Positions 1 to 64,000 of a stretch of DNA of 64,000 bases are shown piece by piece (the first letter of the stretch is position 1; each line of letters begins with the position of its first letter). The notes beneath the pieces were generated by a model, which was not told where the DNA came from, did no database searches, and was given only the letters and a program-made list of their open reading frames with translations. Origin of the DNA: Beroe forskalii (lineage: Eukaryota > Ctenophora > Nuda > Beroida > Beroidae); assembly GCA_011033025.1 (NCBI GenBank), contig WFMF01000001.1, positions 356,655 to 420,654 of the forward strand. The letters are read 5' to 3'. Position numbers and translations under genes: made by a program.

Positions 1-200
1 TCTATGAGTATCCATGGCAAATCTATAAGTAATAAGTATCCATGGCAAATCTATGAGTATCCAAGGCAAATCTATATGAGTATCCATGGCAAATCTATGA
101 GTATCCATGGCAAATCTACGAGTATCCATGGCGAATCTATGATCATCCATGGCAAATCTATGAGTATCCATGGCAAATCTATGAGTGTCCATGGTCCGTT
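1..200. repeat. 21-bp minisatellite, truncated by the window edge
   Basis: About nine units of a 21-bp motif built on TATGAGTATCCATGGCAAAT run from the window start to about 200. Because 21 is a multiple of three, one forward frame is open across most of it and reads as repeats of MSIHGKS, with a run of out-of-phase units near 30-75. The reading frame ends at 237. No flanking domain supports a gene, so I treat it as a minisatellite that happens to be open. It may continue upstream of the window. Confidence 0.8.
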
Positions 201-240
201 CATTCTGGAGGAGTTTAATAACCTGAATCCGTTGTGACTG

Positions 241-894
241 AATTCGCACTTGTAGTGGTGTTTGGTGAAGAGACAGGCGCCTTTGCACTTTCAGTCTTAT
301 CAATGGGAGAAGATACGGTAGCTGAGCGCAGCCCACGGCCAAAATAACAGTTAATAACATAACGCACACGAGCAACAAATATATGGTATTGAAATCAGGA
401 ATGAAAGTTCTAGCTGTTATAATACGTTAACAATATTAATGATGAGTTAATGAAATGGGTAGTACTGTCTCTGTGTCTCAATGTTTAATATCATTTTCAC
501 GAAAACCTATCCACGTGGTTCGAGTGACCTTATAAAAATAATCTGCTAAAAGTCCACTTTTACTTATTGTCCACCTTTTGAAGACACCTATGTGGAATAA
601 ATATCGTTTTTGTATTAATAAATTACTACCTACTCCTCTTCACGAGTTCAATAGACCTATTCCGTACTAAACCCACGATTTGTAGCACAAGTATCATACG
701 AAATACACATACCACAATGCACGTCAATACTGCTTCACCACAGACAATTCTTAGCTTTTATCTGTTAGATGAGTGTCATGTGTTTGAATTTAGATAATGC
801 ACTATGACCCTTCGACCTGAATCAGTTTAATTATAATTATATTGTAATAATTTAATGAATTACTGACAATTTACTTCCCAAATTGAGGTTGAAA
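241..894. other. No gene seen; AT-rich 5' flank of the transglutaminase exons
   Basis: No coding exon, RNA gene or clear repeat is visible here. It is the presumed promoter, 5' UTR or upstream intron of the exon starting at 895. Confidence 0.4.
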
Positions 895-3779
895 ATGACA
901 ACAGATGCTCAGGAGATTATAGACATTGACTCTGATGGATCTGATTGCAACGAGGAGGACTCGGAGTTCAACACGTTTGAGTCGAGTGCCACGTACCACA
1001 AGGACTCCCGGAGTAACTTCTTCACGCGACTCAGCAACACAGTGCGGGATGACGAGGAAGCACCGGATAAGATCTGGGTGCACTCCGTGGACTGGCAGAT
1101 CAAGGAGAACAAGGCCCTCCACCACACCGACCAGTACGACAACAAGAGGCTGATTCTGAGGAGGGGCATGGAGTTCACTATCAAGCTAAAGTTTGATAAG
1201 GAGTTCAATGAGGCAAAGCACTGTGTCACTTTCAATTTCTACATTGGGGATAAGCCCAGCATCAGTGAGTTGTGATAGTTATAAGCCCAGCATCAGTGAG
1301 TAGTGATAGTTATAAGCCCAGCATCAGTGAGTAATGATAGTTATAAGCCCAGCATCAGTGAGTAATGATAGTTATAAGCCCAGCATCAGTGAGTAATGAT
1401 AGTTATAAGCCCAGCATCAGTGAGTAGTGATAGTTATAAGCCCAGCATCAGTGAGTAGTGATAGTTATAAGCCCAGCATCAGTGAGTAGTGATAGTTATA
1501 AGCCCAGCATCAGTGAGTAGTGATAGTTATAAGCCCAGCATCAGTGAGTAGTGATAGTTATAAGCCCAGCATCATAGATAGTTATAGTGAGTAGTGATAG
1601 CATCAGTGAGTAGTGATAGTTATAAGCCCAGCATCAGTGAGTAGTGATAGTTATAAGCCCAGCATCAGTGAGTAGTGATAGTTATAAGCCCAGCATCAGT
1701 GAGTAGTGATAGTTATAAGCCCAGCATCAGTGAGTAATGATAGTTATAAGCCCAGCATCAGTGAGTAGTGATAGTTATAAGCCCAGCATCAGTGAGTAGT
1801 GATAGTTATAAGCCCAGCATCAGTGAGTAGTGATAGTTATAAGCCCAGCATCAGTGAGTAGTGATAGTTATAAGCCCAGCATCAGTGAGTAGTGATAGTT
1901 ATAAGCCCAGCATCAGTGAGTAGTAGTGATAGTTATAAGCCCAGCATCAGTGAGTAGTGATAGTTATAAGCCCAGCATCAGTGAGTAGTGATAGTTATAA
2001 GCCCAGCATCAGTGAGTAATGATAGTTATAAGCCCAGCATCAGTGAGTAGTGATAGTTATAAGTTCAGCATCAGTGAGTAGTGATAGTTATAAGCCCAGC
2101 ATCAGTGAGTAATGATAGTTATAAGCCCAGCATCAGTGAGTAGTGATAGTTATAAGCCCAGCATCAGTGAGTAGTGATAGTTATAAGCCCAGCATCAGTG
2201 AGTAGTGATAGTTATAAGCCCAGCATCAGTGAGTAGTGATAGTAAGCATCAGTGAGTAGTGATAGTTATAAAGCCCAGCATCAGTGAGTAGTGATAGTTA
2301 TAAGCCCAGCATCAGTGAGTAGTGATAGTTATAAGCCCAGCATCAGTGAGTAATGATAGTTATGGGCCCAGCATCAGTGAGTAGTGATAGTTATAAGCCC
2401 AGCATCAGTGAGTAGTGATAGTTATAAGCCCAGCATCAGTGAGTAGTGATAGTTATAAGCCCAGCATCAGTGAGTAGTGATAGTTATAAGCCCAGCATCA
2501 GTGAGTAGTGATAGTTATAAGCCCAGCATCAGTGAGTAATGATAGTTATAAGCCCAGCATCAGTGAGTAGTGATAGTTATAAGCCCAGCATCAGTGAGTA
2601 GTGATAGTTATAAGCCCAGCATCAGTGAGTAGTGATAGTTATAAGCCCAGCATCAGTGAGTAGTGATAGTTATAAGCCCAGCATCAGTGAGTAGTGATAG
2701 TTATAAGCCCAGCATCAGTGAGTAATGATAGTTTGTCAGCCAGTGAGTAAATGATAGTGAGTAATGATAGTGAGTAGTGATAGTTATAAGCCCAGCATCA
2801 GTGAGTAGTGATAGTTATAAGCCCAGCATCAGTGAGAGTGATAGTTATAAGCCCAGCATCAGTGAGTAGTGATAGTTATAAGCCCAGCATCAGTGAGTAG
2901 TGATAGTTATAAGCCCAGCATCAGTGAGTAATGATAGTTATAAGCCCAGCATCAGTGAGTTGTGATGGTTATAAGCCCAGCATCAGTGAGTAGTGATAGT
3001 TATAAGCCCAGCATCAGTGAGTAGTGATAGTTATAAGCCCAGCATCAGTGAGTAGTGATAGTTATAAGCCCAGCATCAGTGAGTAGTGATAGTTATAAGC
3101 CCAGCATCAGTGAGTAGTGATAGTTATAAGCCCAGCATCAGTGAGTAGTGATAGTTATAAGCCCAGCATCAGTGAGTAGTGATAGTTATAAGCCCAGAAT
3201 CAGTGAGTAGTGATAGTTATAAGCCCAGCATCAGTGAGTAGTGATAGTTCCTTGCGATGGGTGAAGACGGGCTTCAATTACTCGCTTATTTACTCTGGCC
3301 ACTGGTACAATGCTGTGACGAATATTACTCTACAATTCTTAATTATTTAATTAGGGGAGGGGTCGAAATAAGCGTACTGGGATGGGGATTTGAAAATAAC
3401 TGTTACCTGTTAACAGGAGCTACCAAATAAGTGCACTAGTGTACACAAAATAAAAACCGCCTTATCTTTTTCATCTAACTTATTACTACTAACCTAAATT
3501 TTGAATACATCGATTTTGCAAATACATACTACTATAAGGTACTGCAAGTTAAATTTTATTTTTCACTGAATTGATCTATTGCAAACTGATAACAGTCTTG
3601 ATAAGTCCTAACGAGATTTTAATCTTCAGTATTTTCCAGGTAAAGGAACGCTGCAAACTCTTCACAAATCTGAGAAACTCAAGAACAGCGAGTGGGGCTA
3701 CAAGATCAATAAGATCGAAGGAGACGAAGTGAGTCTGTCCCTGATAACATCGCACAGCACGCCCGTCGGTTACTACAAG
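895..3779 (+). CDS. Transglutaminase N-terminal domain, two exons (partial gene)
   Basis: Exon 895-1264 encodes an acidic leader (MTTDAQEIIDIDSDGSD) and then the start of a transglutaminase N domain (VDWQIKENKALHHTDQY, LILRRGMEFTIKLKF). Exon 3640-3779 continues it (GTLQTLHKSEKL, SEWGYKINKIEGDEVSL, TPVGYYK). The join is exact: exon 1 ends ATCA before GTGAGT, exon 2 starts GT after TTTTCCAG, giving an in-frame S-K-G-T. Exon 2 ends AAG before GTAAGC in phase 0. This domain precedes the papain-like core in factor XIII A-type transglutaminases. No core exon with the catalytic Cys-Trp motif is visible before the Mind bomb exons at 5920. The gene is therefore truncated, rearranged or misassembled, or it joins the next exon (see findings). 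The first ATG of the frame is at 895; an upstream coding exon is possible. The intron holds a 2-kb donor-site minisatellite. Confidence 0.72.
1257..3249 (+). repeat. 31-bp minisatellite of about 64 units, each carrying a 5' splice site
   Basis: A 31-bp unit is repeated with few changes from the last bases of the preceding exon to 3249. Its core ATAAGCCCAGCATCAGTGAGT equals the exon's final 15 bases followed by its GTGAGT donor. Variants include GTGAGTAA for GTGAGTAG, and short insertions or deletions occur near 1570, 1920, 2245, 2735 and 2835. Every unit thus repeats exon end plus donor. 31 is not a multiple of three, so use of a downstream donor would usually shift the frame. Confidence 0.95.
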
Positions 3780-5919
3780 GTAAGCAAACGCGACCGATTT
3801 TCATTTCTCGTGCAAATTCAGTTGCGGTTTTTGGTTGGCAAAAAAAGCCCCGGGGAACCGGAATTTTTGGGTTTTGGGTTTAAACCCACGGGGTCCCCAA
3901 ACGGTAAATACGAACTTAAGAAATTTTTAAGTTTTCGTTTTGTGTTCCCATTAGGTTTAAATTGTAAAAATTAACTTTCGTAAACGGGTATGAGGCATTG
4001 AGGCACTAACATCACATTTGGGAGTAGTCGAAGCTAGATCTTTATGTATCATATGTTTTACATTTCTTCTTTGGGATGTTAGGTGTATATATAAAGTGTT
4101 ACTTTCCACAAATCGCTACAAATGTTTCATTTTCTTGTAGAGATCGCTTATTCGACAATTATCTCATTACTCCAGGCATTTCATTGGAGCTGTTCAATCA
4201 CATTTCTTCCCTTATTTCGATGCTATTTTACGATTGGCTCTGTGCCTATTTGAATACTTATTCAAGTATTCAAGTAGGAGATAGCAACAATTGATGATGA
4301 AAACAACAACGCCTGCAATTTTTGAATTATTGACCTTCAAAAGAAATGAAGTTTTGGATAATTTGACTTTTGATTTGACTGTATCATTGACATAAGCTCT
4401 GGTGTACAATGAATAAATTAATCTCTGAAACGTATTGTCATCCGATCAGTGACCAGGAGATACCATTCTACTCAAGTCCAAGTTTCAGTGTTATCCTGAT
4501 AGCGTTATCCTGATAGTATCTAGTGAAGTGACAAAGCTAAAACTGAAACCTGTGATACCATCATCACGCCCTTCCCAGTTCCCTGTACTCACCTATAGTG
4601 AGTCACTGGAAAGAAGAGACTTATTTGGGTGTTCCATCACACCTTTGTCCAGTTCTTGAATCAATGAAGGGAAATTCGATGAGTGAATACCTTATCATCA
4701 GCTGTTTTTCAATTCTCGGGCCTAATCTTAATTCTGCTGTTTTCAAATTTTAGAATGTAGATTATACACATCAAAACTTCAACAAAACAAGGCATAGGTG
4801 TCCACTATAATAATCGGCACCATCTAAAGAATCAAAATGTTTCGATGTACATTGTTGTACAATGTATCGATTTAAATTTCAAATTATACTCTGACACCAG
4901 CTACATATTAAATTCCTTTATCTGACTAATCAATCAGTAATGAGTTATCTTCTTTGCGTCCTTAGTCCTTACCCAGACATGAAATACTCAGCTTCTCAAT
5001 ATTCCCGTCTACCATGAACTAAAAAGTAGTGATAGTAAGAACCCTGTAGTCGGTGGTGTTAGCTAGCTATTATTATTATTAGGCTGCCAATTCTCTTGAG
5101 GGTTATACTAATCAGAGTAACAGTGTAGTAACCATGGTAACCATGTTGAGCAGTTTAACAGGTACCTTGCTAAAGTGTGAAATCATATAGTCCAGACAGG
5201 TATTTTGCATCGTTCACATTCCAAACCTTGTTTGCTCCATTCCACGATGAAACTTTGGATGCATGAATAACGTAAGACAGGAGGTTACGTTATTCGTGTA
5301 TTAGTATAGGGTTTCAACCTCAAATTTCCCAGACTAGCTTACTCTCACTTAACAGTGTGATTATTTCATCTTTCCAGAAAATTTGGAAATAATATTAAAG
5401 GAATTAGGAGGGGCTATTTCAAGACAGGATTTTGTGTGGAATCTTTCCACTTCTCATATAAATCTGCTAGCAATGTCAGGCAATTCCAGTAACCAGATAC
5501 CAATCTGGCTGAGGAGGAGCATCAATGATGTATTGTAATAAATTCGTAGCTTATAAGAGGCCCTATTTCATGTCACAGAAATGCTATTATTCGATCTCAA
5601 TTCGATTGGAATAGTTTCAAAACGGTAGTCAGATGCAAGTTGTGACTTTCAACCGCAACCGGATGAAGCAAAGTGGACGGTTTGCCAGAATACCCAATTC
5701 TTCCCTATTGATTGGCTCCGGTTGGCTCAATATTCCATATGCCCTGGCAAATGTCGCAATTACTCAATGTCAATTTTGACATTTTTGCAGTACAAATAGA
5801 ATCTTTTCTCCAGGCAACTGGATAGGAATGTAAGAGCGAGCGCCGATACGAGGCTTCTTGTAAGTACCTCTCATCTAGGAGAATGTTGCTCCCCTTATCT
5901 AATCCTAACCCCACGTGAG
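3780..5919. other. 2.1 kb with no gene recognised
   Basis: I searched this stretch on both strands for transglutaminase core exons and for the upstream ankyrin, SH3-like or Mib/HERC2 exons of Mind bomb and found none. It holds only short, uncharacteristic open frames. It is either intron or the junction between two truncated genes. Confidence 0.45.
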
Positions 5920-8900
5920 GTTGATGCAAGAGACGAGGAGGGAGACACTGCCCTTCACTTAGCTCTTGTCAGACAAAGTGTTAGCACTGACAGCAGTGCT
6001 TCAGACACCATGGCACGGGTAAGGGGCAAGTTGTAGTTATGTCTTGTTACTAAGATTTGTCTATAATGGGAAGTTCAAGGTTTAGCCATATTCAGTCTAT
6101 TGTGAAAGATGCGCCATATTGATGGCTTGATCTGAATAATAAGAATTCTCATTCACATAGCTGCCGAACTGCCCTCCTTTTGGGAGGGCGCCCTCCCATG
6201 CCCTCCATTTGCCCTCCTTTCGGACCTTGCCCACCTTTTTGGAGGGCAAATCTGAAAATTTACCTAAAATTCTGATAATTTACTCACAATTCTGAAAATT
6301 TACCTAATATGCACTATCTCGGATCACATTTTTAGTCGTTCCTTAAAAAAAGTTCGCCATTTTTTGAAAATTTACTTACCAAGCACTATCTCGGATCAAT
6401 TTTGAAAATTTACCTATCAAGCACTATCTCGAATCAATTTTGAAAATTTACCTACTTAACATCCTTAAAATTTATGTATAATTCACCGAAAAATCTAAAA
6501 TTTACCTAAAATTCTGAAAATTTACCTACAAATGTGAAAATTTACCTAATAAGCACTATCTCGGATTCAATTTTTAGGCGACGTCCAAAAAAAAAGAAAA
6601 AAGAAAAGGTCGCCATATATTTTCTCAAATACACCCACAGAAATTGCCCTCCCTTCAACGCTATTTGCCCTCCCGAATGGGGCAAAAAAGTGCCCTCCCA
6701 AAAGATTTTGAAGAGTCGGCAGCTATGCTCATTCAATGCCACTCAAGAAGACTGCACCTTAAATCCCATCATCCACAGATTAGAACTCACCTGGGCATGG
6801 AGAACAGCGACGGAAACACGGGAGAAGCTATAGCGTGTTTCCTAGCCCAGGCAGGGGCATCGCTCATCATTGCCAACAACAAGAACAAGACCCCATTAGA
6901 CTTGTGTGCAGACCCCAAACTCAGAACAATACTGCAGGACTACTCCAGAAAATACAGAGAACGGTGAGTTACTACTACAAGACCATATTATATGGGTTGG
7001 CTCCAAGCTTATCAAGTCTTATTAATTCTTTGAAATGAAATTATGATTCAACCTGTATGCTAGACTTAAAATCATCGTGTTTGATTCAATATAAATCTGA
7101 ATTCACAATAGTATTACGAAATTACGAATAATTATTAACACAAATATATCAAACAAAACTAAGAATTTCCAGTTTTCTTCATCTCGTTCTTGCTCCGCCT
7201 CCTCTGGTTCTGAAACCAATCATCGTGTTTGATTCAATATAAATCTGAATTCACAATAGTATTACGAAATTACGAATAATTATTAACACAAATATATCAA
7301 ACAAAACTAAGAATTTCCAGTTTTCTTCATCTCGTTCTTGCTCCGCCTCCTCTGGTTCTGAAACCAATCATCGTGTTTGATTCAATATAAATCTGAATTC
7401 ACAATAGTATTACGAAATTACGAATAATTATTAACACAAATATATCAAAACAAAACTAAGAATTTCCAGTTTTCTTCATCTCGTTCTTGCTCCGCCTCCT
7501 CTGGTTCTGAAACCAATACATGACAGTTTTCACTGGTAGTCCTGTCTCTCTGCTTAGCGCACTCCTTTCTTCCCAGGATAAGTAGGGGTTTCTTCCAAAC
7601 TGTGTCTTCAGAATACCCAGCTGAAGGTCCGAGATGGCATGCCTTCTGCCATTCTGTGAGGTGGAGATACTTGGAGTGGAGTCAGGAGGGGAAGAGGATG
7701 AGTAGGTTAAATGGGAGTCGTTTGAGCGGGAGTAAGGGGAGGTGGATTTCTTCTTGTGGGAGGAGGGAGATATCTTCTTGATGTGGTGATGCTGGGTTGT
7801 CTGGAGAGAGGTGATAACGTCAGAAGGTAGAGTGGTGTCAGCAGGGGACTTGGTGTCAGGAGGGGACTTGGTGTCAGGAGGAGGCGTTGTATAACTCAGT
7901 GGAATGGTGTCAACAGCAGGGTTAGGTGAGGGAGTGGTGTCAACAGGGCTGTAGGGTCTTCTCTCCTGTTTGATGTCTGAAGCAGGAATGTGCGGTGGTG
8001 TAGTATCAGGGGATGTCTGATGAGAAGCAGGATTCTGTCTGATTGGAGTACAGCTGACATCAGGAGAGTTTCTTCTGGTGAGAGGAGCTAGTCGGTAGGA
8101 TGACGTCACATTGCAGGATGTCACAGGGTGACTTGATGATGTCACTCTGACAGGTGGAGGGGTTAGATCAGGGAGCAAGATCTTGAGTTCTGGTTTGAGG
8201 AAGATGATGGGTTTAGAAGGGTCACTGAGCAGGGTTACTCCAGACAAGTAGAGAGGGTCCACTAAAGGAGGGTTGCAAGGTTCAAACTTCATCTTGTAGT
8301 TGAGTTAAGAGAGGAACTGTAGTTGGAAGTGATACTTCCAACTATCACTTCCACTTTATATATATGTCTAACATGGAAGGAGTGCTAACAAGGGTGGTCC
8401 AATGACACCACAGTCACGTGACATCGTTATGCTTCTCTCACGCGCAGACAAGCTGGTGGGTGTTCTTGTCACGTGACTTAATGCTGATCACGTGACGTCA
8501 CGGCTCATCGGATCCTGTTAGGTGTGGGAATAATGGGGTTGTCTGGGAGCGCCTGTCAGGTGATGAGATCCAATCTCTTAAACTGATGGGAGTTTTCCTA
8601 TCAGTTCAGATGCGATCCAATCAAGTATCAAAATTAAGTTGGATCTGTGAATTCAAAGTCATTGAGACAGGGAAAACTTTCCTTCTTAGCTACTTATTTG
8701 AAATAGTACAAGAAACAAAGTTACAATCCCACTTGATATTTAAATCACACAGGGTAAAAGAAGGTGAGTTAACACCCAACTATCACCCTTATTAGGTATT
8801 CTCTCAGGGTAGAGGAAAGCGAGTTAGCGGCCGGGGTGGCGCCCCCAGACACCCTTTGTACGTTGTGCGAGGAAGCTAAAGCAAACCTGGAGTTCGGACC

Positions 8901-10689
8901 GTGTGGGCACGTGATCATGTGTGCCAAGTGCGGGGAACGCATTAAGAAATGTTTGGAATGCAAACAGATCGTGGAAAGTAGGAAGATCATCGATAATGAT
9001 CCACAGGTTTTCGATCGTTTCAAGATTTCTAGTTGAGTTGACAAACATTCATTTCTTACGCTCAATTCTATCGGGAGTAACTTATTTCTCTTGGTTCGTG
9101 TGCAACTTCTGATTTTTAATCCAGTCATAACAAACAAACATTGAATGTTCAACGTCAGCTGACATTTCTTAATTTCGGAATTCAATTACCAGTTTTATAT
9201 CTCTCAGGTATGCATGATCTGCTCAAACGACACCGCTGAGGTAGTATTCCAGCCTTGCGGGCACAAAGTCTCTTGCTCAGGTATGTCAAACCTTCAGGTA
9301 TGCGGGAATTAAGAGTAATTAAGTTAAGTTATTAAGAATTCTGATCAATGGCGAATAGTTATCATGATGTGGCTCATTGATAGATAAATCTCAAGTGTTC
9401 ATAATTCTACCTGCAAGTTCTAGCCTTAACTAAAGCGTAAGGATGATTGTTTCCCAATTGAGAGTTTCCCACGGCTGTTTAATTTGCTAATTCCTACAGC
9501 TGCACACTGCGCGGCTCAATAAACCAAAATATTTCAGCATTTGCGCGCGACCTTTCTATCGAAAGTACCTAAATCATAAACAGCCAGTACGATTACACGT
9601 ACGTTTCGAGTGCGCAAATTACAGATTTGATGATAAATGTGCTAAATCAATAAATAGATTTTCTTTTCAGCCTGTGCCAGACGAACGAAAAAGTGTATCG
9701 CTTGCAAAGCTGTCATATCGAAGAAAACAGGACTTAAGAAATGTAAGTCAGAGTTTACACATCCAGACGTCCTTGTCCAGCACTCGTAAAATCTAAAAAA
9801 TGCTGATTTAACTGTATTGAAGTTATTACAACTACAGTATAGCATGTAACTTAACCCGAATGTATAAATGTACAATGAATACATACACAGTACAAGCAAT
9901 AACTTGTCACACTAACTCATTCCCCTGATCTAAGGTGTGTGACGTTAAAATAATTCGTATTCATGCAGGTGAGTACATTTCTATAAGTGTGGCCTGTGCG
10001 TGTGTGCGTATGTATGAATACAACTTCATAATAACTTCAATACAGTAATGCTCAAGCTTCTTAGCGGTGTCCCTTGCAACTGTGTATGCTATGTTCATCT
10101 TTCTATACGTATTGTCATGTATCAATGGAACACAACTATAAAACCCCTGTTGTTTGTCCTTTTGCATGAGTATAATAAGGCTTCTTGCATCGTTATGTTC
10201 AGTCTATTGGTCTGACTGCTATTTTCATTTAATACAAAATTACATATGATATGCCTTTGTAAGGCTTTTCAGCGTAAGCATGCTCTTAATTTTACTTTTT
10301 ATTAGACTTGCTTGAGTCTAGAGTTCAGACATCTGTAAATTTAGTGTCAAATGAACTTACGTTTAATACAAGATAATTTTGTTGGAGCCGTTACTTTGAC
10401 CAATGATTAACAACAGCCCGAACCTGGCTTATAATGTAGCGTGACATATCCTGGTTCTCCCTTTTAACCAGACACCAATATTCCAGGTAAAACGAGCACA
10501 TCAGAGTCAGAAAGTCCGGGTGAAGCGGATCCTGGGACGGGCGAGGACGCCAACTGTGGGATTTGTCTGGAAAACCCCAAGAACGTGGCCTTCATGTGCG
10601 GACACAGGGTGTGCGACAAGTGCGCGCCACAGCTTAGGGACTGTCCCATGTGCAGAGTCAAAATAACCCATACCATCAGGCTCTACTAA
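5920..10689 (+). CDS. MIB1: Mind bomb E3 ubiquitin ligase, 3' part (ankyrin end plus three RING fingers)
   Basis: Six exons join in frame: 5920-6018, 6779-6963, 8808-9006, 9208-9280, 9671-9742, 10487-10689. The first two carry ankyrin repeats (EEGDTALHLALVRQ; GEAIACFLAQAGASLIIANN, KTPLDLC). Then come three C-terminal RINGs: CTLCEEAKANLEFGPCGHV with KKCLECKQIVESRK; VCMICSNDTAEVVFQPCGHK with KKCIACKAVISKK; and CGICLENPKNVAFMCGHRVC with CPMCRVKITHTIRLY, followed by TAA. Three RINGs is the MIB1 arrangement (MIB2 has two). The family ubiquitinates the tails of Delta/Jagged Notch ligands to drive their endocytosis; RING3 recruits E2. The N-terminal Mib/HERC2, ZZ and substrate-binding domains are absent from the window. 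The donor after 9006 (GTTTTC) is weak. Intron 2 contains the foldback element at 6156 (ending just upstream, in intron 1) and intron 2 the antisense homeobox gene at 7456. Confidence 0.85.
6156..6727. mobile_element. 572-bp foldback/MITE-like element
   Basis: Bounded by a 12-bp inverted repeat, CATAGCTGCCGA at 6156-6167 and its complement at 6716-6727. Inside lie GCCCTCC/GGAGGGC clusters at both ends and about ten tandem copies of a TCTGAAAATTTACCTAA-like motif at 6240-6560. No coding capacity is seen. It ends only about 50 bp upstream of the Mind bomb exon at 6779. Confidence 0.6.
7071..7517. repeat. Three 148-bp tandem copies of the homeobox gene 3' end
   Basis: Units start at 7071, 7219 and 7367 with a strict 148-bp period. 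Each holds the same 3' UTR and, on the reverse strand, the last codons of homeodomain helix 3 through the stop. Only the unit from 7367 continues into the intact gene. The other two are detached 3' ends. Copies are almost identical, so the event looks recent or an assembly artefact. Confidence 0.92.
7456..8292 (-). CDS. Intronless homeodomain protein, copy 1
   Basis: 278 residues starting MKFEPCNPPLVDPLYLSG, the same start as the paralog at 46989. The middle 150 residues are Pro/Ser/Thr-rich with repeated short motifs around DTKSPPDT. A C-terminal homeodomain covers the last 65 or so residues. Counting from W48, the hallmark positions fit: L16, F20, Y25, W48, F49, Q50, N51, R53. Position 52 is Q in the segment WFQNQRRRSKN, where R is usual. 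It presumably binds DNA in the nucleus. I cannot place it in a named class; it looks divergent, PRD/NK-like. It lies antisense inside a Mind bomb intron and has E-box and TATA sequences just upstream that match its paralog's. Confidence 0.85.
   Translation of the reverse strand: MKFEPCNPPLVDPLYLSGVTLLSDPSKPIIFLKPELKILLPDLTPPPVRVTSSSHPVTSCNVTSSYRLAPLTRRNSPDVSCTPIRQNPASHQTSPDTTPPHIPASDIKQERRPYSPVDTTPSPNPAVDTIPLSYTTPPPDTKSPPDTKSPADTTLPSDVITSLQTTQHHHIKKISPSSHKKKSTSPYSRSNDSHLTYSSSSPPDSTPSISTSQNGRRHAISDLQLGILKTQFGRNPYLSWEERSALSRETGLPVKTVMYWFQNQRRRSKNEMKKTGNS
8350..8500 (-). promoter_or_regulatory. Homeobox copy 1 promoter: TATA and three CACGTG sites
   Basis: On the reverse strand a TATATATAAA box lies at about 8355-8364, some 60 bp upstream of the ATG. 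CACGTG E-boxes sit at 8415-8420, 8470-8475 and 8489-8494, the last joined to a CRE-like TGACGTCA. Flanking text such as CACCCTTGTTAGCACTCC is shared with the paralog's promoter at 46770-46924. Confidence 0.65.
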
Positions 10690-11604
10690 TAGCTGTGTGA
10701 TCATCCCAATTGTGAAGGCTGTATTTACAGAGGAGTGAGATTAAACCCATTATATCAGGATTTATTGGCAGAAGTGCCGAAATAGAGCACAGGTTAAATA
10801 TAGACGAATATGAAAACGATATTAAATTGACAATTGTTGTTGGCCAGAGTTATCGAGTTTGAGCCTGTCTAATATCAGAATTGATATGTGATAATTAGGT
10901 CACTATATCACAGTTTGTAAACCTTTAAATTTATGAATATTCCATCATTGCCATGTTTTGCCTTCCAAAACCCCTTCAAGAAAAATTCCCAAAAGCGAAA
11001 ATGGCTGATGCTTTTTTTCTAATTGCATAAATAAATCAATTTATTGAAATTGAAATAAATCAATTTATTGAAATTACTGATTACACGATTGTAAATAAGT
11101 AGCTTATGAAACATTTGAAGTTTAATGATTTAAAAGTTTTCACATTCTGATACGCAGAAACGATGCTTGCTGTTAAAGATGACTATCACAGAATGCCCTG
11201 TTGTACATTTTTTCAATTAACATTCCTGATTCCTATACTTGTTGTAGGAAGACAAGATATCTTGTTCGAATATATTTTCTTTTCCAAAATTAATTTGAAT
11301 GTCAATTTTGGAAGACTATGAAAGTAAACATGAGTCGACTTATTGCAGCAATGAGGAGAATTATATTGTTTTGCTTTTCAGTTTTGTAACCCCATAGATG
11401 ATTATTTTTTCTTGGAATATGACATTGAAATTCCAAATTTATTTGATATTCAATTCTATATTGATTAGAGCTATTGACTCTAATTGCTAATTCTAAAGTT
11501 AAATAAACTTAGATATATACTTGTCTGTATTTTGTCTGTAAATGTGAAGTGAGCTCGATTGTATCGCCCATAACATTAACTGTGCACAATGCAACAGTAG
11601 ATCA
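10690..11604. other. No gene seen; 3' flank of Mind bomb
   Basis: AT-rich sequence. A short direct repeat of AAATAAATCAATTTATTGAAATT occurs at 11027-11075. I see no coding or RNA feature. Confidence 0.4.
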
Positions 11605-12025
11605 GTTTCGGACCGAAAGTGCAGCGTGCAAAGTTTGACCATTTCACTCATAAAACCATTTGTGAATACTAGAAATAAATCGATACCAAAATTTGTTTGG
11701 ATACAGTTTGTGGCATAAGACAGTATCTGTGAAAATTTGAAGCATTTTCATCCATAAGTCGTGATCGAGATTTAATTTTTTTTTTATAGTCAGTGTCGGA
11801 CCAAAACTGCCAGTTTTGGTCCGAAACTGACTTCAAATTCAATAATTCAAGTTGCAATATCTTCGTTTTGGATGAATAGTTAACTCAATTATGCCACAAA
11901 CTATATATCCATGCGAATTTTATAATCGGTTGGGCATTCACGAATGGTTTTATGAGTGAAATGGTCAAAATTTGTGCGCAGCTCAGTTGCAGCAGCACTT
12001 TCGGTCCGAAATTGGTATGGGATGC
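11605..12025. repeat. Foldback element with arms of about 70-120 bp
   Basis: The left arm (about 11605-11720; TTGACCATTTCACTCATAAA, then a GTTTGTGGCATAA segment) returns inverted at about 11885-12025 (TTTATGAGTGAAATGGTCAA, TTATGCCACAAAC). GGACCGAAA/TTTCGGTCC motifs occur at both ends and in the loop. No coding capacity; probably a nonautonomous element. Confidence 0.7.
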
Positions 12026-12129
12026 CGACCCGAAATTGTCGGCCGTTCACCCTCGTGAAAAATTTGCCTGATGATACCTGACCCGCTGATGCAGCCGCAA
12101 AGCGGTCGCGGTCTATCATCAATATAGAT

Positions 12130-13014
12130 AGTTGCACAACTTGTCAGACCCATTATTTCAAATTATTTTAAATTTATTTGAAATAAGTCGTGACTTATCT
12201 TATATATAATTTCGTAAGAGCACGTGAATTATGTCTGTCTGTGCGGGCGCACAGTTTAAATTTGAGCTTGCCAAGAAAATATGAAGAGAAACGAAGGCTA
12301 AGATGTGCATAATGGTACCGTTGCTATGGATACAGATATTCTGCACGTGCAGATTATGATCAGTTCTATGCGAGTGCTTTCTGATATGTTGTATATTGCT
12401 GCGGTTTAGCGTCTGAAAGAACGACGTGTTTACTGTTTTTCATTTGAAATTCAAGATCTGGAAATTGAGAACGGGTATGGCTGGCATCGTGGAGGCTATT
12501 TCCGATAGCATCTCTTCATAAATATGTGACAGACGTCGGTCGATTTATATCAATGCTGAGTTGATAGTAACGGAAATATGAATTTAGAGCAATTTAAGAT
12601 TGCACAAAATCAAAATCAAATTGAATCGAATTTGGGCATAGCACATTGCGATTTTGGCGTGAATCAATGCTTTAATTCAACGTTCAGTATGAATACGATA
12701 CTCGGTTTTAATTTTCAGATTTAAATTTATCATACAAGAGCAAATTATAATGAACAAAACTTGCACGTTCCAGCATTAAGTAACCAACGAATAATGGTAA
12801 ATTCTGCTCCTTCATAAACTTTTTGAGAGCTTATAATTTGGTCCTGTATTATCTAGCCGGCCCAACGTAGCGCCGCTGAGTCAACTATGTATTAGCAGGC
12901 CCATCGGGCCTGCTAGTTTTAAATAAATTTAAAATAATTTGCCCGATCTGCGAGTCGGGCAACGCCTGACAAATAGATAGTGCAGTGAACTTTTACAATT
13001 TATCAATTCGGCCT
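12130..13014. other. Noncoding; short GC palindromes near its end
   Basis: No gene seen. A small palindrome, AGCAGGCCCATCGGGCCTGCT, lies near 12894-12914, and a CGATCTGCGAGTCGGGCAACG motif follows. Its relatives recur near 13345 and 56800-56835. Confidence 0.45.
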
Positions 13015-13640
13015 TCCTAAGCCCGCATAGGTGTGTGTACGCGCCGCGTGGCGCGCGCGCTTCCCTTCTGAGGAAGCGCGACGACGCGATATAGATATTA
13101 GGGATATACGTGTTTATTGCTAAACACGTATATCCCTGCAGCTGCGCGGCGCGCTTCCTCCGCGCCGTAGGGAAACGCCGCGCGCGTACACACACCTATG
13201 CGGGCCGGGCTTAGGAAACGTGTTTAGCAAAATTCGGCCGCAAAAATAATGATTGAACAACTCAAAACTTTTGAAAAGATTGTTTGCGCAGTGCAGTGCG
13301 CGCGCCGTTGCTCTAACCAGTTTTTGTTTGTCTGACGTCGCGCGCGCGAGGGGGTCAGGCAACGCCTAACAAGTTTTTGCCACATGCTGTGTCCCTGTTT
13401 GTTCGCACGCGCGCGCCTTTACCTAGTCGAAAAGTCTCTCTGAATTCGACGGGCGATGTCCGTCCCTTTCTTTTGACTTGTTGTTGGACAAGGCGCAAAG
13501 TTCCTAAGCCTGCATAGGTGTGCGTACGCGCGCCGCGCAACGCAGACAGGGATATACGTGTTTAGCAAGGCGCAAAGTGACGTCCAAATGTGGAACGTTG
13601 CGCCGCGCGCGCGAGGGTAGGGTAACATCCTACGACTCTG
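13015..13640. repeat. GC-rich foldback cluster, family shared with 56.3-57.3 kb
   Basis: An inverted repeat spans 13015-13213: CCTAAGCCCGCATAGGTGTG with CGCGCG runs on the left, its complement on the right. At its centre, 13100-13136, is a perfect small palindrome, AGGGATATACGTGTTTA / TAAACACGTATATCCCT. A third partial copy lies at 13500-13570. The segment GCCACATGCTGTGTCCCTGT near 13378 recurs almost unchanged near 56311. Open frames here are by-products of the repeat. Confidence 0.75.
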
Positions 13641-14572
13641 AATACAACGTAGGACAAACCAGTTTTACACTTTTAGTTTACACTTCATGCTTCAACTTGC
13701 GCGTGGTAATTTATTTGCGGCGACGCGAACCCCAGTTTAAGTTAATGCGTGCCTTTTCTATGAAAAGTCGTTCACTAGTTTTTGCATGCCAAGATTGTAC
13801 TCTTTTTTTAAACAGAGCCCTCTTTTGAACGTTCCAGTGTTCCACTCCATAAAAGAGTTAGCATCTTGTTTGATGAAGCTATAATTTAACAAGGTATAAT
13901 ATTTTATTGACTGGTAATGAAACTTGTCATCTTGCATGCTTTGGTTTAATTGCTTTAGAATATAATCTGTTGTGGTTTGTTATTAATAAGAATTGATATA
14001 ATTATCCAGTTGACTGCTGTTGTTGTTATTATGAAAATTTTAAATTTAATCATGTGGCTAACTATTGATTATTTTCATATTTTTTTTCTTATTATCATTC
14101 ATTTCAATTATAAATTTGTACAGCACATATTTGGAATATACTCTCCCTCACTACTGTCTGTTGTATAATGATGCATTTGTGGTGTGCCGAGGCAGGCACC
14201 AAGTCAAATTTAAAATCTGTTGAAAGGGCCTCCCAACAAGGACTAAATATATGGTATTTAATCATAAATTTATTTATTTCCAAGAGATTACACTTGAAAG
14301 CAAATCAGAGCATTAGCTTATTTCTATAAAACACTACTATTTACAATCAAATTCGAGAATGTTGTGTTACACTAGGTGGAGATCCTGAAGAAGAAATATT
14401 TAATTTCGAAACTGTCAGTCGATTAGTGTATACATAGTGTGTGGGTTTGATATCATTTTTGAGAATTGTGTTTTACTGCATCAATGATCAATCACTTAAA
14501 ACAATTCTGTTAGTAAATTCATAATATTTGATCAATTATCTCATCCTTCTACATCCAAAAACATCTGCATTG
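13641..14572. other. No gene seen
   Basis: AT-rich intergenic sequence. Short open frames lack any recognisable domain. Confidence 0.4.
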
Positions 14573-14746
14573 CAGGGGCGTAGCCAGGGGAAGTGACACA
14601 GGCAGCTGCTTCCCCCTTTTGGACAGATGATATGAAAATTTTGTTCATTTTGATAAAATGAGAGCTTTGGGCCAACAAAATAAAACATTAAACAGTTTTT
14701 GAATGTAACTTGCTAGCCTCTTTTCAGAGATCTGGCTACGCCCCTG
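14573..14746. mobile_element. 174-bp hAT-type MITE with 8-bp target duplication
   Basis: Ends are the perfect 15-bp inverted repeat CAGGGGCGTAGCCAG. The element is flanked by the direct repeat CTGCATTG at 14565-14572 and 14747-14754, an 8-bp target-site duplication as made by hAT transposases. No coding capacity; nonautonomous. Confidence 0.9.
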
Positions 14747-14759
14747 CTGCATTGCCAGA

Positions 14760-16845
14760 TCTCTCTCTCTCTCCCCTCAGTGACACTATTTCGACATCTT
14801 TGTACAGTGTTGTACAGTGTTGTGAATAAAGTTCTTGATAAACAGAAATGTCAAACTCTTCCTGAAAATGATGATATTGAAAGGCTTGCTACTGAATTTA
14901 ACCACTTTTACATTGATAAGATCGACAAGATTCGTGAAAAATTCAGGTTTGAAAATTCACCTCTGGAATTCAGTCCTCCATCTCCTGAACTATTTGACTT
15001 TGTGCCTGCATCCTTAGATGAAATCAAGGATATCATCAAGGAGAGTGGAGTCAAGTGCTCTCCCACTGACATACTGCCTCAAGAATTACTTGAAGACAAC
15101 ATGGATATGTTACTCCCAATCATTGTTGACATGGTGAACAATTCCTTAAAAACTGGTTCTATGGATGGGGTTAAACTGGCTGACATAGCTCCTCTTCTTA
15201 AAAGTCGGAAACTTGATGCAAACAATCTAAATAGTTACAGGCCAGTTTCTAACCTTACCTTCATTGGTAAATTGGTAGAAAGAGTTGTACTCAGGAGACT
15301 GAATACTCATATGGAACAAAACAACCTCCTCTGCCCAGACCAATTTGCATACAAGAAGAACCACAGCACGGAAACAATTCTCTTCAAAATTGTAAATGAT
15401 CTATTGGTAGCTTCAGATGAGCAATCAGCCACAGTGGTTATGTTATTGGATCTAAGTGCCGCTTTCGACACAGTTGATCATGATTTGCTCCTCAAAATCC
15501 TTAAGAATGAAATTGGTCTCAGAGGCACTGTCTTGTCGTGGTTCACTAGTTTTCTCAAAGGTCGTGCACAAAGGGTAAGGCTTGGCTCAGTCACTTCTGA
15601 GACCATCATTATCAAGTTTGGAGTTCCACAAGGGTCAGTACTAGGTCCAGTCCTTTTTAACATATATATTCGATCAATCTACTTGTGTGTTAAAAAACTT
15701 GGCTTCAGTATCTTCGGCTATGCTGATGATCATCAGGTTACTAAACAATTTCGTCCAACAGAACAACTAGATGTTTTGACAAATCAGATAAATGACTGTT
15801 TCGATGCCATCAGAAAATCGATGTCTAAGTTTTATCTACAGCTCAATGAACCCAAGACTCAAATTACAATATTTGGGTCAAGTAAAATCCTAAACAAGGT
15901 TGTGATCAATGGTGTGAATTTATTGTGGTGCAACCATAGGTTTCTGATCTAATAGTCAAAACTTGGGATTCCAATGGACCAAAGTTAACATATGCCAAGC
16001 AGATAGGTTTCCCTGAAGAAGAACTCATTTCACACTATTAGAAATCTAAGCAAAGTAAGGTTTCTACTTACAAAAGATCAAATGAAATTAGTTGTAAACA
16101 GTATGGTTATCTCTTGTTTAGACTACTGTAATGGGCTATACTATGGCATTGCAGAGAAACAAATAAATCAGCTACAGGTCATACAGAACTCTGCTGCTAA
16201 GCTTGTTTCAGGAAAATACAAGTATGATCATGTTGGTGATGATCTTCATAACCTTCACTGGCTTCAGGTAAGAAAACGGATTGTATTCAAAATAGCGCTC
16301 TTATCTTACAAAGCAATCAATGGCCAAGCTCCACTTTATATCCAAGACATGTTCTGTTACTCATATCAAGGCTATAGGCCAAAACTAGACTCCAGCAATG
16401 AACACTTCACATGGACAAGAGCCTTTCATATATTGGTCCCAAGATTATCAATAGCCTTCCTACTCACATCACATCAGCTGAAAGCACAGAGACATTCAAA
16501 AAAACATTTGAAAACTTATCTATTCCAATCTGTCCATTTCTGATACTATGAAACTGACAAAGTGAGAAAGTGACTCCCTGAATTTTTTTGAAACATGTAT
16601 GTGTTTGCTTTACTGAATATTCCATGAAGTTTTGTGGTCCACTAACATAAGAAGTTATTTGAGTTAAGCTATGTTTTTAGTTTTCTAAATTTTTTTCTAG
16701 CTTTCAGGTGAATGCACTTTTTTAGTTTAGAACATCCTCAGTAGAATAATTTTGGCTTCTTTTGGGTTTTACACTGCTGAGTATAAGTTTTTCTTAATAG
16801 CGGTGTACTTAAATTGCAATTATTATTATTATTATTAGGTGGCTT
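14760..16845 (+). mobile_element. CR1/L2-like non-LTR retrotransposon, 5'-truncated and broken
   Basis: A reverse transcriptase runs from 14780 to 15952: motif A LDLSAAFDTVDH, motif B FGVPQGSVLGPVLFN, and the catalytic motif FGYADDHQV. After stops and a frame break, the C-terminal part (SCLDYCNGLYYGI; LQVIQNSAAKLV; LHWLQVRKRI) continues at 16082-16543. There is no endonuclease domain upstream, so the copy is 5'-truncated. An ATT microsatellite at 16820-16840 probably marks the 3' tail, as is usual in the CR1/L2 group. It appears inactive. Confidence 0.85.
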
Positions 16846-17180
16846 GTGACATTTTTAATGTGTTAATGACTTAGTGCTGTACCTCAACACAGACGAGAAG
16901 TTCCTCATAAGTCATTGAAATATATATTATTGTACAGCAATTTGCAATTCAATTTGAGAAATAAGAATCATTCAGACGAAATTTTGAGTTGCATGTAACC
17001 ATGAATGATCATGGATTAGCTGTTGAATCAGTGTCTTCCATGTTTAAATGGTGGTACTGTGGATATTTTTGGGTGTATTCTTAGAACTTGTGGCATCTAT
17101 GTATTGGAAAACCCCATAAAGATTGTTATATTAGTACTTTAATAATATTAGAATTTCATCTCTTTCTGTGATCATAGGAT

Positions 17181-20100
17181 ATGGATGAACCACGCAATAC
17201 ACCAAGCTCTCCTGGAAGGCGTCGCATAATTGAATTCTCAAGTTCACCACCTCGTGATAGATCTGAAGTTGGCCAGTCAGATAATCTTCCAGCTTTTGAA
17301 GATGAAACAAATATACTAGGACGAGATGTTGAAGAAGAAGATGAGGTAAGATGTCCTTTGTGCCTTTTCCTACAAGTTATGTAGCCTGACCTCGGCACGT
17401 CATAAATCTGCAACCTTATTTTTGTGAATAAGTTTTTATCTAACTTTTCATGCACTTAATTTATAATGGTATGTACTAGTTTTAAAGAGTACACTTTTAG
17501 TTGCATTTATTCAAGTTTATTTTCATTATGTTCAATTTCATTAACCATATAACTATTATTAGTCCATAGTGGGTGACTCTTTTAACAGTTTTCATAATTC
17601 AGAGATGCTTTAAAGGAAATGCTAAGAAATTATACATTCTTGACAAAACTGCCCAGAAACCTCTTAGAACAATGAATTCATACTTACCTTTGCCCCATGT
17701 ACTTATCCTAAATCCAAACCAAAACCCTAATCCAAGCTAATCCCTGACCTAAACATTAATAATAATAATAAATTTAAAGAATTTCTAACACGCTTAGACA
17801 ATCTCTAATATAACCTTAGGAAATATTTTGCCATTAAAGCGTGGCCAAAGTTTGATATCAAAAAGTGTCAGATCATGATATTCATAAAACATTCCTATTT
17901 ACAAGCCATAACAATGTTATATTCCATTAAATGCAGTCTCAAAATAGTAAGTTTTCAAAAGTTTTTTAAATGTAGCAAGTTCTGAGCTACATCTTATGTT
18001 GTATGGCAAGTTGTTCCATATCTTAGGGGCAGAATATGAAAATGCTGCTTCTGTTTTCGCAAGGCATGGTGGTTGAGGAACTTTCAAGAAATAAAAGTCA
18101 TTGTCGAGTCTGAGACTGACGTTTTTAATTTCTCTTACAGAAATCATTTCCTTGAGGTATTGTGGAGCAAGGTTGTTTAAACATTTGAAAACTAGGAGAG
18201 CTATTTTGAATTTTATTCTGAATTCAACAGGTAGGAAATGAAGCTTTTTAAGGTATGGTTTAATATGCTCCCATTTCTTCTTGCCATACAGTTTGAAGAT
18301 AAATCGAACAGCATTATTCTGTAGCTTCTGAAGTTTCTGAATATTTTTCTTTGTCAAACCTCCATAAGACGCATTACAATAGTCAATTACTGATAGAATG
18401 TTAGAATGAACAAGTTGGACTTTTAGTTCATAACTGAGCTTTGATCCAATTCTTTTGAGGTCTCTTAGATTGAGGTAGCAGATTTGGGATATAACTTTGA
18501 CCTGCTCACTCATATCTAACTGATGATCAAAATAGAATCCAAGATTTTTAGCATTCAGTGCTGGTTACAGTTCTATTTGGCCGAAATTGTTTCCCAGATC
18601 AAGCTTCTCAATAGGACTAACATAATAACCTATATCAAGGAATTCTGTCTTGTCATCATTGAGTTTCATGAAGTTTAGAGCCATCCATTTCTTAACTTCA
18701 CCAAGACAGAGTTGGATGTCTTTAAGATCTGGATTTTCAGAATTGACATCAAATTAATGACTCACTCTAACTCTGTCACAAACCTAAGCCCATATGGCTA
18801 ACCTAACAATACCCTGAACCATACTAAACTTAAATCTCAGCTGCAACCTAAATCCTAGACTAAACCCTAACCAATATATGTGCACATGCATTGATTGATG
18901 AAGAGATTAAGTGCAGTTTTTTCTCATGTTTTCATTGATTGAACAAAATGCACACATATGGGTGACCTATCACCTTAACACTAGCCTGAACCTAACATAT
19001 ATCTTATTTGATGGAATATTTAACACTTTTCTGCTGATGATCCTTCCAATTCATTCAACAGCATACTGTGTTTATTAAAGTATTTGATAAGCTGTATACT
19101 CCTAAACCTCACCTAGACCTCAGCCTGAAGATGTAAAGTTGGCTGTTTATGTCCCTTTTTAGGAGCATTTATGTCCAGGCAGAATTTTGTCTGCTCAGCA
19201 CTATTTTTTATGTTCTAATCATAGGGGATTGTTCACATATTATGTAATCACCTAGGGTAGGGATGGGGGGTTCCAAATGATAACATTACATGTTGTTGTA
19301 ACAAATGCAACTACTGTAAACTTGATTATAAGGGGGGGGGGTAAAATTGGCCAAAAAGTAATTACATAATATGTGAACGATCCCTAAAGGGATTGAACAT
19401 AGGTACTAGGATACTTAGGTACAGATTAGACACAAGAAATTATTGACAGAACTAAGAAGATGATTTTTGTTAGTATATGAACAATGAAGGGAATTAATTA
19501 GATAATTGACCACTGTTGTTTCAGGGAGAGGGAGAAGATCTATTTGGCGATAATATGGAAAGGGATTATCAACCTATCCCTGAGCTTGATACATATGAAG
19601 AAGACATTATCGACAGAGATGACTATGATGCAATGAGCCCAGGAGCAAGGTAATTTAGACTTTATTATACAATCTATCTTTTCCTCCTTCTGACAACTAT
19701 CTGCCTTACCTCCATTCATTTCTTCATATTCCCTTTGTCCTACTATATACCTCACAGCACCCTGTTGGCCTGTTAGTCTATTATAGAGTTTTCTTGCCCA
19801 TATGTAATAATCTGTTCTACCAAGCTAGCAATCCTTATTTTTAAATATGGTATTCTGGCACTGTTGTTAACAGCTGTTGAACAATCAAGTTGAAAATTGT
19901 CCATATGCTGAACCTTTTTACCTATGTATTATTTTATGGCTTACTCAGGGCTGCTGCAGAATCAGAAATGAGGGAACGTGATCGTGCCATGGCTGACCGT
20001 GGTGATGGGAGGATGAGACGTGGTATCCTGTTTGATGCTGCTGATGAAGATAGTAGGCCAGGTAGGAGGCGAAGAATTATCCAACAAGCAGGAGAGGATG

Positions 20101-22302
20101 AACCTATGGATGATATGCCTGAAGCTATTGAAAATCTTAGAAGATCTCAAAGGTCATTCTATATCAGAATGGGTATCAATGATTGGTCCTAGATTAGAAA
20201 TTAAGAATAGATTCAAGCAGTTTTTAAGGACATTTGTTGATGAGAAGGGGGCATCTGTTTATAGAGAGAAAATGAGGCAGATGTGTGAAGCCAATAAGCA
20301 AAGCTTAGTTGTAAATTATAATGGTCTAGCTGCAGAGCAATCTGTTATAGCATATTTTCTTCCTGAGGCACCAAAGGAAATGCTGTCAATATTTGATGAG
20401 GCTGCTAAAGAGGTTGTCTTATCCTTGTTTCCTAACTATGATAGAATTGCCACTCAGATTCATGTGAGAATATCTGACTTGCCTCTTCTTGAAGAGATAA
20501 GATCACTACGACAATTACATTTGAATCAGCTTATTAGAACATCTGGGGTTGTGACAAGCCATACTGGAGTTCTACCTCAGCTCAATCTTGTTCAGTTTGA
20601 TTGTACTAAGTGTGGTAACTCAATTGGACCATTAGTACAAACACAGGGGAAAGAAGTTAAGCCAACATCTTGCCCTGAGTGTCAATCATATGGACCATTT
20701 GAAGTTAATATGGAGCAAACAGTTTATCAAAACTATCAAAGGATAACTATTCAAGAAAGTCCTGGTAAAATTGCTGCAGGTAGGCTCCCTAGACAGAAAG
20801 ATGCAATTTTATTAGGTGATTTGGTGGATATCTGTAAACCTGGTGATGAAGTTGAGCTCACTGGAATATACACCAATTCCTTTGATGGATCTTTAAACAC
20901 AATGAATGGATTCCCTGTATTTAGTACTGTGATTGAGGCAAATTATATTGTCGTCAAGGAGGACAAAGAAGCTGTAGACAACTTAAATGATGAGGATATA
21001 AAAGAAATTTTGGCCCTCAGTAAAGATGAAAATATTGGTGAGAGGGTGTTAGACAGTATTGCTCCATCTATCTATGGACATGACAATATCAAACGTGCAA
21101 TAGGTTTATCCCTTTTTAGTGGTGTTGCTAAAAATCCAGGTCAAAAGCATAAAGTGAGAGGAGACATCAATGTTTTGTTGTGTGGAGATCCTGGTACAGC
21201 AAAGTCTCAATTCCTAAAATATGTTACTAAAGTTGCTCATCGTCCTGTATTCACTACAGGTCAAGGTGCCAGTGCTGTAGGTTTAACAGCTTATGTGCAG
21301 AAGCACCCTGTTACCAGGGAGTGGACTTTAGAAGCTGGAGCTCTTGTTTTGGCTGATAATGGTGTATGCCTTATTGATGAATTTGATAAGATGAATGATG
21401 CAGATAGAACTTCTATTCACGAGGCTATGGAACAACAGACAATATCAATATCTAAGGCTGGTATTGTAGCATCACTTCAAGCTCGTTGTGCAATTATTGC
21501 TGCTGCTAACCCTATTGGTGGTCGTTATGATCCATCACTCACATTTGCTGAAAATGTTGATCTTACTGAACCTATTCTGTCCCGATTTGATGTGCTGTGT
21601 GTTGTGAGGGATACAGTTGATCCCCTCATAGATGAAAGAATGGCAAGGTTTGTAACTGGGTCACATGTAAGGCACCATCCTGCTAACATGATGAATCCAT
21701 CAAATGAAGATCAACCTCAGGCAAATACAATTGATCAAGAACTTCTCAAGAAATACATCATGTATGCTAGGACAAAGATTAAACCAAAGCTTCACTATGT
21801 TGATCAAGACAAAATTGCATCTCTCTATGCTGAACTAAGGCGTGAAAGTATGGCTACTGGCTCTATTCCAATTACTGTTAGACACATAGAAAGTATGATT
21901 AGGTTAGCTGAAGCACATGCAAAGATTCATCTCAAGGAATATGTAAGGGAAGATGACATAAATATAGCAATAAGGATTATGCTTGAAAGTTTCATTGATA
22001 CTCAGAAATTCTCAGTCATGAAAAATATGAAACATACATTTTCTAAATATTTGTCATACAAAAAGGATAATAATGAGCTATTATTGTTCATTCTGAAGCA
22101 ACTTGCCAAAGATCAAATGGTCTATTCTCGCTCTAGACATGGTAGTGACATTCAAACTTTAGAGATATCTGCTGAAGAACTTGAAGATAAAGCTAGACAG
22201 ATCAATATCCATAACCTCCAGCCTTTTTATGAGAGTGAATTGTTTATTGCAAACCGATTTGTTCATGACAAGAAAAACAAAACCATACTCTTAACATTAT
22301 AA
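17181..22302 (+). CDS. MCM2: MCM2, replicative helicase subunit (one +1 frame break)
   Basis: Exons 17181-17345, 19525-19649 and 19949-22302. With one base skipped at 20139 they give about 880 residues, close to human MCM2. MCM2 is one of six AAA+ subunits of the MCM2-7 helicase that licenses and unwinds origins. The acidic N-terminal tail ([37 protein letters not shown]) is the histone- and kinase-binding tail of the family. A zinc finger has C315, C318, C338, C341. Walker A GDPGTAKS is at 509-516, Walker B LIDEFD at 571-576, and the arginine finger SRFD at 641-644. The C-terminus has the winged-helix region. All catalytic motifs are intact. At 20136-20142 the reading frame shifts by +1 within CTTAGAA: the family sequence [11 protein letters not shown] is recovered only by skipping one A. 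Intron 1 (2.2 kb) carries a retrotransposon fragment and a MITE follows. Confidence 0.96.
17757..18760 (-). mobile_element. CR1/L2-like non-LTR fragment in MCM2 intron 1
   Basis: On the reverse strand, 18513-17917 encodes 198 residues of the C-terminal part of a CR1/L2-type ORF2 ([47 protein letters not shown]). Upstream, to about 18760, a broken frame keeps a further piece ([17 protein letters not shown]). The 3' end has a TTA-type tail near 17757-17775. It lacks the catalytic YADD part and is antisense to MCM2. It is a different subfamily from the copy at 14760. Confidence 0.8.
19223..19386. mobile_element. 164-bp MITE with GATCGTTCACATATTATGTAAT-like ends
   Basis: Left end GGGGATTGTTCACATATTAT and right end complement GGGATCGTTCACATATTAT form inverted repeats of about 25 bp. 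A G9 run lies inside. Relatives occur at 41892-42050 and, as one end only, near 44755-44800. Confidence 0.75.
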
Positions 22303-23372
22303 TTGTCATAATGTAGTAGGTAGTTCATTCCAGATAAGATAACACTAAAGTATATAACTTACAGTTATTATAGTCACCATTGTTCTAAGTGTGTCCTACA
22401 TAGTATTTCTCATCGTAAAATGAATTTCTAATTTTTGAACTCTAAACTTAAAGAGTAGTGTAGTAGGTATGATTGTCTAGATCAGTCTCATTCATGAGTG
22501 CATATATAAACATTATATTGCATGTTCCTGATAACTGATAATACCTTGATGGAACATCCATCTGCATTCTGCATCTTAGTATATGACCTATGACTATAGA
22601 ATATAGGTCATACTACTAGACAGTTGTTAGAGCATGTGAGACTTATGAATATCTCTATAATCAATATAATGTATTATGTAGGCCTATTAGTAACATGTGA
22701 GTTTGGGACCCACTGCAAGATTTAAAGTTAATTTCTGATAATTATTTCTTTTTAGAACTTTGTCATGAATAATTCTTATTTGATATCAGAGTTTGTCATT
22801 TAATGCAAATTGAGTTCAATTTGCTATTGCAGACCATTGAGAGGTGATGACATTTTATATTGCAATGATAGACTATGGACTGTGATGAAATCAAATTGTT
22901 TGGGTCCCTTAGTTCTGTATTGGTACCGACGTACTTAAGCATGAGAGAAAATTCTATAATGAATGAACCTCGGCAATCCAAAGTAAATTATAATGAAGAT
23001 TTACATTTTAAATTACATTTTAATCCTTTTAATTTTATTTTTTATATTATTGGATATTTCTAAATTATTGCTTAAGTTCAAAATTATAAAGTTAATCTCA
23101 ATTATTTATTTATATTTAACATGACACCATGACACTAAATATCTGTGTTTCATTCATCAATTTTGAACTCAAAATTAATTAATGCTATCCATGATTCAAT
23201 GCAGTTTTAGAACACTCATTGTTACTGCACTGTAGCACAAATTACTGATCTACACTTATCAGTATTTTTGTTAGCTAAATTCATCATTTTCTTCTTTTTT
23301 GTTATTGCTATTCACTATTTAAATTTGTCTACCTTTGAAAATAAATTAACAAATAACATCACTCAGGACAGA
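22303..23372. other. MCM2-MadBUB intergenic region
   Basis: No gene seen. AT-rich. An acceptor-like CACTCAG at 23360-23366 sits just upstream of the MadBUB start, so the region probably holds a 5' noncoding exon or intron of that gene. It includes a short imperfect palindrome built on ATAGGTCAT near 22583-22612. Confidence 0.45.
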
Positions 23373-26300
23373 ATGGAATGGGAGCATTGTAAAGAGAACA
23401 TAAAACCAAAGCATGAAGGGAGGAACATATCATTAATAACTACAACTCCTAAAGGAACTCCTCTGATAGCGAAAATACAGGAACAGCAGGCAAAATTTGA
23501 GCAAGAAATAAAGGAATACAAAGGTGATGATGAATTAGAAGTGTGGATGAGGTATGTCAGTTTCATGGAGGATGCTTACCATGAAGGAGATTATTTGAGT
23601 AATGTCGGTGTTATACAATTCAGACTTATAAAACGATTTCAAGATGAAGAGCGATACCAGCAAGATCGGAGACTTCTCAAGATATTTCTTAGTTTAGCAT
23701 ACCGTTCTGCTCATGCTACAGAGGTGTTCTCTTATTGCTATCATCATCGATTGGTTACCTGCTTCTCTACATTTTGGGTGCAGTGGCTTAACAGTTACAT
23801 CTATCTCAGAAAATACGACAGAGCACTGAAAGTTTGTGAAAAAGCTATTCAACTTTTTGGTAGTTCCATCTTCAAAGATCTCAAAGTCCAGATCATACGT
23901 TTGATGGATTCATCCAATGAAGATAAGGTAGCAGATGTAAGAAAGGTTGGCGATGAAATTTCTAAAGATAGCTCTCAAAATCAACTTGCTGGCCCTTCAA
24001 GTCAAAAGAATTCACAAAGGGCGGGATTTTCTATATTTAAAGACAAAGAGTCATGTCCCATGACATTGCCATCAATATCTACTAACGTTTTAGAGACGAA
24101 GTTAAGGAATAAAGAGAACCCTCAACCAAAGAGACAAAGATGGAAAAACGTTGTTGTTGAATCAGAAAGTGCTCCACCTCCACCTCCTAGTAAAGCATTT
24201 TCTGTGTTCGAAGAGGCTAATACTGAAACTCTTAATAAAGAAGATCATAGGTATGAAAAAGGGAGTTCTTCTGCTCTAAAATCTAAGAAAGTGATACTTA
24301 CCACTGATCCATCATCAGATTCAGCATTTGCAGTGCTGAAACCCAATTGTAATGTTAGCTCAACTCTTTCCTATCATAAAAGTAAAGTTTATCCCATGAA
24401 TGGTGAAGAATGGTCATTTGAAGAAATTGAAGCCATGAGGAGGTTCAATGCTCGACGAAATAAGAATTCCCTTGATTCTTCCAGCTCTTCTAAAAGATCA
24501 AGAGAAGCAAGTGATTCATCCAATGAAGATGAGACAAATGACCGGAAAAGATGCAGCAGCAGTGACATGAATGATGCCAGTTTGTCACTCAATCAAAAAC
24601 CTTTGAAGTCTTGTCTTTCTGAAACATCTAAATTTTCAAATATTTCTGTATTTGATATTGAGAATACATTGATGTCATCAACTAAGAAAATCTCTGTTGA
24701 AAAGAAAGCTGATTCTGTTATGACACCAAATTTTAACGATGCTGCTGAGAAAAGCAAGAATTTGTCACAGGTTTCACTTAATTTGTCTATAAGGAGTGAA
24801 GCCACTTTATCAGGTTGTGGATTCAAAAGTTCTGTCGAAGACAGTTTGTCATTAGCAAACAAGAATAAGAAAGGTAAGACTGCAGAAAATGAAGTTCCTG
24901 AATGTTTAGTTGCTTCTCGAATACCTGAAAATGATGAATGTGATGTTCCTGGAGATTTTACTTTTAAAGGACTTCAAAAAAGTATCGGATTGCCTGAAAA
25001 TGACAATCACTTTGATATTTTCAGTGATGCCTTGCCAAAAGCAGACCAACAAATCGATAAGCCTTTCAAAGAACCAGATATCATCAGAGGTGCATTTTCA
25101 AAGAAAAAACTAGATCTTAAATCACCTGTAAAATCCATTGGCGAATCAGAACCAGGCAAAGTAGCTTTTACAATCTTCTCAGATGAAGGAAGTGAATCGC
25201 CTGTAACAGGAGAAAAAACTTGTTTATTTGGTGACAGTTTCAATGTTGCTGAAGTTGATGGTCGACCATCTGATGCATTCAACATTTTCAAAAAGACACC
25301 TGAGAAATCTGTCGAGGAGTCTTATTCTTTGAAAAAGGTAACAATGACTCCTTTATATCAAGCCAATAATTCAACTGGGTATGAACCTTGCACGGTGGAA
25401 AAGATGAGTTGTCATCCGAGGGGTGCTGATACTCAACTCATCAATAGGGAAGCTCTCAACATCTTAAATGAGTGTTCAAAAATCACTGAGGCAGATGAAA
25501 CAGAAAAAGATGCGTCGAGAAAACACATTTCATTTGCTTCGAATGATACCGAAGACTCCTCATGCAAAGTTGATAATGATCCCCCTTCTAAGAATGTGGA
25601 AACTGCTAAGTTTGAAATTTTTGCTGACACTGCAAATAATGTTACACATGAGTCTGAAAATGTTGAAACATCACATAGCGCTGCTGCTGCTGCAACATTT
25701 TGCAATGAAGGTCAGGATGAAAACAAGCAACAGCTCACTCCAATTCTGGAGGGGAGCCGGGAATCTGACTGTTCAAGTCTTGAATCACTGCAAACCACGG
25801 ACACCAGTACAGGCGAGGATTGTGAAAAAACTAATGTGGGCATCATGTTCAAAAATGTTAGTTTTTATCATTATTATTTTTGTTAAAACTTGCCAGTCAA
25901 CTAGGTTCTGATTCTACAGTGTCTCCCTTGATGGATTCAGTTGACTTCGGATTGACAATAACAATATAGTTGTAACAATCCATGTGACGTAGTTTAGGAA
26001 TTATTCATGAATCATGAGTCTTGCCAAATGCAGAGATAAGAAACTGCTTATAGATAATAATTTTCAGAGTCATCTGAAGGAAAGGAACGCAGAGAAAAGT
26101 GTGAAGTTTGCTCATCCAGATGGAAATATATCGACTACTGAAAAGGTTATAATTGAATTTTATTTGTCTAAAAGCGAAATTTTGGTATACTAGGACACTA
26201 GCCTGTACATGTGGTTTGTTTGATTCTCTAACATCCTAAAAGAGAACAAGAGAACTTCGTTAAATTATTGGGAAGGGCTATGGTGACTCAAAATTTGTCT

Positions 26301-28247
26301 TTCTAGACGATTCCGAATTCACCTTTTGCAATGGTCCATGAACTGACAGTCAATAAGTAGCCAAATAAGAAATGGTTTCATCTGATGATTGATGTCTAAT
26401 GTGTATCAACCTAGCTGATATTTTTCAGGGTATTGTAAAAGAAGCGAATGCTGAGAGGAGCGTGAAGTTTGGTCGGCCTGATAGATCTGAATTGACGTAT
26501 GAAAAGGTTTAAGTTCGAAAGCATATTATCCTGAGTTGAGTTGTATGGTCAGAATGTCTCATACTATGGGTCTGGGACGCTACCAAGAATAAAAGTTTCT
26601 TGGTGAATGACGAATGATTTGAACTTTTTATCTTAAATCATTGTATTCGTAATATACTCCTTTTTATTCAGACGCAGTTCTTTGACAAGAACTTTGGGGA
26701 AGGAACTAGAAAGAGCATCGAAGCAACAGCTACGGTGGCTGTTCCTGAGACTGTAAGTGTATGATTCAGAAAACGAGGATATTTAATTTACTACTATGTG
26801 ACGTATAATATTATTCCATCTTCTTTATTTCTTCGTTTGAAACCGCCAGGGGCGCACCACAAAGAGTTTCTACATGATATTATCTTGACAATCAAATTTT
26901 AAAAATTTAAATCTTATAGTAGAGTATGTACGTAGCCTAGAATTCAAATTCAGCTAAAGTCTGATATTGTACTGTTTGCTGTAGGTACTGTACCACTAAT
27001 CACTATCCATCAACTTCTATCTAATTTGAACTCTGGCAATGCACATACTGTATTACTCACTCCCAATGTTAATGACAAATACCACATCCTCAGAAACAGT
27101 ATTTGGAAGACCAGTCACCACTGCTTCCCGACAAAACACACCGAGACCTCCCTCTCGACACTTCCCTGCTAATCAAAGTCCCTCGTGCCTCTCTTCTTCC
27201 CACGGAGCCCGTTTCCGACCCCTTCGATCAGAACTTCCTCGAACGGCTGATCATGTCGCTCGACCCACCCCTCTTCTACCGACCCAACTTCAACCAGCAC
27301 GACACCGTGCTGGTTCCCAAGAAGAGCATCGTCCTGGGTGAGATCAGTGTTACCGACATCACTAAGATCGGGAGGGGGCTTTTGCCAAGGTGTACGCCGG
27401 GATGTGTGTGGATGAGCAAGCAGGGGCCTCCGGAATGAGGGCCTTTAAAATCCAGGCCCCGCCCTGCCCGTGGGAGTTTTACATCCTCTCCGAACTGAAC
27501 CAGCGTATGTTGGAGGACGATACTATGCGGGAGGTGATGGACATGATCCTACCTACCCACTCCATACACGTCTTTAAGAACATGTCAGTGCTGGTGACAA
27601 GTCTCTTTAACGAGGGCAGTCTCCTGGACATGACAAACCATTATAGGAGCAACAGGAAGGCAGTCCCTACTGCTGTCGTGTACACCTACACCCTGGATAT
27701 TATGAGGTGTGTGGAGGCTATACACAGTGCTCAGATAATACACGGCGATATCAAGCCTGACAACTTATTGCTCAGGGACAAGGAGAACACTATGCAATCC
27801 ATGTCGATGAAACTCACCAAAAGTGTCGTTCTCATCGACTTTGGAAGGTCAATTGACATGAAGATAGCTCCCAAAGGATCCCTATTCAACGTGTCCTCTA
27901 AGACTGATCTCTTTGAGTGTGTTGAGATGCAGACTGGTCGGCCGTGGACCTACCAGATAGACTACTACGGCATGTTGTCGTGTATCCACCTCATGATCCA
28001 CAACGAGTACATGAAGGTATCTTGTGACAGTGCAGGGCGCTGGAAGCCCACTAAGAAACCTCACCGGAGGTTGGATCAGGACCTGTGCGGAAGACTTTAC
28101 GATGACTTACTCAACATTCCTGACTGTGATAGCATCCCACCACTGGGACCTTATATTGAGGAGTTTGAGAAGGCCCTGAGGTCAATGCCCACTCAGATAC
28201 GGCATGCGGAGCTCAAGAGTCACTATCACTTTATGAATAAAAAGTGA
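23373..28247 (+). CDS. BUB1: MadBUB spindle-checkpoint kinase (BUB1/BUBR1 combined type)
   Basis: Exons 23373-25856, 26068-26145, 26429-26506, 26672-26752 and 27094-28247, all phase 0; about 1290 residues. MEWEHCKEN begins with a KEN box (7-9) followed by the Mad3/BUB1 TPR region. A second KEN is at 247-249. A GLEBS-like BUB3-binding motif, EEWSFEEIEAM, is near 346. ABBA-type motifs (Fx[ILV][FHY]x[DE]) are at 219 (FSIFKD), 276 (FSVFEE), 547 (FDIFSD), 599 (FTIFSD) and 747 (FEIFAD). LTPILEGSRE at 788 fits the B56-binding KARD of BUBR1. Two 78-bp exons are duplicates, each with a KSVKF/RSVKF segment. The C-terminal kinase has HGDIKPDN (27741) and DFG (27837), so it looks active. One G is missing from the run at 27374-27378; restoring frame there yields the glycine-rich loop. 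The protein would act at kinetochores and as an APC/C inhibitor. The upstream ATG at 23268 is rejected because it lies in probable intron. Confidence 0.93.
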
Positions 28248-30468
28248 GATTCCAGTGTTCACTGATTGTGATGCATGAGTTATCTAATCGAGTTTTTGGG
28301 GGTTCACTGAGGTGAATTGGTTTATATTGTGGAATTGGGTGTTACAGATTGGTTTTGTGGATCGAAATTTGCGTGAATAAAATTTCGGAATTATCTGCAG
28401 ACTAATAAAGAACATGGTATGATAATTGATCAAATATGAAATGCATCCCATCGCCCTGTGTAAAGTTGTGTTATTTTCCTGGGCTGCATCAGGATCTAGG
28501 CAAAATTCTGGATTGAACGAGTAGTAACATGTTGGAACTTGTTTTTATTTGTTCTCAGATTAATGAATTATATTGTATTGAATTTTGTTTATATATAATC
28601 ATATAGGTACTCCAAATTCCTCAAACTGACTGTTAGATGAATATCAATTACATCAATTCTTGTTGTGGAGGAATCTAATAGAATAGCAATGAAAATACTC
28701 CAATCTGCATACTGATTCGATTTTTCGTCTGTGGACATCAAAATATTATAATAAAAATTTTATTTATTTTGAATTTAATATAATTTACCTGATTACGTGA
28801 CCTCTACAACCCCCAACACACCACGTGACCTTGTGTTGCACATATAAAATACACAACCCCGACTGTAACATTATATACCTACGTGTTGCCTCCTCGTAAA
28901 TATAAAATTACCGGAAAATCAAGGATTATTAAATGTTACAATGAACCTCCTCTCTCCTCGGTCCATATTATACATCATCACAATATGATAACTTAATAAA
29001 TAAGATTAGTTATTACATCAAACTTCGGAATTCCCGAATATTTAGAAGTACCAAGTTAATGTTGTTATATCATTGTCATCTTATTATTTCTCTTCTCGTA
29101 GGTTTTGTTTTCGAATGTATTTTATTTTGGCATTGCGTTCATCAGTCATATCTGGTCGGCTCCCGTTTGAACATCGTTAGGTTGTAATGTATCGCTGAAA
29201 AAAGTAATGTTTCCCATGTTTTTCCATTTTATGATATTTGACCTTATATATCTATGCTCGTCACGACTTGTGCATTTTACTAATGTATTCAACAGGCGGT
29301 AATGTCTGTTGATTTTTGTGATATTTTTAATATTTCTTTGGTTCGGTGTATATTCGGTTTGACAGTTTTTAATGATATTTTTAAAGACTGCTGTTCTTTT
29401 AACAGGGCCGTAATTCCTGATGAGTTATAATGGAGATTGGAGGGGGGCTGCAGTCCCTCGAAGATTTTTCACATCAAAAATTCAATATTATAATATTCTG
29501 GTCTATAATCATTGCATTCTCAAGACTTTTTGATCATTTTTACTGTTCTATCATTTCAAAAAATGAACTTGATGTACTAAAAGTGCCAAAAACGCTCTTG
29601 GACTGCTGCCCCTGGACCTCTGAATGGGGTCTAACTAAGAGACTTGCTTTACTTACCCAACCTCTCCCACAAGTGTGAGATGCTAATTGCGGCTTTGTCA
29701 TTTACTACTATTTTCAATGGAATCACGTACAGATTTGAGAAGGTGTCAACAGTCTTGACAGAGCGCTGTTTATTATAGCATCAAATATTCTTTTTGTTAC
29801 TGGGAGGAATGAATGAAATTCACTGGAATTTGCTGGGAATCCTCCTGATCCCCAGATGATTATTACGATCGTATGTACTTTTAATAGGTCCTGGAAATAT
29901 GTGCGAGAAATTCAATACCCTAAATTTGAGAATTTAATTCCTAGGAATATCGCGTCCACCTTTGCACACATATGAAATATTAAATTTCTCTTACGACACA
30001 CACAGACATACTCCGGGGGCTATGTTATAAATTTTAATATCATATGAATTTTGTACTTGAATTCCTTTGTCATTTGCTCTGACTATCATGTGTTTATACT
30101 ACGTGCAACAGCTCACATAGCTAGCATTCCTTAGACGTGTACAATCGTCATATATTAGATTGTTGTTGTACGCAACATTTCGAGGTGCCTTGCTAAATCA
30201 TGCGTGGTGTTACACTGTTACAACGGCCAACGAAGTATATTTTTTGTTATGTTCTGGATTTTGTATAGAATAAATATATTTCAATTGAAAATACAACGGT
30301 ATTGCTGTTTTACTTGAGTTTCTATTTCATTTAAGTTAGTTGATTATGATTCATTGATCTTTTTGTGTATTCATAGTTTAGCAGTATTTCCTTATCAGAA
30401 AAGCACTACCTATAATATAATAATATCTAGAACTGCCATTTTAATCATAACTCATCCCTTGTACAGGA
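28248..30468. other. 2.2 kb intergenic, no gene seen
   Basis: AT-rich sequence between MadBUB and AAGAB. It contains short open frames without recognisable domains. A putative acceptor (TTGTACAG) lies just before the AAGAB ATG, so part may be a 5' UTR intron. Confidence 0.4.
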
Positions 30469-31266
30469 ATGACAAGTAGAATCCTAATTTACAACAAATC
30501 CGCGATACCTGACTCTGACATCTCATCTGGATTACAATGCGACCCACACAGCAACCTCATCACATTCGATAACAAATACTTCACCGCTGAAGTGGAACTA
30601 TGCTTCGAATCTCACGTCCCAGTTGAAGAAATCTGCGATACTGTCGAAGCTTTCGTCTACGTCGTTGATGACCCGAATCAGACATTCAGTCGATTATCAG
30701 TGATTTGCGTGTTTTCGTTGACTTCCTATCGGAGCATGACCCGGCGGTCAAGGTGTTGTTGATAAACGCCAGTGAGCCTGACCTCGAGTCAGACTTCCTG
30801 GAATGGTGTGTGGAGCATGAGTTTGAGTTCGTGAAGTACATTGTATCAGATGATTCCAACTCGGAGGACGAGATTATGGGGCACTCTGAAGGGATTGGGA
30901 GAGTGAGATCGGCTCTGGAATGTCACATGTGGCCGTACAGGACAATGAAAGACAAGCAATCAGCTGCGAGTACATCAGTGAATGGTAAAACACGAACTGA
31001 CTCAGATACTCAGGAGGAAGACCCTCCTAAAAGAGCCTGCCTCTGGAAGTGGGGATGAGTTTGGAGACTACGCGTCTGGGTTAGACTTCCCGTCCCTCAT
31101 GGAGGAGGATGTCTTAGGAGGGGATTTCCAGGACATGTTCGCTAACATGATGAAAATCAAGGAGACAGCGGACCAGATGCCGGACCACGAGGAACGGAAG
31201 AAGTTCGCGGAACAGGTGGCCATGTCTTTCTGGCGGGCCATGGGAGGGTCAGATGATGAGTTGTAG
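30469..31266 (+). CDS. AAGAB: AAGAB, alpha/gamma-adaptin-binding protein p34 (two single-base indels)
   Basis: Frame 1 (30469 to about 30687) reads ITFDNKYFTAEVELCFES and VEAFVYVVDDPNQ, the N-terminal GTPase-like half of the p34 family. The next frame (about 30688-31030) reads DLRVFVDFLSEHDPAVKVLL and FLEWCVEHEFEFVKY. The last (from about 31032) reads the conserved C-terminus FQDMFANMMKIKETADQMPD, FAEQVAMSFWRAMGGSDDEL. One base is missing near 30684-30688 (a TT run) and one extra A lies in the run 31029-31032; both restore the family sequence exactly. AAGAB is a cytosolic assembly chaperone for AP-1 and AP-2 adaptors. About 265 residues, slightly shorter than human. The stop codon lies in a 31-bp tandem array. 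Confidence 0.85.
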
Positions 31267-31388
31267 GGCTCTGTGAGGGTTAGATGACGATTTTAAGGCC
31301 CTGGGAGGACCTGGTGACGAGTTGTAGGGCCATAGGAGGGTCAGGAGACGAGTTGTAGGGCCATGGGAGGGTCAGATGACGAGTTATA
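31235..31388 (+). repeat. 31-bp tandem array repeating the AAGAB C-terminus and stop codon
   Basis: Five units start at 31235, 31266, 31297, 31327 and 31358. The first is coding (RAMGGSDDEL and TAG). The others repeat it downstream of the stop with increasing divergence, e.g. GGGCCATAGGAGGGTCAGGA. The period is 31 bp except one 30-bp unit. Confidence 0.88.
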
Positions 31389-32646
31389 ATGGTAGGAGTC
31401 AAGAAGGCGGTTAGATGGCAGCAATTAGCCACTTTAAAACATGGTCGGGATGCTAGTCTGAACCCCGGGCTACTGTTCGTCTCCAACTCATAATTCATTG
31501 GTGAGAATGTGGTCTTAGATTCGTTTAAATGTATATTTTAGCGATATTTATGGAGCCTTTCCGTTCAGAGCACTGTTCTTTTAATTGTTGAGTAATTTTA
31601 GACCTATGAGCGTATGAGGAGCGGTGTACAATTTACGCTGTTGTTCACGATAAATTTCATAATCCCATAATTTCTTGCCATTATGTTGCATATTTATCAT
31701 CAATTTTATTTTATCTAAGCATCATTTTATGCTAAAAATAAAAATTATATGCGAAAATCTATTATCTAGATAAGAATCGGTAAGAATATTGGATGAATAT
31801 AACTTAACTTTTTATTATTGGAAGTTTGACTGTCGCTGGTAGACAAAGTTGTAATCTTTTATTTGAGTGAAAATTGAATGAAACATAGTACCATAATATA
31901 CTGGTTTGGTTTTTCATTAATATTGGTGATTTGATGCATGTCATAAAATATTAAATCATTTTCGTTTTGCATATTTCGTAGCATATTAATTAGGAGATAA
32001 AAAGTAAATTTTGATATTTGAACTGATTTTTACGTTCCTACGTGTGCACTTGTATGGTTATACGGTAATGATGATTGATGAATCTGGGAATATTAAAATT
32101 GAACTTGTTATCATCCGATTTGACCGTGGGAAAAGCCGGATTTCGGGATGATTAAACCGATTCTTGGGCATTTTTGCTATGATTCCGCTATATTGGTTCG
32201 TGGCTTGGTTATGACGTTCGATTCATGTTGACTGAAAGAACTTCAACTTCTAATTTCTAGCTACCATCTTGAGCTTTATCCCATCTACTTTTTCTCAGCC
32301 TCACTGCGTAAAATGCAAATTCTCTCTAATTTTGATAGTGAGTAGATCACTAGATCATGTAGGTGTATTTAGAAGAGACACACGCAAGCGGCTCATTCCG
32401 TAAAATCATACATTTTCTAATTACTACAGGCTATTATCATTCAGTTACTGTTAGGCAACTTTTCGTTTGTTGCTTGAACGCAGATCAATTATTTATGCGT
32501 AAAATTCGGTATATTTAAGCATATTCGTTGTTCAAAACCGGTTTTCCTACCGGTTTACTAGTTCTCCTGATTCTCTTGTTATTGTTTCTTTCCGTATTAT
32601 AACCCTCTCCCTGAAATAACTGCCCTACCAATTCCGTTCCCTCAGC
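31389..32646. other. 1.3 kb intergenic, no gene seen
   Basis: AT-rich. The last 60 bp (CTCTTGTTATTG onward, ending CCCTCAGC) are pyrimidine-rich and could be a splice acceptor or the promoter of POP1. Confidence 0.4.
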
Positions 32647-34476
32647 ATGACTTCCTCTGATCCCCCGGTCGCTAATGCTGTCAACGTTATGGACATCGTT
32701 GACTCTCGGAGTCTAGAAATCACAGCAGCCATGGATGCTCTGAAGACCAACATGTCAGTGTCCTACCGGCTATCCATCCCATTCTACATGAGACGTAGAG
32801 CAGCCAGTCACAACCCTAAACGAGTTCCTGCCAGAGTTAGACCCCACGGAGCCGAGAAAACCAAGACCAAGTTCAAGTGGAAACAGGAACGCCGGAAGAA
32901 GGAACAGGAGGGTAAAGCTGTGAGACTGGAGACCCACGTGTGGCATGCTAAGAGGTGTCACATGACTGACATGTGGGGCTATAGGATCGCCATGACGACC
33001 ACCCAGAAGGGGGCCAGAGCAGCGTACAGAGCTACAATGAACTCTACAACTCTCCGGGATACCAGTTACTACGTTTGGTTCTCCCTGTCTGCGGATTGTC
33101 TGCACTCCAAGATGGCGGGGGTGTTTGTACCTAACCCCTTCGTTACAGATCGTGTTCTGCAGTGTCATCTCTATCACGAGGCGGTTTGTCTAGGCCCGGT
33201 GACGGTTCTGTGGGTGTCTGACTCGTGTGTGTTTGTCAGGGCTCACCCTGCTATCCCGCACACTACTGATTTATCTGCTGTGTTCGAGGGGGTGACATTC
33301 CAATCCTACGCTAACCAGCTGACTCAGTACACTCTGGATGGAGTCAAATCAATGGAACTGCTGGTCAAATCCCTGACCCTATCAGACAAAACAAACACCA
33401 CTGTTACCGATATCTGGAACGGATTGAAAGAGAACCCCTTTCATTACGATATCATGAGGGGTACAGCTATGGGGTGTCATGTTGAAGTACCCCCGTCTCA
33501 GTTCATACCCTTCCGATCAGTAGTAACAGACTCCCTCATCACCCAGCCCTCTCACAGACTTACCCCTTCTCCTGATCTGCAGGGAGATTCTCTCTTCAGA
33601 ACACTACAAGACACAGAGTGTGCTATGGAGTGTGATGCTCCACTGCCAGAAAAAGACTTAGGTTCTCCAGAAGAAGAGAAAGGCTAGACTGCTCTTTCAC
33701 CAAACACACCACCTCAGTGTGTCCCATGTTGTGTCTACAAAGACCCCTCTACCTCGTCTATCAACGTAGTCCTACCCCGGGGTTTCGGTACTCGGTTCTG
33801 GATTCCCCTCATCTACAACGGCGGCAGACTGATTGGTCTGGAGGACGCACACTCCCTCCTCACAGACAGACAAACTCCGTCCTTCCCTCATGATTACCCG
33901 GATACCCCTGCTGGGCGGACGTTCCTGGCGGCGCAGGGCGCTGAGGCGGAGGCGAAGGAAATGAGGCGGCCGCCACAGAAACGAGTGAGGTATGAGGAGC
34001 TGGGGATTAAGTGTCCGTTTGTGAGTGACTGGAGTGCTGTCAGTGGATCTGATACCACGACAGTTATCAGAGATAATAAACTACTTAACAACTTAATTTC
34101 ATTGCCGTCAAACTATGACAATCACTTCATTCCTGTTATTTTGGAATGTGTCAAGCGAGGCAACATTAAGCCAGGTGCTCACATCTACTCCATACCCCAC
34201 TCTTCCAACCCCGCCTCTTCTCTTGACCCTCATTCCAACCCCGCCTCTTCCAGTGAACCCCACTCTGATCCAGTCTACTCTCCCGCCTCCACATACCCTC
34301 TGGTAGGGTACGTGACATCGGCAAAGTACTGTCTGTCTAATGGGGCAGGGGGTGCAATGGGACTGGTTCTGTGTTGTGCGATGAAGGAGAAGGGGTGTGA
34401 GGGTGGAGTGTTATTAGTGAGGAATACCACTACCAAGCAGTACAGACATGTCAAAGTGAGTGTTGTTAGAAGCTGA
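32647..34476 (+). CDS. POP1: POP1, RNase P/MRP protein subunit (one in-frame TAG)
   Basis: A single reading frame of 609 codons, broken only by TAG at 33685-33687. The N-terminal POP1 region has FYMRRRAASHNPKRVPARVR, LETHVWHAKRCHM, and YRATMNSTTLRDTSYY. The POPLD domain after the stop has RGFGTRFWIPLIYNGGRLIG and FPHDYPDTPAG. The C-terminus (GYVTSAKYCLSNGAGGAMG; VLLVRNTTTKQYRHVKVSV) is that of the family. POP1 is the largest protein of RNase P and MRP, which process tRNA and rRNA precursors. The protein is much shorter than human POP1 (about 1024), mainly in the disordered N-terminus and linker. The stop lies in the variable linker; both halves keep the same frame, so it is a point change, not an indel. 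No GT-AG intron that keeps frame removes it. Confidence 0.9.
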
Positions 34477-35939
34477 ATAGCACAAGTGGTTTAGTACTAA
34501 TATTCAGTTTATTAAACATGGATATCGTCCAATTCGGATGATCATAATTCATAGATGTATTACATGACGTATGTTGAATAGGCTCATCTTACTACTAGAG
34601 TACAAAATATCACAGGATTGTGATTTGATATCATGTACACGCCACATATTACACAACACATGATATCACACAACAGCGTAGTTAATGGAATGTTCATTGT
34701 GAGATTTCTTTGATGCATCATGATTCATGCAATGCGTTGTGATCCACATTCCTTGCCGGATCAGCTGAGAGATCTGGATTGGTATGTTCGGTATTCGCCC
34801 CATCTCGTGAGTTTTTCTGTATTGTGGTTTGTAGGTAAAAATAGTACAGAAAGATCGTGTGGTATGTTCCTTGACAGGGTGACGTGTAGCAATCTTTCAT
34901 GACAGTTTTGAGAGAAGAAATAGCAGTCAAGACATATTTGTTATTTGAAACATTGATTTTTCCAATGTTTTCCGCATGAAAAATCTAGACATTTAACATT
35001 TTTCTCGTATAAGTTGTAAGGAAATTTATTCATCCTATCTTATGCGAATTTGATTTGATATTGGATTTTTATGAGGCTCTTTTAACTTTTTAACTAGGAT
35101 GAAGTGTAGCTTTTGAATTTGCTGATTTAATTTATTTTCTTTTAATTGACAATTCGAGATGTTATCTCGGCCAAGCCTTATTTTTTAGCTGTTTCATCGT
35201 ATGCGCAGACATTTTGATGATAAACATCAAATTCAATTTTCAGGGAAGTTTTCATAATTTTCACTCCTACTCTGAAATTAATTAAATTTCCGCCCAACTA
35301 GAGTACATTTCACCATGTCACTCATGACCCCTATTGGCACAGATTAAGTTTACAAGATATGCAAGTCAGGCATGAAAGTTTGTGGTTAAAGTGACATCTT
35401 TATCAGGGAAGAAAACTGTGATTTGGTGACGTTATGCTGTCTATTTGTTGTGTACGACGAATTTATTAAAATTCTTGGTTCGTCGAACGGTTATTCATTA
35501 TCCCACGCGGCTTATCACCATCAATTATTTGTGTAGGTATGTGGTATCGTCTTACAAAGAAAACATTCAATTTTGGTAAATACTAAAATTAGAAATAGTG
35601 GTAAAAATTATTTAATGGGAATCCTCCTATAACACTTGACTGTAATTTCAGCATTCCTAGGCCCCTTCCTCGCCAGTCCATTAACATGACGGTTGTTATT
35701 GGTTACTTCAGGCCGGCAAGGCACTCCCACGGATCACACTCCTCTAATCTCCCTCAACCCTGCCTCAATTTCTCCTTAATATATTGCTCATCCCCTCAGC
35801 CACACCTTATAAAACCAGAATACCCCTTCACTCTTTCATTATTGACATCTCACACCCCTCTTTCTTCACATTATAATGAATTAACTACATCCTGCATTTG
35901 ATAGGAATGTAACTCTGTAAGCCCTACGAAGATGGTAGA
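34477..35939. other. 1.5 kb intergenic, no gene seen
   Basis: AT-rich sequence without recognisable coding, RNA or repeat features. The end (35640-35880) is pyrimidine-rich and contains open but uncharacteristic frames. Confidence 0.4.
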
Positions 35940-38900
35940 ATGAATGGACCGAGTGAAAGGCGGTACAGTGTGCAGCCCCCCTACATAGAGCCCCCCGCGT
36001 GTTCCAACAACGCCCCTTCCAGCGGGGCTGAGCACAGTGGCGTGTCCATCCAGCTAGCTTACAGCAACCTTACTAATCGTGAGTACAGCAACCTTATAGC
36101 AACCTAACAGCAACCTTACTAATCGTGAGTAGTAGTGTCCATCCAGCTAGCTTACAGCAACCTTACTAATCGTGAGTACAGCAACCTTACAGCAACCTTA
36201 CTAATCGTGAGTATAGCAACCTTACTAATTGTAAGGTGTACGTTATTTTCCTGAACTTCACACCACATTCCATGCCAGCTCAGCTGTGTGACATGAAATT
36301 CTGGCAATTTCGGTAGTTGTAACATCAAAAAACGCATACGTCAAATTTCTGTTAATTCCTTCTAGAAACCCAATGCTGACGCCTCTTGGCCCCAGTGCTT
36401 TCAATTAAAGTTGATTCTTTAGCCGGCCAGAGGATCCCCTAGCTTTGAACATCGCAACCTTTTTTTTCTAAGAATCATCTGGAAGGTCGCTAAGTTCCGG
36501 GGGGTCCTCCACGAACGGAGATAAGTGCACTTAAGGAATACTTATGATCGATTTTAAGTGTGCTCATAAATATTCTGTTCACGAAACTTGAGTTAAGAAG
36601 ATATTTCGCACTTATCTTTTTCTTCTTAGGAACTTCCTAAATATTTAAGAAGACTTATCATAAACCCTTCCTAAGTCTGCGTTACACTTCATATTTGATG
36701 CGTGAGTCAAACGTGAGCTTAATTGGGGTCTTGTTTCCTAACTCACTAAGTGCACACTTAACTTTCTTCTTAACTTCACTATATTTAGGTGCATCACTAA
36801 GAGCGGTTTTATCCTTCTTAACGTCTTCTTAGCGTGATCCTAACTCAGGAATGTGATTCAATTTCAATCAAATAATTATTATATCGCCCTTATTTTTCTT
36901 TATTGAGTTAGAACAGTAAATTGGAAATGTTTTCATAGCAGCGATAGGAAATACTATCATTATTAGCTTATGCTTGGCGTGACACAGAATCAATTATCCT
37001 TTCTTGGCCTCTGATTGGCTTGTGCACTATACATGTGATTTGCGTTAGCTTATTCACGTGTCACATCCTACAACACTTAAGAAGGGTTTCGTGGACAAGA
37101 AAATCCATCTTAAAAACAATATTGGTTAAGAAGAAAAGTTTCATGAACAGTCACAACTCGCGTTCCTAAATATGAAAAGTGTTCATAACTTTATGATCAC
37201 TTTTAAGAAGGAAGTTTCGTGGAGGAGGTCCGGGTTAGAAATTGTGAAAATATATACATTACTGGCAGAGATATTTGACTTCCTTCTAATTTCAGAGTTA
37301 GAACAGTCGCAGCGAACGAACGAGTCGCTGCACAGCAAGCTCGGTCAGTTATCCGTGCACTTGAGCAATGTGCAGCATACGAGCAACCAGAACGCTCAAC
37401 AGAACATATCCCTCAAAGAGGTACAAGCAGTAGTTTACTTAGCACGTGCAGTTAGTGCGCCGCGCACTTTGAAGGGCACGCTCAATATATGAAATCATAT
37501 TTTTTAAGAAAAATGAATTTTCATTGTACGAGTTTATATATTTAGCATCAATGAGAGCTGTATGGTAATCGCATATATTATGTATCTCGGGTTGCTGGCG
37601 TGATTCCAACTTCCGGTGTAGCAATTCGTTAGTTTGGTGTTCACGGAACTCGAAAACAAAATAATATTATGTTTTGTCCCATCTTATGGATTTATCTAAT
37701 TACATTTTATGATGTTGACCACTATGATAAATCATCGATCATCTCTGTTCCAAATCTCTATCAATTACCACACGGGAAGATAGTCAGTATTACGCATCCA
37801 ATTGACCACTTTAATGCGTGATAATGACATCATTTTCTCCTTTTTAACTGCCTATTTTTTGTCCACTACTCATTCATCCCCCACAGGAGAATGAACGACT
37901 CCGGTCGTTATTGAATCTTCCGAGTTTGGACGTGTCGCGGGAGGTTGATCAGAGGTTACGGAATTTAGAGGAATTCTGCCACAAGTTATCGGAAAGAGAA
38001 ACCGATAGGTACGGCAAATTCTACAGAACTTTAGCTATCAGTTAACGAATGTTAATATATCCAAAAATATTATGAATTCATTAGATGCGCTTTTTATTCG
38101 ATGATCTAAAATTTATGGATGATGATCTGTGGCCTGCTCTTTATGAATTTAACCCCCGGAGAAAAAATATGAGGCATAAGTTATTTGTGAGAGAAAAGTT
38201 ATTTATAACTGATAAAGTTTGAATTAAGAAACCCTATCACCTCTTATCGCTCCCACGCATTTGCTTGCAAAAAAGAGGCAGGTGCATATTTTTTTCGTGT
38301 CAATAAAGTCATTCACATAAACCTCTCCCACTCAGATATCAGACCGCCTGTCCGCCTCCTCTCTAACTCACATCCCCCTCAGATCAGACCGCCTGTCCGC
38401 CTCCTCTCTGACTCACATCCCCCTCAGATCAGACCGTCTGTCCGCCTCCTCTCTAACTCACATCCCCCTCAGATCAGACCGCCTGTCCGCCTCCTCTCTA
38501 ACTCACATTCCCCCTCAGATCAGACCGCATGTCCGCCTCCTCTCTAACTCACATCCCCCTCAGATCAGACCGCCTGTCCGCCTCCTCTGGAGGTATCTCC
38601 CTCTCCAACATTTCCCTCGTCAGCACCTCAGCCGGAGTCCCCGGTCCCTTGGTCCCGTCCGATCCCGCTCCCCTGTACAAGCAGGACGCGAGCAGCACCT
38701 CCGAATACAGCAGTCTCTGTTCCCTGGACAGGGTGGACGGAATGTCCGTCAGAGAGAAGGTTCTCGAACTGGAGACCAACGCCCTCAAACAGGTACATTC
38801 TACTTCCTAGTGGCTACTTCTTATATTCCTGGTACCCAGCGGGCATTGTGTTGTTATACTCTAAACACCATGTACGCTAAAACAGCGTACTCTAAATATT

Positions 38901-39833
38901 GTATACTTATGTAGTATGTACACAGCTGGCACATTCTCCTTCCCTTTACACTGTGTGCGCTGTATTGCATACACTGTGTACTCTGCATTGTACACATATT
39001 GCTAAGCAACATGTACTGTGGTGTGTGAAATGTACACAGGGTGCACAACGTTTTTATTTCCTCATTCCAACGCCGTCCAACGTTATGTAGCGACATGTTT
39101 CTTACCACTGCTCCACCTTGCGTACACTGCGCATGTTTCATGTTTGGGGAGTAACAAGTACGCTTTAAAACGTCTTTTAACATTCCTAGCATACTATGTG
39201 GCAGAATATGTGTGCTGTAATTCAGCAGATAACATATTCACTCCTGCTGTCGACATCATGTCTGTCGTTGTGTTTGGAAATAAAAAGTACGAGTATTGAA
39301 TTACATCAAATAATTTAATTACAGGGCCTTAAAATTTGGCCTTTTATTCTAGATTTTGGAAATATTACTCTTCACGTTATCAGAATCTTCCTTCGTTCCA
39401 GTATGGTCACATCTAGTTACGTATTTCTAAGGGCAGGGCCAGGCCAAGTTTACGTCATGAATGTGTGCAGACTGCAGATGAATCGATAAAATAGGGATCG
39501 ATTAGAAGAAGTGCAATTTTGCAGCTTGCCAATTACTTTTGATAGTTTCTTTAAATCGAAAGTAAACTTTTGAAAGGCAAGGATGCTGGTCTTCATGAAT
39601 TTCCTTATTTAAATTTTGATCGATCAATCTGCGTACTTCGGGGTTATTTTGACGTTTTGACCACGTTCGTTCTAACCCATATTTAAATCCTTCAGGACGC
39701 GAAGATAAAGATCCTGGAGCGGAATCTGCAAGAGAAGAACATGCTGATAAAGCGGCTGAAGGCAGAGCTCGACCAATACCGACACTCCCCACCCTCCATC
39801 CCTCAGTACTCCCGAGAATTCACACAGATTTAA
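35940..39833 (+). CDS. Coiled-coil protein of unknown function, five exons
   Basis: Exons 35940-36078, 37296-37420, 37887-38008, 38564-38792 and 39696-39833 join with matching phases to give 250 residues. The N-terminus (MNGPSERRYSVQPPYIEPPA) is disordered. A coiled coil follows (QLEQSQRTNESLHSKLGQL; SREVDQRLRNLEEFCHKLSE), then a Ser-rich linker (SDRLSASSGGISLSNIS), and a second coiled coil (VREKVLELETNALKQ; DAKIKILERNLQEKNMLIKR). It ends HSPPSIPQYSREFTQI. I do not recognise the family; a distant likeness to angiomotin-type coiled coils is possible but unproven. Odd: both the exon 1 donor and the exon 4 acceptor sit in tandem repeats. If an upstream acceptor copy were used, 15-residue units of SDRLSASSLTHIPLR would be added in frame. 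Confidence 0.7.
36040..36235 (+). repeat. Tandem copies of an exon end plus its 5' splice site
   Basis: The segment TTACAGCAACCTTACTAATC followed by GTGAGT occurs first as the exon 1 end and donor (36058-36084), then again, whole or partial, around 36115, 36160 and 36200. A longer block beginning GTGTCCATCCAGCTAGC is also duplicated (36040 and 36125). Together there are four GTGAGT donors and one decayed copy (TTGTAAGG). Confidence 0.85.
36497..37234. mobile_element. MITE-like element of about 740 bp rich in TTAAGAAG motifs
   Basis: Ends are inverted: GGGGTCCTCCACGAACG on the left, and on the right the complement GACCTCCTCCACGAAACTTC. The interior is packed with short motifs in both orientations, such as TTCTTCTTA/TAAGAAGA and TTCACGAAAC/GTTTCGTGGAC. 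No coding capacity. It ends about 60 bp before exon 2 of the coiled-coil gene. Confidence 0.6.
38338..38563 (+). repeat. 45-bp tandem array carrying a 3' splice site and exon start
   Basis: Units begin at 38338, 38383, 38428, 38473 and 38519, each ATCAGACCGCCTGTCCGCCT...ACATCCCCCTCAG. The true exon starts at 38564 with the same first 25 bases. All units are 45 bp except the one at 38473 (46 bp). Each ends in a good acceptor (pyrimidine tract plus CAG). Confidence 0.95.
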
Positions 39834-39876
39834 CATATATAGATATATATTACACGTGATAATATAGACGTGCATA

Positions 39877-39997
39877 CCAGGGTGAGTCAGGAAGTATGTT
39901 TACAACAGTTCATAGAACTTTCTCAACCTCTCTGAATTTGCTTTTCTTTGCCAAGTTCTTTATTTTTTGTACAAACGTGTTTTTTGACTCACCCCGG
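39877..39997. mobile_element. 121-bp mariner-like MITE
   Basis: Inverted ends CCAGGGTGAGTCAGGAAGTA and CCGGGGTGAGTCAAAAAACA, bounded by TA on both sides, the target duplication of Tc1/mariner elements. No coding capacity. Confidence 0.75.
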
Positions 39998-39999
39998 TA

Positions 40000-42900
40000 T
40001 GTACTATATCATGTGAACTTTTGATTTTTATAATACTATCCATTGCATTGCGTGCTAACAATAATATAATATATTGATGATGATGCTAGTAATAATAACC
40101 CCCTCCCTTCGTTGTAAGTCCTCACATTTATACTTTTATATATATACCGAGTTGCTATTAACCTTTATAACAAACTTCTTTTTTGTATTTTAAACTCTAA
40201 TATATATGATATAATTATAGTAAGCTTCAATTATACAATAGTAGTAAAATTATCGGATATATCATAATACGAGTTCGTTGTTTTATCAGTAATAATAAGA
40301 GTATAGAAATATATAGGATATAGTTATTGTCAGGCTAAACTTCTCCTGTGTTCAGCTTGCTGTAAGCGGTCCTTCTTATTGCCAGGTCATGTTCGTCATG
40401 TCGGAATTTGCTTGCGTACTAAAATTCTAAAAGTCACCGGCTACAATCAGACTTCATTGAAAAAAATTCTTTGATGCAAATTTATAATTCCCATCGCAAC
40501 TGCTTACAGCTAGCACACTGCACATTGCACATAGTACTACAGACCCTCCTAATTAGATATTTCTCGGTAGATAGCTCAACGCTTTTTACTCTACACATTT
40601 CACTCTTTTTCTTACATTGTAATCATGCTGTAATTATACACTGCACCCTCATTGTTTCCTAACATGTGATTTTGATTAACTCTTAATATCGTACTATATA
40701 AATAATTTGCTTTATTAAACCCAATTTTTAAAATATTACCAAGATTGTTTCGCGATATTCGCCTGATATTACGCGTAACATTTTACGTATAAACATCATA
40801 AGGTTACGTATTGTAATGTTTTTACGTAATATATACGTATCTGATTGAATCGGCTTCGAAAACGCCCAAAGACTGATGAAGACCTGTGACGTGGTATTTT
40901 CCTCAGTATTTTGTGTGTGTACTTCTTGGGCTTGAATTTGCATGGAGTCTGAAGGGAAGACTCTCTTTCTTGGGAAGTTTTTGGACGAAAATGATAAATT
41001 ATGATACCTAAATACCCTGCTTTTCAGTGTCCAGTCTTTGAAATATCGTTGATATATTCTTTTTGAGTTTTTGGGCATAGGTCCGTTGGCCACTTGATCA
41101 AGCCTGGCGCTAGTGCAGGCCTGCAGGCTGCATTATGCCGACGTAAGACTGGTGATAGACATGTATACATGTTAGACATGTATAAGACTGGTGATAGACA
41201 TGGCCGAGCCAAGTGGCAAACAAACCTATGTACTCCTTTTATTGAGGTGTCACAATTTCAATGATGATCTGTATTATAAGAACTTTAAATTCACAATCAG
41301 ATATGATGATATTATGATTCGTTGGTTGGATTCTTCCTCTTTTTTCCATGCATGGAACATACGACGTGACAAATCAATAGATAAATTATTTACTTCGTCA
41401 CGAAAAAAAAGAGAATCGATTAGCCAATAAATCTGAACTATTTGATGATTTATCCATTTATCTATCGATTCTGATCGATTTGCTATCTTTAAGTTACCAC
41501 CTAGATTCTAGATTTAAGTCCAATAAGTTCAATTGTGATGGGAGCTTTTCAACCTGTTAAATTATTTTACTCAAAAGACCGTCAAGATTGAGAGATGAGA
41601 TTCTTGGTTCCGCCAATGTTAAAATATCACGAATTTATATTGCAATTGATGATCGGAAGCAACACGTTACAATTTCGAGAGATAATTTATTGATCTGTCA
41701 AAGCAGATATATACGTGTGATTTTCTTCCACAGGAAATTATGGATATTCGACCTCGGCATCGGTGGTTTGTGAATCGCTGAATTAAGGAATTAGATTGAT
41801 ACCCTTTGATTTTTGAATTTGATGACAATCTCTCTTAAATTTTCAGGTTGTGCTCAAATGATTGGCAGATGTAAGCTAAAACGTATAATTAGGGGTCGTT
41901 CACGTCTCACATTATCATTTTTCAGCCAGTATCAAACCCTTCTCAGCCTCCCCCACAATCATGCTTTGAAATATTTGTATTTGTTACAATAACATTAACC
42001 ATTCGCAAATCCCCTCCCCTCTTGATGATTACGTTATATGTGAACGATCTCAAAAACGCTCAACTGGAGTCAGAAAACTGCCTATATTGCGCGCACAACC
42101 TTTAATGTTGGTAGAAGTAGTTTTACTTAGATTTAGGAGTTTAATGTAGCTTTTGAGTAGCTACAGTCTACTTGCTAGCTGTCTGTGTGGTAGTTACAAT
42201 TACTGGTTTATTGGCGGCGGCCTCTTAGTTTACCCACGTCATGGTTCAGTCAATCAGTGAGCATTATCATATCAGTCCTGCTCGCTTATTGGTCAAACCA
42301 AAAAAATGGGTAGGTAAACTTCTATTCTGTCGATATTATATTCTGAGAGTGCCCTCTAAAAGGAAATAAGCTGTGAAATGAACAGTAAAACTTTGGCAGT
42401 GAAGTTCGAATTATCTCAAATGATGTTGTATTGATTCATGCGGATCAAGTTTATGCATGCAATGTATCCGGAAAATGTTCGGGGCTAATCTATAATCCAG
42501 CAAAATCAATATAGTCACTCAAATTTAATAAAGCAAGTGGAATTCTTGAAAACTCGAAGTGACTCAAAATATACGAAATTTTGTGTTTGCTTTACGTTCA
42601 TGTTTGGTCATGACTTCGATCATATTAGGATCTAAGGACAAGTTCAATATTTTGATGGCTTTCGACTGTTTGGATTTTGGAATCCGTGGAATCCAGTGTT
42701 AGAAAGTTAGAATATAATTCGTAGAGTAGGTGTGTGAGTTATCAGTGAGAGATTGTGTGCTCTGTTTCTATAAACACGGCAACTTTTAAATCATTATCTG
42801 AATTTTATTATGTAAACATATAAAGTTTGTTTTACTTATTCGCTTACATTGTAATATGATTCATTTGAATCGGATGAGCTGGCCCCATGCAAGCCCAAAT

Positions 42901-43893
42901 ATAGACTTATAGAATGTCTTCGATAATACGGATTTAGTCGCAAAATAAGAGTGCTCCATTTCGAAATTTCTCTGATTGTTAGAAAGTTATTGATACTGAA
43001 CTATTTGGGAATGTTTGCATTACCCCGTCTAAATGATAATTTAACAAATAACACACATTCCATTGTGTGACTGGTGTAAAATGGCAAATTGACTCATTTG
43101 TGTGTACTAAAACGGAACGCGCGGAGCACTTTTTCATGTACCAATGACGCGACCTCTCAAATTTTGTGTGATTTTGGCGCGTTCAATTCGATTTGCAATT
43201 CTGATCCGCGCATTTTGCCGGAAAAACGAACCATAATTGGCAATTTCTACCTCTAAAGTTACAAATTCGTTTCAGTTTTACGATTAAATTCTGTGTGACA
43301 AGTCTCAGGACGTGAAAGCATTTTTAACCGAACCTAGATTTGCAAATAGTAGTTTTCAATGAAATGAAAATTGCCTGTTCTAAAGAAACAGGGAAAAGCG
43401 TCAACATAGTTTTTGTTGGCCGAAGGTTTGGTTGAATTCGTGAATACAAACTTGGATTTCCGATATATCACAATCGAAGGTTATCTTGAATTCTACAACG
43501 AGCGTCATAAATTCGTACGTGCGTTACCAACGAAATGCGTAATTAATGTTTGTTTTTCTTAAATTTTTGCATCGCGCCCTACGTATACGACACAGAGATT
43601 GACCAATTATGTGACAATTGGCAAAATTGCGCTTCGAGAATGATTGAACTACTGTTTCTTGATGACTTCAACTCTATTCGGGCATTTAAATCAGAAGAAT
43701 TAAATAGATTTCGGTCAATTCCAAACCTTTGAACTCCAATGATGACACATTTTCATTGAAAGTTCACACCTATAAGATTCCAATTTGACACGATTCATAT
43801 CCATAATATACGAAAGTTATTATAACCTCATGATTTATATACAACTCAATAACTTATGGCTTGCAAGCACATACAAGCCCTTAATATAACAGT
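40000..43893. other. 3.9 kb intergenic, no gene seen apart from a MITE
   Basis: AT-rich sequence between the coiled-coil gene and ATP5PO. I found no exon with a recognisable domain. A short direct repeat of AAGACTGGTGATAGACATG occurs at 41144 and 41183. The only clear element is the MITE at 41892. Confidence 0.4.
41892..42050. mobile_element. MITE related to the one at 19223
   Basis: The ends GGGGTCGTTCACGTCTCACA and, complemented, GAGATCGTTCACATATAACG match the GATCGTTCAC ends of the element at 19223. Length about 159 bp, no coding capacity. Confidence 0.65.
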
Positions 43894-46314
43894 CTACAAC
43901 GGCAGAGAAAGTGAAGCCTTGAGTTTCTTAATTTTGGTCGCAGTAGACATGTCAACTCGTTTGTCGCCAATTTCGACAACCATACCACCAATCAAACTCT
44001 CGTCAGTCTGAAATAGTGCAGACTTTTCAGTATTACATTATGAGGCATACGCAAAAGAGTGAGATGGCTGAGATGCAAGATTGAATTTACGAGATCGAAA
44101 TTGCTTGTCACTTCTCAGAAAGTAGCAAGCTTCATAGATCATGAAGATATCGAAAGTTGCAAGATAATGATAACAAAATGCTTTACAGGAGAAGTACTTA
44201 CAGCGGTATCGAGAAGCAGTTTCTCATTTCCTTTGAGGAATTTACCGAGGGACTCCTTCAGACTTTCTAAATGATCGTCTGACAGAGGCTTAGCTGATGT
44301 TACTCTGCAGGGTACCTGAGATAGTAAAATAAATTAAGTGATAGCACTGCATTCTTCGTTTTAAAATCAAGAGAAACAGCCTGTAACGACATATCAGTTG
44401 AAATTCCTTACATAGTTTTGGTATCCGACCGCTTTGAATAACACTCGATAAAACTGTTCGGAGATGAACTATTCTCCTTTTTACATCTTCCTACCACTCA
44501 CCTCTCCCCTTTGAGCAGCCATGATGGTGTTAAAAGCTCCAACCACCCCGCTGATATGGTTAGCTCTCTTGTTGTCTATCATGGTGCTGATCATGTTACC
44601 GATCAGGGGATCCACGTTAGCTTCTCCAAACGCTCCATCGATAGTAGGGATCGTTCAGATATTACTTCATCAATTATTCAGTGCATTCTTCCTCCCGTAA
44701 CCACGCTTACATTTCCATAAGTTGTATTTGTTACCATAGCAAAATTATTTGAAGGCTCCCTACCCCTCTTCAGATCCTAAATTACGAGATATGTGAACGA
44801 TAAGAGATGTATTGCAATACCTGCCGCTTATCAGAGTTTACAGGTTAGTGTAAGCATGTCATAGCATAAGGTGTAAGGACGTGAGAACCGTCACAAAACA
44901 CCCATTGTAACTGGAATTAGATTGAATACTTTGCACAAATCCGAGGGGAGGCCAGGCGTGATAAATGGTAGTTTCGGCGGAATTTTCGGTGGAACTTTAT
45001 AACCGTGAACATCAAATAAGATAAAACAATATGATTACAGAATTAGGACCTAGAACGTACCCCCAGTAAAGATTTGCAATGTTATCGCACCGTGTCAGAT
45101 TTCATATGTCATTTTCTAGAGAAAGCTCATCCATATTCCAACAGGACATCCACTTTTTACAGCTCATTTATAGAGTATAATGATATACCTAATTCTAGAG
45201 TGTGATAAACTTTGTATAATTTCATATCAAAGATTGCAGATTATTACGAGTCAAATAACGCATCACCTGCTCCAACAAAACATTGCTTAAATTATCGGTG
45301 AAACTGGTCTGAACATGGTCCAGCAGAAAAATATTGGCTCTTACATAGAACAGGAGTATTGACGTACCACGGCAGTCCAACCTCATCTTTACAATTTAAA
45401 AGAGTAACTAAAACTTAAATGGAGCCCATGATCTATTATTTACCATCGATAGTAGCTTTCTTTTCCTCCTTGCTACAGACGGGGAGGGAGAGATATTCCT
45501 TCAAACCAGCAACGGAGTCAATAGCAGCCTGAGAGAACGGGTATACGTTAATCTTTACTCTAAATTATCTTATTTCCTGGAAATTGATATGATCGTACAC
45601 TGTACACACATTTTGATGATAACCAAAGAAAGCCTTGATTAGTGTGCAAGTTGCTGTACTAACAAGAGATAAGGTTTCACTTCCATATATCGAGACCTAA
45701 TTGATTAAATACTACTTATATGAACTCCGTATCATGACTTTCAGTAATTTTCCTATTTACTGCCCAGTTTACACTCACTCGTGAACTGTAACTGTACACT
45801 CAGTTGGTACAGGATCATGTTTACTTTACAGGGACTGTATTGAGTGTAAATTTAGTGGGAATGGGTGTTATGTTACCTAACCTGAATTAGTGTGATTTTG
45901 TTTACTCAAGGGTATCATCCCACACACATTCGGAAGTACCAGTACAGCGGGAGTGTGCGAAACAATCACTAATTTTAAAATGTTAAAATTCTCACTAGAC
46001 AACACAAAATCCCAGAACATCATGTCAACACTTGTGCGATACCGCCAAAACGTAATGTAAGAAAACCGAACGGTCTCTTTTCATACATACTCGAAATAGA
46101 CACAACACGAATTTAACAGGGGTTGAACCTGCAGAGAGTTGAGCTGCTCCTCGACCACCTCCACACTTCCCTGCTTGGTAGAGGCCGAGTAGAGAGCGTG
46201 AGCATATCGGCCTTCAATGCCGAACACTTGCACCGGCCCCCGGATAAACTCAGAGGCAGCGCTAGACAAGGAGCGAGAACTGCATCGTACGATACCAGCG
46301 AGTCTACCAGCCAT
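43894..46314 (-). CDS. ATP5PO: ATP synthase peripheral stalk subunit OSCP
   Basis: Five exons in transcript order: 46314-46129, 45528-45444, 44632-44502, 44315-44202, 44007-43894. They join in frame to 209 residues (human precursor 213). MAGRLAGIVRCSSRSLSSAA is a mitochondrial targeting peptide. GPVQVFGIEGRYAHALYSA is the family signature near the N-terminus; NQISGVVGAF-type sequence (NHISGVVGAFNTIMAAQRGE) and SLIGGMVVEIGDKRVDMS are the conserved C-terminal half. OSCP links the F1 head to the peripheral stalk of the inner-membrane ATP synthase. All junctions are GT-AG; for intron 2 this requires the acceptor GGAG before CGTTTGG, giving ATIDAFGEAN. That intron is bounded by a 13-bp direct repeat, and the start-codon region is duplicated upstream (see findings). 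Confidence 0.93.
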
Positions 46315-46336
46315 GGCTAGAACAGGGAGAAAGGGG

Positions 46337-46363
46337 TCAGTAATCAGCGAGTCTACCAGCCAT
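46337..46363 (-). promoter_or_regulatory. uORF made by duplication of the OSCP start region
   Basis: The segment CAGCGAGTCTACCAGCCATG around the OSCP ATG is repeated about 49 bp upstream. On the reverse strand the copy opens with the same six codons (MAGRLA) and stops after DY. If it lies in the 5' UTR it is an 8-codon upstream ORF that could lower translation of OSCP. Confidence 0.6.
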
Positions 46364-46769
46364 GGCTAGGAGAGGGAGAGCGTGAGTAATCAGCAGAGGA
46401 GAAGATTTTCTAGTGATTAAAGGGAGAGGGTTGGTGAGATATCAGTGGTGGTAGGGTGCGGGTGTTAACAATGAAAACGGAACTGCAAGGTTTGATAAGA
46501 TTGGACTTAGTATCTTAATTAATGACTGCAGAGAATTTTTCCATCCTAACGATAATTGCAATTCACTTGATAATGTCAGCTCATTTCCCAGCAAAATGCA
46601 AGTCATGATTCAAGGAGTTTTGGGAATTTTTCACACGAGCCTAGTCTTGATTGAGTGTAACATTTGATTGGATCTCATTCCTTGACAGCACTCGAGGAAA
46701 CGATCAGGTGACCCTGCACTAAATCCGTGGTATTCTCCCACGCCCCTGACAGGATCTGATAAGCCGTGA

Positions 46770-46924
46770 CGTCACGTGATCAGCATAACGTCACGTGACA
46801 AGTCACGTGACAATACCACCCACCAGCTTGTCTGCGCGTGAGAGAAACATAACGATGTCACGTGACTGTGGTGTCATTGGACCACCCTTGTTAGCACTCC
46901 TTCCATGTTAGAGATGTATATAAA
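46770..46924 (+). promoter_or_regulatory. Homeobox copy 2 promoter: four CACGTG sites and a TATA box
   Basis: CACGTG at 46773, 46792, 46804 and 46859, most within TCACGTGA, with TGACGTCA overlapping the first. TATATAAA is at 46917-46924, 65 bp before the ATG. The arrangement matches the promoter of copy 1. bHLH-ZIP factors of the USF/TFE type bind GTCACGTGAC in other animals; which one acts here is unknown. Confidence 0.65.
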
Positions 46925-46988
46925 CCCCGTGAATCAGGGTCCAAGTATCACTTCCAACTACAGTTCCTCTTCCTATATCAACTACAAG

Positions 46989-47831
46989 ATGAAGTTTGAA
47001 CCTTGCAACCCTCCTTTAGTGGACCCTCTCTACTTGTCTGGAGTAACCCTGCACTGTGACCTTCCTAAACCCATCATGTTCCTTAAACCACAACTCAAGA
47101 TCTTCCTCCCTGATCTAACCCCTCCACCTGTCAGAGTGACATCATCAAGTCACCCTGTGACATCCTGTAATGTGACGTCATCCTACCGACTAGCTCCTCT
47201 CACTAGAAGAAACACTCCTGATGTTAGCTGTACTCCAATCAGACAGGATCCTGCTTCTCATCAGACATCTCCTGATACTACACCACCGCACATTTCTTCT
47301 TCAGACATCAAACAGGAGAGAAGACACTACAGCCCTGTTGACACCACTCCTAACCCTGCTGCTGACACTATTCCACTGAGTTACACAACGCCTCCTCCTG
47401 ACACCAAGTCTCCTCCTGACACCACGTCCCCTGTTGACACCACTCTACCTTCCGAAGTTATCACCTCTCTCCAGTCAACCCAACATCAACACATCAAGAA
47501 GATATCTCCCTCCTCCCACAAGAAGAAATCCACCTCCCCCTACTCCCGCCCAAACTCCAACTCTCGCTCAAGCTCCAACTCCGACTCCCCCTCTGACTCC
47601 AACTCAACCTCTTCTGACTCCACTCCGAGTGTCTCAACGAAACGGACCGGAAGAAGGCACGACATCTCAGACCGCCAGCTGAGTGTGCTGAGGACATGGT
47701 TTGGAAGGAACCCCTACTTATCCTGGGAGGAAAGGAGTGCACTAAGCAGAGAGACAGGACTACCAGAAAAAACGGTCATGTACTGGTTCCAGAATCATAG
47801 GAGGCGGGTCAAGAATGAGAAGTTTGCTTAA
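46989..47831 (+). CDS. Intronless homeodomain protein, copy 2
   Basis: 280 residues, starting MKFEPCNPPLVDPLYLSG as in copy 1; an in-frame ATG at 46905 overlaps the TATA region and is rejected. The Pro/Ser/Thr-rich middle aligns with copy 1 but has an added Ser/Asn run near residue 200 (SNSRSSSNSDSPSDSNSTSS). The homeodomain begins near GRRHDISDRQLSVLRTWF and ends WFQNHRRRVKNEKFA at the C-terminus. L16, F20, Y25, W48, F49, Q50, N51, R53 are present; position 52 is H instead of R. The C-terminus is shorter than copy 1's. Both copies have open frames, so both are probably functional. It lies 38 kb from copy 1 in opposite orientation. Confidence 0.85.
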   Translation: MKFEPCNPPLVDPLYLSGVTLHCDLPKPIMFLKPQLKIFLPDLTPPPVRVTSSSHPVTSCNVTSSYRLAPLTRRNTPDVSCTPIRQDPASHQTSPDTTPPHISSSDIKQERRHYSPVDTTPNPAADTIPLSYTTPPPDTKSPPDTTSPVDTTLPSEVITSLQSTQHQHIKKISPSSHKKKSTSPYSRPNSNSRSSSNSDSPSDSNSTSSDSTPSVSTKRTGRRHDISDRQLSVLRTWFGRNPYLSWEERSALSRETGLPEKTVMYWFQNHRRRVKNEKFA

Positions 47832-48574
47832 TTTGTGTTGATATCTATTGGTATATTTGATATTTATTTGATTAAACATCTTTCAATTGCAATAATAACA
47901 ATTTCAATTCGGTCGATCCATAAATGAATAATTAACAATAAACTCAGATATATTGCTAATTACTGAATTTAAAATGAATAACCCGGTTACAGCTGGATAT
48001 AAAATCGAAATTGTAAATAAAAAGGGAAAACTTTTAGTTTAGCACCATATAATGTTAGAAAAAAGGATTTAGTTGAATTCAACGCTGACATGAGCAGCCT
48101 ATAGCTCTTTAATCGGAAATTTACACAGTTCATGGTGCATTGACAAAAAAGTGACGATAACATCATACATGCATAAGATAAGAGATACCAAATGTTAATA
48201 AAACAGTAAAAATGACAATAATAACCAATTAAATTTCAGTATTAGATAGAATATACACCGAGCAGTCAATGTTTTCATGCATTGCGTAAAAATGTAATCC
48301 AAGCTAAATCCGAGATGAAGTCAATATCAGCCATGACACAACCAGAGATGGTGGGTGACACAGAGGTTACTCTTTCCATTTTTGTACTCTGAAATCCAGA
48401 GTTTTAACTCCTTTCACCGTCCTTATTCTTTAAGAAACACGTTTCATCGGATGCCTTGTAGGTCATTGCTTTGCACTCCTGGTGTAGACTCTGTGTCAAT
48501 GTACTCCAGCATTTCAGTATTACGTTTAGTTTACCTACTCTTACAACTAACAACAATTTCTACCTCCTATACAC
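47832..48574. other. No gene seen
   Basis: AT-rich 3' flank of homeobox copy 2. An open frame at 48355-48651 has no recognisable domain and crosses the start of the tandem duplication, so I do not call it. Confidence 0.4.
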
Positions 48575-48722
48575 CTGGTGATGTAACAGTGTCTCCAACA
48601 ACAATAAATCCTATTCGTGACACGTCTAATGTCACCAATTCACCACCTTAAACCTAGGAAATAACGTCACACTTTCAGCACCTAGACGTCCAGTAAACAG
48701 CGTGCCTAGCACTCTCCTGTCC

Positions 48723-50893
48723 CTACACAGTGACAGTGAAGGAGTGCAGACTTTCACTGTCAGACTGCATGTTGTGCATAGCCCTATGGTGCTGCGGGGG
48801 CGGCGCCGGTCTCCCGCGCCGCTTGGGCTGATGAAGCGCCGCTGCCTTGTTCCCACTCACTCCCATTCCCGGCCCCTCGCGAGACAGTTTCTGTTTCTTA
48901 GGCCAGGGTGGGCGGGTGGCTGGGGTGGGTGGAGCATTGGTGGTCGTGTGGGGGTGGTGGAGGGAGACTCGGTTGTGGGAGGGTGCGTTAGGAGAGTAGT
49001 GGGAGGAGGAGGGTGTGCCACGGACAGGGGGCTTCGCTTTAGCTGACTTCCTGGAGAGGATAATGAATCTAGTACATGGTTACTGGTTAGTGACCTTACA
49101 GTGGTATCTTCAGTGTTAACCTCTTCAAGCACGGCGATTTACACCACTGTAATCGTCTATCACTAATTCCATGACTAGTTCAACAAGTTCAACAAAATAT
49201 AGTGATATCGTTTTCAAAAACGGTTTAAGCCGTGAAGCCGTGATTTAAAATAATATACTTCCCTACATTTCACTATCTCCTAATAAGGAAGTTTAACTCC
49301 TTATTACCTGTTAGCCTGCACGACAGAGTAGGTGACCTGCATTGGCTGCCCATCAAGGTCTCGGTTATGGTACTTATCTAGTGAGATAAGGGCGCTTTCC
49401 TCCCTTAGGTAGACCACTTCTGCTACTCCGGGGTATAGCATCTGGATGTGTTCCACTGTGTCTATTGCACTAAACAGCTCCTGAGATGGGTATGTGGTTA
49501 AAAGCTTTGTATTTACGTTAAAAATACTATTATTAAATAGTCCATTTCCGTTTTCGATCATAAGCAGCTTAATGAATAACAAAATGAAGAACAAAATGAA
49601 GAACAAACCCGACAAAGCCGAGAAAATGTGAAAAATAAGATCAATTTCCACCACACAATACCTCTATATCGTGTATGGTAACAGAAGGATGAAGGTTTGA
49701 GACCAGAACTTTGAACTTCAAATCACTCGAGCCTGAAGGTCGGATGTCGTGTTTCACCACTCCGCTGTTACTACCTCGAGGTGCTCTTGTGTAGCCAGAC
49801 TGCTTGCGAGATGGCTGAATAGAGTACTGTCATGATGATTCATTTGGTGGTTCATAATTGTCGTGAATCCTGCATCACACATCAAGCTTCAACATGGTAA
49901 CCTTGAGTTAGACACTATAATCGTCATGAAATTTTAAACAACAAAGGTCAATCAACATTTTAACGTTAGGCCCCATATTAGATTACTCACATCCATGCCA
50001 TGATGAGACTGGGAGTAGGTCGGATAGGAGACTAGCTGCTGTTCCTCAGGGTGCTCCTTCCGATACCGCTGCGACACATACTCCTCCCGATACGAGGGTG
50101 GACTGTGATTGGAGCGGTGTCGGGGCGGGGAGGGGTGCCGAGGGGGGCTGCGCCCCCACCTCTCACTCCCTCCGGAGTACCTCTCCCCGCTGGAGTGGGG
50201 GGCTGGACGGTGACGGTGGTAGTGGACGGGGGGCGGGGATCGCTCGTGCTCGTAGATTATAACGGGAGGCTCAGCTCGGGTACTGTGGGACTTGGAGCGG
50301 ATTTTGTAGACTGGAGGAGGCTCCCTGGGATGGGGGGACTGAGTGAGTCAATGGCCCGTATTCAATGTTATTGAACAATAACTGAAGTAGGTTGTTCAAC
50401 AGAATTAGCACTACGGAACATACTGAATAGAGAACGACTTGATACTGGTTACTACCACAGATTGGTTATTAGTTAGGGACTAGTTATTACTAGAGACTGT
50501 TTATTAGTGGTACCGAAAAATGCAATCGACTCACTGAACATATTCGTCCACATACTGCACTGGCTGGTACACTACAGGTTGATGGTGCGGGGCGTAGGGG
50601 GCAGGGTTAGGTTTGCCGTAGTACACTGGAACAGGAGGCGCAGCATTGTACCCCGGAGTGCTGGGGCCGTGGGGTCCACTCGGAGGTGGGGCGGTCTGGG
50701 GTGGAGCAGCAGGCCCACTCGTAACTTGGCTCTGGATTATCAGATTGGGGGCAGTCTTTGAGTCAAACTTCGGGGATTTAGGGGAGGTTAGTTCTTCCTC
50801 GTCGCTGTCAGCTTTGTGCCGAGTCTGACCAAGTTCGTCAAGTATTGCTCTGTCATTCCGTACACGCATCACCATGCTTTTTGGCTTTATCAT
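48723..50893 (-). CDS. POLDIP3: POLDIP3/SKAR-like RRM protein
   Basis: Five exons in transcript order: 50893-50535, 50324-49991, 49826-49662, 49480-49308, 49050-48723. They join in frame to about 452 residues. The first exons are Pro-rich and then basic (SPPPVHYHRHRPAPHSSGER; RSPPRHPSPPRHRSNHSPP). The RRM spans exons 3-4: FKVLVSNLHPSVTIHDIEEL, YPGVAEVVYLREESALISL, YHNRDLDGQPMQVTY. The VSNLHPSVT and PGVAEVV...DLDGQPM signatures are those of POLDIP3/SKAR, a nuclear mRNP protein of the exon-junction and TREX pathways. The C-terminus is basic and Pro-rich, ending SDSESLHSFTVTV. The start at 50893 is the first ATG downstream of a CTCAG acceptor at the duplication junction; true 5' exons may lie beyond 53000. 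Confidence 0.78.
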
Positions 50894-50898
50894 CTGAG

Positions 50899-53000
50899 CT
50901 GGTGATGTGACAGGTCTCAACAACAATAATCCCAGCTACAATGACACATTCTAATGTGCAATTCACCACCAAAACCAGGAAGCAGTCACCAGCACTAGAC
51001 GTCCCAGTAAACAGCAGTGCTTCTTCTCCCAATCACCTACACGAGTGACGGTAGACGAATGCAATTTTTCACTGTGGACGCATGTTACAGCCATAGCCCT
51101 ATGGTGCTTTGCGGGGGACGCCAGTGCCCGCGCCACGGGCCCGATAAGCCTTCGCGCGACACTACTTTCCCAGCCCGTTGAGACAGTTTTTTGCTAGATT
51201 GGGGTGGACGGGTGAAATGGAGTGGGTGGAGCATTGGTGGCTGTGTGGGGTGGAAGGGACTAATTGTGGAGCGTTGGGAGAGAGAGTGGGAGGAGGTGTG
51301 CCTCTCGGACAGGGCTACTTTTAGCCCGGCACCAGGAGAGGATAATAGATAATTACATAGGTGCTGGTTGGTATTACTTACAGTGGTATCTTCAGTGTTA
51401 GCCTCTTCCAAGCTTGTGATTTCCACTGTAATCGTCCCATCATAATTCCATGACAGTTCAATAAGTTTCCAATAAAATAGTGATATCGTTTTTCCAAAAC
51501 AGTTTAAGCCATGAAGCCAGTGATTTAAAATAATACCTTTTATTTCCACTATCTCTAAGGAAGTTTAACTTCACAGCACCTGACCCAATGCACACGACAA
51601 ATTGGGTGACCACATGGGCCTTGTCAAGATTCTCGGTTGTGGTGCTTGTCAGTGAGATAGGGGCTTTCCTCCCTTAGGTGGGCCACCTGCAGCCCAGGGG
51701 TATAGCATACGGATGTATACAATTGTCTATTGCACTAAACCTTCCCCTGAGATGGTGTATGTGGATTTAAAAAGCTGTATTTTGTTAAAAGCTACTATTA
51801 TTAAATAGTCCATTTCCATTTCCCGATCTAAATGGCTGTAGATAGCAAATGAGAACAAAATGAAAGAATAAATAAATAAAATGAAATGAAAAAATAAGAT
51901 CCATTCCTACCTAATACCTACCATATGTCGTGTGTATTTGACAGAAGGATGAGTTTGGGATAGGTTTGAATTTGGTCACTTTCAGGCCTGAGGTCGGATG
52001 TCGTGTTTCACTACTTCCTTTGTACCTGGTGCTTTCTAGTGTAATGAACTAGCACACCTGAGATATTTGAATAGAGTATTGTCATGATGATTTATTTGGT
52101 GGTTCATAGTATCGTGAATCCTGCATCACATCAAACTTCCTTGCCAGGTGGCAGGGTTAGACACTGTAAATCATGAAATTTTGAAACAACAAAGATTGTC
52201 CAACCTTGTTTTAACATTGGGCCCATATTAGATTGCTACATCCAGCCTTACGTGATGAGACCCAGGTAGGTCGGATAGGACCCATATTGCTTGTTGCTGG
52301 GGTGCTCACCCAGTACCCTTGCGACCTACTCGATACGAGGGGTGGACGGTGGACCAGTGTCTGAATGGGGAGGGGGTGGCAGGGGCTGAAGCCCACCTGC
52401 TCCCCACCAGTACCTCTCTCCCACTGGAGTGGGGGGCTGTGATGTGGTAGTGGACCAGGGGCAGTGTCCTTCATTGCTTTCATGGGTATAGCAGAATTTC
52501 AACTCGGGAACTGTGGGACTTTGGAGCAGATTTTGTAGACTAGATCCGGATGGGGGACGGGATTTGGGTTATTTGTTATTGAAAAATCAAGTAGGTTGTT
52601 AAACAAATTGCACGGAACATACGAAAGAAACACTTGTATTTACTACCGATTGGTTTTAGTTGGGATAGTTTTACAAGTTTTTTTAGTGGTCCAAAAATAA
52701 TCGACTATAACATACTAAATCCCTGGCTGTTTACCAAGGTGGATGGTGCGGGGCGTAGGGGCAGGGTGAGGTTTGCCAGAAATAAACAGGGGGGCACGTT
52801 TCCCCGGGCCCCTGGGGGTTACTGGAGGTGGGCGGTTTGGGGGAAAGGGGACTCGTAATTTCTGGATTATCAGATTGGGGAGTTTTGGGGCAAACTGGGG
52901 GGTTTGGGGGGTTAGTCCTTTCCCCTTGTTTTGAAAATTTCCAGTCGAAGTTAATATTGCTTTTATTGACACCTCCCTATTTTTGGCTTTATCATCTGAG
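50899..53000 (-). pseudogene. Decayed tandem copy of the POLDIP3-like gene
   Basis: All five exon regions are recognisable on the reverse strand by nucleotide similarity: the last exon near 51090-51345, the RRM exon near 51570-51760, and the first near 52715-52990. Each has several frame breaks and stops. The last 350 bp show extra runs of G, C and T. Either a dead duplicate or an uncorrected assembly duplicate. Confidence 0.75.
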
Positions 53001-54289
53001 GGGAAAATGGTTTTTTTAAATTTTATAACGTTTCTTTTTTTTCCCATAGGTTGAAACAACAGTTGAAAAAGTGGTTAAAAAGTTAGGTGAAGGTAATAAA
53101 CCCCTTCCCAAATTGCAGATCTCCCAATTTTAGAGATGGGAAAAGATGTTTTTTGGAAAACCCCAGACGGGGCACACTAAAATTTATGTCCTTTCGACCT
53201 TTAAATTTTTTCAACCTGTTGTTTTCGACCTATAAGACCTATGCGGAAGTTGGTGAAAATAATCGTTATCACTTTTAAAATTAATTCCTAAAAGGGAGAA
53301 ATTTATTCAGTTTACAATTATGAAAGCTTTAACATAGCTCTTTTAATCAAATTATGCTAAAGACTATGGGGAAGTGACAAAAATGACAACAATCAACTGT
53401 CTCACTCAACAAACCACATGAAACAAAGGTTTTTACCTTCACCATTTATAGGTGGTGTTTTCAGCCGCAATTCTGTCAAGCTAACATTTTCCTCTCCACC
53501 AATTCATTTGCTTTCAGTTTCTTTGATAAGTTCTGTTTCCTTATCTGATCCCTCATGGAGATGTTGGATTGAGCAGTGGCACTGATGAGGTTATCTATCA
53601 AGGTACTCATGACTCTATGAACTCAGGAGAAACTCTCATTGAATCAATTTATGAAATTAAAAGGGTGATAATTTCGTATTTGCAAGTTACAACACTTCTT
53701 GAAAAGCCATGATTTATATAGAATTTATTAGGAAAATATCTAAATTCAGATGCAAGGAATGAAATTAACACTAAGTAACCACACCAGCTTTGTTATTTCA
53801 GAACACTGAAAAATCATATTATAAAAACAAAATTACAGTAAATCATATCTTCCAAACGATTTCATTTGAACTAAAATAACCATAGATCACGTACATTAAT
53901 ATAAACGTATAAAACCCCAATCATTGAATCTGCAATCAATACAAATTGCAAATATGCTAAAAATTATAATTTAATTAAAATACTTTAAAATATTGTAAAT
54001 TTTAATATTAGCTAACATGATATGTCCTTCTGTTTTAAGTTTCAGGTTTCATAAAACTACATGAGGATAAGCTGAAATGAAAGTCCATAAATAAAATATT
54101 AAAATGAATAAAACATCAGGAAATGAAAGGATTAAAACCAATACAAATTTATTAATTCCAAGTCAAAAAACCTGGCCATTGTGAGGAAATAATCATAAAA
54201 CAATTAAAGTTCATTGAATTACTAGCTGATTAAAATAATATTTCATTAGACATATACTTTCATTTCTCTGCCGAAACATCTGAGAGACC
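53001..54289. other. 1.3 kb between the duplication and the FAHD1 pair
   Basis: Mostly AT-rich. It contains the candidate reverse-strand exon at 53486-53610 and probable 3' UTR of the FAHD1 gene at 54290. Confidence 0.4.
53486..53610 (-). CDS. Candidate 5' exon or tiny ORF (MSTLIDNLISATAQ...)
   Basis: On the reverse strand an ATG at 53610 opens a 44-codon frame: MSTLIDNLISATAQSNISM, then a basic stretch DQIRKQNLSKKLKANEL. It stops at 53476, but a weak donor (GTTAGC) at 53485 could end it as an exon. It lies upstream of, and on the same strand as, the POLDIP3-like genes, whose relatives begin with a short LDxLI-type motif. I could not match its phase to the exon at 50893. Low confidence. Confidence 0.25.
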
Positions 54290-54925
54290 TTATACAACCT
54301 TGAATGAAGCTTCAGACACTCCTGGAATGCTAACAAAGACAGTGTCACCTTTGACCATGGGACCAACTCCGTCAGGAGTGCCTGTTTGTACCAGATCACC
54401 AGGCAGTAGTGTAATGTGTTGGTTGACATATTCAAGAAGGGTAGGAACATCAAACAACATGTCCTTTGTGTTGACATGCTGTCTTTTGTCTTCATTGACT
54501 TTGAGTAACATCTCAACATTGTCATGAGCAAGCTCATCAGCAGGAATGAATGGACCAACAGCACAAAATGTGTCCAAGCACTTGGAAATGGACCATGGTT
54601 TCCTTTCAGCTTTGCATTTTTCCTGCCAGTCCCTACAAGTTACATCAATGGTGACTGAGTATCCTGCAACATAAGACATTGCATTTTCTTTAGTAACTTT
54701 TGACATCTTCTTTCCAATCACAACACCTAATTCCAATTCATGATGGATGTTGTTGCTTATGTCAGGATATATAATTTCTCCTCCATCTTCAACAAGGCAA
54801 GTTGTTGGCTTGATAAAGTAGAAAGGTTCAGCAGGAATTTCATTTCCAAGTTCTGCTGCATGTTTTGCATAATTTCTTCCAATACAAACAATCTTGGTAC
54901 ATTGCTTCACAAAATCTTTCATCAT
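54290..54925 (-). CDS. FAHD1: FAHD1-type acylpyruvase, paralog A (intronless)
   Basis: 211 residues, near the 220 or so usual for FAHD1. It covers the whole FAH fold: CIGRNYAKHAAELGNEIP (active-site His and Glu), HHELELGVVIGKKM (two metal-ligand Glu), TIDVTCRDWQEKCKAERKPW (metal-ligand Asp), CAVGPFIPADEL, and LLPGDLVQTGTPDGVGP. FAHD1 hydrolyses acylpyruvates and decarboxylates oxaloacetate, in mitochondria in mammals; no clear targeting peptide is visible here. All ligands expected from the family are present. It lies 280 bp downstream of paralog B on the same strand and shares its intronless structure, so one arose by local duplication. Confidence 0.93.
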   Translation of the reverse strand: MMKDFVKQCTKIVCIGRNYAKHAAELGNEIPAEPFYFIKPTTCLVEDGGEIIYPDISNNIHHELELGVVIGKKMSKVTKENAMSYVAGYSVTIDVTCRDWQEKCKAERKPWSISKCLDTFCAVGPFIPADELAHDNVEMLLKVNEDKRQHVNTKDMLFDVPTLLEYVNQHITLLPGDLVQTGTPDGVGPMVKGDTVFVSIPGVSEASFKVV

Positions 54926-55206
54926 TTGTAACTCAGAAGATGGTAAATCAATCTAAGTATTCAAATTATGGCAAAATATTCTCTTACATTAATTACATGA
55001 AAATCAATGATAGCTTGCTTTAGTATTTGTAACAAATAACATTTGACATCAATTCTTATATTAAGTCAATTATTAGATATTCATTACAATTTAACGATGA
55101 AAAGACATAATGTAAGTTTTAGTTTTATGTAAATTTCTAATTTAGTAATTTTGAAGGTATAAACTTATTCAATTCCACAACTCGAACTTGTGTAGATAAT
55201 TCCCTA

Positions 55207-55851
55207 TCATTTCACATAGAATGATGCTTCAGAAATTCCTGGAATGGCTACAGTTACTTTGTCACCAACTTGAAGTGGTCCTACACCTTCTGGAGTTCCA
55301 GTTAAAATCAAATCACCAGGCAACAAAGTGATGTGAGCTGAAATATATTCAATAAGATATGGAATGCTAAAAATCATGTCTCTTGAGTTGCCCTGCTGCT
55401 TGAGGATGTCATTAACTTTAAGTGTAATCTCAGTATTTGATGGATCAATCAAATGTGACGACACAAATGGACCAACAGGGCAAAAGGAATCCAGACTTTT
55501 TGCCATGGTCCAAGGAATTCCATCATTTTTACAATCCTCCTGAATATCCCTACATGTTACATCAATACAAACAGCATAACCTGCAACATTATCAAGGGCT
55601 GCATTTGCTGTAATCCTAGATGTTACTTTACTCATGATAACCCCAAGTTCCACTTCGTGATGGAGCATATTAGTGATGCTAGGGTATAAAATGCTACCAC
55701 CATCCTTCACATAAGAAGTTGTGGGTTTGGAAAAAATGAGAGGAGTTTCAGGGAGACTATTTCCTAGTTCCTTCGCATGTTTTGCATAATTACGTCCAAC
55801 ACAAATTATTTTGGAGCCTAACTCCACAAAGTCTTTCATCTTTGAAGCCAT
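55207..55851 (-). CDS. FAHD1: FAHD1-type acylpyruvase, paralog B (intronless)
   Basis: 214 residues beginning MASKMKDFVELGSKI. It matches paralog A throughout: CVGRNYAKHAKELGNSLP, HHEVELGVIMSKV (E-x-E ligands kept), CIDVTCRDIQEDCKNDGIPW, CPVGPFVSS, LLPGDLILTGTPEGVGP, ending GISEASFYVK. The sequences differ at many positions, so the duplication is not recent, and both frames are intact, implying selection on both. One substrate or compartment may have diverged; the sequence does not say which. Confidence 0.93.
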   Translation of the reverse strand: MASKMKDFVELGSKIICVGRNYAKHAKELGNSLPETPLIFSKPTTSYVKDGGSILYPSITNMLHHEVELGVIMSKVTSRITANAALDNVAGYAVCIDVTCRDIQEDCKNDGIPWTMAKSLDSFCPVGPFVSSHLIDPSNTEITLKVNDILKQQGNSRDMIFSIPYLIEYISAHITLLPGDLILTGTPEGVGPLQVGDKVTVAIPGISEASFYVK

Positions 55852-56349
55852 TTCACTAATGCAAATTGAATTACAAATTACATAAATCTATATGCAGGCT
55901 CACTTGTAGATGATACCAACAATTCATGCAGTTGATACTGGAATATTACATAAATCAGAACAATAAAAATCACAAAGCAAATTAATGTATTTCCAACAAT
56001 ACATACTACACAATTTAAGTGGTCTACTGCAACAAAGACCACTTTCAGTCATCATTTCATAATTCATATACAAGACAGAGAAATGTTTACTTCGAGCCAC
56101 CTACCCCTAAGAATATTATGAAAATTGTGAGTCTTGAACATCAAAACTGGGAGCATGAAGTAGTGTTCTGTTTAAAGCAAATCTTGGGTTATTCTAGAGG
56201 GTCAAGGCAAGAAATCGAATCTCATATGTAACTTATTTGTATTGTTATTTTAGAAGACCAAAAATAAGGCACATCATGTCAGTCAATCCCAAATCCAATG
56301 GAATAGGTTTGCCACATGCTTTGTGTCCCTGTTTGTTCACGCGCGCGCG
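55852..56349. other. No gene seen
   Basis: AT-rich upstream flank of the FAHD1 pair, then the GC-rich repeat family begins near 56311. Confidence 0.4.
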
Positions 56350-56467
56350 CGCGCCTTTTCTTCGAAAAGTGTTCTCTGCTCTGAACACGCGCGCTTGCGC
56401 GCGCAAAATTTTGTGCGCGCAAGCGCGCGTGTTCAGAGCAGAGAACACTTTTCGAAGAAAAGGCGCG
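56350..56467. repeat. 118-bp near-perfect palindrome
   Basis: Arms of about 55 bp: CGCGCCTTTTCTTCGAAAAG, then GTTCTCTGCTCTGAACACG and CGCGCTTGCGCGCGCA, mirrored around AAAATTTT at 56405-56412. I see one mismatch. It is preceded by a (CG)n run at 56340-56354. Open frames on both strands here are mirror images and not genes. Confidence 0.95.
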
Positions 56468-56545
56468 ACCAATTCTTGTCCTGATCCTTTGTTGTAGGAC
56501 TTATTAATAAGTCCTACAACGAAGGATCAGGACAAGAATTGGTCG
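56466..56545. repeat. 80-bp near-perfect palindrome adjoining the first
   Basis: Arms of about 38 bp: CGACCAATTCTTGTCCTGAT then CCTTTGTTGTAGGACTTA, mirrored around the centre at 56505/56506 in TTATTAATAA. One mismatch (T versus C). It directly follows the 118-bp palindrome. Confidence 0.95.
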
Positions 56546-56759
56546 ATCAATTAACTCCATTATTGAACATTAAATTTCTTTTCCTAATGGGTCAAAAATA
56601 GAATTATCCTTTAAGATATGATTTCTTGGCTTTATTTTCAAAACCTGTACCTTTACATTTAAATTTGGCATGTTGCTTTTGACTGATGAGCATTGCACAG
56701 GACACATGTTTTACGTTGTAATTTGAAGAACAGTTAATAACTAAATATAATTACGTTTT

Positions 56760-57290
56760 TTTCGTATGACAACATTGCCAGGCGTTGCCTGGCCCCCTCG
56801 CGCGCGCCCCCCGACTCGCAGAGTCGGGGCAGGCAACGTCTGGCTATGACAACACAATTGTGAATTGCATTGAATACAATTTGATCCTTGCTTCCCATAC
56901 CATTTCTTTCATTATTTATGTACAGTTCTTGTCCTAACCAGGACCCCGGTTACGCGCAAAGAGTGAGCGGCGCGGCCAGCGCTGCGCCTCTGCACTTTGG
57001 TTAGGGGTTGCTTAACAAGTGTACCCCTGTTTGCGTTGTCTTTGCTAAACACGTATATCCCTGTCTGCGTTGCGCGGCGCGCGTACACACACCTATGCGG
57101 GCTTAGGAAGCGTTGTCTAGGGAAGCGCACGATGTATGTCGCACACACACACCTTTCCCCTAACCAGGGGTGTCGATACGCTTGCCGCGCCGCGCACTCT
57201 GTGTGCGTAACCAGGGCCCTGGTTAGGGCAACACACACCTCTACGGGCTCAGGAAGGTTAGGTTTAGCAAAGTACAGTTCATGCGCTACA
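56760..57290. repeat. GC-rich repeat cluster, same family as 13.0-13.6 kb
   Basis: GCTAAACACGTATATCCCTG at about 57043 and ACACACACCTATGCGGGCTT at about 57085 repeat, in the same order, modules at 13118 and 13190. Near 56777-56840, GGCAACG/CGTTGCC modules flank a CCGACTCGCAGAGTCGG palindrome. Two open frames over this region are repeat by-products. Confidence 0.7.
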
Positions 57291-57917
57291 CACTTTGGCA
57301 ATTTGATATACTGAGAGCGAGAGCAATTATTCTGCAGTTCATTTGATCAAAGCGGAATGATTCGGGTGCATAATGATTTGAATTTGAATCCTACAATTTC
57401 ACACAACCATGCAAATCTACCGCGGCCGCGAAAGTTTTGGAATTTAAGATTCCATCGTCAACTCTTCAGGATATCTGTTTAATGTAAGTTAATTTAATAT
57501 TTGGTGTCTTGAAGTTTAAGGTTGTTACCCTTATTTTATGCATATGTTATGTCAACATTAAAATATTTCATTTGATTCTAATGTAGTATACCCAGGAAGG
57601 TGCTTATCACCAAATGAAGACAAGAAGTAATTAAATTTTCAATTTCAGTGGTATAGTATAATCTCAAAACTGATAGTTTGGCTTGTGGTGTGAAGTAGTT
57701 CCAATTTGAATAAATTTTGGCAACTTCGATATAAGGTGTGGAAATGAAGGATGAAGTTTGTTAGCTTATTTTAATAGAGTGAATTGTGTTACTTTATAGT
57801 AAAATCATCATACTTTTTTACTTAACTTTAATGCTTAACTATGGTGCTTGGCCCCCTTGGTCAATGGTAAATAGGTAAATAATATGTGCTATACAATCAA
57901 ATTCAACACTTATTTCA
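57291..57917. other. No gene seen
   Basis: AT-rich sequence upstream of the TMEM106 gene with no recognisable feature. Confidence 0.4.
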
Positions 57918-58152
57918 GGCGGCCATAACGTTCGTTGGTCGATTGAATGGAATTGGTCAATGGATCAACTTCATTTCATCGACTGATGTGTTTTAAATAT
58001 AAAATCTTTGAGCTAGTAAGGAAACAACTAAATATTGCTCATTTAAACACGATTCAAGTCATTAGGGACCGGTTAAACACATCGTTCTTTCAATTGAAGT
58101 TGATTGATTGACCAATTCCATTCGATCGACCGACAAACGTTATGGCCACCTC
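57918..58152. mobile_element. 235-bp foldback element
   Basis: The left arm 57918-57995 (GGCCATAACGTTCGTTGGTC, GAATGGAATTGGTCAAT) returns inverted at about 58078-58150 (ATTGACCAATTCCATTCGAT, AACGTTATGGCC). Arms are roughly 85% identical by eye. Noncoding; no certain target duplication. Confidence 0.7.
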
Positions 58153-58402
58153 ATTTTCATACTGTTTTAAATTGTTAAAAATTGTAAATGCAAGTTCATT
58201 GAATGATGCAATCTTTTGAGCACTGTCTTTAATTCAGAATCGTGTTGGTGTATTTCCAAAAATGTTATATTGTATATTGTATTGAAATATCTTACATTTT
58301 TTCATTCATACTTGATGTACTGTTTAAGGTCACAAGGAAAATATTTCTGCTCAGTTAGGGCATTGGCTTTCTTAAATTTGATATACTTCTGGGGACTACT
58401 CA

Positions 58403-59837
58403 ATGGTAACACCTGATGATGATAATGCATTCAAGAAAATATTGACAACTGATCCAGGGACATTGCCTAAAGGTTAGTGATGAATTTGCATTTTCCCATA
58501 TCTAATTTCTTTTCCTGAAAGGTTGATTATATCATGTTATGGGAGACTTTCAAGAGGTTACAAACTTTATTTTAGCCATCATAACTGAATTGCTATCAGC
58601 TTCAATAATAGAAAATTCTATTAAATTCTATTAAATATATTAAATATATGATTGATTTGTGGTTGAAATTAGTATTATATCTCCTAGGTACTCAAAGACA
58701 ACAGTCATGGTTGCAATCCATAGGTTTGTCAAACTCATCAGCTGAAGGGGATCAGTTAATAACTTGTCCCACTTGTAGAGGCAGTGGCATTAAGGAATAC
58801 ACTGGAAGTGAATTGGTAACAATTTTTCAATTTTACTTAATTTCATACATATTTATTTCTAATTTCTGTCTATAGCATTCAAATTAATAGCCATGTCAAT
58901 AGCATGTTAATCAATATCCTTTCATTTTCACACTTAAATGAAAGACTAAAATATCCTTTCAATTTTTAGGTTGCTCTCATACCCTTCACAGATGAAAGAC
59001 TGAAACCCCGAAAGACTAAAATCAAAATAGCCATAGTACTTTTCATCTGTGGCCTAATAATTGGGACTTTGACCTACACTTTATTTCCTGGTCCTGTCAA
59101 TGTCATGTCAACAAATGCAGAATTAGTCAATGCCTCCATTATCGCAGCCAACTGGTCTAGTGCCTCTTTTGCTTCTGGCAAATCATTTATCTATTGGAAA
59201 GTTGACATCACTGTTGAGAATGAAAATAGAGTTCTACCCATATACATTGATATGTTGGATGTTTTCTTGAAAGTTGATGTGAGTAGTCTGTTAGTTAAAA
59301 GTTATGGTTTGAATCATGTTATGTTACTTTTTTGATTGTACTAACTGAATGCTGCATCAGCTCATGACTTTTTCATAAAAAATTTTCACCTTTTTCAGCT
59401 CTTCTGATTTATAATCATAAATAATTTCCTCTCTCCAGGCATGGGAACATGCTATGGTGGGCAATGAAACATATAGTAACTTTACAGTGGGTGCAAACAA
59501 CAAAATCACCCATTCATTTTACCTGAGAACACCCCACCATGCTCGAAGTACAGCTAACTACAGTGATGCTGTTTTGAACTGTCGGTGCTGCCAGCAGTAT
59601 GGGAATTGGAATGAAATGTTCATGTTGAATTCTGCAACCCTGCATTACTCCCTGAAAATAGCTGGCTTTAATTACTTCTCATCATTTATTTCTAGCCAGG
59701 AAAAGTTTTATTCTGGGAACTGTAACTACTTTGATAACATTGGTGTGTTAGACATCAAGTGTGAGACATATAATACTTGCATCAGTAAGTTGAATCAAAT
59801 TGAATATCATCAGCATCATGGGGACCATCCAGGGTGA
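58403..59837 (+). CDS. TMEM106: TMEM106-family lysosomal membrane protein
   Basis: Exons 58403-58472, 58688-58815, 58970-59278 and 59439-59837 join in frame to 301 residues (human TMEM106B 274). A cytosolic N-terminus carries LITCPTCRGSGIKEY, the CPxCxGxG motif of the family. A single transmembrane helix follows near 80-102 (IAIVLFICGLIIGTLTYTLF). The lumenal domain has candidate N-glycosylation sites (NASI, NWSS, NETY, NYSD) and a Cys-rich end (CRCC; SGNCNYFDN; CETYNTC). TMEM106 proteins are type II membrane proteins of late endosomes and lysosomes acting in lysosome acidification and transport. The start is the first ATG of the exon whose phase fits. A paralog lies 3.5 kb downstream. Confidence 0.88.
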
Positions 59838-61944
59838 AACCAGCCATTTTTTGTATCAATAATAAACGTTAATTCATTTGCTTATGCATTTGTTTACACC
59901 TCTGATTTTTTATCGTCCTATCATTTATTTTTTATTCAAAGTTTTTAATGGACTAGTAGTTACTGTACTGTCAATTAGTTATATTGCATTATTGCTTAGT
60001 TTTATACTTTTATATAATAAAAACTAGTCCTTTGAGCTGAAGAGAAAATTAACAGCTGTATTGAGTGAATGATTGTATTTCTATTCAGTCAAATACATTT
60101 TGAGTTTTTCAATAATAATTCTTCTTTAATGAAACTTCTAAATTAATTATTTCTATAATATTCTATGTTTTCAATGTTTGATTCCATATTATGATTATCC
60201 ATACCAGAACAGATATTTGCCATTTTTATATTGATAGCTTTTTATTGATATTATAAGATAATTTTTGTATGATATTGATAAGTATTTATTGTCGTTGTGA
60301 TCAATTGTGATTTGAGTGTTTTAAATAAGGATCACCAATCTGCTTATTATATCTTGTTTTTAGCAAGTAAATTTTTTGATTGTTACTGTATAGGAAGGAG
60401 ATAGGTACTGAATTTGTGAATTTTCTAAATCATTGATCATTCATTAATGGTCATTCAATAACCATTTATGCTCTTTAAATGTTTGCTGCTCGATATGTAC
60501 TATTACTTTAAACTAGAATGGTATACCTCAATGTACTAAACCTAACAGTACTATACTTTAATGAAAGTATCATTATACCTGTTTATATCAAAAACTAATA
60601 AGCTTATGCACCAATATTCGCCACAGAATTATGTAACCCTATATCTCGTATTCTTGCTGACCACTAATACTCTACCTCCACTCTAGGACTACAAAATATG
60701 ATCTGAGTCCCATGCCTTACCCCGTCTGACGACACCTCAAAACACCCTGTAGAGAGGACCAGTTAGTGTGCATACTCTGTACACCAGTATACAACTGGTG
60801 TACGAACTGATTGATGAGTGGTGGCAAGGAGGAGAATGACTTTCACAAGATCCTAACTTCTGCTCCCCCTCCAAGCACTTCATCTGGAAGAGGTCGGTTG
60901 GTAGATCAGTTTTTAACAACATTAAAGATAAAATTTCTAATAGATATAAGTAAATAATTATGATCTGAAATTGTTAGACATTCAATGGTTTTATCATATC
61001 ATATTTTTCATATATATGATATTTAGTTGTATCATCCTTCCTGAGAAGGCTCACAGATATCATTTGACTGTGCAGCCGAGAGTGCTGCCCAGTTTTTCAG
61101 AAACTTCTTTGGTAGTGCGAATGGAAATGGTAATGCTGAGAAAGGTAGAATATGGTGTCAGATTAATTAAAGTATGTTGATTCAGGGATTACTGAGTACT
61201 GACATCTTAATTACTCACCGTCTTTTATTTACTTATCTATTTTAATCTACAAAGCTCAGTACAAAGTTGCAGTGAATCGATCAACTCATGTTCCTGCATA
61301 ATGCAAATGTGATACATACTGTTCTATAATTTATGTTGTAACACGTAATTTTCAATCAAAAACTATTCGCGCTTCGTTCACTTATAGATGATCGCGTTTA
61401 CATGTGAATCATTCATTGTGTTGTGATTTTATATGTTCCAGTTGACACTCTCAAGGTATTGTACTCAATACACACATAGACGTGTATTTATTCTGTGTAC
61501 GCTACATACACAACAATAGCATTCAGTGAACAAACAATCCCTCATGGGGCTCACAACAAGCATGTAAATATATTTATGTGTTAGAGAAAGAGTGAGTTCC
61601 AGGAATAGAATCATATCTCATGCTCCAGACCTGATTTCAGGTTAAAGGTTAACCAGATTTGGCAATCCCTCATTGAGTCGATCACAACATATTTCTTATA
61701 AAATTATAATAGAAAGATAGAAATAATGTTTGTACAGTGTGTATACTGTACAGTGTATACGAGGGAAAATTTCAAGTCTTATAATGCGGTTTTTCCGTTT
61801 TCAGTTTGATGAAATGGCATTTTTAAACAGAAACAACTTTGTTCTCGACGCAGAATCTAGTTATCGTTACATTTACCCTTCATACACACCCCTCAATCTC
61901 CTCCCTCAGATCCCTTCCCTAACATCCCCTTTTCTCTCTCTCAG
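59838..61944. other. 2.1 kb between the two TMEM106 genes
   Basis: AT-rich; no domain-bearing exon seen. The first coding exon of the second TMEM106 gene should lie here by homology (about 70 bp ending in phase 1), but I could not identify it. Confidence 0.4.
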
Positions 61945-62370
61945 GTGTAACGCAGGCTCCCTCTAGTTCTTGGTTTAGGAAGGATGACAACCCACTGGTA
62001 ACGTGTCCCGTGTGCAAGGGTTCCGGGGTTAAGGAGAACACTACTGAACTTGTGAGTTTATTTTATAACTTGCTTATACTTTGGAGCCTGTCTAATCGTG
62101 TAGCTGCATAATTTATATTTTGCTCCTGTTCAAACTCCAATTCAGCTCTACCTACCAAAGTATCAAAACCAATTAAAGAGTATCCCTAATCCCCATCCCA
62201 CTTCCTAACCCATTCCTTGTTTCAGGTTGCTCTAATCCCGTACTCTGATGAGAGGTTACAGCCCCGACACACGACGCTGAAGATCGCCATAGCCCTGGTT
62301 ATCACGGCTATAATAATCGGGTGTCTTTTCTTTGTCTTCTTCCCGCGACATGCTGGCGCTGAGTCAACGG
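61945..62370 (+). CDS. TMEM106: Second TMEM106 gene, two middle exons (partial)
   Basis: Exon 61945-62051 (VTQAPSSSWFRKDDNPLVTC, PVCKGSGVKENTTEL) and exon 62226-62370 (VALIPYSDERLQPRHTTLKI, then a transmembrane helix ALVITAIIIGCLFFVFF). Both acceptors and the phase pattern match the neighbour: GT completes a Gly codon, and the next exon begins VALIP. Exon 3 ends earlier than in the neighbour (GTCAACGG before GTATGT). The lumenal exons are not seen before 64000, so they lie downstream or are lost. Base composition is more GC-rich than in the neighbour. Confidence 0.75.
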
Positions 62371-63917
62371 GTATGTCTCACGTTTTCGATGCATTTTTCA
62401 TTGTCTCTTGTCTCGACCTTTTTGTGCGCGGCTTAATGCTCCGCGCGTGGATCATGCCTTTTCGTACTTACGTAAGTAGAAAAAAGCATCCACCATGTAC
62501 GGCGTTTTACGAAAAGGTCAGAACGCCTGGGTTATTTCACATTGTTATGAAGCAATTGTGAGAATTGTGATATCAGTGAATGATGTTATCAATTCTAAAG
62601 CAGCGCTAATTTTTATTAAACTTGGACGATCAGATCCAGCGTCTTAATGAAACCCGATATATCTGATCTCCAATCTGTATTCTAATTTATATACCCTTAT
62701 ATACCCAATTCAACATGTTCATATTACACTCACATGAGTTATGACGGGTGCCTGTTCCTTGCAACTGGTAACCTGTTAACCTGTAACATGATACTCTCCA
62801 AGATAACACACACTCTCTGTAGTAGTGTGTACCTTAAAAACACGCCCGCATGTGGTCTCCAGCCTCTCTCCAACTGAGAGAGGGCACCAGGTGTAGGAGT
62901 GCATGAAGTCTGACTGAACCTACACGATAATATGCTGATACACTGGAGTTTAAAGCTCCGTTGCGATCATTGATATATTACGTCACAAGTCATGCTTCAT
63001 GCCTCACATGTTGGTTGGTTAGTTGGTTAAGTGCGCTTCCGCGGAGGCGCAGTGCCATACGACATGGCCCCTCATAGTCTGAGGGGCAACGGTCGCGGTT
63101 TGGCTGATATGTTGGCATAACTAATAGTCTATATAGTAGAGGACAGATATCTATATAGAATATTGTTCGCTTAACTATATTCTCCAATTGGGTAATAGAC
63201 CCCAATGGCCCCAACTCAAGCAGTTATCTGTCTGTTCAACTTGAGCCGAAAACATACGGTTTGCTTCTTTTCGAGGCGATGAAGCAACCAAATATTCTCC
63301 TCCCGTTCTCCTTTATCTGGACAAGAAACGGGAAAGAGTGTCCTGAATCATGTTAGTATTCTGGGGCGAACAGAGGGACATCCCGTGATTTGGTTTGGAT
63401 TTATTTTGGGGTTTTGTTTTGATTATCCCCACAAGCGTGGCTTAGCATATTATTACTAAGTTATTTCTTGTTTCCCTTTCATTTTTGATGATTCATGGTT
63501 TACTTAATCAAAGATTCCGTCAGTACTTCCATATTTTTCAGCTGATGTTTTAGTGTTTACTGTATTATGAGTTACCTTGCCTTTTCTCCTGCTAATTTAT
63601 GATTTTTGCAGTTTGCAGATTACATAAGTACATAAACAGTCGGGTGTTTTATTGATGTACTCTCATGTGGGTTCAACTTTCATAGCAAAAATTAGTCTAA
63701 CTAGCAAGCCTGTTGAGCCTACAAATACACAGCTACACAGCACTTCGTTTGCAAATTCTAAACTTAATTCAAACTTGATATTTTCTCTAAAGGTGATAGT
63801 GTTTTATACGTTTCTAATGCCTGAAATTTTTTTTATTAACCACTGGTTTCAGGGCAGTAGTTAGTTTAAAACTAACCATCATGAACTCAGATTAGATCCT
63901 TACTGTACGACATTATT
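62371..63917. other. No further gene seen to the window end
   Basis: Expected lumenal exons of the second TMEM106 gene are not recognisable. Contains the possible tRNA-derived repeat at 63012. Confidence 0.4.
63012..63110 (+). repeat. Possible tRNA-derived repeat (SINE-like)
   Basis: TTAGTTGGTTAAGTGCG resembles a tRNA A box region and GGTCGCGGTTTGGC, 70 bp on, loosely a B box. It does not fold as a good tRNA by eye. Weak call. Confidence 0.2.
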
Positions 63918-63918
63918 A

Positions 63919-63955
<37 letters not shown>

Positions 63956-63956
63956 C

Positions 63957-64000
<44 letters not shown>
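63918..64000. repeat. (TGAT)n microsatellite
   Basis: About twenty units of TGAT with one ACTGAT interruption at 63954, running to the window end. Confidence 0.97.

Follow-up and report, generated by a model that had tools for sequence, protein, structure and literature searches.

Several genes of the ctenophore Beroe forskalii carry minisatellites whose repeat unit lies across a functional gene edge, i.e., a splice site, a start codon or a stop codon. We consider it probable (about 0.72), as judged from sequence alone, that these arrays are 'mirages', minisatellites with the unit spanning such an edge. They are found in conserved genes both within and beyond the 64-kb stretch of DNA in which they had first been noticed (hereafter, the window). 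Compared with shuffled array seeds, they lie on exon edges about 1.5 to 2.5 times more often than expected, an excess that is likely but not secure.

Sequences and gene models

The window corresponds to positions 356655-420654 of contig WFMF01000001.1 (C1:356655-420654), in an assembly of 216 Mb distributed over 1134 contigs. The analysed region of 264 kb consists of the window and the following 200 kb of the contig; 5.2 kb of it are N. Gene models were produced with a self-built predictor, which replaced an earlier self-trained gene finder that had drifted (470 exons). Additional loci were three picked for a GTAAGT pattern (L001-L003), which are thus not a random sample, and two later stretches of 10 kb, one chosen for a GTAAGT array (L045) and the other chosen blindly (L046). 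The assembly also includes a mitochondrial contig of 13.3 kb and an innexin gene. In the mitochondrial COX1, the seven AGA/AGG codons face Arg (five), Lys (one) and Ala (one) in a solved COX1, and all five TGA codons (5/5) face Trp, so AGA/AGG appear to be read as Arg and TGA as Trp. These codon readings and the innexin gene set the host apart from lancelets and fit a ctenophore.

A 65-copy array at a transglutaminase splice site

The array with the most copies begins in a transglutaminase (TGM) gene (Table 1), where the repeat unit starts within the last 15 bases of an exon whose 5′ splice site lies at 1264/1265. The Pfam Transglut_N match stops at profile position 62 in this exon; the exon starting at 3640 continues it from the same position, with a score below the cut-off. 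Because the domain splits at this point (profile 2-62, then 62-110), the donor at 1264 is very likely a real TGM splice site. About 64 copies had been noted here, close to the TRF count; 62 of them are donor-like, including the true one. A broken, inverted and diverged TGM paralog at C1:568-569 kb also has the array, with 28.5 copies vs 65 (TRF; a comparison between paralogs only), and since the broken paralog carries it too, the array probably predates the duplication that gave rise to this paralog.

Table 1. Gene-edge arrays of the window and associated exons (window coordinates).
Feature	Position	Strand	Basis
Transglutaminase N-domain exon	895..1264	+	Pfam PF00868, 9.8e-19, profile 2-62; gene model
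31-bp array, 65.0 TRF copies	1250..3249	+	TRF; units = exon tail + 5′ splice site (ATCA/GTGAGT)
Next transglutaminase exon	3640..3779	+	Pfam PF00868, profile 62-110, 24.5 bits (cut-off 27)
Homeobox array, last codons + stop (7456), 148-bp unit x3.0, 99%	7070..7517	-	TRF; Pfam homeodomain 2.2e-14
AAGAB stop-codon array (stop 31266), 31-bp unit x4.9, 77% matches	31235..31385	+	TRF
5′ splice-site array at 36078, coiled-coil-like gene	36042..36225	+	TRF; gene inferred from reading frame
3′ splice-site array at 38563, 45-bp unit x5.6	38338..38588	+	TRF, sequence; pyrimidine tract + AG + exon head
OSCP start-codon repeat, 25 bp perfect, two copies (46296-46320, 46345-46369)	46296..46369	-	Direct repeat search

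Arrays at other gene edges in the window

A coiled-coil-like gene without any Pfam match above cut-off carries two arrays, one at the donor 36078 and one at the acceptor 38563. The four donor copies expected at the former are located at 0, +46, +93 and +128, with a weaker fifth at +152, and their exon-tail copies are of variable length (16, 18, 28 and 37 bases). At the acceptor, where five extra copies had been announced, the array fits this number. By eye, inclusion of one unit 5′ of 38563 would lengthen the reading frame by 15 codons without shifting it (ORF 38502-38810).

The copies described at the AAGAB stop (five), at the 3′ end of the homeobox gene (three) and at the OSCP start (two) were all recovered. 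A Pfam match (PF10199, 8.4e-07; 30.2 bits vs a cut-off of 32) lies immediately upstream of the AAGAB stop array, and this gene has two frame breaks, which suggest residual indels. For the homeobox paralog at 46989-47831, TRF lists no matching array at its 3′ end. The array is probably younger than the homeobox gene duplication: one of the two gene copies has it, and the similarity between these copies is 87%, that among the three array units 99%. The OSCP start-codon repeat is missing from the TRF list at score 30, and the Pfam match of OSCP is slightly below the cut-off (20.8 vs 22.3 bits).

Six of the seven duplications listed in the original prediction are real; two of its statements fared less well. 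No 13-bp repeat was found at an OSCP intron, the start-codon duplication being the only source of repeated 13-mers in 45301-46500. The TGM and AAGAB arrays do share a period of 31 bp, as claimed, but this period is unremarkable, occurring in 3/97 arrays, and we rejected it as a sign of common origin.

Similar arrays beyond the window

Edge arrays recur outside the window, in myosin, zinc-finger (ZNF), SLC13-like, homeobox, RhoGEF, SLC22-like and eIF6 genes. In the myosin heavy chain gene, the intron contains two further copies of 34 exon-tail bases with the donor, at +117 and +255. The zinc-finger, SLC13-like (Na_sulph_symp) and SLC22-like (Sugar_tr/MFS) genes have arrays at splice sites, and their Pfam matches fall in other exons. 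The RhoGEF gene has a 29-bp array opening with the predicted last codons and stop, and the eIF6 gene (C1:920 kb) three copies of a unit of about 98 bp that holds the 3′ splice site and the exon head. On contig C2, an array of 48 copies of a 16-bp unit takes up an intron and extends into the 3′ splice site.

In a second homeobox gene, the homeodomain match breaks off at profile position 45 of 57 and exon-tail copies of 12 to 54 bases recur; the donor was set by hand at position 165504 of the region, the gene finder having chosen the next copy. Between the 54-base copy in the intron and the exon there are six mismatches at third codon positions and one at a first position; it is conceivable, but appears doubtful, that spare copies and functional exons undergo exchange. 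A genome search (skipping common words) for a paralog that could be the source of this copy returned the locus itself only.

In some units, 3′ and 5′ splice signals coincide at a single point (CAG/GT); such units occur in RhoGEF (142.9-143.1 kb) and the SLC13-like gene (233.7 kb), both in coordinates of the 264-kb region, and at positions 653-729 of L003. No gene was predicted in L002, and no array lies at any predicted edge in L045. L046 contains two arrays, one within a reverse-transcriptase-like prediction and the other 9 bp outside a predicted acceptor, in a gene that, by eye, we take to resemble CPSF2. A 7TM-like gene near 102 kb, with a 3′ splice-site-like array, yet no Pfam match, was left out of the support.

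Taken together, both types of boundary are affected, the 5′ one in TGM, myosin and homeobox genes and the 3′ one at 38563 and in eIF6. Units holding both exon and intron sequence are present in TGM, the coiled-coil gene, ZNF, SLC13-like, homeobox, myosin and eIF6, with lengths of 23-138 bp where the edge is a splice site and of 148 bp at the homeobox stop. Among genes with Pfam support (of the gene, not always of that exon), the edge lies inside the unit in TGM, homeobox, AAGAB, the second homeobox gene, RhoGEF, ZNF, SLC13-like, SLC22-like and the myosin head gene.

Frequency of arrays at exon edges

Arrays occupy 9.8% of the 264 kb; in such a minisatellite-rich genome, overlaps between arrays and exon edges are therefore expected. 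Chance alone, minisatellite abundance having placed some arrays on edges and these having been the ones noticed, is an explanation that we find unlikely. The check proposed in the original prediction, a shuffling of whole arrays, agrees with it: 11/97 arrays lie on edges outside the window vs 12.1 expected (P 0.69), and 3/19 vs 2.5 inside (P 0.46). With hand-curated edges, the window gives 5/19 vs 2.8 (P 0.09), and P 0.016 under stricter exon cut-offs, but the curated edges then weigh too much.

We used a seed-level null because arrays are insertions and cannot reach exons by growing, and shuffling whole arrays lets long ones land on exons. Each array was collapsed to one unit (the seed), genes were predicted again, and random segments of unit length were placed. 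By this measure, 3/19 seeds cross edges in the window vs 0.87 (P 0.05). Outside, the count is 11/97 vs 4.8 (P 0.005) before merging and dropping of arrays. After merging of arrays no more than 100 bp apart and removal of those overlapping eight listed intervals (paralog, inverted-duplicate and dispersed copies), steps that together reduced 116 arrays to 97, it is 10/81 vs 3.6 (uniform placement), 4.1 (GC-matched) or 3.9 (local shift), with P 0.0015-0.004, in sequence that the original prediction had not covered. Matching for both GC and pyrimidine skew gives 10/81 vs 4.4 (P 0.0055), and merging up to 300 bp gives 8/71 vs 3.2-3.7 (P 0.01-0.02). An excess that appears under uniform, GC-matched, skew-matched and local-shift nulls, and mostly in this previously unseen sequence, argues against chance alone.

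A second test is free of splice signals and counts arrays that are flanked by coding-like sequence on one side and not on the other. At threshold 8, this was the case for 19/81 arrays outside the window vs 7.8, 10.1 and 9.7 (P 0.0015 or less); the 300-bp merge gave 15/71 vs 6.7-8.2 (P 0.0025-0.012), and all arrays, with GC and pyrimidine skew matched, 23/97 vs 13.3 (P 0.0045). In the metaprofile of donors, seed coverage is about 0.10 at the edge vs 0.03 far away.

The size of the excess depends on the set. For genes with Pfam support or a name assigned from the protein sequence, 11/116 arrays cross edges vs 4.0 (P 0.0006). Excluding the doubtful exons and edges, chosen by eye after the data had been seen (ZNF near 88.8 kb, SLC13-like near 234.4 kb and SLC22-like near 146.6 kb), leaves 8 crossings vs 3.8 (P 0.03), of which 6 vs 2.95 are outside the window (P 0.06). 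Likewise, the splice-free test outside the window gives 14/71 vs 8.8 (P 0.03) after exclusion, again with the data in view, of nine intervals (ten arrays) whose flanks are possibly repeat-derived. The strictest sets give a marginal excess only, a point in favour of chance. The myosin gene alone has 1 crossing vs 0.9 expected, and a per-base count of junction 20-mers gives no excess (donors 8/93 vs 7.1% at random). The splice-free effect is non-significant against local shifts when flanks are read at least 60 bp from the array, and against uniform placement it is gone by 300 bp. Compared with random segments, units more often have a donor score above 4 (35/116 vs 23.5) or an acceptor score above 7 (11 vs 3.9), with no excess for acceptor scores above 4 (21 vs 22.8); against dinucleotide-shuffled units, the mean rank of their splice scores is unremarkable (0.48 and 0.49). 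Many variants of the enrichment tests were run, and the exon edges come from self-built gene models. A null restricted to non-coding placement was discarded as unfair, coding overlap having been capped for the random placements and left uncapped for the real arrays; a genome-wide count of GTAAGT pairs (274+235 vs 422+372 in a reversed control) was set aside, being swayed by long arrays. The claim that arrays lie on gene edges beyond chance thus holds for seeds (10/81 vs 3.6-4.1) but not for whole arrays (11/97 vs 12.1).

Decoy splice sites and proposed mechanism

We propose that a mirage would arise from a short tandem duplication across an edge, by ordinary slippage or template switching. Such a duplication would be silent because the outermost copy still works and the extra copies drop into the intron or UTR, and the array would afterwards expand and contract like any minisatellite. 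The outermost copy, which is joined to the exon, is the one that matches the reading frame, and in 5/6 arrays internal to coding sequence the period is divisible by three. The roughly twofold preference for edges could arise because duplications form more readily at exon edges, or because they survive better or are re-seeded from a selected master copy there. It appears doubtful that tandem duplication is still going on preferentially at exon edges and that arrays at a sizeable share of splice sites serve as a store of spare exon edges and potential new introns.

The decoy splice sites foreseen by the original prediction are present in the sequence, but 77/81 donor decoys in six arrays would give a stop: 61/61 in TGM, where it is premature, 3/3 in the coiled-coil gene, 2/2 in myosin, 8/9 in homeobox, 3/5 in ZNF and 0/1 in SLC13-like. 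The stop-free decoys are two in ZNF (one of them open in frame), one in SLC13-like and one in homeobox. These numbers argue against the idea that repair or template switching at transcribed exon edges is actively making decoy splice sites and new introns, which we regard as improbable, even if splicing between neighbouring CAG/GT units (RhoGEF, SLC13-like and L003) would remove whole units and the unit upstream of 38563 would, as judged by eye, add its 15 codons in frame.

Selection might also keep decoy splice sites, or branch-point and pyrimidine arrays, as splicing aids. Arrays are indeed commoner at or just inside splice sites (0-40 bp on the intron side: 10/65 acceptors and 8/62 donors) than deeper (200-240 bp: 3/65 and 2/62; doubtful exons included), but the acceptor-side count is back up to 8/65 at 400-440 bp and TGM and its broken paralog have different copy numbers, so that such a role seems very improbable. 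An assembly artefact, to which the frame breaks of AAGAB could point, is just as hard to believe, given that units vary within arrays, that the TGM array recurs in the diverged paralog at C1:568-569 kb and that similar arrays exist elsewhere on C1 and on C2.

If mirages prove to be common far from lancelets, they would be a general side effect of minisatellite turnover in certain animals rather than something peculiar to cephalochordates. A genome of this kind would allow one to measure splice-site choice among dozens of near-identical donors, and to address the old question of whether tandem duplications contribute to intron gain.

Comparison with known systems

The human 6-16/IFI6 gene reportedly contains a minisatellite that repeats splice donors; it would thus resemble the 5′ splice-site arrays described here, but it is a single human locus.

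This kind of array is already known, under the name of mirages, from amphioxus. According to the 2010 report (PMC3087553), minisatellite-like repeats lie over 5′ or 3′ exon-intron boundaries of Adh3 and of the globin genes BflGb6 and BflGb9, with units of 10-72 and 150-160 bp and AG/GT in many copies. The same text describes length instability with undisturbed splicing and proposes intron gain, so that this idea of the original prediction was already in print. A paper on lancelet PGBD5 (PMC3902484) adds more mirage genes; TnC and PGBD5 are also cited as examples. Among the matches listed by our literature search, there was no report of mirages outside lancelets, which does not prove their absence. 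According to the model of Rogers, as cited in PMC3087553, introns can be gained via tandem duplication of AG/GT sites; some units found here (RhoGEF, SLC13-like and L003) could, as in this model, be spliced out whole.

The arrays of Beroe forskalii share with amphioxus mirages tandem units over both 5′ and 3′ edges and AG/GT in many copies. Unlike those, they belong to a non-bilaterian host, reach up to 65 copies and are also found at stop and start codons. What is new here is the distant, non-bilaterian host, the presence of arrays at stop codons and their occurrence in conserved genes such as myosin, homeobox and eIF6.

Intronic copy of a homeodomain exon tail

In one homeobox gene outside the window (region 165504-165900, the region being the window plus the next 200 kb of the contig; 1504-1900 in sub-stretch L033), the intron contains a 54-base copy of the tail of the homeodomain exon. 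Six of the mismatches between copy and exon are in the third position of a codon and one is in the first, a third-codon-heavy pattern that would be odd if the copy were neutral. No paralog that could be its source was detected in a genome search skipping common words, in which only the locus itself matched.

Duplicated genes and larger repeats

In the inverted copy of the 5' region of the transglutaminase gene TGM, exon 1 is interrupted by a stop, the exon end is absent and the truncated exon directly abuts a 28.5-copy version of the TGM 31-bp array. Region 178.5-211.7 kb is a large inverted duplication with blocks 84-91% alike, and one 27-bp unit is arrayed in both arms in opposite orientations. 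The dispersed copies of a ~366-bp tandem unit are 88-97% alike. ORFs resembling, by eye, LINE-type reverse transcriptases lie at window 14717-16540 and 17920-18564.

The AAGAB coding region (window 30469-31266) presents two frame changes, with ORFs at 30451, 30672 and 30982, which may reflect either a decaying gene or assembly indels. The single-exon homeobox gene at window 7456-8292 sits between exons predicted for an ankyrin/RING-like gene, on the opposite strand.

Locations of duplicated features
Feature	Location	Remarks
Second copy of the 7456-8292 homeobox gene	window 46989-47831	
TGM 5' region copy	C1 (contig WFMF01000001.1): 568.4-570.4 kb (region 211738-213760)	inverted, broken
~366-bp tandem unit, dispersed copies	region 153390-154423, 221458-222740, 226861-228935	both orientations

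Arrays at splice acceptors

On another contig (C2, sub-stretch L003 1498-2276), a 48-copy array of a 16-bp unit fills an intron between ankyrin-gene exons and reaches the 3' splice site. The myosin gene has arrays immediately upstream of acceptors, at region 110273-110475 and 119567-119617; they are built of CTAAC/CTAAT together with C-rich units and look as if a branch point and pyrimidine tract had been amplified.
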